From positions 127,311,123 to 127,375,122 of the forward strand of contig JAIOJX010000004.1 in the NCBI GenBank assembly GCA_022376925.1: a stretch of DNA of 64,000 bases, written 5' to 3'. This stretch comes from Tragulus kanchil (Eukaryota; Chordata; Mammalia; Artiodactyla; Tragulidae). Below, one piece after another: positions 1 to 64,000 of the stretch (position 1 is the first letter of the stretch; the number at the start of each line of letters is the position of its first letter). Position numbers and translations under genes: made by a program. The notes beneath the pieces were generated by a model. That model had not been told where the DNA came from and did no database searches. It was given only the letters and a program-made list of their open reading frames with translations.

Positions 1-246
1 AACTAGTGATAGTCCTTTTTATTATTTTTTAAGTTTTTTGTTTAGTTATTTTTTAATTGAAGAATAATAGTTTTACAGAATTTTGTTTTCTGCCAGATAT
101 CAACATGAAGAGTGATAGTTTTTTATATTATTTAGCTTCTCTACAGTTTTGTGTAGGTTTTAGAGTGTATTACATTATAAAAATTAAAAGCAGATTTTCT
201 GGTAAGATGTTACCAATAATCTAGGGGCAAGAGGATGAGCTCAGGG

Positions 247-432
247 CTTCTCAATCTCAACACTGTTAGGAATGATAATTCTTAGTTTCGGGGGTAGGTC
301 CTGGGTGCTGTAGGATATTTAGCAGCAGCTCTGGCCTCGTTTCATGAGTGGTCAAGAGCACTTTTTCAGTCAGCCATTTCAATCAAAGACGTCTCCAGAC
401 ATCGTGAAAACTGCCACAATTCCAGAACCACC
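247..432 (-). mobile_element. MER20-like hAT-Charlie DNA transposon fossil
   Basis: Read on the minus strand this has the MER20 order: a 'ctggagacgtc' block, then the 'taaatatcctac' core, then the 'ctcaatc' end near 250-260. It is old and diverged. The family was recognised from memory of the consensus, not from a search. The flanks 1-246 and 433-674 are AT-rich noncoding DNA in which I see nothing else. Confidence 0.5.
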
Positions 433-688
433 AGATTAACCTAATATCCAAGATGTAATTAAAACCAAACAAAATCCAGTTACCTTATCAATAATAGCAA
501 TAGGATATTACTAATTTTTCATATGAAAATATGTCAATGAGCTAGCTACAGAAGAACCTTTGCTTGATGAGTTTCTTGATGTCTATCCTAAATGCCATTT
601 CAGCCTTTGTTTAAGTATATATACTTGATTCACTGCCTTTATGTAAGTTGCTAAAAGCAAAAAAGACTCCACAGAATCTGAAGTTGTT

Positions 689-1057
689 TTTTGTTGTTTT
701 TTAAAAATTTCATTCCATTTTTTATTTATTTTTAGTTATTCTGGGTTTTCGCTGCTGCCACAGGCTCTTCTCTAGTTATAGGGAGAGGGGGCTACTCTCT
801 GGTTGAGGTGAGCAGGTTTCTTGTTGCAGTGACTATCTTGTTGTGGAACTCAGGCTCTAGGGCACACAGGCTTCAGTAGTTGTGTCACATGGGCTCAACA
901 GTTGCAGCTCAGAAGCTCTAAAGCACAGGCTCAATAGTTGTGGCTCATGGGCTTTGTTGCCCCACAGCAGGTGGGATCTTCATGGATCAGGGATCGAACC
1001 GGTGTCTCCTTCGTTGGCAGGAGAATTCTTTACCACTGAGCTACCAGGGAAGCCCCA
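689..1057 (-). mobile_element. CHR-type tRNA-derived SINE, with target-site duplication
   Basis: On the minus strand it begins with the tRNA-like head (complement of the 'accagggaagcccc' end near 1045-1056, then the A/B-box-like 'gatcgaacc' at 991-999) and runs through a CHR-style body to a T-rich stretch (A-rich tail) at 689-740. It is flanked by a 14 bp target-site duplication, aatctgaagttgtt (675-688) and aatctgtagttgtt (1058-1071), with one mismatch. The short reading frame across it is not a gene. Confidence 0.75.
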
Positions 1058-1759
1058 AATCTGTAGTTGTTAACTAGAAGTCCAGAGGATGTAGCATAAG
1101 CATTTTTGTGTCTTCCCAGGGGCTGTGGAAAACATGTTAAATTTACATCAGTGAAGGTGTATAATTCTGAAGAAGGAGAAAATATGAGGGCCAAAGGGAC
1201 TTCATTTCTATCAAGAGCATTTCTACGATTACGTTTATGTAATTATTGAGCAATACATGGAAGTACTTTCGGGTCAACATTGTACAGAAGTTCCTTGACC
1301 TAAGATGGTTTAATTTAGAATTTCTCAACATGACAATAGTGCAATATGCGTCTAGCAGAAACCAAACTTTGAATTTTGATCTTTCTCCAGGCTAGGGACA
1401 TGTGGTGCTATACTCTCAGGTAATGTTCAGGGCTCCCAGTCAGCTGAGCAATCAGGGTAAACAAGGTAAACACCAGTGCATTTACAACCACTCTGCACCC
1501 CGACAACCATCCTGTTTTTCTTTCAGGACAGTATTCAGTAAAGTACATGAGATATTCAGCACTTGATTATAAAATAGATTTTGCGTTAGATGCTTTAGCC
1601 CAACTGAAGGCTAATCTAAGTGTTCTGAGCACTTTTAAGGGAGGCCAGGCTAAACAAGAATGAGCACTAAGTGAGATGAATTACATGCACTTTCTACTTA
1701 AGGGAGTCTCCATTTATGATGAATTTATTGAGAGGTAACCTTATCACAGGGCCATCATA

Positions 1760-1963
1760 GGACTTCCAGCTGACTCAGCGGCATTGGCAGGAGCTGCAGG
1801 AGACGTGCATTTGACCCCTGGGTAAGGAAGATCCCCTGGAGGAGGAAATGGCAACTCAATTCTAAATCTTTGCCTGGGAAATTCTATGGAGAGAGGAGCC
1901 TGGCGGGCTACACTTCTTAGGATCTCAAAAGAGTCAGACATGACTCAGCAACTAACAACAGCA
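1760..1963 (+). mobile_element. Bov-tA SINE (copy in duplication A1)
   Basis: Shows the Bov-tA layout: tRNA-derived head with 'tttgacccctgggta', then 'ggaagatcccctggagga', 'gagaggagcctggcgggcta' and the 'gactcagcaactaac' end. It is diverged in the head. The duplicate sits at 2830-3033. Confidence 0.85.
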
Positions 1964-2829
1964 ATAATGAACCCTATCATAAATGGAGAAGGATCTGCAC
2001 AAATACATTGATAGATAGATAAACAGGCACACATCCTTTCTGCCTCTACTTTTTGCACATATGGAAAGCCCTGCTTTGCACCTTGCTTTTCCTGAATGGG
2101 TGAAAATTGCTACAGACCAGCTCAACAGGATATACCATCGAATTACATCAAATCACTGGAAGGATGTAGCATAAGCATTTTTGTGTCTTCCCAGGGCTGT
2201 GAAAAGTTAAATTTACATCAGTGAAGGTGTATAATTCTGAAGAAGGAGAAAATATGAGGGCCAAAGGGACTTCATTTCTATCAAGAGCATTTCTACGATT
2301 ACGTTTATGTAATTATTGAGCAATACATGGAAGTACTTTCGGGTCAACATTGTACAGAAGTTCCTTGACCTAAGATGGTTTAATTTAGAATTTCTCAACA
2401 TGACAATAGTGCAATATGCGTCTAGCAGAAACCAAACTTTGAATTTTGATCTTTCTCCAGGCTAGGGACATGTGGTGCTATACTCTCAGGTAATGTTCAG
2501 GGCTCCCAGTCAGCTGAGCAATCAGGGTAAACAAGGTAAACACCAGTGCATTTACAACCACTCTGCACCCCGACAACCATCCTGTTTTTCTTTCAGGACA
2601 GTATTCAGTAAAGTACATGAGATATTCAGCACTTGATTATAAAATAGATTTTGCGTTAGATGCTTTAGCCCAACTGAAGGCTAATCTAAGTGTTCTGAGC
2701 ACTTTTAAGGGAGGCCAGGCTAAACAAGAATGAGCACTAAGTGAGATGAATTACATGCACTTTCTACTTAAGGGAGTCTCCATTTATGATGAATTTATTG
2801 AGAGGTAACCTTATCACAGGGCCATCATA

Positions 2830-3033
2830 GGACTTCCAGCTGACTCAGCGGCATTGGCAGGAGCTGCAGGAGACGTGCATTTGACCCCTGGGTAAGGAAG
2901 ATCCCCTGGAGGAGGAAATGGCAACTCAATTCTAAATCTTTGCCTGGGAAATTCTATGGAGAGAGGAGCCTGGCGGGCTACACTTCTTAGGATCTCAAAA
3001 GAGTCAGACATGACTCAGCAACTAACAACAGCA
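2830..3033 (+). mobile_element. Bov-tA SINE (copy in duplication A2)
   Basis: Same element as 1760-1963, carried by the second copy of duplication A. It is not an independent insertion, because its flanks are identical too. Confidence 0.85.
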
Positions 3034-3081
3034 ATAATGAACCCTATCATAAATGGAGAAGGATCTGCACAAATACATTGA

Positions 3082-3747
3082 TAGATAGATAAACAGGCAC
3101 ACATCCTTTCTGCCTCTACTTTTTGCACATATGGAAAGCCCTGCTTTGCACCTTGCTTTTTTTCCTGAATGGGTGAAAATTGCTACAGACCAGCTCAACA
3201 GGATATACCATCGAATTACATCAAATCACTGGAAAATAAATTTCAAGTAATCTGAGATGAACTGTTTGTTTTACTTAAAATATTTTAAACACAGAGATCT
3301 TCTACAGTAGATCATGAAATACCTTAAGAATAAGCAGAAGCCTGATCCTTATATCATTAAAAGTTTAAAAAGTCCTGCAAACTGAAGTGTTAATAACAGG
3401 AGAAACGATGTAAAATATGTAAGAACACTCTATATTTATCTTCTGAATTCTTTTGTAAATCTAAAATAGTTGTGAAGAAATTAAGGCTATTTTTTTTTAA
3501 AGATTGTGTAAATAATAGGTACTGATATGGGTCAATTGTCAAGAGAAAAAATCAAAATGGGTACTGAAAATATTTAGCTAGAATCACACACAAATCAAGC
3601 AATCAGAATGGCTGCTGATGGTACATCCTGTTGAGCTGGTCTGTAGCAATTTTCACCCATTCAGGAAAAAAAGCAAGGTGCAAAGCAGGGCTTTCCATAT
3701 GTGCAAAAAGTAGAGGCAGAAAGGATGTGTGCCTGTTTATCTATCTA
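3082..3747. repeat. 131 bp inverted repeat with about 400 bp spacer
   Basis: The left arm 3082-3212 and right arm 3617-3747 are reverse complements with a single mismatch that I can see (ggatatacc versus ggatgtacc on the left-arm strand). The arm also occurs in duplication copy A1 (about 2010-2140), but the right arm has the 7-base homopolymer of copy A2, not the 4-base run of A1. The spacer 3213-3616 is AT-rich single-copy sequence with no recognised gene. Confidence 0.9.
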
Positions 3748-4339
3748 CATTTGTATCAATATATACATAGCTTAGAAATATACACTAGGAACTGATGACA
3801 GTGGTTGACTGACCCTAGAGAGGAGCTGAGCAAGCTCACTATGCTATTACTTACAGAAGGTCAATTTTGTGAACAAAAGGGAATATTATAAATAATTATT
3901 CCAGAACAATAAGCATAAACTTGTGCTGTACTGTTAAGTTAGAGCATATGATCCCCCTACAACTGCAGCCTGAGGATTTGAAGGGTCAAGGTTTAGAGTA
4001 GGATTACTTTTCCCTCTATCACAAAACACATTCCTCTTAGCCTCTTTTTACCTTTTTCAAAGTAAAAAGAGTCCTAGAAAATAGAATGAATATTCAATCT
4101 ACAATAAAATCCAAATGGGAGAATATCAAAAAATATATTTTAACCATTTTTGCCTTTCTATCATTATCCTTAAGGAAGAAATCCAACTACTATTGTTAAG
4201 ATTAAGGTTGAATCTGGATACTGAAAATTTTATTTACTAAACATATAAGAGTGATAACAACCCAAACCTCTAAAACTATGTAATCAGTATAAGAGATCAA
4301 TAGTTGTAGAATCTGAGCCATTGGTTTACCAGAAATTGT
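3748..4339. other. Noncoding single-copy stretch
   Basis: AT-rich intergenic or intronic DNA. I see no coding frame, RNA gene or young transposon in it. Confidence 0.6.
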
Positions 4340-4527
4340 TAGTCATTCATTCATGTCCAATTTTTTATGACCCCATGGACTATAGTCCACTAGGCTCCTC
4401 TATTCATGGAATTCTCCAGGCAGGAATACTGGAATGGGTTGCCATTTCCTACTCCAGGGGTTCTTTCTGACCCAGGGATTCAACTTAGGTCTTTTGCATT
4501 GCAAGTGGATTCTTTACCCCTGAGCCT
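4340..4527 (-). mobile_element. Bov-tA/BovA SINE, minus strand
   Basis: The sequence 'gaccccatggactatagtcc', the 'aattctccaggcaggaatac' block, 'tgggttgccatttcctactc' and the terminal 'ttctttacccctgagcc' are the reverse complement of Bov-tA. The 68-codon frame starting at 4406 is only read-through of the SINE. Confidence 0.85.
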
Positions 4528-4666
4528 TGTGGAGAAAATGATGTTATGTGTATTGAAAAAAAAATCACAATGTCAGAAAATCATTGGATGTATATTACAA
4601 TTCTTGATATGAGAAAATTTACATGCACTGACTCATTTAAGTCTTTAATTAAAAGATAAATAAATA

Positions 4667-4825
4667 AAACCCTATGAAGAATAGGTACTGTTACTATTCT
4701 CATTTTCTAGATGAAGAAAACTGAGTTTCAGAGAGGCTGAGTAACTTGCTAGATCACACAGCAAGTCGCTGAGTCAAGGTCTGAACCCAAGTCAATCATT
4801 TTCAGAGCCAGTGCTATTGACCCTG
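4667..4825 (-). mobile_element. MIR SINE fossil
   Basis: Contains 'gaaaactgagtttcagagag', 'aacttgctagatcacacagc' and 'ctgaacccaagt', the reverse complement of the MIR core region. An old, pan-mammalian element. Confidence 0.7.
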
Positions 4826-5169
4826 ATGGTACACTGCCTCCTGGGTCTGGCCTGGCGTCTGAGGCTTAAATTCCAATTCCAAATCAACCACTTCCACTAT
4901 CTTTAACTAAAACCAGGGCATGCAGGTTGACAATAGATTTCATGGATTTCCCCCAACCCCCTAACTCCAGCCAGAATCCAAGATGTGGAGTTACTGTGAC
5001 TAAATAGGATGTCACGTAAATCTTTTGGATTCTGTTTTGCCACCAATGCAGTGAGAGAAGTGGACTAAACAGTTCTAAGGCTTCACTTGTAAAAATAGGA
5101 AACCCTCCCAGGTTTCAGACACTCTTTAAACTGTCCTACTGATATTGATTTATATTCCTAACAGTCTTA

Positions 5170-5315
5170 TGACACGACTTGATTAGTCCCATAAAAGAAG
5201 TGAGCAAACTGAGGCCCAGGGAACTTACATACCTCAGTTTACTCTAAACAGCTAATCAACTCAAAACCAGGACATCCGGCTCCGGAGTCTGTGTTGCTAA
5301 CCATTCTGCAACGCA
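5170..5315 (-). mobile_element. MIR SINE fossil
   Basis: 'gcaaactgaggcccagggaa', 'acagctaatcaactcaaaac' and 'cggctccggagtctgtg' follow the order of a reverse-complement MIR. More diverged than the element at 4667. Confidence 0.55.
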
Positions 5316-6457
5316 GCCTCTCCTCTGAACTAAACTGTAGATCTAGAATACAAATTACAAAATATAGAGTGAGTCTAGAATGAAAGATTCTTCCGCTAAG
5401 ACAGACTTTTTCTTCCAGGTGGGGAGCAAATTTTTGTATTGCTATTTCTTTTTGCATTTTGTGTTAAGGTTTGAAGTCTTCTGCATCTGTGATCTCCCGG
5501 GGGGCACAGGGAAGGACCCATCTTCACTTGCTCCCTCTGCCAGTGTGCAAACCGTTTCTGGTTCTGTGGGCTTTCTGCTTGTTACCCCGAGGGATTGCTT
5601 AAGGATTTGAGAAAATCGGGGGCATAAAAAAAATGGTCAAGAGAGGCAAGGTAGAAAACAAGATATTTTCAGCAACTTGGATATAGGGTAATGAATTAAT
5701 GGAGCAAAATCAAGCTGGAAAATGCTGCTTTCACCTGGTTTTCTCTTCCTGTCTAGGCTCCTTAACCCCATCTGGAAAATGCACATGTGCTATAGTTTGG
5801 TACAGAGAGACACTCTCCATGAAGGGACCATTTCATTTAAAAATCATAATTCACGTAATTCAGTTCAGTGTCAGCCTGAACAATTCCCCAAACCTATTAG
5901 AACCCCGAGGGTTCTTTAGAGGCGTCTGTCTGGACTTTGGAGTCCAAGACAGATGTGAATCTGCATCTCTGGCCTTATAGTTCCTGGCTGTGAGCCCTTG
6001 AATATGCTACCTAACATTTCCAATAAGAGTAGCTTCCTTACATCAAGCCCAGGCTGAATGCTAGGGAGGCACTATGCAAACACCCTTCTCTAATGCACAT
6101 GACAATTCTGGCAGTTACTCGCCATTGTGCCCGTTGTATAGATTGTATCACTGAGACCCCATGAATCAAATAGAATTCCAAGCACATTCTCATGCTCTTA
6201 CCATGATGTCCTCCTGCAGTTTCCACCCCAGTCCTCTTTCCTGTGAAATGGAACTAAATAATACCATCCTCCAAAAGAAGGACATGGGTAACATAGATAC
6301 CATGCCTGGCTCAGAATCAAGCACGTATACTTACATCTAAATGGTGGTTCTTATTATTAAGAAAGGAAGTAACCCGAGGGCACGTTGCAGTGCCCGCGGT
6401 GCTACCTGAGTCAAGAAGAGAACGCAGTTCTTTCCAACCGGACGGGATCTGGACTTC
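5316..6457. other. Noncoding stretch upstream of the FYB1 exon
   Basis: Several short open frames occur on both strands, none with a recognisable domain. The block 5925-6040 resembles a weak MIR in plus orientation. It probably belongs to the upstream FYB1 intron or 5' region. I see no convincing first exon. Confidence 0.5.
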
Positions 6458-8667
6458 TGGTATCTGAGAGGGGCCTTGAGAGAAGAAATATGCTCGGGGG
6501 TGTGGCAATGATGGATGAGTGCAGGAACTAAGAAAACATTTCTGAGTGAATTTTTAAAGCACAGAAATGGAAGCGGTCGTGGTTCAAATTTTCTCAAAAG
6601 ACACCAAAGTTCAGTTCCAGGCTTTTCAGGAAAAAAGCAAACCAAGTTTCCATAGGATTATAGTTACAGAGCAAGGAGGCAGGCCACCCTCTTTCCTAGG
6701 GAACATATTGATTCTAGATAAGGGGGACAGAGCCGGTAGCAGACGACAAGACTGGAGAAACCAGCTTCTGGAAACGAGTTTCCAGTCTGTCCCTGCCCCT
6801 TCCTCATCACCTTTCCCATGCCCCAGACTACACCCCTTGAACACAAGGACAGTCTGCCTGCCAGTCTGGTTCCGACTGAATCAGTTACACTAAATATGTA
6901 TCAGTAAGTACAAAAAACCTTATCTTATCGTTTATATATATAAAGAGCCACATCTCCCTGTGGGCAAACTAACGGACCTTAAATATAGATGAGAAGGCTC
7001 GAGACCACAGAGATGTCAAAGGTGGCTATGCTGTAGAAGGCATGCAACCTAAATTTACAGAAGAGCTTGCTTTCATTTTTTAAACTCAGTTTCTGTTTAA
7101 GAGCCTCAGCTATAAAATACAGAAATCTTTTGTTAGTTCCTTTCACACGTTTTTACAGGTTCAACAAAACAGATAAATACCAAATTCAGAGTAAATCTCA
7201 CAAGAGAGCTAGAGAAACAGTGAGGAGAGGAAAGGGGGAAAGAGAAGTTGTGACTTCACAGAAACAAACAAAAAAGCAAGTCAGTCTAAGACGACCAAAA
7301 AAGTCTGTGTATCACAGCCCTCCCCCTTCAAGAAAGTCTCACAACTTATTTTGCCATAGAGGAAGATAAATGTTACAATATCTCGTGAACCAATCAGCGA
7401 CGCTGCAGGCCTCAAACCAGGAAACCTTTAAAGTGTAGTATTTTCAATTGTGCAAGTGAGACTTGAGGCTCTCAGCGAGTGTTTGTTCCTGTGCTTGCAG
7501 GATGGAAAAAGATGTAAAGTCCCTCATGGCGAAGTTTACCACTGGGGCAACCCAGGGACGGCTTTTTGGTATCTGAGAGGGGCCTTGAGAGAAGAAATAT
7601 GCTCGGGGGTGTGGCAATGATGGATGAGTGCAGGAACTAAGAAAACATTTCTGAGTGAATTTTTAAAGCACAGAAATGGAAGCGGTCGTGGTTCAAATTT
7701 TCTCAAAAGACACCAAAGTTCAGTTCCAGGCTTTTCAGGAAAAAAGCAAACCAAGTTTCCATAGGATTATAGTTACAGAGCAAGGAGGCAGGCCACCCTC
7801 TTTCCTAGGGAACATATTGATTCTAGATAAGGGGGACAGAGCCGGTAGCAGACGACAAGACTGGAGAAACCAGCTTCTGGAAACGAGTTTCCAGTCTGTC
7901 CCTGCCCCTTCCTCATCACCTTTCCCATGCCCCAGACTACACCCCTTGAACACAAGGACAGTCTGCCTGCCAGTCTGGTTCCGACTGAATCAGTTACACT
8001 AAATATGTATCAGTAAGTACAAAAAACCTTATCTTATCGTTTATATATATAAAGAGCCACATCTCCCTGTGGGCAAACTAACGGACCTTAAATATAGATG
8101 AGAAGGCTCGCAGACCACAGAGATGTCAAAGGTGGCTATGCTGTAGAAGGCATGCAACCTAAATTTACAGAAGAGCTTGCTTTCATTTTTTAAACTCAGT
8201 TTCTGTTTAAGAGCCTCAGCTATAAAATACAGAAATCTTTTGTTAGTTCCTTTCACACGTTTTTACAGGTTCAACAAAACAGATAAATACCAAATTCAGA
8301 GTAAATCTCACAAGAGAGCTAGAGAAACAGTGAGGAGAGGAAAGGGGGAAAGAGAAGTTGTGACTTCACAGAAACAAACAAAAAAGCAAGTCAGTCTAAG
8401 ACGACCAAAAAAGTCTGTGTATCACAGCCCTCCCCCTTCAAGAAAGTCTCACAACTTATTTTGCCATAGAGGAAGATAAATGTTACAATATCTCGTGAAC
8501 CAATCAGCGACGCTGCAGGCCTCAAACCAGGAAACCTTTAAAGTGTAGTATTTTCAATTGTGCAAGTGAGACTTGAGGCTCTCAGCGAGTGTTTGTTCCC
8601 TGTGCTTGCAGGATGGAAAAGCAGATGTAAAGTCCCTCATGGCGAAGTTTACCACTGGGGGCAACCC
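6458..8667 (+). repeat. Direct tandem duplication B (about 1.1 kb x 2), upstream of and into FYB1 exon
   Basis: Copy 1 is 6458-7553 and copy 2 is 7567-8667, with 13 filler bases at 7554-7566. The last 50 bases of copy 1 hold the start of the FYB1 coding exon with several single-base errors relative to the good exon at 9701. The body is essentially identical (one extra C, 'ctcgag' at 6998 versus 'ctcgcag' at 8108). Frames of 100 and 108 codons repeat in both copies but match no protein I know. Confidence 0.95.
7501..7553 (+). pseudogene. FYB1: Truncated duplicate of the FYB1 exon start
   Basis: The first 53 bases of the FYB1 coding exon, preceded by the same acceptor (AG at 7499-7500), then cut off by the duplication junction. 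Against the intact exon it lacks one C in the pyrimidine tract, has 'aaaaagatg' in place of 'aaaagcagatg' and loses a G in the run near 7543. It cannot encode a functional exon and is probably a low-quality piece end. Confidence 0.85.
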
Positions 8668-9430
8668 CACGGAGGAGGTATCAGTCAACAGCCGGCCCTT
8701 CAAGGTCCCTGGACAGAACTCCTTCGGGAATCCAGGCCAAGAAAAACTTGTTCGACAACCAAGGAAACGCCAGCCCCCCCGCGGCACCTAGCAACGCGCC
8801 TAAGTTTGGGTCCCCCAAGCCGCCTCTGGGCGTGAAGCCTTCTTCTGAGGACAAGCCTGACAAGGAGCCCAAACCTCCGTTTCTAAAGCCGACTGGAGTA
8901 AGTCCCAGGTTTGGACCACAGGCTAACTCTGCCTCCAGGGACCCCGAGGGGAAACCGGGATACCTGAAACCTGTAGGCCCCAAGCCCATCAGCCTGCCCA
9001 AAGAAGAAGCCAAACCTGTGTTTCCCCGGCCTCCTGGGACTAAGCCTTCCTTTTCCAGCGTAAACCAAGACCATGACTTAATGCCACCAGGTCCCAAGCC
9101 AGGGTCAAATCCTTCAGCCCTGGAAAATGAATCAAAACAAGTCTTCCCCAAACTGGCTGGGGCAAAAGGCAAGTTCCTGGCAGCCTCACAAGATCAGGAC
9201 CCCAAGCCCCTCTTATCCAAACCCGTCTTTGGCCAGAAGCCACCCCTGAACACAGAGGACCCCAGGAAGACGAGAGCCCCACTAAGACTGTGGTTCCACA
9301 GCGAGGCCCCAGGCGCCCTGACAGCCAAGGCCAAATCCGCCCCTTGAAGCCAGCCGGGACGAGCCAGAGAGTAAAGGGCACGGAGGGGAGCCATTAGCGT
9401 CTCCTTTGCTGGAGTTCGTTCTGAAACCTG
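8612..9430 (+). pseudogene. FYB1: Frameshifted duplicate of the FYB1 coding exon
   Basis: Begins after the same acceptor (AG at 8610-8611), with start codon at 8639. Relative to the intact exon it has a 2-base loss near 8721 ('aactccttcggg' for 'aactccccttcggg'), so the frame shifts after about 27 codons. More losses of single C or G bases follow near 9262, 9302, 9338 and 9352, and it ends at 9430 in unrelated junction sequence. All visible lesions are in homopolymers, which suggests sequencing or assembly error rather than decay. The 199-codon frame from 8748 is the FYB1 frame re-entered after the shift. Confidence 0.9.
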
Positions 9431-9680
9431 GAAAAAAAGGGGGAAAAAGGTTGTGACTTCACAGAAACAAACAAAAAGCAAGTCAGTCTAAGACGACCAA
9501 AAAGTCTGTATCACAGCCCTCCCCCTTCAAGAAAGTCTCACAACTTATTTTGCCATAGAGGAAGATAAATGTTACAATATCTCGTGAACCAATCAGCGAC
9601 GCTGCAGGCCTCAAACCAGGAAACCTTTAAAGTGTAGTATTTTCAATTGTGCAAGTGAGACTTGAGGCTCTCAGCGAGTG

Positions 9681-9700
9681 TTTGTTCCCTGTGCTTGCAG
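9681..9700 (+). promoter_or_regulatory. FYB1: FYB1 exon splice acceptor
   Basis: A pyrimidine-rich run ends in 'tgcttgcag' and is followed directly by the exon base at 9701. The frame is open from 9701 to the ATG at 9728 (nine codons reading DGKADVKSL), so an upstream exon could extend the protein N-terminally in a splice form. Confidence 0.85.
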
Positions 9701-9727
9701 GATGGAAAAGCAGATGTAAAGTCCCTC

Positions 9728-10859
9728 ATGGCGAAGTTTACCACTGGGGGCAACCCCACGGAGGAGGTCTCAGTCAACAGCCGGCCCTTCAAGGTCCCTG
9801 GACAGAACTCCCCTTCGGGAATCCAGGCCAAGAAAAACTTGTTCGACAACCAAGGAAACGCCAGCCCTCCCGCGGCACCTAGCAACGCGCCTAAGTTTGG
9901 GTCCCCCAAGCCGCCTCTGGGCGTGAAGCCTTCTTCTGAGGACAAGCCTGACAAGGAGCCCAAACCTCCGTTTCTAAAGCCGACTGGAGTAAGTCCCAGG
10001 TTTGGACCACAGGCTAACTCTGCCTCCAGGGACCCCGAGGGGAAACCGGGATACCTGAAACCTGTAGGCCCCAAGCCCATCAGCCTGCCCAAAGAAGAAG
10101 CCAAACCTGTGTTTCCCCGGCCTCCTGGGACTAAGCCTTCCTTTTCCAGCGTAAACCAAGACCATGACTTAATGCCACCAGGTCCCAAGCCAGGGTCAAA
10201 TCCTTCAGCCCTGGAAAATGAATCAAAACAAGTCTTCCCCAAACTGGCTGGGGCAAAAGGCAAGTTCCTGGCAGCCTCACAAGATCAGGACCCCAAGCCC
10301 CTCTTATCCAAACCCGTCTTTGGCCAGAAGCCACCCCTGAACACAGAGGACCCCCAGGAAGACGAGAGCCCCACTAAGACTGTGGTTCCACAGCGAGGCC
10401 CCCCGGGCGCCCTGACAGCCAAGGCCAAATCCGGCCCCTTGAAGCCAGCCCGGGACGAGCCAGAGAGTAAAGGGCACGGAGGGGAGCCATTAGCGTCTCC
10501 TTTTGCTGGAGTCGTTCTGAAACCTGCTGCAAGCAGAGGAACCCCGGGAGGTCTCGCCAGAAATGCTGAAGAGAAGAGAGAAGATAGGAAGGTAGATGCT
10601 GCTAAGAACATCTTCATAAGCAAAGTGAATCAGGAAGAGTCGGCCTCTGGGGCTCCCCCTGCCAAGTTCCCGAAGACCCCTTCGAAGCTGACCATGACAG
10701 GGCCCTGGAGCCAAGGTCAAGAAAAGACGGACAAGAATTCAGCGGCCCCCAAGCAGAAACCCCTGCCTTCCTTGTTTACCCTGGGACCCCCTCCACCAAA
10801 GCCCAGCAGACCGCCCCACGTTGATCTGTCAAAATTTCGAAAAGCCGCTTCTGGAAACA
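9728..10859 (+). CDS. FYB1: FYB1 (ADAP/SLAP-130), large first coding exon, partial protein
   Basis: Encodes the N-terminal 377 residues, plus one base of a split codon, of FYN-binding protein 1, a cytosolic scaffold of T cells and myeloid cells. ADAP binds SKAP1, SLP-76 and FYN and links T-cell receptor signalling to integrin activation. Recognised from the N-terminus MAKFTTGGNPTEEVSVNSRP, the 'GIQAKKNLF' block and the closing proline-rich PPPPKPSRPP (residues 354-363). The exon is low-complexity and rich in K, P and S, with many KPxxP-like motifs, a basic/acidic patch EEKREDRK (281-288) and a single tyrosine at residue 109. No folded domain is expected here: the two helical SH3-like domains, EVH1-binding motif and tyrosine docking sites of the family lie in later exons that are absent from the window. 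The start at 9728 matches the usual family start. It is the only one of three copies with an open frame. Confidence 0.95.
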
Positions 10860-10865
10860 GTGAGT
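10860..10865 (+). promoter_or_regulatory. FYB1: FYB1 exon splice donor
   Basis: The coding similarity stops at ...SGN, followed by A|GTGAGT, a good donor. The codon is split after its first base (phase 1). The frame continues about 70 bases into intron before a stop, which is read-through, not protein. Confidence 0.85.
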
Positions 10866-11254
10866 TCCTTCCTCCTTTGTTATTTCACATGTTTTGTTTC
10901 CCAGCAGAGTGTGTTCTAGCCTCTGGGTAAAAAATTGTAACAAGACATGATTCCATCACAGGTCCTCCGGTGTGTATGATGGCTTTCCCTTGGCATTTTC
11001 TTCCTCAGGTGTGGGAGGTCTGAGAAGATTGAAATCCTGAGTTCCGTGTAGGCTTTCTGTGCAGGAAGTGCCTTGGTGGTGGGAGGGACTGGTTTGGGGA
11101 CTTGGGGAGGAATATATCCATTTGATGGCTAAGTAGTATAACCATTTCATTTACCTCCTTTGTTGGGTTTCCTTTCTGTTGAATAAGACTAAGGCGTGTT
11201 CCCTTTAGTACCACAAAGCAGTTAGAAGGTGAGCAAACCTCCAGGTCAGTGGTG
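10866..11254 (+). other. FYB1: Start of the long FYB1 intron
   Basis: Noncoding. The only curiosity is a 20-base segment 11212-11231 bounded by 'ttccctttag' and 'gtgagc', which has the form of a mini-exon but no coding match. The rest of the window downstream is presumed to be this same intron, because no later FYB1 exon is recognisable. Confidence 0.6.
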
Positions 11255-11410
11255 GAGCCCAGGAGACCCTCGACCGCTGCAGGGTGCTCCTGGCATCCAG
11301 CGGGTAGAGCCAGGAACACTGCTAAACATCCTCGAGGGTACAGGGTGGCCCCTCTCAGCAAAGAATTACCCAGTCCCAACTGTCAGCAGGGCAGAGGTTG
11401 AGAAACCTTT
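11255..11410 (+). mobile_element. MER20-like hAT-Charlie fossil, plus strand
   Basis: 'ctggcatccagcgggtagag', 'actgctaaacatcctcgagg', 'caaagaattacccagtccca' and 'gaggttgagaaacc' follow the MER20 3' half in order. The same family as at 247-432, in opposite orientation. Confidence 0.6.
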
Positions 11411-12367
11411 TCACAGATGATTTTAAATGTCCACCAGTTTATCAGATATCTCCTAAGCCCAATATGCAAATAAGAGACACACAGAACTCATGAAATGGCA
11501 CTTGCTGTTTTATATTATAGCTGCTTTCTATTTCTCAGCCAGTATAAAGTTTTCTGAATGATTCTGATTCATAAAGTAGTACATAACTAGGGTAGTAAGC
11601 CAGACAAAGGGATGCCTCATTTTCCTTCTGGGTAAGTGGTTTAATCTTCTATCAGAGAGGTTACTACCATGTATAGCATATGCTAAAAAATTGACCCCAA
11701 ATGGCATGGAAAAGATTTGTTACTCTCTGAGGGATGAAAGAAGCTCACTTATGCTTGACATGATGAATACTTTAGGCAAATAATATGCAATTGTTGTTTA
11801 TCATGAGAAAAGAAAAAGGATGCTTTCAAGTGACCACACCACTACTGGATAGGTTTTTTTCACTTACAAAAGTGTGATCTATCTAAAGCAATTCTGAGTA
11901 TAAAGGTAGTTTCTTTTTTTACTTTGGCTCTGTAGAAGCCTTTGCGATATGTTATTTTCCTGAGATCAATATTCTCTGTTGCCCAACAGATTAGTAATCA
12001 AATGCCCCATTCATTGCTCATGTAGGAAGCAAGTTTGAAATGACTGCATGATCATCTGTCTTCTAGAAAGAGCCAGTCTTTACCACTTGTGTTTTCAAAT
12101 GTCATTTTCTAGGTGTAATACTGGTCCGTAACTCAGAAATGTTACTTTTTCTGAAATCTTCTAAAAGATCCTTTCTTAATTCCCTGTCTTAGTTTTTCTG
12201 TGCCTCAGGTTAAAAAAAATGAGCTATCATAACCTCCATTTTATGACTCTGACTTCATGCCAACGAAACTGTCCTGATGTGATGGAGAAATCCTTGAGAA
12301 GTCTCTTCCATGTCCTCCATCTTTATTTCCACTCCACTATCTGAGTTGAGTGGCAGTCCCCAGATGT

Positions 12368-12410
12368 CTGAAGAGAAGAGAGAAGATAGGAAGACAGATG
12401 CTGCTGAGAA
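12368..12410 (+). other. Exon-like fragment similar to FYB1 exon (intronic)
   Basis: These 43 bases match FYB1 exon positions 10566-10608 at 40 of 43 bases. In the corresponding frame they read SEEKREDRKTDAAEN, against AEEKREDRKVDAAKN in the exon. The local open frame runs from an ATG near 12309 to a stop near 12470, but similarity outside the 43 bases is not evident. A possible acceptor 'gtccccag' lies just upstream (12356-12363); no good donor follows. It may be a relic of a partial exon duplication within the gene. Confidence 0.75.
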
Positions 12411-13491
12411 TGTTGAAATGCCAGGGAAGTCCTCTTTGGGTCCTGTAGTCCCGTATTTCCTATGAAATACAACTCCAAGAGATGCAGGCAAATTGCTTAG
12501 GAGGCCAAGCTGATCCTTAACCTTTTTTCTCCTCCTTTGTCCCCATCCTGATATGTCTTCCCATGACTGAGATGCCCCATGACATAGTTAACATCCTAAA
12601 TTCTCTCATTAATGTGCCCTTGTTGTACCCTCTGGTCCCTCAACATATATTATGCTTCAAGATGGACCCTGTTTTTCCCCCTCATCTGAATTCATAAAGT
12701 AGTACATAACTAGGGTAGTAAGCCAGACAAAGGGATGCCTCATTTTCCTTCTGGGTAAGTGGTTTAATCTTCTATCAGAGAGGTTACTACCATGTATAGC
12801 ATATGCTAAAAAATTGACCCCAAATGGCATGGAAAAGATTTGTTACTCTCTGAGGGATGAAAGAAGCTCACTTATGCTTGACATGATGAATACTTTAGGC
12901 AAATAATATGCAATTGTTGTTTATCATGAGAAAAGAAAAAGGATGCTTTCAAGTGACCACACCACTACTGGATAGGTTTTTTTCACTTACAAAAGTGTGA
13001 TCTATCTAAAGCAATTCTGAGTATAAAGGTAGTTTCTTTTTTTACTTTGGCTCTGTAGAAGCCTTTGCGATATGTTATTTTCCTGAGATCAATATTCTCT
13101 GTTGCCCAACAGATTAGTAATCAAATGCCCCATTCATTGCTCATGTAGGAAGCAAGTTTGAAATGACTGCATGATCATCTGTCTTCTAGAAAGAGCCAGT
13201 CTTTACCACTTGTGTTTTCAAATGTCATTTTCTAGGTGTAATACTGGTCCGTAACTCAGAAATGTTACTTTTTCTGAAATCTTCTAAAAGATCCTTTCTT
13301 AATTCCCTGTCTTAGTTTTTCTGTGCCTCAGGTTAAAAAAAAATGAGCTATCATAACCTCCATTTTATGACTCTGACTTCATGCCAACGAAACTGTCCTG
13401 ATGTGATGGAGAAATCCTTGAGAAGTCTCTTCCATGTCCTCCATCTTTATTTCCACTCCACTATCTGAGTTGAGTGGCAGTCCCCAGATGT

Positions 13492-13534
13492 CTGAAGAGA
13501 AGAGAGAAGATAGGAAGACAGATGCTGCTGAGAA
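13492..13534 (+). other. Second copy of the FYB1 exon-like fragment
   Basis: Identical to 12368-12410 and carried by duplication C. Confidence 0.75.
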
Positions 13535-13917
13535 TGTTGAAATGCCAGGGAAGTCCTCTTTGGGTCCTGTAGTCCCGTATTTCCTATGAAATACAACTCC
13601 AAGAGATGCAGGCAAATTGCTTAGGAGGCCAAGCTGATCCTTAACCTTTTTTCTCCTCCTTTGTCCCCATCCTGATATGTCTTCCCATGACTGAGATGCC
13701 CCATGACATAGTTAACATCCTAAATTCTCTCATTAATGTGCCCTTGTTGTACCCTCTGGTCCCTCAACATATATTATGCTTCAAGATGGACCCTGTTCCC
13801 TCTTGATCCACCTCTTCCGCAAGTCAAAACTCAATCTTCTCTTTTTTTGGTGAAGGGAATTCTGAATATTTAAAAAACTATTTTATATTGGAGTATAGTC
13901 AATTAACAATGTTGTGA

Positions 13918-14095
13918 TAGCTTCAGATGGACAGGAGACCCTGGTTTGATCCCTGGGTTAGAAAGCTCTCCTGGAGAAGGGAATAGCAACCCACTCCAAT
14001 ATTCTTTCCTGGAAGTCCCCGTGGACAGAAGAGCCTGGTGGGCTACAGTCTATGAGGTTTCATAGAGTCAGACACAACTGAGTGACTTTCATTAC
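13918..14095 (+). mobile_element. Bov-tA SINE (D1)
   Basis: Head partly lost. 'tttgatccctgggtta', 'aacccactccaatattcttt', 'agaagagcctggtgggctac' and 'cagacacaactgagtgac' are Bov-tA. The copy in D2 is at 15104-15281. Confidence 0.85.
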
Positions 14096-14677
14096 TAGTA
14101 CTACATGTTGACCCCAAACTCCTTAACTGTCTCTTCCTCCCCATCCTTCCTACCTGGTAATCGTATGTTCAAAACTTAATCTTCTTGGTTTGAACTGGCA
14201 TCAAGTTGTTGCTGGTATAAAGCAATCCAATTCATAGCTAATTCTGAGTCATACCCCTTTACAGCATTCACATTTTTAAAAAGCATTTCATTTTTAATTG
14301 ACTTTTTAAACAGAAATTATATCTCGCTCAAAAACAGCAACTACAAAATGACATACAGTGACAAGTACTCTTAGTGAGTCTCCACCATTTGCTGGGTCTT
14401 CTTAGTCTCTGCCCCACAGAAACCAAACTTCTTAATTTCTCTGTCCGAAGTTTCTTCATGTTTACCCAAGCAAATATAAATATAGATAGAAATACCATTG
14501 CTGTTTACTGATGAAGTAAAATACTATTTCATCTGTCAGCCTGGGGCATTTTATGACTCTGACTTCATGCCAACGAAACTGTCCTGATGTGATGGAGAAA
14601 TCCTTGAGAAGTCTCTTCCATGTCCTCCATCTTTATTTCCACTCCACTATCTGAGTTGAGTGGCAGTCCCCAGATGT

Positions 14678-14720
14678 CTGAAGAGAAGAGAGAAGATAGG
14701 AAGACAGATGCTGCTGAGAA
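14678..14720 (+). other. Third copy of the FYB1 exon-like fragment
   Basis: Identical to 12368-12410 and carried by duplication D. Confidence 0.75.
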
Positions 14721-15103
14721 TGTTGAAATGCCAGGGAAGTCCTCTTTGGGTCCTGTAGTCCCGTATTTCCTATGAAATACAACTCCAAGAGATGCAGGCA
14801 AATTGCTTAGGAGGCCAAGCTGATCCTTAACCTTTTTTCTCCTCCTTTGTCCCCATCCTGATATGTCTTCCCATGACTGAGATGCCCCATGACATAGTTA
14901 ACATCCTAAATTCTCTCATTAATGTGCCCTTGTTGTACCCTCTGGTCCCTCAACATATATTATGCTTCAAGATGGACCCTGTTCCCTCTTGATCCACCTC
15001 TTCCGCAAGTCAAAACTCAATCTTCTCTTTTTTTGGTGAAGGGAATTCTGAATATTTAAAAAACTATTTTATATTGGAGTATAGTCAATTAACAATGTTG
15101 TGA

Positions 15104-15281
15104 TAGCTTCAGATGGACAGGAGACCCTGGTTTGATCCCTGGGTTAGAAAGCTCTCCTGGAGAAGGGAATAGCAACCCACTCCAATATTCTTTCCTGGAA
15201 GTCCCCGTGGACAGAAGAGCCTGGTGGGCTACAGTCTATGAGGTTTCATAGAGTCAGACACAACTGAGTGACTTTCATTAC
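15104..15281 (+). mobile_element. Bov-tA SINE (D2)
   Basis: The duplicate of the element at 13918-14095, with identical flanks. Confidence 0.85.
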
Positions 15282-15889
15282 TAGTACTACATGTTGACCC
15301 CAAACTCCTTAACTGTCTCTTCCTCCCCATCCTTCCTACCTGGTAATCGTATGTTCAAAACTTAATCTTCTTGGTTTGAACTGGCATCAAGTTGTTGCTG
15401 GTATAAAGCAATCCAATTCATAGCTAATTCTGAGTCATACCCCTTTACAGCATTCACATTTTTAAAAAGCATTTCATTTTTAATTGACTTTTTAAACAGA
15501 AATTATATCTCGCTCAAAAACAGCAACTACAAAATGACATACAGTGACAAGTACTCTTAGTGAGTCTCCACCATTTGCTGGGTCTTCTTAGTCTCTGCCC
15601 CACAGAAACCAAACTTCTTAATTTCTCTGTCCGAAGTTTCTTCATGTTTACCCAAGCAAATATAAATATAGATAGAAATACCATTGCTGTTTACTGATGA
15701 AGTAAAATACTATTTGCAATGCTTTGATCCTTGCTTATAAAAATAAAATTCCTGTCTTTCCACATTTTAATGAGGTTACTGTTGAGTTGCATAATATTCA
15801 AGTAAATGGCTGGCTCACCTAGTTTATTTAATGATTTTTATTGTTTCCAAACTTTTGCTCTTCAAAATACTGCTGCAGAAAATAACCTT

Positions 15890-16018
15890 GTATGTGTTAA
15901 GTCGCTTCAGTCATGTCTGGTTCTGTGCAACTCTATGGACTGTAGCCCGCCAGGTTCCTCTGTCCGTGGGATTCTCCAGGCAAGAATACTGGAGTGGGTG
16001 GCTGTGCCCTTCTCCAAA
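15890..16018 (-). mobile_element. BovA-family SINE, truncated, minus strand
   Basis: Starts at 'gtatgtgttaagtcgcttc' and carries 'ggactgtagcccgccagg' and 'aagaatactggagtggg'. It stops at 'cccttctcca', so the tRNA-derived head is missing. The reading frames here are SINE read-through. Confidence 0.85.
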
Positions 16019-16363
16019 TCTTGTTTATGTGTCACAAAATGAACACTCAATTTCTAAACACAGAGAATTTCTTCATTGTCAGGTCTGCTGACTCCTAATC
16101 CCATCACTGCTATTGTTCCAAAACCATATTAAGTAGCTTAGCATTCCATTTAGGAAAGTTGAAAAAATACCAGAATTTGAAAGTGTATCAGAGTATTCAA
16201 ATTAACTCAAGCTTCATCTAACTCTGTAGGTTTTCAAAATGCTAAAACGTTTTTCTTAGCCCACCGGATGCCTTCCTTTCCAGGTGCTCATCTAATTCCT
16301 TAAACCTCTTTCCCAGATCCACCTTCCATCTTTCATCATTTTTGTCCAATATATCAGCCAGTA

Positions 16364-16556
16364 AGGGAAGTTGCCTGGTGGTTCAGTGGGTAAGACTTTG
16401 CCTTGCAATGCAGGGGGTGAGGGTTTAATCCCTGTCTGGGAAGCTCAGATCATCTCCACATGCCTCAGGGGCAAAAAACCAAACATAAAACAGAAGCAAC
16501 ATAAAACAGGTTCAATAAAAACTTTAAAATCCAAATCAAAAATATCTTCAAAAAAT
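16364..16556 (+). mobile_element. CHR-type SINE
   Basis: A tRNA-like head 'ttgcctggtggttcagtggg' with 'gggtttaatccctgtctggg', a shortened body and an A-rich tail from about 16480. Diverged. Confidence 0.65.
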
Positions 16557-16589
16557 AAAAATAATGCTTATCATTTATTGAGGGCTTGT

Positions 16590-16730
16590 TACATAGTAGA
16601 TACCTGTTACCCCTATTTACTTCTCCTAAGAAACCAATGAAATGGAAATTCCAGGAAACTAAAGCTCAGAGAGGTTAGGCAACTTGCCCAAGGCCACAGT
16701 GTGACTGGAGAAGGCTAGTCCTCTTGGGTC
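16590..16730 (-). mobile_element. MIR SINE fossil
   Basis: 'aaactaaagctcagagaggt' followed by 'ggcaacttgcccaaggccac' is the reverse complement of the MIR core. Confidence 0.65.
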
Positions 16731-17538
16731 TCTGATTTTAGAACCTGTGTCTGCCCTCAGCACCCCCTCCCCTGCACTACTTTCCCCCTTTTGAAACATA
16801 AGATATTATGAAAAAATAAATCAAGTGTAAGTGAAACCAAAAAAATCTTCCTTCTTCTCCATTTCTCTGTCTTTTGGTTGAAACATGTCACTTTTTGTTT
16901 TACTATAAATACCATAAATGAGCTCCATTTGGAGAACAGAAATAACATATTCTTGCTGGTTGCTCAGATCTGTCCTCCCACCAAAGTCTGTTTAATTGGA
17001 ATTTACTATTCATACTCTCTTTGGTTTCGCAATTACTTTTAACAAACTAGATCACCTCTGCCGATAAAATTATACTCAACTGAATGAAACTTTGATACAA
17101 AATAAATATTATGTCTATATGAAAGGGCCTACATTGTAAATCTGTTTGGTTACTTACTTGTAACCATGGCTTGACTATAACATGAGCATGAAATGAATAT
17201 CTTTTATGAGCATGAAATGAGTATCTTTTCTTTTCTCCAGAATCATTAAAGGTACAAAAGCCTAAACTTAAATCCAAATACCAATATGTTCTCTGAACTA
17301 ACCTTTTCTCTGCCTCCTTTTGGTTTCTCGGCCAGTGGTGAAAGATCTTCCTCCTAGGCACCAATGTGTTTGCCTCACTGCAGAGCGTGACTTGTTAAGA
17401 ACCCCTAGTTTGACTACAGGTTTGCACGTAGGAGTTGGTAAAACCTACCTGGAAACATTCATTCCAACCCTTTTTTGGGTCTTGTTTTCAAATCTAGAGA
17501 GAAACTAAGACTCATCTTCCCATGTGTTGGCTTTAAAA
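16731..17538. other. Noncoding intron stretch
   Basis: I see only short open frames with no domain. A local duplication 'tatcttttatgagcatgaaatgag' type repeat at about 17185-17230 is the only internal repetition. Confidence 0.5.
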
Positions 17539-17550
17539 ATGATCAGCTCA

Positions 17551-17763
17551 GGGACTTCCCTGGTGATCCAGTGACTAAGGCTCTGTGCTCCCAAAGCAGA
17601 GGGCCTGGGTTCAATCCCTGGTTAGGGAACTAGATTGATTCCACATGCTGCAGCTGAGAGTTTTTACGCCACAACTAAGATATCCAGCAACAAAGATCAA
17701 AGGTCCCTTATGCCACAACTAAGACCCAGTGCAGCATCCTAAATAAATAAAGTTTTAAAAAAA
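17551..17763 (+). mobile_element. CHR-2-like SINE with target-site duplication
   Basis: 'gacttccctggtgatccagt', 'gggttcaatccctggttagg', repeated 'cacaactaaga' units and an A-rich tail 'aaataaataaagttttaaaa'. Probable target-site duplication: gatcagctca (17541-17550) and gattagctca (17768-17777), with one mismatch. Confidence 0.8.
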
Positions 17764-17777
17764 GAGTGATTAGCTCA

Positions 17778-19580
17778 GTGTTTTGACATCTGAAGGCGTA
17801 AGGCGAGGGTGCCAGTGGGCAATAACAGGGCTAATGGTGGGACTAGATCCACTGCCTCTCTGTTTGTGTCTCTTGAACTAATCCAACCTCCACTAACTTA
17901 GAACCAAAAGGTGCCTGGGTTACTTTCATCAGCAAGTCACTTGTTTCTAGGAGGGGCAAGATTTTCCATCACAAATCATAAAATTTCTCTTCTGTTTCTT
18001 TCTGCTTTTACATGTACTCTCTTAAAGTCACCTTGTTAGATTATATATTTTAAAAATGTTTGATGTTAGTGGCTAATGATCCCAACTACTGCAAGAAAAA
18101 GGAGATTTGATGCTCAAGCACATTTAGGAAGTCTGGGGCTGAGCAGATCCTTGACAGTAGGATTTCGACAAACCTAACTACCCTGCTTTGTGCTTGGACT
18201 CGAAAAACAAGGTACCCAACAAACAGATCCCAGGACAGTTTCTCTGAAACATCTCATAGACTGGGCTTTTTCAGAACACTGGAAAGCTGAAGGCCACAGC
18301 TCTGCAGTGCCCAGATAACTGGAAGTGGTCCATTTCAGGCAGCAACCAGGTTCTCCACTTTTCTAATGCTCTCTTACTCTCTGAGTGGCCGGCGTGTGCT
18401 TGTGACTGGGGTGTGCTTTGTGACTGTGTGAGCTCTGTCTATTTCACTTGCCCTCCTGCTCATCTTGGGAAAGCCATTTTCCGTAAAACCGGTAGGTCTT
18501 GCTTCTGTTCCTGGTTGAAATTTCTGCAGAGCCACTGGCTGTTAATTGGGCAGCTTCCCTGGCTTTGGGTCTAAAACAGCAATGCTTCTGAAAAAGCATG
18601 CCTCTCAATCATACACATTCTTGGTCAAATGTTATGATCTTCTCATTCTTGGTCTTTCCTCTCCAAGGTCCAAATCTCTCTTTTGCTCTTCTAAAATAAA
18701 CCTCATTCTAATCCTTATTCTCTTGCATAACCTGTTTCCTGCTGTGTTATAGTACAACAGCATTCTTGGGGCGTTTTTATCATTATTATAGGCAGTCTTC
18801 ATGGTCTTTATTTTTATATTCTGGCATTTAATTTTACTGTGGTGAAGCCTAAGACCACCCTGAATTGTCCTCCTTTGAAAATAACTTGCTTTTCTATCCG
18901 GATTCTCAAAAAAATTTCTGTACTTTTTTTTTAGGTTTAAAAACTTAGCCAAAATGTATCTGAGTTAGTCATTCTATTATCAGTATTTTCTGAGGTGATG
19001 TTCCTCTCAGCTTTTAGACATTTTCTGTTCATATACATGGAGGGCTTATCACTTCATTGATCTGGCTGATGAGTGACAAACGAATCTACTCTTTTTAATC
19101 CATGTGATAATTTTTTCTTGCCTTGCAGTTTGAGTTCTGAGTATTGCTTTTTATCAGCTCACCTGCAAGGTGAAGCTTAGCTGTGTTGGTCATGAGATAA
19201 GTCCTTGCTGGGGACCTGAATGCTGTTCCATTTTCTGACACCTCCTTCAGAGCTTGTGCCAGGGTAAGGCCAACTAAGCCAACTTGTCCTTCTCTGTCTC
19301 TGGGAAGATCCTGTCATGGTATTTAAGGCTTTCATGCTATAGGTTTTGCCTTGACCTTTCCGACGCTGTTTACCTACCCCTGAGTCCATTTCTCCAACCT
19401 GGTGTGTATTAGGGAGAATTCATGGGTTTTCCTAGAATAACTGTCTTCCCCCCATGTTGTTTCTGAGTCTGAGTAACAAGTGGGAAGCTTCACTTGCCTC
19501 CTGCAGCACCAGACTCTTCTGTTTCTTCCCTTACACACTAATTTTTGAAGTTTATTCAGTGAAGTTGTTTTCTTGTTCAG
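17778..19580. other. Noncoding intron stretch
   Basis: Noncoding DNA with several short open frames on both strands (18546-18752, 18632-18952 minus, 19177-19389 minus). None shows a recognisable protein. I see no young transposon and cannot exclude old diverged L2 or L1 sequence. Confidence 0.45.
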
Positions 19581-21672
19581 TGGCTGCTAGTACGTTTGGG
19601 AGAATATTTATCTTGTCTCATTTTGTTTTTCCGATTTTATTTGGTACTTGGAAGAGAGACACCTTGTAAGTCCCTCCCTCATTATTTAATACCAACTGAA
19701 TATTTCACCTATAATCCAGGAGTCAGCAGTATTTTCAAAGGGACCTTGTAAAGTTCACCACTGCAAGGCAGGCAGCAAGATGGCAAAAAAGAGACTCATG
19801 TTACTTTGAGTGCTCATGGAGAGCCTTGTTGCGTTATCCTCTGGATTGTGCTCACTGGTCATGGGCACCTGGATGACCACTTCCTCTCCCCACCTCAAGT
19901 CTCCTATTTTGAGAAGTCTTTAGAACTCAATTAAGAAGAGGTTAAGGGCTACCTGATGGGAGTTTGCCTCAGACATTTGATAGCATCTGACCTCCACCAA
20001 CTACAAATCCCCCAGAGCAATCATATTTTAAGCCCTTAGACAGCCAATCAGTTTATACTTAGACTAAGAGAGAAATTGAATATTGGCTAGAAAGATGAGC
20101 CAGGAAAAGGGAAGGACCAGTGGGCCGACCCCTAGAGAAAGCAGAGTCTCCCTCTTCAGGGTCACTGTAGCTAGTGAAATGTCCCCTCAGAATACTGAGG
20201 TTCCCAATTCCTTGCTGGACACTCAGTTTGGCCATAAAAATTCATTCTTAATGGCCCAGGCACTAGCTAGTCTTTTAATACAGATTTTGACATAATTATC
20301 CATTCTTATCATTTAACTCACAGGCAAAAGTTTCCTTACAGTGATATTTACCATGCCTGATATTCACCATGATTGTTGCTTTTCTTCATTATGAGAAGAG
20401 AAATTTCTGTAAAACCCAGTTTGGAGCAACATGCTGTGACTTGCCCTGATATAACTCTTTCTGTGACCGAGGGGCAGAAATTGGTATATTTTAAAGCCAC
20501 TTACAAAGCAAAATATGGAAATATTGCCCAATCAACTGGCATTATATCAACATTCATATAACACATGTGCTAGATCAAAAAGCTTTGGCCACTTAAAATA
20601 TTTACATATATGCCCTAGCACCAGACCCCTTAAATTTTATTTAAGTACTTGTTCTGTGGCTGCTAGTACGTTTGGGAGAATATTTATCTTGTCTCATTTT
20701 GTTTTTCCGATTTTATTTGGTACTTGGAAGAGAGACACCTTGTAAGTCCCTCCCTCATTATTTAATACCAACTGAATATTTCACCTATAATCCAGGAGTC
20801 AGCAGTATTTTCAAAGGGACCTTGTAAAGTTCACCACTGCAAGGCAGGCAGCAAGATGGCAAAAAAGAGACTCATGTTACTTTGAGTGCTCATGGAGAGC
20901 CTTGTTGCGTTATCCTCTGGATTGTGCTCACTGGTCATGGGCACCTGGATGACCACTTCCTCTCCCCACCTCAAGTCTCCTATTTTGAGAAGTCTTTAGA
21001 ACTCAATTAAGAAGAGGTTAAGGGGCTACCTGATGGGAGTTTGCCTCAGACATTTGATAGCATCTGACCTCCACCAACTACAAATCCCCCAGAGCAATCA
21101 TATTTTAAGCCCTTAGACAGCCAATCAGTTTATACTTAGACTAAGAGAGAAATTGAATATTGGCTAGAAAGATGAGCCAGGAAAAGGGAAGGACCAGTGG
21201 GCCGACCCTAGAGAAAGCAGAGTCTCCCTCTTCAGGGTCACTGTAGCTAGTGAAATGTCCCCTCAGAATACTGAGGTTCCCAATTCCTTGCTGGACACTC
21301 AGTTTGGCCATAAAAATTCATTCTTAATGGCCCAGGCACTAGCTAGTCTTTTAATACAGATTTTGACATAATTATCCATTCTTATCATTTAACTCACAGG
21401 CAAAAGTTTCCTTACAGTGATATTTACCATGCCTGATATTCACCATGATTGTTGCTTTTCTTCATTATGAGAAGAGAAATTTCTGTAAAACCCAGTTTGG
21501 AGCAACATGCTGTGACTTGCCCTGATATAACTCTTTCTGTGACCGAGGGGCAGAAATTGGTATATTTTAAAGCCACTTACAAAGCAAAATATGGAAATAT
21601 TGCCCAATCAACTGGCATTATATCAACATTCATATAACACATGTGCTAGATCAAAAAAGCTTTGGCCACTTA
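19581..21672 (+). repeat. Direct tandem duplication E (about 1.02 kb x 2)
   Basis: Copy 1 is 19581-20595 and copy 2 is 20657-21672. The junction holds about 61 bp (20596-20656) found in neither flank, the longest filler in the window. Differences are single-base run changes ('aagggct' versus 'aaggggct'; 'gacccctag' versus 'gaccctag'). No gene recognised inside. Confidence 0.95.
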
Positions 21673-23544
21673 TAATCTAATGAATATATTGTTTCATAAT
21701 AGTTGATAGGCTGACTTAAAGTTTAAATGAATATAAGATGATTTAATATATAATAAATCTGATCAACAGTATTTAATTCTTAAAATAGGAATGCAAAGCT
21801 GTTAAGAGAATAAATCCTAAGTGTTCTTTCTCATCACAAGGAAAAACTCTTTTTCCTGTTTTTTTAACTTTTTATCTACGTTCCATGATGGATGTTCATT
21901 ATACTTATTTTGGTAATCCTTTCATGTTGTATATGCCAAATTATTTTGTTGGACTCCTTAAACTTACACAGTACTGCACATCAATTATAGTCCAATAAAA
22001 CTGGCCAAAATTAGACATGCAGCCCAAAGAGATAAAAGCATTAAAATGAAATTGTAATTTACTTGAGGACAGAAGGGGGTAAAAAAGAAAGTCACATCTA
22101 AGAGTCAAATACAAATACATACGAGTCTCATAAGAAAATACCTGAAAGCTTTTCCTTATTTCAATTGTGTTTACACATCAAGAAAAATTTTAAAAACATC
22201 GGACGGGAAGTTTGGGGCAAATGCGAATTTAGTCTGGTTATTGGACAAGAGATGCTTTGCTTCAGATTATCTGCTAAAATAATTTCCAATCTTAGCCAAA
22301 TAAAACCTTTTTTTCCAAAGAAATGGATTTTTATAATATTTATTTGCCATTGAAGACTCCTTTTTTTCCTAAATAACACCTATTTTTGATTATGATGAGT
22401 TGGTATGCAAAAAAGCACCTCTTTGTGCATGGGTGTTCTATTCTCAAAAAAAAACAAGATTTTGACATAATTACCCATTCTTATCATTTAACTCACAGGC
22501 AAAAGTTTCCTTACAGTGATATTTACCATGCCTGATATTCACCATGATTGTTGCTTTTCTTCATTATGAGAAGAGAAATTTCTGTAAAACCCAGTTTGGA
22601 GCAACATGCTGTGACTTGCCCTGATATAACTCTTTCTGTGACCGAGGGGCAGAAATTGGTATATTTTAAAGCCACTTACAAAGCAAAATATGGAAATATT
22701 GCCCAATCAACTGGCATTATATCAACATTCATATAACACATGTGCTAGATCAAAAAAGCTTTGGCCACTTATAATCTAATGAATATATTGTTTCATAATA
22801 GTTGATAGGCTGACTTAAAGTTTAAATGAATATAAGATGATTTAATATATAATAAATCTGATCAACAGTATTTAATTCTTAAAATAGGAATGCAAAGCTG
22901 TTAAGAGAATAAATCCTAAGTGTTCTTTCTCATCACAAGGAAAAACTCTTTTTCCTGTTTTTAACTTTTTATCTACGTTCCATGATGGATGTTCATTATA
23001 CTTATTTTGGTAATCCTTTCATGTTGTATATGCCAAATTATTTTGTTGGACTCCTTAAACTTACACAGTACTGCACATCAATTATAGTCCAATAAAACTG
23101 GCCAAAATTAGACATGCAGCCCAAAGAGATAAAAGCATTAAAATGAAATTGTAATTTACTTGAGGACAGAAGGGGGTAAAAAAGAAAGTCACATCTAAGA
23201 GTCAAATACAAATACATACGAGTCTCATAAGAAAATACCTGAAAGCTTTTCCTTATTTCAATTGTGTTTACACATCAAGAAAAATTTTAAAAACATCGGA
23301 CGGGAAGTTTGGGGCAAATGCGAATTTAGTCTGGTTATTGGACAAGAGATGCTTTGCTTCAGATTATCTGCTAAAATAATTTCCAATCTTAGCCAAATAA
23401 AACCTTTTTTTCCAAAGAAATGGATTTTTATAATATTTATTTGCCATTGAAGACTCCTTTTTTTCCTAAATAACACCTATTTTTGATTATGATGAGTTGG
23501 TATGCAAAAAAGCACCTCTTTGTGCATGGGTGTTCTATTCTCAG
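21358..23544 (+). repeat. Direct tandem duplication F (about 1.09 kb x 2)
   Basis: Copy 1 is 21358-22446 and copy 2 is 22457-23544, with a 10-base filler (22447-22456). It interlocks with E, so about 315 bp exist three times (near 20283, 21358 and 22457). T-run difference near 21860 versus 22960. AT-rich and noncoding. Confidence 0.95.
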
Positions 23545-24632
23545 AACAAAATGAACTAACTTTTATAACACAAGAATAATTCCAATTATTAAAAGAGCAG
23601 AGTATGCCTCAGGGAGCAGAAATCCGGGTACCTGATTTTATAAAATCCTCTTATTAACAGAGTAAGCACAATCATGATGCTTTGCCATGGCTCCAAAGCC
23701 CAGAGAACCATCTAGAGAAATAGTTCATTCATTTTTCCAACATATGAGAAACAAGGAAGAGAAAAAAGTCCATACACTGGAGGATTCAACTGCTATATGA
23801 AGCGCTAGTAAATACAGAGGCAAGATACCTATTTCTCTTCACTTAAATTTCACTAAAGAATAAAGGTTACACTGAGTACTTTCTGGAATAGCAAAGGTAG
23901 AAAAAACATCCATAGATAACTATCAATAAAAAGTAACCGAAGATGAAACATCTGGTTGTAAAAAAAAAAAAAAAATCTGAACAAAAACTCATGTGAGGTT
24001 TTTCTTCCCTCAGAGTAAGAACGTGCATTGTAGCGTCAGCTGTTTGCGTTTGTTACAAAAGCCGGCATCTCTCCGCAGCTGTGCTCCTGCACACTACAGC
24101 AGCTCTCCTGGCCAGGATGCTCCTGGGCACTGGGCAGGTGTTTCTCCAGGGGCAAAACAGTAGGTCTGTTGAGATAAGGAGGGGCACAGGGAACTTCTTG
24201 CCACATAATACCCGCCTTTCTCTTTTCTTGGTTTTCTTTTCTTAGAGCAATAATACAGCTCATCATCTGACTTTCCAAAGCCGCCCCTGTGATGATTGGA
24301 TTACTGCAACTAGGCAGCTAAAAAATCTGTCCCCACAAAATGGCAAGGCAGATAAACATCACAGAGATCTGAAGAGTGTTTGAGTGTTTGTTCCCCTCAT
24401 CTGGAATGAAAGTTGTTCAACTGTTGTTAGGTGGAGAAAGAAACCCAGATCAATGCCCAAGAGTCCCTCTTAGTGGTTTGCTTTTAAAGTCTACCATGGT
24501 TCCTATTTCTCTTCCAAATTGTCAGGTTAAACGAATTGAGATACATCCTGTGTTCTCAGTTATTGAAGGCCTAGACTGCAGCTTCTCCCTGCTCTCCAAC
24601 CTTTAGCTTCTGGTTCATCTAGATGGTATAAA

Positions 24633-24633
<1 letters not shown>
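23545..24633. other. Noncoding intron stretch
   Basis: Includes a poly-A run near 23960. Two short open frames (24036-24278 minus and 24376-24606 plus) show no recognisable domain. Confidence 0.5.

Positions 24634-24664
<31 letters not shown>
24634..24664. repeat. (AC)n microsatellite
   Basis: An uninterrupted run of about 15 AC units, likely polymorphic in length. Confidence 0.9.
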
Positions 24665-24666
<2 letters not shown>

Positions 24667-24960
24667 CACGCACCACTCAATAGAGCCTTGAGTTGCTTCT
24701 CAGCCATTTTTTTCAAAAGCTGTTTTATATGGAAGGAATTTTAACAAGTCTTTAAAATACAGTTCAGTCATTCATGTTATTCTTAAGTAACAGAGGATTT
24801 TGTAGACCTGATATGAACAGTTTGACAAGCAGGAAATCTCATGCTGTAAGAGGCTGTCTTTGATTTCTCTGAAGGCTTTAGTTCTCAGTCTTCACAAGCA
24901 GGAGTTAGTTGTGGTCTGGCTGAGTGGCGTGCAACCAGATGAGCTTTCTAGATCACTATC

Positions 24961-27392
24961 TTCTGCTCGATCTCTATCTACCGCTTAGAAATGCTTGCTT
25001 TCTCCACTGACTCTGCGTGAGTATCTAGTGGACTTTCTGTTTGGGTGAAGGTATTTTCTTAGGCAGTGCAGCCTATTATAAAAATATCATCAATTGGTGA
25101 CTTTGTAACAACAGAACTTTATTTCTGGAGGGTGGAAAGTCCAAGATCAAAGCACCAACAGAGTCAGAGGCTGTTAAGAGCCCACTTCCTGATTCATAGG
25201 TGGCTGTTTTCTCTCTGTGTCCTCACACGGCAGAAGGAGCTAGAAAGTGCCCTGCGGTCTCTTTCATAAGGGTACGAATCCCATCCATAAGGGCTCACCC
25301 TCTTAACCTAATTGCCTCCCTAAGACTCCAAGTCTCATTGCACTATTGATCAAGTTTCCTGTAAATTTAGGAGGAACACAAACATTCCTGTGCTACAAAT
25401 TTGCAAATGAGAGTCCAGCACTCCCCCAACCATTGATCTCCCTCTGATTTTCTTGCTTTCTTCTTCATTCTCATCTTCTAACCTATGATTTCTTTTTGAA
25501 AATGTTATTCTTTTCTATTCCTTCACACCACCACCAAAAATCTCTTCATTTGGGGGACAATGAAGCCTGGGGAGTAAAATCTATATAAAATGCTGAGCTT
25601 TACGGAGGCATGAGGATCAAAGAGGTGGCTGAATTCTGAACCTCTAAGAAAGCATGGCTAATTACATGTGTCAACATAGTTTTGAAACAGAAGAGCTAAA
25701 GTAGGAAATAAAACATGCTACTAGCGTGCTCTGAAAATCTGAATAAAGTTCCTTCTGAATGCCAGCCTGTGTTTCACGGACAAAGTGGATGATCCTTACA
25801 GAAGATCAGTGAATAACCATGTGGCTTGAATTCTCAAGGTCATTTCTGGCTTTCAGCTGCCTCATCTAACTGGTATGGGCTTCGCAATTGCCACCCTGAC
25901 CCTGTCCATACCACAATCACCCAAACAAGACCTAAGTCTTTCCTTTAATTTTCGCTGTGAACCACTTACCGAAGGCATTTTTGTGCATGAGTTTCAGACT
26001 TCAGTGAAGGCCCCTAGAAACAGGAGTTCACATTGTGTTGAGGCTAGAAATATGAGCTGAAACATTGGCAACCACCATTCTTCAAAAGCAGTGGGGCGCT
26101 TCGCAACTCAGCCTCTTGTCCCCTCCACGGTGACTCACTGTCTTCTTTCTTTTCCTCACTCCTTTGACCCTTTTCCTCACTTCTTCTGCTCGATCTCTAT
26201 CTACCGCTTAGAAATGCTTGCTTTCTCCACTGACTCTGCGTGAGTATCTAGTGGACTTTCTGTTTGGGTGAAGGTATTTTCTTAGGCAGTGCAGCCTATT
26301 ATAAAAATATCATCAATTGGTGACTTTGTAACAACAGAACTTTATTTCTGGAGGGTGGAAAGTCCAAGATCAAAGCACCAACAGAGTCAGAGGCTGTTAA
26401 GAGCCCACTTCCTGATTCATAGGTGGCTGTTTTCTCTCTGTGTCCTCACACGGCAGAAGGAGCTAGAAAGTGCCCTGCGGTCTCTTTCATAAGGGTACGA
26501 ATCCCATCCATAAGGGCTCACCCTCTTAACCTAATTGCCTCCCTAAGACTCCAAGTCTCATTGCACTATTGATCAAGTTTCCTGTAAATTTAGGAGGAAC
26601 ACAAACATTCCTGTGCTACAAATTTGCAAATGAGAGTCCAGCACTCCCCCAACCATTGATCTCCCTCTGATTTTCTTGCTTTCTTCTTCATTCTCATCTT
26701 CTAACCTATGATTTCTTTTTTAAAATGTTATTCTTTTCTATTCCTTCACACCACCACCAAAAATCTCTTCATTTGGGGGACAATGAAGCCTGGGGAGTAA
26801 AATCTATATAAAATGCTGAGCTTTACGGAGGCATGAGGATCAAAGAGGTGGCTGAATTCTGAACCTCTAAGAAAGCATGGCTAATTACATGTGTCAACAT
26901 AGTTTTGAAACAGAAGAGCTAAAGTAGGAAATAAAACATGCTACTAGCGTGCTCTGAAAATCTGAATAAAGTTCCTTCTGAATGCCAGCCTGTGTTTCAC
27001 GGACAAAGTGGATGATCCTTACAGAAGATCAGTGAATAACCATGTGGCTTGAATTCTCAAGGTCATTTCTGGCTTTCAGCTGCCTCATCTAACTGGTATG
27101 GGCTTCGAATTGCCACCCTGACCCTGTCCATACCACAATCACCCAAACAAGACCTAAGTCTTTCCTTTAATTTTCGCTGTGAACCACTTACCGAAGGCAT
27201 TTTTGTGCATGAGTTTCAGACTTCAGTGAAGGCCCCTAGAAACAGGAGTTCACATTGTGTTGAGGCTAGAAATATGAGCTGAAACATTGGCAACCACCAT
27301 TCTTCAAAAGCAGTGGGGCGCTTCGCAACTCAGCCTCTTGTCCCCTCCACGGTGACTCACTGTCTTCTTTCTTTTCCTCACTTCTTTGACCC
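24961..27392 (+). repeat. Direct tandem duplication G (about 1.21 kb x 2)
   Basis: Copy 1 is 24961-26170 and copy 2 is 26184-27392, with 13 filler bases resembling the local 'ttttcctcac' motif. This is the longest unit of the series. Differences: 'ttttgaaaatg' versus 'ttttttaaaatg', and 'cgcaattgcc' versus 'cgaattgcc'. Each copy contains an old interspersed repeat at about 25085-25385 (26308-26608), recognisable by 'aaagtccaagatcaaag' and 'ctctgtgtcctcacacgg', whose family I cannot settle. Confidence 0.95.
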
Positions 27393-28886
27393 CTCCTTCT
27401 CAATGGCAAAGAAAAATGAACACACTCTTTCCATTTTCTTATTCAGAAAAGTTCACCTGTCTCTAACCTGAACGCTTGAACTCAGCTGAGATCTGCCCTT
27501 GCTCGTGAGGAGTTTTGTATTCAAAGGCTGTCTTACCATCTGTTTCAAGAGCGAATGGAGTTTGCAGGACAGGCTGGCCAGGGGTGGGGGCAGCAGAAAA
27601 GGTTTTATTTTATATTGCAATTGATACCCATTTTACTCCTAGAAAAAAAATGCTGATGAGTAGAATATAACCAGGAGAGTTCGAATGGTTCTGAGAGAAG
27701 TACAGGAACTGAATTGTTCCAAATTGGTATTATGGTCAGGTTGTTTTATCATTTTGTCTGTTTTCAGGGTCTAATACCAAGTGATTCTTTAAAAATAAGA
27801 GTGCTGGAGGGTGGTTTTCTTCTATCAGATCTGGGATTTGCAAACTTTAAGACCTTTTGCCTGAATTAAAATATTACAGGGATAGCCATAGAAACCAATG
27901 TCCCTAACATGTCTTCCTAATTGTGGCACTAAATGGGTCCTAAAGAAAAAGATGACCAAAATGGATAGGCATTCCAATCCACAGCAGATATGTCATATAT
28001 TCAGAAGAAGCAAGAAAGCATCAGAGGTGGGCCTTGGTCTTTCAAAGGTTCTCAAACTTTAAAGTGCTTAGGAATGAGCCCTAAAGTTTCTAGTTCAAGA
28101 AGCCCGAGATGGAACCCAAGAATTGGAGAAGTTTTCATCATCAAGTGGTTCTAATGCAAGTTGTTCCTGGATTACAGTTGAGATACACTGCTGTTTATGA
28201 GAACTGTTACAGCCGGGAAGGGGCAAAGGGGAAGAGGGCAAGAGGAAGGATTTCTAAGCCAAAGGTATGTTCCTGTAAACAAATGAAATACTGAAATGAT
28301 GAGACAGGATATTAGAAGTTAGTGATTACATCAAAACACGGAAATGAGTGAGTGATCTGTTTAAGCAAACAAGTAGTATCCAAGGGCTGGTCTTAAAAAT
28401 TTGCTTAAAAATTTGTAGTTAGGGCGAGTGCAAAGGTGCTATTCAAATACCTACCATCTAGGTGGCTGGTACCAGGGTCTTGTAAGTTTTTTGCTGTGCC
28501 AGGCATTAACCCGTACATTGCTGAATTACAGAGATATCTAGGGTCTGCTGAGGGGTATTTGGAACCCTCAAGAGCTTCAGCTAAGTTAGACTGTTTTAAG
28601 GGCTGGTGGTTAAATCACACACCAGCTGGCTGGTAGACCCTGCCTGCTGCCCAACCTGAAAGAATTCAGCATGCCCCACAAAAAAACACCTGTCATCAAG
28701 GATTCCCACCACTTGCTCTCTCTCTCTCCTTTCTTCCTTTTTTCTGTTCTCGGTTCTCTTAGATTTTCACTTCTTTTCTCCTCTCTGTCCTTCAGTTGCC
28801 CTCAGGTTATCTCAACAGTATTTTTCACATGGCACGTATAATTACTATTCATCAAATGAAAAAGCATATTTAGCACTCCTGGTGCT
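27393..28886. other. Noncoding intron stretch
   Basis: A possible MER5-like remnant begins at 'ggttctcaaactttaaagtg' near 28047. The short frames 28109-28294 and 28436-28636 match nothing I recognise. A CT-rich tract lies at 28713-28760. Confidence 0.45.
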
Positions 28887-29102
28887 ATGTGTGTGTTCTC
28901 AGTCATGTCTGACTCTTTGCGACCCCATGGACTGTATAGCTCATTAATCTTCTCTCCATGGAATTCTCCAGGCAAGAATACTGAAATGGGTTGCCATTTT
29001 CTACTCCAGAGGATCTTCCTGATCCAAGGATCAAACTCATATCTCTTGCATCTCCTGCATTGGCAGGAGGGTTCTTTCACATTGCGCCACCTGGGAAACC
29101 CC
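28887..29102 (-). mobile_element. Bov-tA SINE, minus strand, near full length
   Basis: 'agtcatgtctgactctttgc', 'aattctccaggcaagaatac', 'aaatgggttgccattttcta', 'gcattggcaggagggttctt' and 'gccacctgggaaacccc' give the whole reverse-complement Bov-tA, including the tRNA-derived head. Confidence 0.9.
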
Positions 29103-29401
29103 ACTGGTGGTATTCAAAGCAAAGGAAAAAATGTAAGTGCTCATATAAACAGATTGCAGAAACCCAACTGATTGTGTATTGCTATAAGAACTACTGCTAT
29201 ATTGATGGAGATCAGGATGATGGGGGAGCCCACAGTCTTGCCAAGGTAGCCACACTTGATCCCTTTGGAGGTCTCCATGCTTGGAGATGGTGGATCCTCT
29301 CTGCTGAAACTGACCAGAAGGGTCAGCACTGGGTGTTTCTAGGCCCTGAATCTGATTAGTGCCCAAGTGAAACTATACTGGCCTAATTGCCCTCTTGTGC
29401 A

Positions 29402-29512
29402 TGCTCTGCATGCTAAGTTGCTTCTTCATGTCCAACTCTTTGTGACCCCATGAACTGTAGCCCACCAGACTCCTCTATCCATGGGATTCTCCAGGCAAGA
29501 ATACCGGAGTGG
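29402..29512 (-). mobile_element. BovA/Bov-tA SINE, left part, split by an L1 insertion
   Basis: Holds the 3' half of a minus-strand Bov-tA up to 'aagaataccggagtgg'. The missing remainder resumes at 29920 after the L1 fragment. Confidence 0.85.
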
Positions 29513-29919
29513 AGCTGGATTTAGAACCTATCATAAAAAGTGAAGTCAGTCAAAAAGAGAAGGACAAATACAATATACTAACACATGTATATGGAATCTA
29601 GTAGGATGGTAATGATAACACATGCAGTGAAGCGACGGAAAAACAGACATGGACAGTAGACATATGGACGTAATGAGGAATGAACAGTGGGTGGGAGGCG
29701 TAAAGGAAGTAGCATGAAAACCTATACTATCATATGTGAAAAAAATAGCTATTGTCATTGCACTGTGAGAAAAGGGGATCCTGTAGAGGTGCTGTGCAAC
29801 AGCCTGGAGGGGTGGGATGGGGGCGATATACATATGACTGATCTGGGATCATACACATCTGTAAACAACAAAACTCTGTAAAAGTAAAGAGTAAAATAAA
29901 AATTAACAAAAAGAAAATT
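29513..29919 (+). mobile_element. 5'-truncated L1-like 3' end nested in a SINE
   Basis: Carries the artiodactyl L1-type 3' end: 'aaaacctatactatcatatg', 'cctggaggggtgggatgggg', 'aaacaacaaaactctgtaaa' and an A-rich tail to 29919. The flanks agaataccggagtgg (29498-29512) and agaatactggagtgg (29920-29934) form a 15 bp target-site duplication with one mismatch. The same family appears inverted at 61249-61548. Confidence 0.8.
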
Positions 29920-30042
29920 AGAATACTGGAGTGGGTTGCCATATTCTTCTCCAGGGGATCTTCCCAACCCAGGGACTGAACCCTTGTCTCCTGCATTGGC
30001 AAGTGGGTTCTTTACCACTGAGCCACCTGGGAAGCCCAGTTA
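29920..30042 (-). mobile_element. Bov-tA SINE, right part (after L1 insertion)
   Basis: Continues the element of 29402-29512: 'gggttgccatattcttctcc', 'cagggactgaacccttgtct' and 'gagccacctgggaagccc'. Duplicated at 31020-31142 in H2. Confidence 0.85.
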
Positions 30043-30230
30043 CCTCCCTTGTCTGTTAATAAATAACTCATTACTTGATAACAATGTTCATCTTTTTCTT
30101 TACCAATGTTTAATACAGTTACTAATCTTCAGAATAGGCTTGTGTTCACATGGTACCTGAGAGAAATTTAGCCAGTGCAAAAGAAAACAAGGCATTTGTC
30201 CTAAAATACAGGATGTCTTTTCTCTGCAGT

Positions 30231-30441
30231 GAGTTTCCCTAGTGGCTCAGACAGTAAAGAACCTGCCTGCAATGAGGGAGACCTGGATTCGATCCCTGGG
30301 TTGGGAAGATCCCCTGGAGGGGATGGAATGTCTACCCACTCCAGTGTTCTTGCCCGGAGAACTCCATGGACAGAGGAGCCTGGTGGGTGACAGTCTATGG
30401 GGTCACAAAGAGTCTGACACAACTGAGCGACTAACACACAC
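30231..30441 (+). mobile_element. Bov-tA SINE (H1)
   Basis: Near full length: 'gtttccctagtggctcagac', 'attcgatccctgggttggga', 'cagaggagcctggtgggtga' and 'gacacaactgagcgactaac'. Two short frames on opposite strands are SINE read-through. Confidence 0.9.
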
Positions 30442-30849
30442 AATTCCTCTGTAATGCTGTTCTAGTTAAGTTCAAAGCCATGCTAGTTTGGAGAAAAGTT
30501 CTCTCAAGTTCTCATGCTACAGACAGATTCCTGCATTTATGATCCTAATGAGAAAATGAGAGGGTAGATGCAGCATGGAAGAAAAAAGAATAGATTTTTT
30601 TTTTCAATCTTGTCACTGTAGTTTTGTAAGCTGGAAACTTTCTTTTTAATCTCACGGTGAAGCTGATACGTGAACTTGTAGAAAGTGCTGTGAACACTTA
30701 GTGATCTATGAGAAAATGAGATGTATTGTAAAGAAAATCATGTTTTTTTGTGTTGAAAAATGTAGGCGTTTACATAATTGTTTTTCATCAGGGAGAATTT
30801 AGAGCAGATGCTCTATTGCTAGAGACTCAGAGTCTCGTACAAGCTACAC

Positions 30850-30985
30850 TGCTTACTGTGGGACCCCGAGAAGGGTTCTTAGCTTCTCAAGATTTTCTCA
30901 TCTGTTAATGGAGATAAAAGTCAATTCTGTCATAAGGTTATTGTGAAGATTCAATGAAACTGTATAAAATGTATTATTAAAGTTA
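30850..30985 (+). mobile_element. MIR SINE fossil (H1)
   Basis: 'ttcttagcttctcaagattt', 'tctcatctgttaatggagat' and 'ttattgtgaagattcaatga' match MIR 3' order. The duplicate lies at about 31950-32086. Confidence 0.55.
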
Positions 30986-31330
30986 CTGGTGTATCCTGAA
31001 GATCATCAAAAAGAAAATTAGAATACTGGAGTGGGTTGCCATATTCTTCTCCAGGGGATCTTCCCAACCCAGGGACTGAACCCTTGTCTCCTGCATTGGC
31101 AAGTGGGTTCTTTACCACTGAGCCACCTGGGAAGCCCAGTTACCTCCCTTGTCTGTTAATAAATAACTCATTACTTGATAACAATGTTCATCTTTTTCTT
31201 TACCAATGTTTAATACAGTTACTAATCTTCAGAATAGGCTTGTGTTCACATGGTACCTGAGAGAAATTTAGCCAGTGCAAAAGAAAACAAGGCATTTGTC
31301 CTAAAATACAGGATGTCTTTTCTCTGCAGT

Positions 31331-31541
31331 GAGTTTCCCTAGTGGCTCAGACAGTAAAGAACCTGCCTGCAATGAGGGAGACCTGGATTCGATCCCTGGG
31401 TTGGGAAGATCCCCTGGAGGGGATGGAATGTCTACCCACTCCAGTGTTCTTGCCCGGAGAACTCCATGGACAGAGGAGCCTGGTGGGTGACAGTCTATGG
31501 GGTCACAAAGAGTCTGACACAACTGAGCGACTAACACACAC
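31331..31541 (+). mobile_element. Bov-tA SINE (H2)
   Basis: Duplicate of 30231-30441 with identical flanks. Confidence 0.9.
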
Positions 31542-32104
31542 AATTCCTCTGTAATGCTGTTCTAGTTAAGTTCAAAGCCATGCTAGTTTGGAGAAAAGTT
31601 CTCTCAAGTTCTCATGCTACAGACAGATTCCTGCATTTATGATCCTAATGAGAAAATGAGAGGGTAGATGCAGCATGGAAGAAAAAAGAATAGATTTTTT
31701 TTTTCAATCTTGTCACTGTAGTTTTGTAAGCTGGAAACTTTCTTTTTAATCTCACGGTGAAGCTGATACGTGAACTTGTAGAAAGTGCTGTGAACACTTA
31801 GTGATCTATGAGAAAATGAGATGTATTGTAAAGAAAATCATGTTTTTTTGTGTTGAAAAATGTAGGCGTTTACATAATTGTTTTTCATCAGGGAGAATTT
31901 AGAGCAGATGCTCTATTGCTAGAGACTCAGAGTCTCGTACAAGCTACACTGCTTACTGTGGGACCCCGAGAAGGGTTCTTAGCTTCTCAAGATTTTCTCA
32001 TCTGTTAATGGAGATAAAAAGTCAATTCTGTCATAAGGTTATTGTGAAGATTCAATGAAACTGTATAAAATGTATTATTAAAGTTACTGGTGTATCCTGA
32101 AGAT

Positions 32105-32552
32105 TCAGATCATTAACAGCAAATTAATCACATTTATTAAAGGAGAATCAGAAGACTTCATTGCAAAATAAATGAGTAATAGATGACAGCCATCAGCAGT
32201 CGCCTCGGGTTTCAACCAGTACTAATAAGAACGTCATCCAATTGTTGCAGGCTGTAAATCACATTTTATTTTGTTTCGACCTAACATACAAGACTTTGAT
32301 TATCACAGCATCAACTTGGTTTTCTTTGAGATGCAGTGTTGTCTTGCAATCAATTATTCCTGTCTTCTTAGATGTGAGTTCTACTATCTGTACACTACAG
32401 AGTCCTCCTTTCTTGGCATTGGCTCTTCTTGAATTTGGGGAGATTCTGTGTGCGCAGGATGGTAGTGGAGATTCTGTGAGACTGCTGTTTCTGTTTGTGG
32501 CGATGGGCTTCGGGGGAGAGACAGAGTGCAGCAGAGCGAGGGCGAGGCTGAG
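32105..32552. other. Noncoding intron stretch
   Basis: A 141-codon frame opens at 32242 and runs into duplication I, with a 117-codon antisense frame. Neither contains a recognisable domain or repeats with coding-like conservation, so I treat both as chance. Confidence 0.5.
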
Positions 32553-34745
32553 CACTGGGGAACAGGACCTTGATGACTTGTCTTCATCAGGACACCCCCC
32601 TCTCCTGAGCATTACAGCTTCTCCTGCCCAAAGACTCAGTCATTGTTCCCATGATTTCTGGCCATAATTACACTGCTTCATTCCCTCCAGGTACTCCCCT
32701 CAAGATCCTTCCTGCCCCCAGCATTCTCTGTCTTTTGAGTGCAGAGTTCTCGGGTGGGGTCCCACTCTTTCATAGCCCTCTCTCTTGTGTGCCATTTGCG
32801 TGTCTGTCTCTTCTTTCAGTAGATCACTGTTCAAATCTGTTTTTAGGGATTCCTCATGGCTTCAGGCTCATTGTGGATTTGCTTTCTTGTTTTACAATAT
32901 ATTTATAGTTTGTTTTCATCAATGATCTTTTCCATATTTTCTAGAGATTTGAAGTGAGCAGAGCTTCCTAGAGTGGGTCATCCACCATTCCTCTTGACTA
33001 GGAAAATTTCATCATATATCTAAGAGGGAAAATATTAGCAAGACATCTAACTGTTATAAAGCATCAATATCAGAAAAAGTTCTTCACAGATTATCTTAAA
33101 AGAATCATCTAATGTTTGAATTTATGCAGTTTAGAAAACAGTGAAAAATTCGACCATTCTCATGTATTGATAGCATATATGTGTTAATGCAGAGCTTTCA
33201 CCTGGTAATAATAAATGGCCAACCATTCTAAAGAACAGAAGTGTTTATATGGGCTTATTGCTTCTTGAATTATGTTACAAGAAAAAGAATGTTTACATAT
33301 AATGAGTACTCTTCCTTATTTATAAGGACTTATAAGATCTAAAGAAAGAGCTTTTAAAAATGTATCTGAGGGCCTTAAAGGGACACACAATTCATTATTT
33401 GAAATTTCAAAAGTTAGAGGGTCTCCAAGAAAGGATTTTTACTTAGATTCCAGACTTAAGTATGAATGGCAACAGTATATAATCCGGAATAAAGGTCAAC
33501 TAAAAATGGGTCAAAATTGTTTTTACTTGAGTGCTTTTCATTTAGTGGGGGTAAATTCATATAAATTTAAGTCAAAAGAGATTAATCTTTGAGAAGTAAA
33601 ATCAATACAATTTCTGTACAATTTTGTAGGTGTATAAGTCAGAATAGGTTGTATATCAGCTCACTGGGGAACAGGACCTTGATGACTTGTCTTCATCAGG
33701 ACACCCCTCTCCTGAGCTCAGCCCCCAAATTTGTTACCATGATTTCTGGCCATAATTACACTGCTTCATTCCCTCCAGGTACTCCCCTCAAGATCCTTCC
33801 TGCCCCCAGCATTCTCTGTCTTTTGAGTGCAGAGTTCTCGGGTGGGGTCCCACTCTTTCATAGCCCTCTCTCTTGTGTGCCATTTGCGTGTCTGTCTCTT
33901 CTTTCAGTAGATCACTGTTCAAATCTGTTTTTAGGGATTCCTCATGGCTTCAGGCTCATTGTGGATTTGCTTTCTTGTTTTACAATATATTTATAGTTTG
34001 TTTTCATCAATGATCTTTTCCATATTTTCTAGAGATTTGAAGTGAGCAGAGCTTCCTAGAGTGGGTCATCCACCATTCCTCTTGACTAGGAAAATTTCAT
34101 CATATATCTAAGAGGGAAAATATTAGCAAGACATCTAACTGTTATAAAGCATCAATATCAGAAAAAGTTCTTCACAGATTATCTTAAAAGAATCATCTAA
34201 TGTTTGAATTTATGCAGTTTAGAAAACAGTGAAAAATTCGACCATTCTCATGTATTGATAGCATATATGTGTTAATGCAGAGCTTTCACCTGGTAATAAT
34301 AAATGGCCAACCATTCTAAAGAACAGAAGTGTTTATATGGGCTTATTGCTTCTTGAATTATGTTACAAGAAAAAGAATGTTTACATATAATGAGTACTCT
34401 TCCTTATTTATAAGGACTTATAAGATCTAAAGAAAGAGCTTTTAAAAATGTATCTGAGGGCCTTAAAGGGACACACAATTCATTATTTGAAATTTCAAAA
34501 GTTAGAGGGTCTCCAAGAAAGGATTTTTACTTAGATTCCAGACTTAAGTATGAATGGCAACAGTATATAATCCGGAATAAAGGTCAACTAAAAATGGGTC
34601 AAAATTGTTTTTACTTGAGTGCTTTTCATTTAGTGGGGGTAAATTCATATAAATTTAAGTCAAAAGAGATTAATCTTTGAGAAGTAAAATCAATACAATT
34701 TCTGTACAATTTTGTAGGTGTATAAGTCAGAATAGGTTGTGTATC
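32553..34745 (+). repeat. Direct tandem duplication I (about 1.1 kb x 2)
   Basis: Copy 1 is 32553-33657 and copy 2 is 33662-34745. The first 100 bases differ most: after 'ctcctgagc', copy 1 has about 40 bases and copy 2 about 20 unrelated bases before the shared 'catgatttctggccataa'. The remainder is near identical. Confidence 0.93.
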
Positions 34746-34764
34746 ATCTCACTTTTATTTTGGG

Positions 34765-34853
34765 GGGAAGTTTTAAAAAAATTTATTGACATATAGTTGA
34801 TTCATAATGTATTAGTTTCAGGTATATATGAAAATGAATCAGCTATATATATA

Positions 34854-34907
<54 letters not shown>

Positions 34908-35060
34908 CTCTTTTTTAGATTCTTTCCCCATATAGGACATTACATAGTATTGACTAGAGTTCCCTGCACTCTACAGTAGGTCCTTGCTAGTTTTCTATCT
35001 TATACATAATAGTGTGCATATGTTAATTCCAATCTCCCAATTTATCCCTCCTCGCTTTTG
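34765..35060 (-). mobile_element. L1 3'-end fragment, minus strand (J1)
   Basis: 'tttattgacatatagttgat', 'tctttccccatataggacat', 'tagagttccctgcactctac' and 'agtaggtccttgctagtttt' are the reverse complement of a mammalian L1 3' end. A dinucleotide array is embedded at 34861-34906. The duplicate lies at about 35934-36236. Confidence 0.7.
34841..34906. repeat. (TA)n-(GT)n-(TA)n microsatellite
   Basis: A TA-rich stretch, about 17 GT units, then TA repeats. In J2 (about 36012-36077) the GT array is about one unit longer by my count. The 60-codon frame across it is meaningless. Confidence 0.85.
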
Positions 35061-35933
35061 CCCCCAGTCTCTCACTTTTAAAGGAACACTGATTCAAAAC
35101 ATATATTCGGCAAGTCTCTCTCTATAACACTATTAAATAATTTCAAGGCAATGGATGAACTGTCAAAAAAATATGCATTTACTAAAGAGGCTTTTTTTTT
35201 TTGAGTCACAGCACTGAACTGATGGGAGTTACTTCAGTATCTTGATTTAACAAAGAATATTTAAGTAAAAGCCCAGTTTGTAATAGCAATAGAAAATTTG
35301 GTAGCATACTCTGCAAATATGAAATGAGTCTTTCCTTCAAATGGACTAATTGCAGAATGGAAAAATTCTTTGAAAATTTCCTTGGCACATTTTGCAGTCT
35401 GTGAGTGAATAGAAAAAAGACAGAGCTGAATTAACTACACTACCCAATAGTTTATTATCATATTCAAATTCGCCAAAATAACCTATTTAACTTTTGTTTC
35501 CAATTTTCATCTTTTGAAGGACTTCATAAGGATCTCGAAATGTTACAAAAAAGCTATAATGAGTACTCTTCCTTATTTATAAGGACTTATAAGATCTAAA
35601 GAAAGAGCTTTTAAAAATGTATCTGAGGGCCTGAAAGGGACACACAATTCATTATTTGAAATTTCAAAAGTTAGAGGGTCTCCAAGAAAGGATTTTTACT
35701 TAGATTCCAGACTTAAGTATGAATGGCAACAGTATATAATCCGGAATAAAGGTCAACTAAAAATGGGTCAAAATTGTTTTTACTTGAGTGCTTTTCATTT
35801 AGTGGGGGTAAATTCATATAAATTTAAGTCAAAAGAGATTAATCTTTGAGAAGTAAAATCAATACAATTTCTGTACAATTTTGTAGGTGTATAAGTCAGA
35901 ATAGGTTGTGTATCATCTCACTTTTATTTTGGG

Positions 35934-36022
35934 GGGAAGTTTTAAAAAAATTTATTGACATATAGTTGATTCATAATGTATTAGTTTCAGGTATATATGA
36001 AAATGAATCAGCTATATATATA

Positions 36023-36078
<56 letters not shown>

Positions 36079-36236
36079 CTCTTTTTTAGATTCTTTCCCC
36101 ATATAGGACATTACATAGTATTGACTAGAGTTCCCTGCACTCTACAGTAGGTCCTTGCTAGTTTTCTATCTTATACATAATAGTGTGCATATGTTAATTC
36201 CAATCTCCCAATTTATCCCTCCTCGCTTTTGCCCCC
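35934..36236 (-). mobile_element. L1 3'-end fragment, minus strand (J2)
   Basis: Second copy of the element at 34765-35060. Confidence 0.7.
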
Positions 36237-36693
36237 AGTCTCTCACTTTTAAAGGAACACTGATTCAAAACATATATTCGGCAAGTCTCTCTCTATAACA
36301 CTATTAAATAATTTCAAGGCAATGGATGAACTGTCAAAAAAATATGCATTTACTAAAGAGGCTTTTTTTTTTTTTTTTGAGTCACAGCACTGAACTGATG
36401 GGAGTTACTTCAGTATCTTGATTTAACAAAGAATATTTAAGTAAAAGCCCAGTTTGTAATAGCAATAGAAAATTTGGTAGCATACTCTGCAAATATGAAA
36501 TGAGTCTTTCCTTCAAATGGACTAATTGCAGAATGGAAAAATTCTTTGAAAATTTCCTTGGCACATTTTGCAGTCTGTGAGTGAATAGAAAAAAGACAGA
36601 GCTGAATTAACTACACTACCCAATAGTTTATTATCATATTCAAATTCGCCAAAATAACCTATTTAACTTTTGTTTCCAATTTTCATCTTTTGA

Positions 36694-37403
36694 TAATTTA
36701 AAATAATTTAAACAAGTAACCACATTACTGATTTAATCAAGGTAAATATACTTCCTTCTAGAAGAAAACTCACTAAACTTTCTTTTGTTTAAAATACTTG
36801 AATTGTTTATTATGGCATTGTAAAGTTGTATAGTTATTATTGTAACTTTTTTTTTATTCTGTTTCACATACAGCATTGCAAAATATTTTAGACCTCATTG
36901 ATCAATCTGTTAAATCACAATTTACCTCAAAACTTTGCTATCTGCTTTATATAATTTTATAAATAATAAGATCATATTTTCTCATATGATCACAAAATTA
37001 GCCTGGCAAATCAGTTTATAATACATTACAATGTTTTCCTTTAATAATCAAAAGTTGAATTTTCTTCGAAGTTACTAAGTGGCAAACTAGGTCTTCCATT
37101 AGAAGTAAATTTTTATCGTCTCAAAATAGCTCATGTGACAATTGTTAAAATTTTTTTTTACCCATCCATTCTAATATAGACGATTAAGCATTAGACCATG
37201 TACATTAGAATGGATTCAGGCACTTGACAAAACTCAAAATCACCGCTTCCCCACAATTCTGCCACCTCTGTAGCCACCTTCCTGAATCAGAATTTCCGGC
37301 TCTGAGGCCAAGTTATCTCCATGTTTTAATGACTACCCAGGAGGTTCTTATGCATGCTAACAATAGAAAAGACTTAAATCAGTTTTCTTTTCTTTTCTTT
37401 TTT
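36694..37403. other. AT-rich noncoding intron stretch
   Basis: Very AT-rich with no recognised repeat or gene. Ends in a CT/T-rich tract (37380-37403) used as an insertion site by the next SINE. Confidence 0.55.
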
Positions 37404-37418
37404 TAATCAGCCCTTCTT

Positions 37419-37696
37419 CTTCTCTTTTTTTTAATGTTGGCCTCTTTTATTGGTTATTTATTTATTTATTTTCATCCATCTTTATTCTTTGGCCTGCAGG
37501 GGCCTTCCATTGCAGTGGCCTCTCCCATCGCAGAGCACCTGCTCTGGGCGCATGCGTTCCAGAGCACTTGCTCGTAATTGGACACACCCGTCCAGCCGTT
37601 CATGGCATGTGGGATCTTCCCAGGCCAGGAGTCGAACCTGTGCTCCTTGCAGTGCAAGGCGGACTCTTTACCTTTACTGGACCACCAGGGAACCCC
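37419..37696 (-). mobile_element. CHR-type SINE with 15 bp target-site duplication
   Basis: The reverse-complement head ends at 'accaccagggaacccc', with 'ggatcttcccaggccaggag' and 'taattggacacacccgtcca' inside. Tail T-rich (37430-37475). Flanked by taatcagcccttctt at 37404-37418 and 37697-37711, identical in both. Confidence 0.85.
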
Positions 37697-38902
37697 TAAT
37701 CAGCCCTTCTTTAACTGTCAAATACCTTTATTTGTGTGTGCTATAAAGTTAGCAATAGCTTGTTTTGAGCAGTGTAGAAACTCATTTTCCTTACGTAAGC
37801 CCTAGATGAAGTACGAATGGAAAAGCAGATAGATCAAAGCAAAAGACAACTGGTAAACCAGGCAGTTTGTCTGACTTATTCCGCACAAAATACTGTCATA
37901 GATGCTGGGCTGGCCTAAAGTACTACTAGAGCCAGCACTTGGTGGTTAGCTTGTGTAGAATCAGAGAAAACTTCTGGACAGTATTTATTCTCCTATCATG
38001 CCAAGAATTCCAGCTAGTCTTCCTAAAATAGCCAAGTGCTGTTAGGATAAGGCCCAAACAAGTAAAATGTATAGATTATGCTTGATTTCAGCTGCGACTA
38101 GGGACACCTTGGATATAACAACTTTTCTTCAAGGCTTAGAGTTTGAAAACAACTAAAAGGAGAAACAAATACAAATTGGAGACCTAGGGGCCTTTGAAGA
38201 CAGTTTGTCAACTCAGTTTTACTTAGAACTAGGCCTGCCTACACTGGTTTCCTTTTGCCTAAGAAGGTAGTTCTGCCATGAGCAACTTTTGAGGATAATG
38301 AAAATTTCCTGAAGCACCTAAAACGTTAATAACAACAAACAGAAAAGAAACAATACCAGAAAAGTATGTCAAATCAAGGTGCCAACTAGTAGGAAAAGTT
38401 AGTTAGAAGACAGTCTTTTGTGCCTCACTGCTCTGCCTCCAGCTGGGCACTGTATTTTACTATTTCACATCATCCACATACTAAGTATTCTGCCCTTCAA
38501 AGATCTTAAATCATGGTTCTTTGTTTCCACCCTAATTTAGGTTTGTGATGAACAAGTTAGTGAGGGATGTGAAGGTGCTCAAATAAGCTCACTTTTCCCA
38601 TGTTGTACCTGCATAGGTCACACTAACCTAGGACCAGAGTCAGTTTGAAAGCCTTCTATTTAATTAACACATTTTAAACAGAGATAAACCTCAGACCGAA
38701 ATAAAAGCATCTGTTTTCCTTGCTTAGAGGCACCTGCACAGTGCCTCTGGGAGCTTCCTCAAATTTTAGTGAAACCAGATGACAATGGTAGATAGTGTTT
38801 GACCACACACACACACACACAGAGTACTGGCATCTGGACATGCCACCTGTTTCACATTCACACTAGCATTAGTTAATGGACAATAAGAAGGTAAGTGAGA
38901 AG

Positions 38903-39100
38903 GACCTGCTGTCTAGTACAGGGAACTATACTCAGTATTTTATCATTTCCTTTAAAGGAAAAGAATCTGAAAAAGAATAGATATGTATGAATTACTGAAT
39001 TCATACATTCATACTGAATTACTTCGCTAAACTCCTGAAACCTAAATATTGTAAACCAACTATACTTCAGTTCTTCTTAAAAAGGAGAAAAAATGGCTTA
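38903..39100 (+). mobile_element. L1 3'-end fragment (K1)
   Basis: 'cctgctgtctagtacaggga', 'actatactcagtattttatc', 'aagaatctgaaaaagaatag' and 'gtaaaccaactatacttcag' match the artiodactyl L1 3' end. The duplicate is at about 40007-40204. Confidence 0.7.
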
Positions 39101-40006
39101 AATGATATAGTTTATGTTATATGTATTTTCCCACAATAAATAAAACATCAAGCTTTATAAAATTAAAAAAAAGATTTTCTGGCACATGCTTCTAAGTGTG
39201 TAAAACAACTAGTAGCTAAATATTAAGATTTTTGGCCACTCCTTTTAAGAAAGGCAAAAAGTCAAAATAAAGAAACATTTTTAATGAGAGAATGCCTTTG
39301 AAGACAGTTTGTCAACTCAGTTTTACTTAGAACTAGGCCTGCCTACACTGGTTTCCTTTTGCCTAAGAAGGTAGTTCTGCCATGAGCAACTTTTGAGGAT
39401 AATGAAAATTTCCTGAAGCACCTAAAACGTTAATAACAACAAACAGAAAAGAAACAATACCAGAAAAGTATGTCAAATCAAGGTGCCAACTAGTAGGAAA
39501 AGTTAGTTAGAAGACAGTCTTTTGTGCCTCACTGCTCTGCCTCCAGCTGGGCACTGTATTTTACTATTTCACATCATCCACATACTAAGTATTCTGCCCT
39601 TCAAAGATCTTAAATCATGGTTCTTTGTTTCCACCCTAATTTAGGTTTGTGATGAACAAGTTAGTGAGGGATGTGAAGGTGCTCAAATAAGCTCACTTTT
39701 CCCATGTTGTACCTGCATAGGTCACACTAACCTAGGACCAGAGTCAGTTTGAAAGCCTTCTATTTAATTAACACATTTTAAACAGAGATAAACCTCAGAC
39801 CGAAATAAAAGCATCTGTTTTCCTTGCTTAGAGGCACCTGCACAGTGCCTCTGGGAGCTTCCTCAAATTTTAGTGAAACCAGATGACAATGGTAGATAGT
39901 GTTTGACCACACACACACACACACACAGAATACTGGCATCTGGACATGCCACCTGTTTCACATTCACACTAGCATTAGTTAATGGACAATAAGAAGGTAA
40001 GTGAGA

Positions 40007-40204
40007 AGGACCTGCTGTCTAGTACAGGGAACTATACTCAGTATTTTATCATTTCCTTTAAAGGAAAAGAATCTGAAAAAGAATAGATATGTATGAATTA
40101 CTGAATTCATACATTCATACTGAATTACTTCGCTAAACTCCTGAAACCTAAATATTGTAAACCAACTATACTTCAGTTCTTCTTAAAAAGGAGAAAAAAT
40201 GGCT
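40007..40204 (+). mobile_element. L1 3'-end fragment (K2)
   Basis: Second copy of the element at 38903-39100. Confidence 0.7.
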
Positions 40205-40479
40205 TAAATGATATAGTTTATGTTATATGTATTTTCCCACAATAAATAAAACATCAAGCTTTATAAAATTAAAAAAAAGATTTTCTGGCACATGCTTCTA
40301 AGTGTGTAAAACAACTAGTAGCTAAATATTAAGATTTTTGGCCACTCCTTTTAAGAAAGGCAAAAAGTCAAAATAAAGAAACATTTTTAATGAGAGAATG
40401 ATAACTGTTTTAAAATATTTTGATTAAAAAAAGAAGGTAAGTGAGATTGCAATGAAAGAATGACATAAAAGCAGTAAGA

Positions 40480-40720
40480 CAGGGGACTGGGAGGGTAGGC
40501 AGGGGTCCAGCTTTATACGCCATGTTAAGGACTTGGGAGTTTTGCCTAATGAGGGTAACCTGATTAGAATTGACGTTTGAGAAGGATGGTTCTAGAAGCT
40601 GTATAAAGGAGTAAGAGGTCATTGCAGTAATCTAGGCAGGAGCTTAGACTAAACAGGTGGCAGCGGAGGTGGAAGAAAAGAGTGGATCGGAGAGACATCT
40701 CAACTAGAAAATGATGGATT
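40480..40720 (+). repeat. Old mammalian interspersed repeat, family not assigned
   Basis: 'ccatgttaaggacttgggag', 'aggtcattgcagtaatctag' and 'caggtggcagcggaggtgga' follow a dispersed mammalian repeat I recognise by pattern but cannot name. The same family seems to underlie 55050-56140, where 'gatgtggcttggactagggt' occurs. Confidence 0.45.
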
Positions 40721-40950
40721 AACTGTGTGAGAAGACCATGACCTTTCTCTTAAACATGTTCAATCAAGGCGTCTTTGAGAGCTCACACAGGCGGATAGTT
40801 ACAAGGGTCTGATAGTTGTAAGACTTTCTCAGGAGTCTTAGTCAACACTCAACCTGCATATGCTCATCACAGTGTTTCTGCAAAGGATTGCCTCGTCACA
40901 TATAAGGATGGGAGGCTCAAAATAGAAAGTAAGCATCCGTGGAGGGCCCG

Positions 40951-41125
40951 GGGGCTTCCCTGGTGGTTCAGATGGTAAAGAATCTGCCTGCAGTGCAAGA
41001 AGACCTGGGTTTAATCCCTGGGTCAGAAGGAACACCTGGAGAAGGAAATGGAAACCCCCTCTAGTATTCTTGCATGGAGGATTCTTTGGACAGAGAAGTC
41101 TGGTGGGCTACAGTTCATGAGATGA
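40951..41125 (+). mobile_element. Bov-tA SINE
   Basis: 'ggcttccctggtggttcaga', 'gggtttaatccctgggtcag' and 'agaagtctggtgggctacag' show the Bov-tA layout. The 3' end is lost. Confidence 0.88.
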
Positions 41126-41302
41126 GGCATGTGAAGAAAATGGAACAGGACAGAAGAGGCAAAGCTTGAGTAGAAGCATATTCCTCCTCCTTTATTCCAG
41201 TGGCATGATCAGGTCTGACAAGATTTTCCTGTTTATGCACAAAGAAGAAGGAAGGTGTAGGTGGGGAATAATTATTTTGGACGTGGTAAATCATTGGGGA
41301 AT

Positions 41303-41512
41303 GGGACTTCCCTGGTGGCTCAGGAATAAAGAATCCAGCTACCAATGCAAGAGATGTGATTTCAAACTCTGGGTTGGGAAGATCCCCTGGAGGAGGAAAT
41401 GGCAACCCACTCCAGCATCCTTGTCTGGAGAATCCCATGGACAGAAGAGCCTGATGGGCTACAGTCCATGGGGTCGCAAAAGAGAGAGTACTTAATGACT
41501 AAGCAACAATAA
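41303..41512 (+). mobile_element. Bov-tA SINE
   Basis: 'ggacttccctggtggctcag', 'ggaagatcccctggaggagg', 'gaagagcctgatgggctaca' and an 'acaataacaacaacag' tail. A second nearby insertion in the same orientation as 40951. Confidence 0.88.
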
Positions 41513-42117
41513 CAACAACAGTTGTGGACAGCAACAGATAGTTTTTTTAGCACCAAGAGTGTGCTATGTGTTGTATGGGGCTCTAGGGACCCAACAGAGA
41601 TGAGCCAAGTGCTTCACTTCCCTGCTGACACTTGTTGTGTGCTAGGAGCCACGGACAAGTCAGCCACATAGACTATCCCTGATAAGTGCTCAAAAGAGGA
41701 CAGCCCAGGCTTCTGGGAGCGGTGAGATATGAACATTCCTGCAAATGAGAGGAGGAGGCTTCCTACTGGAACTGATGCCTAAGCAGACCCCCTCCCTCCC
41801 AGAACAGAAGTGTCAACCAGTGAGGCAAGAGGAGAGGGGCTGAGGAGAGTGGCTGGGGAGGAGGGAGAGGAGCATGTGCAGACATCCAGAGAGAAGTGAG
41901 AGCTGGCAGGGCCCCAGAGTGAACTTTTTTGTAACTCAGAATATCTGTGGGAGAAGTGGCGAGGTGTGGAAAACACAAAAAATGCTGAAGTGATAAACCC
42001 TACATGCTGTTCTTGGCCCCCTGGAAATGAAAAAGATCTCATCTTTTTGTTTTCTCTTTTCCTACTCTACCCTGTGTTTCTCGCTCCCCTATAGGAATCC
42101 ACCATTCAGTCACACTA
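41513..42117. other. Noncoding intron stretch
   Basis: The GA-rich tract 41820-41880 produces overlapping minus-strand frames rich in S, P and L (41763-42042). They look compositional, not coding. Confidence 0.5.
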
Positions 42118-42305
42118 CCGGGAGTGGTGCATGGTCTCTGGAGCTAGGCTGTGTGGGTGTGAGTCCCAGCTCTGCCCACAGGCAGCTGTCAGACTTTGGG
42201 CAAGTTATAATAATGTGCATATTTCCTCACCTACAAATGAGAACAATAATCTACCTACCTCGAAGGTTTTTGAGGAACTGCAAGAATATTCCCAAAAGCA
42301 GAACT
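42118..42305 (+). mobile_element. MIR SINE fossil
   Basis: 'atggtctctggagctaggct', 'gtgagtcccagctctgccca', 'agactttgggcaagttataa' and 'tatttcctcacctacaaatg' follow the MIR consensus from 5' to 3'. The clearest MIR in the window. Confidence 0.85.
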
Positions 42306-42751
42306 TTGAGGATATATGTATCTGGTCCACAGGAAAAACCCCACGAAGGTTATTTTTTATTAGCCCAAGACTCTTGTTAAAGAATATGGAAATAAGCATT
42401 TAACCTGCATATCCATGGAAAACGACTTACAAATTTCTTTGTGAACCAATACACTAGGAATCAGAACTAGGAAGATATTAAAACATATCAAATTTTCTGT
42501 GTGTTCCATGAGATAATATTTCTTAGAGATTTCCTGATTTTGAGAAAATTCTCTGTTGGAAAACTTAAAATTATGGTAAAAGATTTGAGGAAAAAGAAAA
42601 ATCTGTCTTATCACACACAATAATAAATTCCCAAGAGATATTTCTTTAAAGATTAAAAATAATTAGCCTCAGTCGTCTTCAGAAACATGACAGCCCTTCT
42701 CTATTTTTTTGAATATTGGTGTAGTTTAAAAAGGGGCTTCCACTTTAAAAA

Positions 42752-42975
42752 GGGGCTTCCCAGGTGGCACTGGTGGTAAAGAACCCACCTGCCAGTGCAG
42801 GACACATAGAGACATGGTTCAGTCCCTGGGTCCAGAAGATCCCCTGGAGAAGGCCATGGCAGCCCACTCCACTATTATTGCCTGAAATAGCCCATGGACA
42901 GAGGAGCCTGACGGGCTATAGTCCATAGAGTCACAATGAGTCGGACACGACTGAAGTGACTTCGCATGCACATAC
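42752..42975 (+). mobile_element. Bov-tA SINE
   Basis: 'gggcttcccaggtggcactg', 'agaggagcctgacgggctat' and 'cggacacgactgaagtgact', near full length. Just upstream, 'aaaaaggggcttcc' occurs twice (about 42729-42743 and 42746-42760), perhaps a short target-site or slippage duplication that includes the SINE start. Confidence 0.85.
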
Positions 42976-42985
42976 GTAGTCAGAA

Positions 42986-43115
42986 AAGGGGTGGCCCTGG
43001 TAGGTCAGTGGTAAGGCATTCGCCTACCACTGCAGGAGACATGGATTCGATCTCTGATCCGGGACGATCCCACATGCTGAGGAGTAACTAAGCCCGTGAG
43101 TCACACACAAAAATA
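42986..43115 (+). mobile_element. CHR/tRNA-derived SINE, short
   Basis: 'ggtggccctggtaggtcagt', 'gattcgatctctgatccggg' and 'cccacatgctgaggagtaac' show a tRNA-like head and a short body. Confidence 0.65.
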
Positions 43116-43214
43116 GTATTGTGCTTCATGTTATTTTACTTTATTTGGATATTCTACCAGTATCTTTTTCCCTTTTTTCTGATATTGTATTATAATCCAT
43201 TCTTTTTCTCCCCA

Positions 43215-43332
43215 TTTTGCAATGGAGATACTGAGGCTCAGAAATTAAATAATTGACCCCAAGTTATGTACCTAGTAAGAGATGTAGCCGCAATTGAACC
43301 CTGAGCCTTTTGACCACAGAATCTGAATTTGT
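43215..43332 (-). mobile_element. MIR SINE fossil
   Basis: 'agatactgaggctcagaaat', 'gtacctagtaagagatgtag' and 'aattgaaccctgagcctttt' read as a reverse-complement MIR. Confidence 0.65.
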
Positions 43333-45248
43333 ATTCTGACATTTGAGCCTTTAACAAAAAACTTCATTTCCATACGTGCTTGGAACACTGAGACATAATG
43401 AAAGGTTATTGTTTTCTCAGAATTGCCCAGCTACTGAGAGATCTGCAGGATGAAATAAATGTTATAAGGAAAGGAATTCAAGTCTGCTTGGGAAAGTCTG
43501 AAAGCAAAGTCAGTTTTTTAATGTCAGATCTTTAATATACTACTGAGCACTATGAATTCCAAGCAGAGACTAGAGTTTGCAGCAATTTCCAAATCATAAC
43601 TGACCACAGACCACTTTTTTTCTTTCCTCCCTCTCTAAAAATAGCTCAGTAGTACCCATATTCCCAGGAACTAACTTTGAAGGAAATGTTGCATGAGATA
43701 CATGCAGAGTAGCACACTATTCACAATTCAAATTCACTGGTGAAAAATATTTTGTGTTTGCTAGGAAAGTTGTTTTACCATATAAAGCAGAAACTGAATA
43801 AAAAGGAATTGGAAGTCATTGTTCTAAGTCTTAATTTGCTTGAGATGGGGAAGCTGAGTGAGAACAGCTTTGCAAAAATATGTCACCAGTAAAGTAGGAA
43901 GTGGGTATTCTTGCAGCTTCTAACAGCTTCAGCAACTTTGTTGTTCAGAGCTGGTGCTGTAAGACGCCTTATCTCAGCGAGCACACGCACATGCACACGC
44001 CACCTCAGGGACAGGAGCAAGGTGATGAAGGATGCTGGGGATTTTGGTGAAACCCTTTTACATACAAAATTTGAAGTTAAAAGGTTGAAAGTGAAGCAAT
44101 TGCCAACTTTAAAAAACCTACTGGAAAAAAATGTAGTTTTGCACGCTAACTGATTCCCTGATTCTATGACGACCAGCCGTTTCAGCACAAGTTTTGTAGT
44201 GACTGTGATCAACCCGCAGTTAGAAACAACGTAATTGGGTTTAATGCCAAGAGTTCCCTTCGGGGCCCAACTGTATCAGCTTCAGGTAACCTGGGACAAG
44301 TGATGTCTCCGACCGCCTTCTTGTTTGCCAAAAGCAAGGGTTGGACTGGATCACCCCCGAGGTGCCTTGCAGCTCGGGAACTCTGTGAGAGTAAAGGAAT
44401 ACATGGGTCACAGTCCTAGGACTGGTGGTTAATTTCTTAAAGAAACAAGACCTGTCTGGGCGGCAGGAGCATGGCAGTAAGAGGACAGCAACAGAAACTT
44501 CAGAGGTTAGCCACAGCCCTCAGGAAACCAGAGAGGTGTCTAGGCTCTAGCCTGCAGGCCACTGTGTCATGTTACTAAATTCAGGATGGGCCTGAAATAG
44601 TAAGTGTGGGCCCTGAATGGCTGGAAATAATGACAGCTGTCAGAAAGTGATCTTCCAGGGCTGCCAGGGCCACAGCTCCTGAGACAAAGTCCACATTTTG
44701 GGAATTCAGAAATACTACACAGTGGGAGGAGTACTACCTTCCTCCCATGGGTGCGTCATGCCTCATGGAAATTGTAACCACCCCGTCTCTGGAAATTAGG
44801 CTGGCTTCTCACCTTCCTGTTTTTGCTCCTGTCTCTCAAGGTGAAACTTCGTCGTGGGTTTATGGTGCACTTTTCGCTGCCTACACCATCTCAATTAAAG
44901 TGGGCTTGGGAAGGCACACCAAAGGACTAGGACGTGAAATGACTTGAGTCAGAAAATCAGGAAGTTGTGTCGCTATTTGGACTTTATTTTTAACTCGAGC
45001 AAAAAGCCTCACTTCTGAAAAAAACTCTTAAGTGTCTGTCTTTTCTTTTCCTACCATTTATGACTGTGATGAGAGAGAAATGTGATTTCTTTTTTCAAAG
45101 ATGGGCACTTTCTGAGTAAAGCCACTGCTCATCGCGGATGCCAAATGAAGACTAATCATATATGATCATCCAGAGGGGGGAGTTATATACCTTTAGTTAT
45201 TTGAAAATACGGATTTGCTTTTGCTGATGATGGGAATATAGATGGGTG
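43333..45248. other. Noncoding intron stretch
   Basis: The longest repeat-poor part of the intron. Overlapping frames at 43883-44212 (minus) and 43911-44153 (plus) show no domain. The part 43960-44400 is somewhat richer in G+C and CpG than its surroundings. I do not recognise a gene. Confidence 0.45.
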
Positions 45249-47430
45249 TACAGCAGCGACAGTGTGCCCTGAAACTTACACCATCCTTGGGTGGATGTGA
45301 AAATTACCTGGGATTTTTTGAATAGAGGACAGCTATGAGGGGGCTACTTGAGGGCAGAGATGCTACAGTGCTGTTCTTTAAAAGGGATGCTTTGGCCTCT
45401 GCAGCTGCCTCTGGAGCACCCTGGATCTCTTCTATAGAATGAAGTCTTCAGTTTTTGTGGAATGCCACCAGCATTCCAAATAGTGTGTGAGGTACACACT
45501 GTTCCTTCTCAAGTGAAACTGTCTTGCCTAGTGCAGAAATTTTAGCCTCCTTGATCTCTAGCCACAGAAAAGCCAGTCGTGCTCGCTTGTCGTTGGAATA
45601 GCCAAAGTCAGCCTGTCCACTCCCACCGCATCCCCGGTTCCAAACGCTTCCTTGGAAGTTGGTATTGTCCACCCCCATGTGGATCATTGAACAGATGCAT
45701 ATGGACATTCTTTTCTGCCTAGTATCCTATCAGGATCATCAGGAAGAGCACTGGGACGTTTGAGTCTGCAGTTTGAAATCTTTTAGAAGCATGTAGTAGT
45801 AAACCTGCACATAAAAGACACAGTAATAGTTGAACTCGTTATGAAATTATAGAGCAGCAAGTCCACATATTATACTATCACAGCACCTTTTGTCCTGCTT
45901 CCCTCTTTGTCTCCAGAAGAAGGCAGGGATTTTGCTCAATGAGGTCAAAAGAAATCCCTCACTAATTCCAACCATCACGCACCCATGTTCCAGCCCATGT
46001 GAAACATTGTCATCTCAGAACCATTTCAACTCAATCCAACCCAACTCACTGCTTATATCAGGGACATGGATAAACTGGGATCTTCTGTAAACCCTATCAA
46101 ATAGATTGCTGTTGACACATGACCTTCCTCCTACCAACCAAGTCCCTTCTTTGATGTTTTCTTGGATTATCCAGAAAGGAAACTCAACAGCCAACAGAGT
46201 TAGCCTGGGTGAATCTCTGCTCTGCTCTATCTTCCAGTTCTAAGCTCCTCCTTCTTTCCCCCAACTCAGAGATCTGGCTATGAATAATTCCCTCTTTCTT
46301 GAAATATATGTATATACTTTTCAGATTCTTTTCCCTTATACAGCAGCGACAGTGTGCCCTGAAACTTACACCATCCTTGGGTGGATGTGAAAATTACCTG
46401 GGATTTTTTGAATAGAGGACAGCTATGAGGGGGCTACTTGAGGGCAGAGATGCTACAGTGCTGTTCTTTAAAAGGGATGCTTTGGCCTCTGCAGCTGCCT
46501 CTGGAGCACCCTGGATCTCTTCTATAGAATGAAGTCTTCAGTTTTTGTGGAATGCCACCAGCATTCCAAATAGTGTGTGAGGTACACACTGTTCCTTCTC
46601 AAGTGAAACTGTCTTGCCTAGTGCAGAAATTTTAGCCTCCTTGATCTCTAGCCACAGAAAAGCCAGTCGTGCTCGCTTGTCGTTGGAATAGCCAAAGTCA
46701 GCCTGTCCACTCCCACCGCATCCCCGGTTCCAAACGCTTCCTTGGAAGTTGGTATTGTCCACCCCCATGTGGATCATTGAACAGATGCATATGGACATTC
46801 TTTTCTGCCTAGTATCCTATCAGGATCATCAGGAAGAGCACTGGGACGTTTGAGTCTGCAGTTTGAAATCTTTTAGAAGCATGTAGTAGTAAACCTGCAC
46901 ATAAAAGACACAGTAATAGTTGAACTCGTTATGAAATTATAGAGCAGCAAGTCCACATATTATACTATCACAGCACCTTTTGTCCTGCTTCCCTCTTTGT
47001 CTCCAGAAGAAGCCAGCGATTTTGCTCAATGAGGTCAAAAGAAATCCCTCACTAATTCCAACCATCACGCACCCATGTTCCAGCCCATGTGAAACATTGT
47101 CATCTCAGAACCATTTCAACTCAATCCAACCCAACTCACTGCTTATATCAGGGACATGGATAAACTGGGATCTTCTGTAAACCCTATCAAATAGATTGCT
47201 GTTGACACATGACCTTCCTCCTACCAACCAAGTCCCTTCTTTGATGTTTTCTTGGATTATCCAGAAAGGAAACTCAACAGCCAACAGAGTTAGCCTGGGT
47301 GAATCTCTGCTCTGCTCTATCTTCCAGTTCTAAGCTCCTCCTTCTTTCCCCCAACTCAGAGATCTGGCTATGAATAATTCCCTCTTTCTTGAAATATATG
47401 TATATACTTTTCAGATTCTTTTCCCTTATA
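45249..47430 (+). repeat. Direct tandem duplication L (about 1.09 kb x 2)
   Basis: Copy 1 is 45249-46340 and copy 2 is 46339-47430, sharing 2 bases at the join. Identical except near 45920/47012 ('aggcagggat' versus 'agccagcgat'). A minus-strand 86-codon frame recurs in both, with no recognised product. Confidence 0.95.
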
Positions 47431-47445
47431 GGCTATTGTGTTAGT

Positions 47446-48012
47446 TATTGTTCAGTCACTAAGTGGTGTCCAACTTTTCACAACCCCGTGAACTGAAGCA
47501 CGATAGGTTTCCCTGTCTTTCACTATCTCCTGGAGTTTTCTCAAACACATGTCCATTGAGTCAGTAATGACATCCAACCATCTCATCCTGTGTCTCTCCC
47601 ATCTCCTCCTGCCTTCAGTCTTTCCCAGCATAAGAGTTTTTTCCAATGAGTTGGCTCTTCACATCAGGTAGCCAGAGTATTGGAGCTTCAGCTTCAGCAT
47701 GAGTCCTTCCAATGAATACCAGGGTTGATTTCCTTTAGGATTAACTGGTTTGATCTTCTTGCTGTCCAAGGGACTCTTAAGAGTATTCTCCAGCACCACA
47801 GTCTGAAAGCATTAATTCTTTGGTATTTAGCCTTTTTTATGGTCCAACTCTCACATCCATACATACTACTGGAAAAACTATAGCTTTGACTACATGGATC
47901 TTTGTCAGCAAAGTGATGTCTCTGCTTTTTTAAACTGTTTGTCATAGCTTTTCTTCCAAGGAGCAAGTGTCTTTTAATTTCATGGCTGCAGTCCCATTTG
48001 CAGTGATTTTGT
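47446..48012 (-). mobile_element. BovB (RTE) LINE, C-terminal ORF fragment (M1)
   Basis: On the minus strand two adjacent frames give about 150 residues of the RTE-BovB ORF2 C-terminus, with MYGCESWTIKKA, INAFRLWCWRILLRVPWTAR, RHRMRWLDVITDSMDMCL and ASVHGVVKSWTPLSD. They are separated by a frame break between 47646 and 47694. The endonuclease and catalytic reverse-transcriptase motifs are absent. A dead, 5'-truncated copy. BovB is abundant in ruminants and squamates. Confidence 0.9.
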
Positions 48013-48564
48013 AGTTGCCTGTTTTGTGTTTAATAATGTGTATATGTTAATCCAAACCTCCCTGTTCAGTGTGGTATCATCTTAGTGAGGCTTTTTTCCT
48101 GTTTTATATTCACCAGATTCTCTTATTTCAACTATGGTCAGATCATGTAAGGTTTGGTACTTGTAGAAACGACAAGAAATACCTCATCAAGACCCATTCC
48201 AGCCCATGTGAAACATTGTCATCTCAGAACCATTTCAACTCAATCCAACCCAACTCACTGCTTATATCAGGGACATGGATAAACTGGGATCTTCTGTAAA
48301 CCCTATCAAATAGATTGCTGTTGACACATGACCTTCCTCCTACCAACCAAGTCCCTTCTTTGATGTTTTCTTGGATTATCCAGAAAGGAAACTCAACAGC
48401 CAACAGAGTTAGCCTGGGTGAATCTCTGCTCTGCTCTATCTTCCAGTTCTAAGCTCCTCCTTCTTTCCCCCAACTCAGAGATCTGGCTATGAATAATTCC
48501 CTCTTTCTTGAAATATATGTATATACTTTTCAGATTCTTTTCCCTTATAGGCTATTGTGTTAGT

Positions 48565-49131
48565 TATTGTTCAGTCACTAAGTGGTGTCCAACTTTTCAC
48601 AACCCCGTGAACTGAAGCACGATAGGTTTCCCTGTCTTTCACTATCTCCTGGAGTTTTCTCAAACACATGTCCATTGAGTCAGTAATGACATCCAACCAT
48701 CTCATCCTGTGTCTCTCCCATCTCCTCCTGCCTTCAGTCTTTCCCAGCATAAGAGTTTTTTCCAATGAGTTGGCTCTTCACATCAGGTAGCCAGAGTATT
48801 GGAGCTTCAGCTTCAGCATGAGTCCTTCCAATGAATACCAGGGTTGATTTCCTTTAGGATTAACTGGTTTGATCTTCTTGCTGTCCAAGGGACTCTTAAG
48901 AGTATTCTCCAGCACCACAGTCTGAAAGCATTAATTCTTTGGTATTTAGCCTTTTTTATGGTCCAACTCTCACATCCATACATACTACTGGAAAAACTAT
49001 AGCTTTGACTACATGGATCTTTGTCAGCAAAGTGATGTCTCTGCTTTTTAAGCTGTTTGTCATAGCTTTTCTTCCAAGGAGCAAGTGTCTTTTAATTTCA
49101 TGGCTGCAGTCCCATTTGCAGTGATTTTGTA
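48565..49131 (-). mobile_element. BovB (RTE) LINE, C-terminal ORF fragment (M2)
   Basis: Second copy of 47446-48012, with one altered base and one run difference that break the upstream frame differently. Not an independent insertion. Confidence 0.9.
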
Positions 49132-49547
49132 GTTGCCTGTTTTGTGTTTAATAATGTGTATATGTTAATCCAAACCTCCCTGTTCAGTGTGGTATCATCT
49201 TAGTGAGGCTTTTTTCCTGTTTTATATTCACCAGATTCTCTTATTTCAACTATGGTCAGATCATGTAAGGTTTGGTACTTGTAGAAACGACAAGAAATAA
49301 ACAGAAGGAACTGAAAATAAAGTACAAAACTGAAAGCATCAGCTAGGAAGCAATATGAGGGTCAAAAATAAAATAAACAAGTTGTGCTTTAAGAAAGAAA
49401 GTTTGTAATGATAGTACACTTCAGGCAACAAGTTGCACACCTGAGGAGCACAATGCCTACTTAGAGTTTACCGGTCTCTTCACAGCCTTCTATGTTATTC
49501 TATTGTCCTTTGGATCATACCAGGTCCACCACTATTTAGTCTGCCCC

Positions 49548-49742
49548 AGTGATTCTCACACTAGACTGTGCATCCGAACAGACTGGAGAACTTGTTAAGA
49601 CGCAGATTTCTAGATCCCATCCCCAGAATCTCTAATTCATTAGATCTGGGATGAAGCTTAAGAATTTGCATTTCTAATTCATTCTCAAATGATGCTGATA
49701 TTTCTGGTGCTGGGTCTACACTTTAGGAAATACTGTTCTCTG
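49548..49742 (+). mobile_element. MER5A-like hAT-Charlie fossil
   Basis: 'agtgattctcacactagact', 'ggagaacttgttaagacgca', 'gaatttgcatttctaattca' and 'aatgatgctgatatttctgg' match MER5A in order. A non-autonomous element of the mammalian hAT group. Confidence 0.7.
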
Positions 49743-49907
49743 CTTAATAGAAGAAAATGGATAAATGCTATCTCTAAGTTATTTTTTTATTCTTTTAAGC
49801 AGTCTACTTTTAACATCGCTTCATAATTTAATCCAAACCTTCTACCACATCAGTAGTGCCCACATTAGCTGGCTTGAGTTTCACTATTTCTTTAAAGGAG
49901 AAGAAAG

Positions 49908-50100
49908 CAAAATCAGTGTTTCTTAAAGCATGGTCCGTAGTCTACATGCATCAGAACTCCCTGAGAGTCTAGGCAAGAATGCAGATCCCTGAGTCCCATC
50001 TGAGAGCATCTGAGTCAGACTCTTTAAGGATGGGCTCCTAGAACCAGTTTATTAAATATGCACCCAACTTATTCTTAAATTTTGAAAATGACTGCTATAG
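49908..50100. mobile_element. MER5-like fossil (N1)
   Basis: 'gtttcttaaagcatggtccg', 'catgcatcagaactccctga' and 'gactctttaaggatgggctc' resemble MER5. The family is nearly palindromic, so orientation is not settled. Duplicate at about 51019-51211. Confidence 0.55.
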
Positions 50101-50267
50101 ATCCAAGTTCAGTAGTCAGCCTTATACTCAATTTTTGAACGATTAAATTCTGACAGTTTAATAAAAGCCTAAAAGGTGATTTCCTTTTGGTACTAGGGAT
50201 GATATTTCAGTTGAAATATCTAAAAATATTAACAATTTTAAGTTTCAAAATATGTATGCAGGGACTT

Positions 50268-50412
50268 CTCTGGTGGTCCAGTGGCTAAGACTTCATGTTT
50301 CTGGTGCTGGGGTTCTAGATTCAGTCCCTGGTAGGGGAACTAAATCCCACATCTTGAAACCCAAATAAAGAGACTCTGCATTCCATAACTAAGACCCAGC
50401 ACAGTCAGGTCT
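50268..50412 (+). mobile_element. CHR-2-like SINE (N1)
   Basis: 'gacttctctggtggtccagt', 'agattcagtccctggtaggg' and 'ccataactaagacccagcac' show the CHR-2 layout. Duplicate at about 51379-51523. Confidence 0.8.
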
Positions 50413-50480
50413 TATAAATATATAGCTATGTGATATGAATACATAGCTATGTGATATAAATATATAGCTAGGCTATATAA
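50413..50480. repeat. Short AT minisatellite 'atagctatgtgatat'
   Basis: Three to four imperfect 20-22 base units containing 'atagctatgtgatat', directly after the SINE. Copied in N2 at about 51524-51591. Confidence 0.75.
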
Positions 50481-51378
50481 TTCATTAATGTTTCATCTAG
50501 GATGAAATAAGGGTATCCTAAAAATTCTTCTGTGATTGCTGTACATATTTTTCCCCCTAATGTACTAACTTTTTGGTCACTAAGTAATTAACTTGCTTGT
50601 ACTTCTGTTTAATGTCATTCTAGTTAGATATCTCTAACTTATAGGCTTTTTTAAGTATGCTTTTTAGTTTCTAAAGTAGCAGTGGACTCTTTCACAAGGT
50701 GTTATTCACAGTCTACGTTATGTGTGCCCCTTTGATGCGGTCCTACAAAAGACTGCATTAGAAGTTTGGTCAAAATGAACACTGTGACACAAGCTGTAGA
50801 CGTCAGAGTTTACCAAGACAACTATAAATAGTACAGTGTTAGTAAAGCATATCATAAGAAATCAAACTGGGGGATTTTAGATGGATGTAGCTTCTTATGT
50901 CTCCCAGTTCCTCAAAATGGTTTTTTTCGTTAATGTGGAAAGTCCAAACCTTCTACCACATCAGTAGTGCCCACATTAGCTGGCTTGAGTTTCACTATTT
51001 CTTTAAAGGAGAAGAAAGCAAAATCAGTGTTTCTTAAAGCATGGTCCGTAGTCTACATGCATCAGAACTCCCTGAGAGTCTAGGCAAGAATGCAGATCCC
51101 TGAGTCCCATCTGAGAGCATCTGAGTCAGACTCTTTAAGGATGGGCTCCTAGAACCAGTTTATTAAATATGCACCCAACTTATTCTTAAATTTTGAAAAT
51201 GACTGCTATAGATCCAAGTTCAGTAGTCAGCCTTATACTCAATTTTTGAACGATTAAATTCTGACAGTTTAATAAAAGCCTAAAAGGTGATTTCCTTTTG
51301 GTACTAGGGATGATATTTCAGTTGAAATATCTAAAAATATTAACAATTTTAAGTTTCAAAATATGTATGCAGGGACTT

Positions 51379-51523
51379 CTCTGGTGGTCCAGTGGCTAAG
51401 ACTTCATGTTTCTGGTGCTGGGGTTCTAGATTCAGTCCCTGGTAGGGGAACTAAATCCCACATCTTGAAACCCAAATAAAGAGACTCTGCATTCCATAAC
51501 TAAGACCCAGCACAGTCAGGTCT
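51379..51523 (+). mobile_element. CHR-2-like SINE (N2)
   Basis: Second copy of 50268-50412. Confidence 0.8.
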
Positions 51524-52026
51524 TATAAATATATAGCTATGTGATATGAATACATAGCTATGTGATATAAATATATAGCTAGGCTATATAATTCATTAAT
51601 GTTTCATCTAGGATGAAATAAGGGTATCCTAAAAATTCTTCTGTGATTGCTGTACATATTTTTCCCCCTAATGTACTAACTTTTTGGTCACTAAGTAATT
51701 AACTTGCTTGTACTTCTGTTTAATGTCATTCTAGTTAGATATCTCTAACTTATAGGCTTTTTTAAGTATGCTTTTTAGTTTCTAAAGTAGCAGTGGACTC
51801 TTTCACAAGGTGTTATTCACAGTCTACGTTATGTGTGCCCCTTTGATGCGGTCCTACAAAAGACTGCATTAGAAGTTTGGTCAAAATGAACACTGTGACA
51901 CAAGCTGTAGACGTCAGAGTTTACCAAGACAACTATAAATAGTACAGTGTTAGTAAAGCATATCATAAGAAATCAAACTGGGGGATTTTAGATGGATGTA
52001 GCTTCTTATGTCTCCCAGTTCCTCAA

Positions 52027-52567
52027 GATAATTTTAGATTGGTGTCCATTATATATTAGACAAAAAATATTTCATTTGTGAATTCCTGGCACATGTGGAA
52101 AGAGCAAAATGGGGTCTTACTAAGTCCCTTATCCTTACTTCCCCAGTTTCATCATGCTAAACCTCCAATATCACTAACTCCTTTGGTTACAAAATCTGTA
52201 TTTAGCAAGTCATATAATCTGCATCTAATATCGCTGTTTCACATATGACTTCTTGCTAGGCTACCAGCACCATCCTGCTTCATTGTCCACAAGTTATATA
52301 ACCAATGATTAACTACTATATATATCATTGTATAGATATATAGGCCCACTACAGCCAAGTGAGTAACAATGATTACTCAGTCAATGGACTAGAGCAACAC
52401 TTATGTGCAAGATCAAGGGGATCTGACTGCAAGTCTGATTAACTCCAAAGTAAATGGTTTTAACTAGGACTCTACATTGGCTGGATTCTTCTCGTTCCTG
52501 GCTGAAATTCATACTGAAAGGTATGAATTTTGACCATTCCAATTCTTTTAAAATATATATGTGTGTG
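52027..52567. other. Noncoding intron stretch
   Basis: AT-rich, no recognised repeat or gene. Confidence 0.55.
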
Positions 52568-52579
52568 TGTATATATATA

Positions 52580-52834
52580 GGGCTTTCCTGGTGGTCCAGT
52601 GGGTAGAGTCTGTCTTGCAGTGCGAGGGGCACCAGTTGGATCCCTGGCCCGGGAAGATTCCAAGTGCTGCGGGGCTGCTAGACCAGTGTGTCCAATTACA
52701 AGCCAGCACTCTGGAGCACATGCGCCCAGAACCAGTGTGCTGGAACGAGAGAGGCCACTGCAATGGGACACCCGCACATGCTAAAGAATAAACATGAATG
52801 AAAATAAGTGATGACTTAGAGGCAAAAAAAAAAA
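52580..52834 (+). mobile_element. CHR-type SINE inserted in a TA/TG repeat
   Basis: 'ggctttcctggtggtccagt', 'tggatccctggcccgggaag', 'gtgtccaattacaagccagc' and an A-rich tail. Flanking tgtatatatata at 52568-52579 and 52835-52846 is consistent with a 12 bp target-site duplication, although the low complexity weakens it. Confidence 0.8.
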
Positions 52835-53094
52835 TGTATATATATATAAATGTATATATAATAGTTTTATTAAGGTCTTCATGAATATGAATGTTGGCAA
52901 TATTACTCTTTTTCCTGAAAGCAAAATAAAAGAAATTGTCTGAAATAATAGCCATTAATCTGTCCTTTCTGTTCAAAGATTAGTTCAGCATCAATTGCAA
53001 GAAGACTGAGAAACTGTGAAGAGTTTGAATGTCCTCTACAAGCCATCAAGTCAGCAGTGTCCTGGGCTGTCTTCTCATAGTTGCAAAGCCCACA

Positions 53095-53285
53095 GTGGCC
53101 ATTATTTATTTACTGAGCACCTGTTTGGCTGCAGAATCTGTGCCTGGTACACTATGCACATGAGCTCATTCAATTCATGTAGCAGGCATAAGTATTCCCA
53201 TTTTAAATATGAGGAAAAGAAAGGGGCTTAAGGTCTCACAATTGGTAATTAGCCTGTCTGGAATTCAAACACACCCATTTCCACG
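53095..53285 (-). mobile_element. MIR SINE fossil
   Basis: 'tttactgagcacctgtttgg', 'aaagaaaggggcttaaggtc' and 'aattagcctgtctggaattc' follow a reverse-complement MIR. Confidence 0.6.
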
Positions 53286-53329
53286 CTAATGGAATGGACT
53301 CTAAGTATCTGGAAGCATCATCTGTTTTC

Positions 53330-53912
53330 ATAAGTTTATTTATTTATTTGTCTACGTCAGGTCTTAGTGGTGGCATGGAGGCTTTTTTTCCATTGCAGTG
53401 TTGCTCAGACTTCTCTCGAGTTGAGGTGTGGGCTCAGTAGCTGTAGCTCAGGCTTAGCTGCCCCACGACATGTGGGATCTTAGTTCCCCAACCAGGGATG
53501 GAACCCTCATCCCCTGCACTGGAAGGCAGATTCTTTTTTTTTTTAAACATTTATTTTTTATTTATTTATCTTTTGGGGGGTGGGGTGGGGAGGGAGGGGG
53601 ATGGGCGGGCCACTTCTGTTGGTCTTTCATTTCTCTATTTTCATCCGTCTGTGTTCTTTGGCTCCTGTGGGCCTCCCATTGCGGTGGCCTCTGTGGTCAC
53701 AGAGCGCCAGCTCTGGGCGCATGTGCCCCAGAGCTCCGGCTTGGTAATTGGACACATCAGTCCAGCCGCTTCGCGGCACGTGGGATCTTCCCAGACCAGG
53801 GATCGAACCGGCGCCCCTTGCACTGCAAGGCGGTGTCCTTACCCACTGGACCACCAGGGGAAGCCCTGGAAGGCAGATTCTTAACCACTGGAGCACCAGA
53901 GAAGTACCTGGA
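53330..53912 (-). mobile_element. Older CHR-type SINE, interrupted at 53535-53866
   Basis: Host element in two parts: 53330-53534 ('ggtgtgggctcagtagctgt', 'catgtgggatcttagttccc') and 53867-53912 ('ttaaccactggagcaccaga'). It is split by a second SINE of the same broad class and orientation. Confidence 0.8.
53535..53866 (-). mobile_element. GC-rich CHR-type SINE nested in an older SINE
   Basis: Near-complete minus-strand element with 'gaccagggatcgaaccggcg', 'ttggtaattggacacatcag' and the head end 'ggaccaccaggggaagcc'. Target-site duplication tggaaggcagattct at 53520-53534 and 53867-53881, identical. Closely similar in sequence to the elements at 55421 and 56470. The 151-codon frame is SINE read-through. 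Confidence 0.9.
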
Positions 53913-54149
53913 AGCTTCATTTTAAACTTGAAATTTCTATGACTAGAGAACCCACTTCTTAGCATATTCTGGTTGCTAGAAATTTTAACCTTATTTTCCA
54001 CTGAAATTTTTCTTTAGCTTCCTTTGGTGTTCATACTCTGTAGTATGTTCACATACATGACTCATCTTCAAGTTAGTCTTTCCTATATTTGAAGCCAGCT
54101 ATATTGTACCTGTTTCCTCATCTCAGTCCCTTCCTATTTCTAGGATGTA

Positions 54150-54372
54150 TGAGTGTGTGCATAGCTGTTGCTTTACTCACATCCGACTCTTTGAGACGCC
54201 ATGAATAGTAGCCCACCAGGCTCCTCTGTCCATGGCATTCTCAAGGCAAGAATACTAGTGTGGGTTGTCATGCCCTTCTCCAGGGTATCTTCCCAACCCA
54301 GGACTGGAACTTGCATCTCTTACGTCTCCTTCATTGGCAGGCTGGTTCTTTACTACTAGCACCACCTGGGGC
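54150..54372 (-). mobile_element. Bov-tA SINE, minus strand
   Basis: 'atagtagcccaccaggctcc', 'gtgggttgtcatgcccttct', 'ggtatcttcccaacccagga' and 'gcaccacctggggc' cover nearly the whole element. Confidence 0.88.
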
Positions 54373-54472
54373 AAATACCCCCAGTCTAGGTGCTTTTTGA
54401 CCAGTCCATTTCTGATCTGACAAGAATCTTTAATTTTGGTCTTACACGCCTGACTGGACTAACTCTCCTTTT

Positions 54473-54660
54473 TTTTAAAGAATTTTATTTTATTATCTTT
54501 TATGTTATTTATTAATGTATTTGACTGAATCAGGTCTTAGCTGCAGCATGTGAAATGTTAGTTGTGGCATGTGGGATCTAGTTCCCTGGTCAGGGATTGA
54601 ACCCATGCCCTTTGCATTGGGAGCCAAAGTCTTAGCCACTGGACCACCAGGAAAGCCCCT
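54473..54660 (-). mobile_element. CHR-2-like SINE, minus strand
   Basis: T-rich tail 54471-54520, then 'tagttgtggcatgtgggatc', 'gttccctggtcagggattga' and 'ggaccaccaggaaagcccc'. Confidence 0.82.
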
Positions 54661-55326
54661 GGCCTGACTCTCTTATTACCAAAGATTTACCTTCTTTCAA
54701 TCAATCAGTAATTTAAAGCTTAATCATATTTAAGCCCAGTGAATTTTTCTACTGGATAACTTCTTATTCCAGCTACAAGTATGATGTTAAATGGTATTCT
54801 TTATACTAATTATATTGCTTATGGGTATATTTGACCATCACTCTTTCTGTTCAGTGCCCTGTAGCATTCAATTTCACTGCTACATGCTGAAAATGATGAT
54901 GATCCTTAGTATGAGTATTAGTGATAAACATGAATTATACAATATATTCTTTATTATTGTGTTTAATCTTTTTGTTCTAACAGCAAGATGCAAGAGAATT
55001 TGACATTTCCTAATTTTTCCAGCAGATCATTTATTTACTCATATATCTATTGAACAAATATTTAGTGAGTGACTATCATAGGTTTATGCCTGGGAATATA
55101 GCAATAAGAATGATATACATAGTTTTTGCTTTCATATAACCTACATCCTAGTTGGAAAAGATAATATACAAGTAAGTGGATAAATTCATAGACTACTTAG
55201 TGTCATGAATAAAATAAAACCAATGATGCAATCAAGTGACTGAGGAGGTAGCAGGCTAAGTAAACCGATTTTAGATGGTATCATTATGAAGACCTCTCTG
55301 AGAAGATAAAATTTAAGCAGAGTCAT
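54661..55326. other. Noncoding intron stretch with an old repeat at its end
   Basis: AT-rich. From about 55050 it resembles an old mammalian dispersed repeat ('atttagtgagtgactatcat', 'atgcctgggaatatagcaat') that continues across duplication O. The name cannot be settled. Confidence 0.4.
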
Positions 55327-55420
55327 GAATGATGAAAGGATGCAACTCTACAGTGTTATGGGAGAGGAATATCTGAGTAGAAAGGGGTCAGTGCAAATCC
55401 TTAGGCAAGAATTAGCATGG

Positions 55421-55734
55421 GGCTTCCCCTGGTGGTCCCGTGGGTAAGGACACCGCCTTGCAGTGCAAGGGGCTCCAGTTCGATCCCTGGCCTGGGAAGA
55501 TCCCACATGCCGCGGAGCGGCTGGACTGATGTGTCCAATTACCGAGCCTGTGCACCCAGAGCCGGCGCTCTGCGACAACAGAGGCCACCATGATGGGAGG
55601 CCCACAGGAGCCAAAGAACAAAGACGGATGAAAATAGAGAAATGAAAGACCAACAGAAGTGGCCCGCCCATCCCCCTCCCTCCCCACCCCACCCCCCAAA
55701 AGATAAATAAATAAAATTTTAAAAAAAGAAAAAA
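55421..55734 (+). mobile_element. GC-rich CHR-type SINE (O1) with target-site duplication
   Basis: 'ggcttcccctggtggtcccg', 'gttcgatccctggcctggga', 'tgtgtccaattaccgagcct', a C-rich run and an A-rich tail. Target-site duplication agaattagcatg at about 55409-55420 and 55735-55746. Confidence 0.9.
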
Positions 55735-56469
55735 AGAATTAGCATGATGTGGTTAAAAAAACAGTAAGCCCTTAAGGGGTTACTAGTTAGCCGAATACCT
55801 AAGTGAAGTGGGGATTGGTTGAAGGTGAGACTGGAACAGTAGGCACTGGCCAAATTCTATGGGTCTTAGAAGGCCATAGTTCAGAATTTGTAATAGGAAG
55901 CCACTGACATTGAAGCCATGATGAAGAGTATCCTATCTGGTTTACATTTTGGGACTTCTTTTTGATTGCTGGGTGAAGCATAAAATGTAGGTGCGTAAGA
56001 ATGAATCTGAAGACTGATTATACTTTTAGGTGAGAAATGATGTGGCTTGGACTAGGGTAGAAGGGGGACAAGAAGATGAATTTAGAATATGTTTCATTGG
56101 TAGCGTTGATAGGAATTGTTCACATACTGGGTGTAGGGAGTAAGAAAATACAAAACAGGAATTGATATGAATGGTTGTTAAATATTATATTGATTACATT
56201 AATTTCAGCAATTTGCTATTCTATTTGGACTTCATACAAGATTTATATGCACAATGTAAATGTGACTATATTATTTACTTTGCATAAAATAGTGAAGAGA
56301 TGTATGAATTATATTTAGAAACAGTAAAACTTGGTATTGTTTGACCAATTAGAACCATTAAGCAAAAGTCAAATTTGAATGATGAAAGGATGCAACTCTA
56401 CAGTGTTATGGGAGAGGAATATCTGAGTAGAAAGGGGTCAGTGCAAATCCTTAGGCAAGAATTAGCATG

Positions 56470-56784
56470 GGGCTTCCCCTGGTGGTCCCGTGGGTAAGGA
56501 CACCGCCTTGCAGTGCAAGGGGCTCCAGTTCGATCCCTGGCCTGGGAAGATCCCACATGCCGCGGAGCGGCTGGACTGATGTGTCCAATTACCGAGCCTG
56601 TGCACCCAGAGCCGGCGCTCTGCGACAACAGAGGCCACCATGATGGGAGGCCCACAGGAGCCAAAGAACAAAGACGGATGAAAATAGAGAAATGAAAGAC
56701 CAACAGAAGTGGCCCTCCCATTCCCCTCCCTCCACACCCCACCCCCCAAAAAGATAAATAAATAAATCTTAAAAAAAAAAAAAA
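56470..56784 (+). mobile_element. GC-rich CHR-type SINE (O2)
   Basis: Second copy of 55421-55734. The C-rich run ('ctcccattcccctccctcca') and the tail end ('aaaatcacagcatg') differ, so the right-hand target duplication is broken here while the left one is intact. Confidence 0.9.
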
Positions 56785-57605
56785 TCACAGCATGATGTGG
56801 TTAAAAAAACAGTAAGCCCTTAAGGGGTTACTAGTTAGCCGAATACCTAAGTGAAGTGGGGATTGGTTGAAGGTGAGACTGGAACAGTAGGCACTGGCCA
56901 AATTCTATGGGTCTTAGAAGGCCATAGTTCAGAATTTGTAATAGGAAGCCACTGACATTGAAGCCATGATGAAGAGTATCCTATCTGGTTTACATTTTGG
57001 GACTTCTTTTTGATTGCTGGGTGAAGCATAAAATGTAGGTGCGTAAGAATGAATCTGAAGACTGATTATACTTTTAGGTGAGAAATGATGTGGCTTGGAC
57101 TAGGGTAGAAGGGGGACAAGAAGATGAATTTAGAATATGTTTCATTGGTAGCGTTGATAGGAATTGTTCACATACTGGGTGTAGGGAGTAAGAAAATACA
57201 AAACAGGAATTGATATGAATGGTTGTTAAATATTATATTGATTACATTAATTTCAGCAATTTGCTATTCTATTTGGACTTCATACAAGATTTATATGCAC
57301 AATGTAAATGTGACTATATTATTTACTTTGCATAAAATAGTGAAGAGATGTATGAATTATATTTAGAAACAGTAAAACTTGGTATTGTTTGACCAATTAG
57401 AACCATTAAGCAAAGCATATAGATGAGATAAATGAGGTGGAGAAATCTTTATTTGTAATTCTTAAACCTGACTAAGCTGTGAACTGACAAGGTAGTATAT
57501 TTCAATATGAGCTCTTCAGACATTCTCAGAGTCCCTTAGTTCTTCTATACACATTTTTAAATTATATTATCATTTTAGTGAAAATCTAAAAAGAAATCAA
57601 TGTAA

Positions 57606-57752
57606 GCATGAAAGTGTTAGTCGCTTAGTTGTGTCTAACTGTGTGATCCTGTGGACTGTGGCTCTGTCTATGGGATTGTCCAGGCAAGAAAACTGGAGTG
57701 GGTTGTCATTCCCTTCCCAAACCAGGGCTCAAACCTGGTCTTCATACATTAA
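57606..57752 (-). mobile_element. BovA-family SINE, minus strand (P1)
   Basis: 'gcatgaaagtgttagtcgct', 'gggattgtccaggcaagaaa' and 'ctggagtgggttgtcattcc'; the tRNA head is truncated after 'ctcaaacctggtctt'. Duplicate at 58697-58843. Confidence 0.82.
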
Positions 57753-58129
57753 AGTTATTTTTTATTAAAAGGCAACTTCATTCGCCCCAGGCTAATAAAA
57801 AATACAAGTGAAAGCCAAAGAATGTCACAGTGAAAATTAAAACAAAAGCTTCACAGTAACTGAAAAAATAATGTAGTAGGAAAATTGGGTTATAACACAA
57901 GACATAATACTATAACAATACTAAACTCTAAAGAAATATTGTTCATTAGAGCACTTTAATTCAAAATAGACAGTGAATACGGGTTAAAAATTTTAAATGG
58001 ATTTACCTAATGATTAAACACATGCTACTAATTGCAAAGGTTTATTACCACAATAAGAAAATTATACAAATACAGCTAACTAGCTGAAATTGCCCTTCAC
58101 TAAGGAATTTGTAATGAGGGAAGGAAACA

Positions 58130-58258
58130 GAAGTTCATGGATCACCTACTGTGAGCTAGGCGAGTAGGCGAGGCACTTGTGACAGACACGTTTGTTAATT
58201 ATCATCATTATCCTAACACTGCGACAGATGAAACTGAGGCTCAAAAAAGTTAAGTGAT
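58130..58258 (-). mobile_element. MIR SINE fossil (P1)
   Basis: 'gatcacctactgtgagctag', 'gaggcacttgtgacagacac' and 'atgaaactgaggctcaaaaa' match a reverse-complement MIR. Duplicate at about 59221-59349. Confidence 0.7.
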
Positions 58259-58696
58259 GATGTTGATCCAGTTGAAAAAGATTTAAAATGTCCAGTGGTA
58301 TATAAGATATGAGAAGACAAGGCTTCAGGGAGTCTATATTGGTAAAGCTCCACTGAAGAACAATTTGACAGAAACCATGTGGGATTTAAGTGTTCAAATC
58401 CTTCATCTTAGTAATTGTACTTTATCACCTCATCTAGAAAACTACTGCCATATATATACGGAGAAGCATGTAGGTGTCTGTTCACTGTTGCTCTATTAGT
58501 AGAAAATGTGTAAAGACTAAAGAAACCATGCCATATCCTGGTCACAAAGCACTCTGCCACAGTAATTCTTAAACCTGACTAAGCTTATAATTTCAATATG
58601 AGCTCTTCAGACATTCTCAGAGTCCCTTAGTTCTTCTATACACATTTTTAAATTATATTATCATTTTAGTGAAAATCTAAAAAGAAATCAATGTAA

Positions 58697-58843
58697 GCAT
58701 GAAAGTGTTAGTCGCTTAGTTGTGTCTAACTGTGTGATCCTGTGGACTGTGGCTCTGTCTATGGGATTGTCCAGGCAAGAAAACTGGAGTGGGTTGTCAT
58801 TCCCTTCCCAAACCAGGGCTCAAACCTGGTCTTCATACATTAA
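58697..58843 (-). mobile_element. BovA-family SINE, minus strand (P2)
   Basis: Second copy of 57606-57752. Confidence 0.82.
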
Positions 58844-59674
58844 AGTTATTTTTTATTAAAAGGCAACTTCATTCGCCCCAGGCTAATAAAAAATACAAGT
58901 GAAAGCCAAAGAATGTCACAGTGAAAATTAAAACAAAAGCTTCACAGTAACTGAAAAAATAATGTAGTAGGAAAATTGGGTTATAACACAAGACATAATA
59001 CTATAACAATACTAAACTCTAAAGAAATATTGTTCATTAGAGCACTTTAATTCAAAATAGACAGTGAATACGGGTTAAAAATTTTAAATGGATTTACCTA
59101 ATGATTAAACACATGCTACTAATTGCAAAGGTTTATTACCACAATAAGAAAATTATACAAATACAGCTAACTAGCTGAAATTGCCCTTCACTAAGGAATT
59201 TGTAATGAGGGAAGGAAACAGAAGTTCATGGATCACCTACTGTGAGCTAGGCGAGTAGGCGAGGCACTTGTGACAGACACGTTTGTTAATTATCATCATT
59301 ATCCTAACACTGCGACAGATGAAACTGAGGCTCAAAAAAGTTAAGTGATGATGTTGATCCAGTTGAAAAAGATTTAAAATGTCCAGTGGTATATAAGATA
59401 TGAGAAGACAAGGCTTCAGGGAGTCTATATTGGTAAAGCTCCACTGAAGAACAATTTGACAGAAACCATGTGGGATTTAAGTGTTCAAATCCTTCATCTT
59501 AGTAATTGTACTTTATCACCTCATCTAGAAAACTACTGCCATATATATACGGAGAAGCATGTAGGTGTCTGTTCACTGTTGCTCTATTAGTAGAAAATGT
59601 GTAAAGACTAAAGAAACCATGCCATATCCTGGTCACAAAGCACTCTGCCACAATGACGAGGAATGAGCTAGTTC

Positions 59675-59724
59675 CCAGGGCTCCAGCATTGCAGGCAGAC
59701 TATCACCTGAGCCACCAGGAAATA
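59675..59724 (-). mobile_element. Bov-tA SINE end fragment
   Basis: 'ctccagcattgcaggcagac' followed by 'cctgagccaccagga' is the tRNA-derived head only, minus strand. Confidence 0.6.
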
Positions 59725-59917
59725 TATATGACATGCAGCATACAGCAATATTTAGGGTTTTAATCAGTTATTTCTCTTCATATACCCATAGGTGAGTAAA
59801 TGCATAGAAACAGTTTTGCAAAGATAATGTTGGAATAGGAAGTGAGATGTCATGTGAAATTTGACTTTTTATGCTGTAAAACTTTTTCAAGAAATAATTA
59901 ATATATTATCTGTGTAA

Positions 59918-60058
59918 ACTCTCCAGACAAGAATACTGGAGTGGGTTGCTGTTTCCTCCTTCAGGGGATCTTCCAGACCCAGGGATCAAACCTGTGTCTC
60001 TTAGAGCTCCTGCATTGGCAGGCTGGTTCTTTATAACTAGTGCCACCTGGGAAGCCCC
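59918..60058 (-). mobile_element. Bov-tA SINE piece, minus strand, left half of an inverted pair
   Basis: From 'actctccagacaagaatact' to the head end 'gccacctgggaagcccc'. Immediately followed by a plus-strand piece of the same family. Confidence 0.85.
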
Positions 60059-60059
60059 A

Positions 60060-60195
60060 TAGGAAATGCCAACCCACTCCAGTATTCTTGTTTATTCTTG
60101 CTTGGGATATCCCGTGGACAGAGGAACCTGGCAGGTTACAGTCTGTTGGGATCACAAAACGTTGAACAAGACTGAGTGACTGAGCACGCAGTGGA
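60060..60195 (+). mobile_element. Bov-tA SINE piece, plus strand, right half of an inverted pair
   Basis: 'atgccaacccactccagtat', 'cgtggacagaggaacctggc' and 'acaagactgagtgactgagc'. It lacks the tRNA head and carries a short 'ttattcttg' internal duplication near 60088-60101. Its 'ccaacccactccagtattct' can pair with the opposite block near 59929-59949. Confidence 0.85.
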
Positions 60196-61072
60196 ATTGC
60201 ACCTCCTGTTTAAGCCAGTCTGGCTACACAGCTGCGCTTCCACTGGTTCTTTGTCACTTCATGCTCTGTCCAAGCAAGTTCTGCTTTCTCTGCTGGCAGT
60301 TCTGGTCCTCTTCGCTTCATGTCTACTTGGTCTGATGCTCTAATGGACCCCTTTGAAAAGCTTACAATTTTAGCAGGGAAAAATCTGACTTCCTGGATGA
60401 GTCTATGATCAGGGAATTTCCCTTAATAAACCTTTTTTATGGTGCTTCCTTTTACTTAAAAAAAAAAAAAGGACATCTGTCACAAAGTAATTTAATGTGC
60501 TTTGTTTGGAGGACAGAGTTTGTGGGCGTAGGAGGAGGTGTATGTTTGATGTGTTTGTTTTGTTTATTTTGTTGCCAACAATCAAGAATTGGCAGATTTC
60601 ACAGTAGGTTGAAGTCCATCAAGACTGGGTGTGAATTTCCTCCTCACGAGTCAATTCCCAGCACTACCTAACAAAAATGCATGTTGCTGCCTGGCCTCCA
60701 CTGAACGTTGAGTGTGAAGCATCCGCTCTAGTTGTCCGTCTGTTTTCTCATAGTCTGAAGCTATGTCTCAGCATCATCAATGTTTACTCTTTTTCTGCTC
60801 ATAGATGTTATTTTTCTGGTCATATTGATTTATATTTTAAAAGCATTGATTTACTCAAAACCTTCATTATTCCTTCAACATACCAATCCATTCATATGAG
60901 GATTTTCCAAATCTTGAGTTCTAGTAGGACTTCTTTTACTCCTATATAAATTTAAATTTTTAAACAAATTTGGCATTTGAAGAAAAGAAATTAAATTATT
61001 GTCCCCTGCCCCAATATTCTCTTCTCTTAGAACAGGAAAGGCACTCTGTAAGCTATCAGGATCTGACAAAAA
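60196..61072. other. Noncoding intron stretch
   Basis: An A-run at 60459-60470. Adjacent frames at 60405-60671 and 60677-60949 have no recognised domain. Confidence 0.5.
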
Positions 61073-61124
61073 TTTTTCCTATATATTGAGTCTTTTCCTT
61101 TTTATGTAATTATCTTTTATTTTC

Positions 61125-61235
61125 CTTTTGGTTACACTGCACTGTTCGCGAGATCTCGGCTGCCTGACGAGGGATCAAACCCGGGGCATAGCATAGAAAG
61201 CACCAAGTCTTAATTGCTACACCACCAGGAAAGTC
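61125..61235 (-). mobile_element. CHR-type SINE, minus strand (Q1)
   Basis: 'gatctcggctgcctgacgag', 'ggatcaaacccggggcatag' and 'acaccaccaggaaagtccc'. Duplicate at about 62251-62361. Confidence 0.75.
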
Positions 61236-61248
61236 CCTTAACCTTTTT

Positions 61249-61548
61249 AAAAAAAAAAAAAAAAAACTTCATTTTGCTTTTAACTTTTACAGAGTTTTGT
61301 TGTTTACAGATATGCATGTTCCCAGATTAGTCATATGTATGTCCCCCCCTTCCCACCCCTCTCAACCATCACACAGCACCCCTGAAGGATCCCCTTTTCT
61401 CACAGAGCAATGACTGTAGCTATTTTCTTCACTTATGATAGTACAGGCCTTCATGCTACTTCCTTTATGCCTCCCTCCCTCTGTTCCTTCCTCACAATGT
61501 CCATATGTCCACTGTCCATGTCTGTCTTTCTGTCGCTTCACTGTGTGT
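61249..61548 (-). mobile_element. 5'-truncated L1-like 3' end with target-site duplication (Q1)
   Basis: A long A-run opens it, although a minus-strand LINE tail should read as T. It is the reverse complement of the element at 29513-29919 ('gttttgttgtttacagatat', 'aggatccccttttctcacag'). Flanked by ccttaaccttttt at 61236-61248 and 61549-61561. Duplicate at about 62375-62675. The 90-codon frame is read-through. Confidence 0.75.
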
Positions 61549-62250
61549 CCTTAACCTTTTTAAAAAGGGAAAAATTCAGAAGTCAGCAATCTGTAGTCAA
61601 ATTGCTGCCTGATTTGCATTTCATGTTATTTTATGAATTGAAAAAAAATAAAAACATTTATAAAAAGGCACTCCATGAGTAGACCTAATTATAAAAATGA
61701 CTATGTAGACTGTGAATAGCCAAGAAACTTATTGGGGGAATGAACTTTTAAGAATTGAAAAGAAATTCAGAGACATTGAATGTTAAAGTTAGATCTGAGA
61801 TGGGGGAGTTTATGATAGTGATCAAAAGCCTTTCTTATTTTCCTCTAGTTGATTGTATTTGTCTTGATCTCTACTTCTTCACCTTCAATTTAATTTCTGC
61901 TTAATTATCTATGCAAATATGAACGTTTCAGTATTACTTTTCTTTCCATATTGATGGAATATTCTAAACTGGCTGACATTTTCTTGGTAGCTTTCTTTCA
62001 AAGCAAAGATTTTTCACTAATACAGTTAGTCACAGTACTTTGTTTTCAGCTAAATTGGTTTTCAAATTTTCCCATCCTCTGTGGGCTTACATTCACTATG
62101 GGTGTATAAATTCTTTGAAGACAAGAATAGATGACTTTGAATTAGGCAAGAAAAAAAATTCTGTAAAACTAGATTTTGAAGTTTATGACTCAGAGATATT
62201 TTTCCTATATATTGAGTCTTTTCCTTTTTATGTAATTATCTTTTATTTTC

Positions 62251-62361
62251 CTTTTGGTTACACTGCACTGTTCGCGAGATCTCGGCTGCCTGACGAGGGA
62301 TCAAACCCGGGGCATAGCATAGAAAGCACCAAGTCTTAATTGCTACACCACCAGGAAAGTC
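62251..62361 (-). mobile_element. CHR-type SINE, minus strand (Q2)
   Basis: Second copy of 61125-61235. Confidence 0.75.
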
Positions 62362-62374
62362 CCTTAACCTTTTT

Positions 62375-62675
62375 TAAAAAAAAAAAAAAAAAACTTCATT
62401 TTGCTTTTAACTTTTACAGAGTTTTGTTGTTTACAGATATGCATGTTCCCAGATTAGTCATATGTATGTCCCCCCCTTCCCACCCCTCTCAACCATCACA
62501 CAGCACCCCTGAAGGATCCCCTTTTCTCACAGAGCAATGACTGTAGCTATTTTCTTCACTTATGATAGTACAGGCCTTCATGCTACTTCCTTTATGCCTC
62601 CCTCCCTCTGTTCCTTCCTCACAATGTCCATATGTCCACTGTCCATGTCTGTCTTTCTGTCGCTTCACTGTGTGT
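62375..62675 (-). mobile_element. L1-like 3' end (Q2)
   Basis: Second copy of 61249-61548. The flanking duplication is at 62362-62374 and about 62676-62688. Confidence 0.75.
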
Positions 62676-63326
62676 CCTTAACCTTTTTTAAAAGGAAAGA
62701 TTCAGAAGTCAGCAATCTGTAGTCAAATTGCTGCCTGATTTGCATTTCATGTTATTTTATGAATTGAAAAAAAATAAAAACATTTATAAAAAGGCACTCC
62801 ATGAGTAGACCTAATTATAAAAATGACTATGTAGACTGTGAATAGCCAAGAAACTTATTGGGGGAATGAACTTTTAAGAATTGAAAAGAAATTCAGAGAC
62901 ATTGAATGTTAAAGTTAGATCTGAGATGGGGGAGTTTATGATAGTGATCAAAAGCCTTTCTTATTTTCCTCTAGTTGATTGTATTTGTCTTGATCTCTAC
63001 TTCTTCACCTTCAATTTAATTTCTGCTTAATTATCTATGCAAATATGAACGTTTCAGTATTACTTTTCTTTCCATATTGATGGAATATTCTAAACTGGCT
63101 GACATTTTCTTGGTAGCTTTCTTTCAAAGCAAAGATTTTTCACTAATACAGTTAGTCACAGTACTTTGTTTTCAGCTAAATTGGTTTTCAAATTTTCCCA
63201 TCCTCTGTGGGCTTACATTCACTATGGGTGTATAAATTCTTTGAAGACAAGAATAGATGACTTTGAATTAGGCAAGAAAAAAAATTCTGTAAAACTAGAT
63301 TTTTGAAGTTTATGACTCAGAGATAT

Positions 63327-63553
63327 CAAATCCTTATCTTTGAAAGCTACTGAAGATCTTTCGAAAATTTTTATGATGCTTTGACATAAATGGAAATATC
63401 TACTTATATGCCTATATTGCAAATGATATTCAACATTAGGTCAAACAACAAAAACACATTAAATCAAATATCAATCATAAAAGAGATAAATTCTCTTTTC
63501 AGCAACTTAACTAAATAGTGTACTGTATCACTAACATTCTATACAAAGGAAGA

Positions 63554-63584
<31 letters not shown>

Positions 63585-64000
63585 ATGTCTTAAAATAAGC
63601 ATATGGAAAGATCCTTAACATCACTTATAAACATTCAAATGCAAGTTAAAACATCACATCATTTTTTTTTACATATCAGTATTAAGACCAAAACAGTGTG
63701 ATAATACATAGTTAATGAGGTTATGGTAAAACAGGTGTCCTCTTGTGTGAAAAGGTGCATGAAGTTATAAACCCTTACAAATGGCATTATTTACCAAAAT
63801 GTTTTAATGTTCAATTCTTTTGATCCGTGAATTCCACTTTCTAAGAATTTACCCTACAGATATATTTATACTTGTGACCCAACACATAAGTACAAGAATA
63901 ATTTTGTCATTGTGTTTGTCTAATAATCCAAAGATATCAAAAAATACAAAACAAGCTAAAGTTCCCAAGAGTAAACATGCAGTTACTAAGCAATTCTATG
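63327..64000. other. AT-rich noncoding stretch with (CA)n
   Basis: A (CA)n run of about 14 units at 63558-63585. Otherwise AT-rich with no recognised gene; the window ends inside it. Confidence 0.6.

Follow-up and report, generated by a model that had tools for sequence, protein, structure and literature searches.

Near-fixed-length tandem duplications around FYB1 in a ruminant genome assembly read as unmerged overlaps of assembly pieces

The stretch of DNA analysed here (the window, a 64-kb part of a mammalian assembly of 3.17 Gb) raises the question of why one sequence after another should be printed twice, head to tail, at nearly the same length, and whether the animal or its assembly is responsible. 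The earlier note had read the pattern as adjoining assembly pieces whose overlaps of about 1.1 kb were left unmerged when the pieces were joined. This reading is supported by recurrence of the pattern elsewhere in the assembly, by differences crowded at the ends of copies, by a middle piece that is never the odd one out where three copies exist, and by doubled exons.

Duplicated pairs and doubled exons in the window

When the window was compared with itself on the same strand, retaining matches longer than 400 bp with identity of at least 85%, 18 adjacent direct duplicate pairs were recovered across positions 1086-63326. Thus, the 18 back-to-back copies of about 1.1 kb are confirmed as truly present in the sequence file, and the count of eighteen and the near-fixed copy length of about 1.10 kb that had been claimed from the letters alone both hold. 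The offsets range from 1,045 to 1,224 bp (mean 1,115, sd 42, coefficient of variation 3.8%), identity between copies is 97.6-100%, and the second copies account for 19.9 kb of the window. Chance is ruled out, because the matches are about a kilobase long, 97-100% identical, and share a single offset. The window contains no N, and no gap separates the copies on the scaffold.

From left to right, the self-comparison placed pair 1 at 1086..3234 (copies 1086-2161 and 2161-3234, offset 1075), pair 2 at 6455..8667 (6455-7553 and 7564-8667, offset 1109), pair 3 at 8341..10526 (8341-9430 and 9436-10526, offset 1095), pair 4 at 11563..13797 (11563-12673 and 12685-13797, offset 1122), and pair 5, whose copies are 100% identical, at 13361..15715 (13361-14529 and 14547-15715, offset 1186). 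Pair 6 at 19572..21676 (19572-20599 and 20648-21676, offset 1076) has its copies separated by a 48-bp filler and is followed by pair 7 at 21358..23551 (21358-22454 and 22457-23551, offset 1099), pair 8 at 24953..27392 (24953-26170 and 26177-27392, offset 1224), and pair 9 at 29899..32104 (29899-31003 and 30999-32104, offset 1100). The second copy of pair 10 at 32553..34753 (32553-33665 and 33662-34753, offset 1109) is 21 bases shorter near its start, and pair 11 at 34386..36693 (34386-35517 and 35555-36693, offset 1169) contains a 37-bp filler that resembles the upstream flank. Further on lie pair 12 at 38190..40400 (38190-39294 and 39294-40400, offset 1104), pair 13 at 45249..47430 (45249-46340 and 46339-47430, offset 1090), pair 14 at 47063..49299 (47063-48181 and 48185-49299, offset 1122), pair 15 at 49832..52035 (49832-50924 and 50943-52035, offset 1111), and pair 16 at 55313..57414 (55313-56366 and 56358-57414, offset 1045). 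Pair 17 at 57455..59652 (57455-58561 and 58562-59652, offset 1107) again has a second copy shortened near its start, here by 16 bases, and pair 18 closes the series at 61072..63326 (61072-62199 and 62198-63326, offset 1126).

The description of these as eighteen separate stretches stands for their number but not for their independence, as 5 of the 17 neighbouring pairs run into each other, the later pair's first copy sharing 319-437 bp with the second copy of the earlier one, and this shared part is therefore printed three times. An extra self-match of 437 bp at offset 2,310 is a by-product of two such neighbours.

Pair 3 holds most of the large coding exon of FYB1. In a tblastn search with reindeer FYB1, the upstream copy of this exon (8612..9432, + strand) gave four matches in three reading frames, and in another comparison it gave two matches with stops inside each. 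The downstream copy (9698..10903, + strand) is open and gave one match to reindeer FYB1 residues 1-403, of which the final 14 or so are probably read-through past the splice donor. The main exon is thus doubled with its first copy frameshifted, and three further FYB1 blocks are doubled, wholly or in part, at about 1.1 kb. Among the FYB1 homologues in the matches listed (120 of 244), none of the 120 had the exon block twice. The homology to FYB1 and a protein tree of the exon (15 rows, proteins only), in which the sequence falls just outside Pecora and the animal is probably a chevrotain, show that the gene and the ruminant host had both been named correctly.

Recurrence and spacing across the assembly

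Outside the window, 17 chosen places were sampled (16 of 10 kb and one of 20 kb, 180 kb together), and the pattern was present at 16 of them. The single place with no event lies on a 1.5-Mb contig; on the assembly's large sequences, no sampled place lacks the pattern. The samples held at least 40 further events, or at least one per 4.5 kb, and second copies made up 22% of their bases. These event counts are lower bounds, as the clustering used finds 17 of the 18 pairs in the window and two of three at sampled locus L021. Same-strand self-matches in the window and samples that exceed 150 bp at 95% identity or more number 69, of which 61 lie at offsets of 1,000-1,300 bp and the other eight at 2,158-2,310 bp, where two events meet; no other offset occurred. 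In addition, one duplicated stretch compared with a dispersed repeat elsewhere in the assembly gave 10 match pairs spaced 1,065-1,128 bp. Judged from the sampled places, the same artefact almost certainly recurs genome-wide on the large sequences, and subtracting second copies at the sampled fraction would reduce the assembly from 3.17 Gb to about 2.46 Gb.

The window and 16 sampled loci together supplied 45 full pairs (18 and 27, respectively), with offsets of 1,045-1,242 bp (mean 1,115, sd 42). Their junctions run from a 12-bp overlap of the copies to 64 bp of filler (-12 to +64 bp), so that the copies are adjacent, as had been claimed, only approximately.

Joins in the window lie 1.8-7.0 kb apart, and the smallest pieces are about 1.85 kb. 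With duplicates collapsed, successive events are never closer than 676 bp, and 8 of 29 spacings fall at 676-807 bp, a combination of floor and clustering that was matched by 1 of 50,000 random placements; as the 29 spacings come solely from full pairs, an intervening pair that is truncated or masked may be missed. In eight three-copy regions, the overlaps measure 231-440 bp. Quantisation of the spacings at 256 bp was not found when multiples of a 220-300 bp unit were tried on the 29 collapsed spacings and shorter subsets, the best period varying from 254 to 264 bp with the cut applied (P 0.47-0.85 versus random) in a test of low power. For the window alone, the best quantisation unit was 230 bp, given here without a null test.

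Differences between copies at the piece ends

The differences between copies follow the joins. In the 45 full pairs, the outermost 100 bp of the copies hold 124 of the 211 differences, versus 38 expected, and those near the ends leave fewer bases in the copy on the join side (49 versus 125 on the left, 25 versus 71 on the right). Crowding at the ends together with a deficit of bases beside the join is a difference in consensus quality, as described for homotype false duplications, and the differences do not show the independence from junction distance that would be expected of a real duplication. The other 87 of the 211, situated farther than 100 bp from any copy end, may reflect microsatellites, haplotypic variation, or errors in the consensus.

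The three-copy regions allow the deviating piece to be named. Eight of nine such regions were aligned (the ninth, in sampled locus L010, lies between incomplete pairs), and 67 of their 2,782 columns had one odd copy, counted by column so that a multi-base gap counts several times. The left piece was odd in 19 columns, none farther than 68 bp from its end, and the right piece in 48, none farther than 78 bp from its start, and the middle piece was odd in none of the 67. Columns that deviate only in the end pieces, together with differences crowded at the copy ends, point to unmerged consensus ends and not to real duplication. Regarding the fillers of at least 12 bp, 8 of 12 resemble the sequence upstream of the first copy (z >2 versus shuffled filler); the other four are unlike that flank, and one of these four is like the downstream flank.

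Origin of the duplications and consequences for users

The fixed length, the genome-wide recurrence, the overlapping lattice of events, and the errors at piece ends lead us to conclude, with very high confidence, that the duplications are false and that overlapping assembly pieces were joined end to end unmerged, whatever the program. The assembly would consist of consensus pieces that have about 1.0-1.1 kb of their end in common with the following one. At many joins this shared end would have gone unrecognised, presumably owing to poor base quality at the piece ends, so that the pieces were abutted and the shared stretch printed twice; where a piece of only about 1.85 kb failed at both ends, the stretch would be printed three times.

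In wtdbg, a separate consensus is made for each graph edge, from vertex to vertex. Adjoining edges have one complete vertex in common, which is printed twice if left unstitched. Its bins are 256 bp, and spacings are expected in multiples of this; neighbouring vertices overlap slightly, by up to about one bin, which puts the spacing floor near 768 bp. Five of the eight shortest spacings observed (676-749 bp) fall under that value. The ~0.7-kb floor of events and the smallest pieces of ~1.85 kb would fit ~1-kb vertices that may overlap a little. We infer that the assembler was probably wtdbg or wtdbg2, as a duplicated unit of this size fits the 1,024-bp vertices of the graph given for wtdbg2 in the parts of PMC10989838 and PMC7730629 that describe them. 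The fuzzy Bruijn graph of wtdbg2 (Redbean), as outlined in the same sources, likewise has a ~1-kb unit common to neighbouring pieces, whereas the mean unit here is 1,115 bp and not 1,024 (range 1,045-1,242 in 45 pairs). The excess of 9%, like the missing 256-bp period, weighs against this assignment, although it is plausible with fuzzy ends.

Another step with overlaps of about 1 kb, such as chunked polishing, gap filling, or a different assembler, may also have left its overlaps unmerged. This possibility is a real but lesser one, and it shares the core of the unmerged-overlap reading; similar lengths and edge errors would result, and the spacings lack the 256-bp quantisation that wtdbg should leave, but the floor and the smallest pieces suit the wtdbg vertices. 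Chunked polishing at regular spacing is itself ruled out by the irregular distances between joins. That the two parental haplotypes were placed in succession (heterotype false duplication) is very improbable, even though the 0-2.4% difference between copies in the window is within reach of heterozygosity and heterotype duplication is the larger class in five of the six assemblies tabulated in PMC9516828. Haplotypes impose no length of 1,115 bp with sd 42, some pairs are 100% identical, the differences are directional and concentrated at the ends, and, as the main ground for rejection, the middle piece of the three-copy regions is never the odd one.

The sequence could be taken as it reads if a real process in the animal made tandem copies of some 1.1 kb regardless of sequence, about once per 4.5 kb, but we regard such a process as scarcely credible. 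The tandem duplicator phenotype of repair-deficient tumours does produce many tandem duplications that favour one length and fall in unrelated sequences, but these are somatic, measure about 10 kb, and are far fewer per genome, and that phenotype offers no explanation for errors crowded at the ends of copies. At one event or more per 4.5 kb and such high identity, roughly one fifth of a mammal's genome would have been duplicated very recently, with the main coding exon of FYB1 doubled behind a frameshifted first copy, by a process that also had to place most differences at the junction-side ends.

The unmerged-overlap reading assigns the duplications to a known class, homotype false duplication, which arises from overlapping sequences at contig boundaries as set out in parts of PMC8081667 and PMC9516828. 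As in those accounts, one locus is printed twice, the copies differ by consensus quality, and false exon gains are possible. Low read depth in each copy and k-mers in excess copy number in the assembly are further marks expected of this class. Homotype duplications are also held to lack haplotype-specific variants, and here all 67 odd columns lie in end pieces, although some of the 87 of 211 differences elsewhere are possibly haplotypic. The published cases, as far as these passages describe them, sit near contig boundaries, are often about as long as a read, and have a gap between the copies, whereas the pairs here are gapless, have a unit of constant length, about 1.1 kb, and in the sampled places occur roughly once per 4.5 kb. 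PMC9516828 treats gaps, where it addresses them, as a primary trait of false duplications generally and not as part of the homotype definition. Among titles and abstract openings, no ~1-kb tandem false duplications from wtdbg assemblies were found, and we make no claim that they are unreported.

Second copies account for about a fifth of the bases sampled, coding exons occur doubled, and the FYB1 main exon has one frameshifted copy; gene models, repeat counts, copy-number calls, and the genome size taken from this assembly are likely wrong. Other assemblies can easily be tested for self-matches that share a single offset near 1.1 kb, with errors mostly at the join-side edges. Biologically, the pattern means nothing; its value is as a warning to users of the assembly.

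Duplications in the window and across the assembly

Self-comparison of the 64-kb window (same strand, >400 bp, ≥85% identity) recovered all 18 adjacent direct duplications that the earlier note had described, where it had placed them. Their offsets were 1,045-1,224 bp (mean 1,115, sd 42; n = 18), their copies were 97.6-100% identical, and the second copies made up 19.9 kb of the window. Five of the 17 neighbouring pairs overlapped by 319-437 bp, so that the overlapped parts are present in triplicate.

The window (G000:C3:127311123-127375122) belongs to an assembly of 3,167,203,957 bases in 32 contigs; among the 20 contigs sized, 15 exceeded 100 Mb and together held 3,077 Mb, leaving roughly 90 Mb to be shared by the remaining 17 contigs of the assembly. 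In Tragulus, 2n = 32. A genome search with one duplicated stretch also matched a dispersed repeat, probably a SINE, and yielded 10 match pairs spaced 1,065-1,128 bp. We sampled 180 kb outside the window, taking 10 kb at each of 16 places and 20 kb at one more, and found the same duplications in 16 of the 17 stretches, with at least 40 events, i.e. one per 4.5 kb, and with second copies accounting for 22.2% of the bases; five stretches (L009, L010, L011, L013, L024) contained masked bases, and masking can only conceal events. The sole exception, L023 (G000:C9:1000001-1010000), is a single stretch on a 1.5-Mb contig that is not chromosome-size, and its lack of a duplication may be due to chance. 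Should the 22.2% apply throughout, removing second copies would shrink the assembly to about 2.46 Gb.

The fixed offset also held in the window and samples together, where 61 of 69 same-strand self-matches (≥95% identity, >150 bp) lay at 1,000-1,300 bp and the other eight, at 2,158-2,310 bp, fell at meeting points of two events. With second copies removed, the minimum spacing of events was 676 bp and eight of 29 spacings lay at 676-807 bp; one in 50,000 random placements matched both this floor and this clustering. The floor fits a row of about 1.1-kb units whose mutual overlap does not exceed about 0.3-0.4 kb, and no finer period was detected in the 29 spacings.

Differences between copies and the origin of the joins

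We compared the copies of 45 full pairs (18 from the window and 27 from the 10-kb samples) and found 211 differences. Within 100 bp of a copy end lay 124 of these, against 38 expected (binomial P about 2e-39). The alignment stopping point could account for part of this clustering in the terminal 25 bp, but 58 of the 124 were located deeper; the 87 other differences were more than 100 bp from the ends. Fewer bases were present in the second copy at left-side differences (49 vs. 125) and in the first copy at right-side ones (25 vs. 71), which indicates that the join-adjacent copy is on balance the poorer one. In pair 16, a cluster of mid-copy differences occupies a low-complexity stretch (55666-55740 and 56716-56790); other pairs differ mostly at their edges, and this cluster may reflect haplotypes or poor resolution of a simple repeat.

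Three-copy regions reveal the faulty copy directly, because two copies outvote one. Across eight such regions, 67 of 2,782 columns had one odd copy: the left piece in 19, each within 68 bp of its end, the right piece in 48, each within 78 bp of its start, and the middle piece in none. These columns were unevenly distributed, with none in one region and 21 in L016, a sampled stretch. Among the 12 fillers of at least 12 bp between copies, eight resembled sequence upstream of the first copy, one resembled sequence downstream of the second and three resembled neither flank (z > 2 against shuffled fillers, uncorrected for multiple tests). A real duplication gives no reason for edge-bound, join-directed differences together with such filler. 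The error and filler patterns thus indicate that each join most likely lies between two consensus pieces with poorly supported ends.

These are most probably homotype false duplications as described in two papers (PMC8081667, PMC9516828), against which the form found here is unusually dense and fixed in length. The best-supported mechanism is the end-to-end joining of consensus pieces that share about 1.1 kb at their ends; the pieces may be edge consensuses of a graph with vertices of about 1 kb. In wtdbg2, vertices can share one 256-bp bin, and the edge consensus takes in both end vertices. The program divides reads into 1,024-bp segments, which it then merges into vertices (PMC10989838; PMC7730629). 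We consider wtdbg/wtdbg2 a reasonably probable source of the duplications.

Effect on FYB1

The match at 9698-10903 corresponds to the large main exon of FYB1, and this downstream copy is open. The upstream copy (8612-9432) is split into four matches spread over three frames, with frame changes near 8715-8722, 9263-9287 and 9340-9355. A weak match to residues 4-18 at 7505-7549 represents a piece of a third copy. At about 10862-10927 the open frame extends beyond FYB1 homology as a short tail, probably translation past the splice donor; the tail has a similar form in two single-exon database proteins, P0001 and P0011.

A 15-protein tree placed the window exon with sheep, goat, reindeer and muntjac (98/98), the four forming their own clade that excluded it (100/99). 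This would be the place of Tragulidae (chevrotains), with no chevrotain among the rows.

Downstream of the window (G000:C3:127406901-127416670), three further FYB1 blocks were also doubled, one of them in part: residues 475-519 at a spacing of 1,157 bp, residues 514-570 at 1,109 bp (only 514-542 in the other copy) and residues 570-618 at 1,110 bp. The artefact therefore extends along the gene, where four of the eight blocks found, the large exon included, are doubled. None of the 120 FYB1 homologues listed, out of 244 found, carried the exon block twice (≥60% identity). The duplications are almost certainly not a real biological feature, and the upstream FYB1 exon copy could enter an annotation as a pseudogene or as a falsely gained exon.
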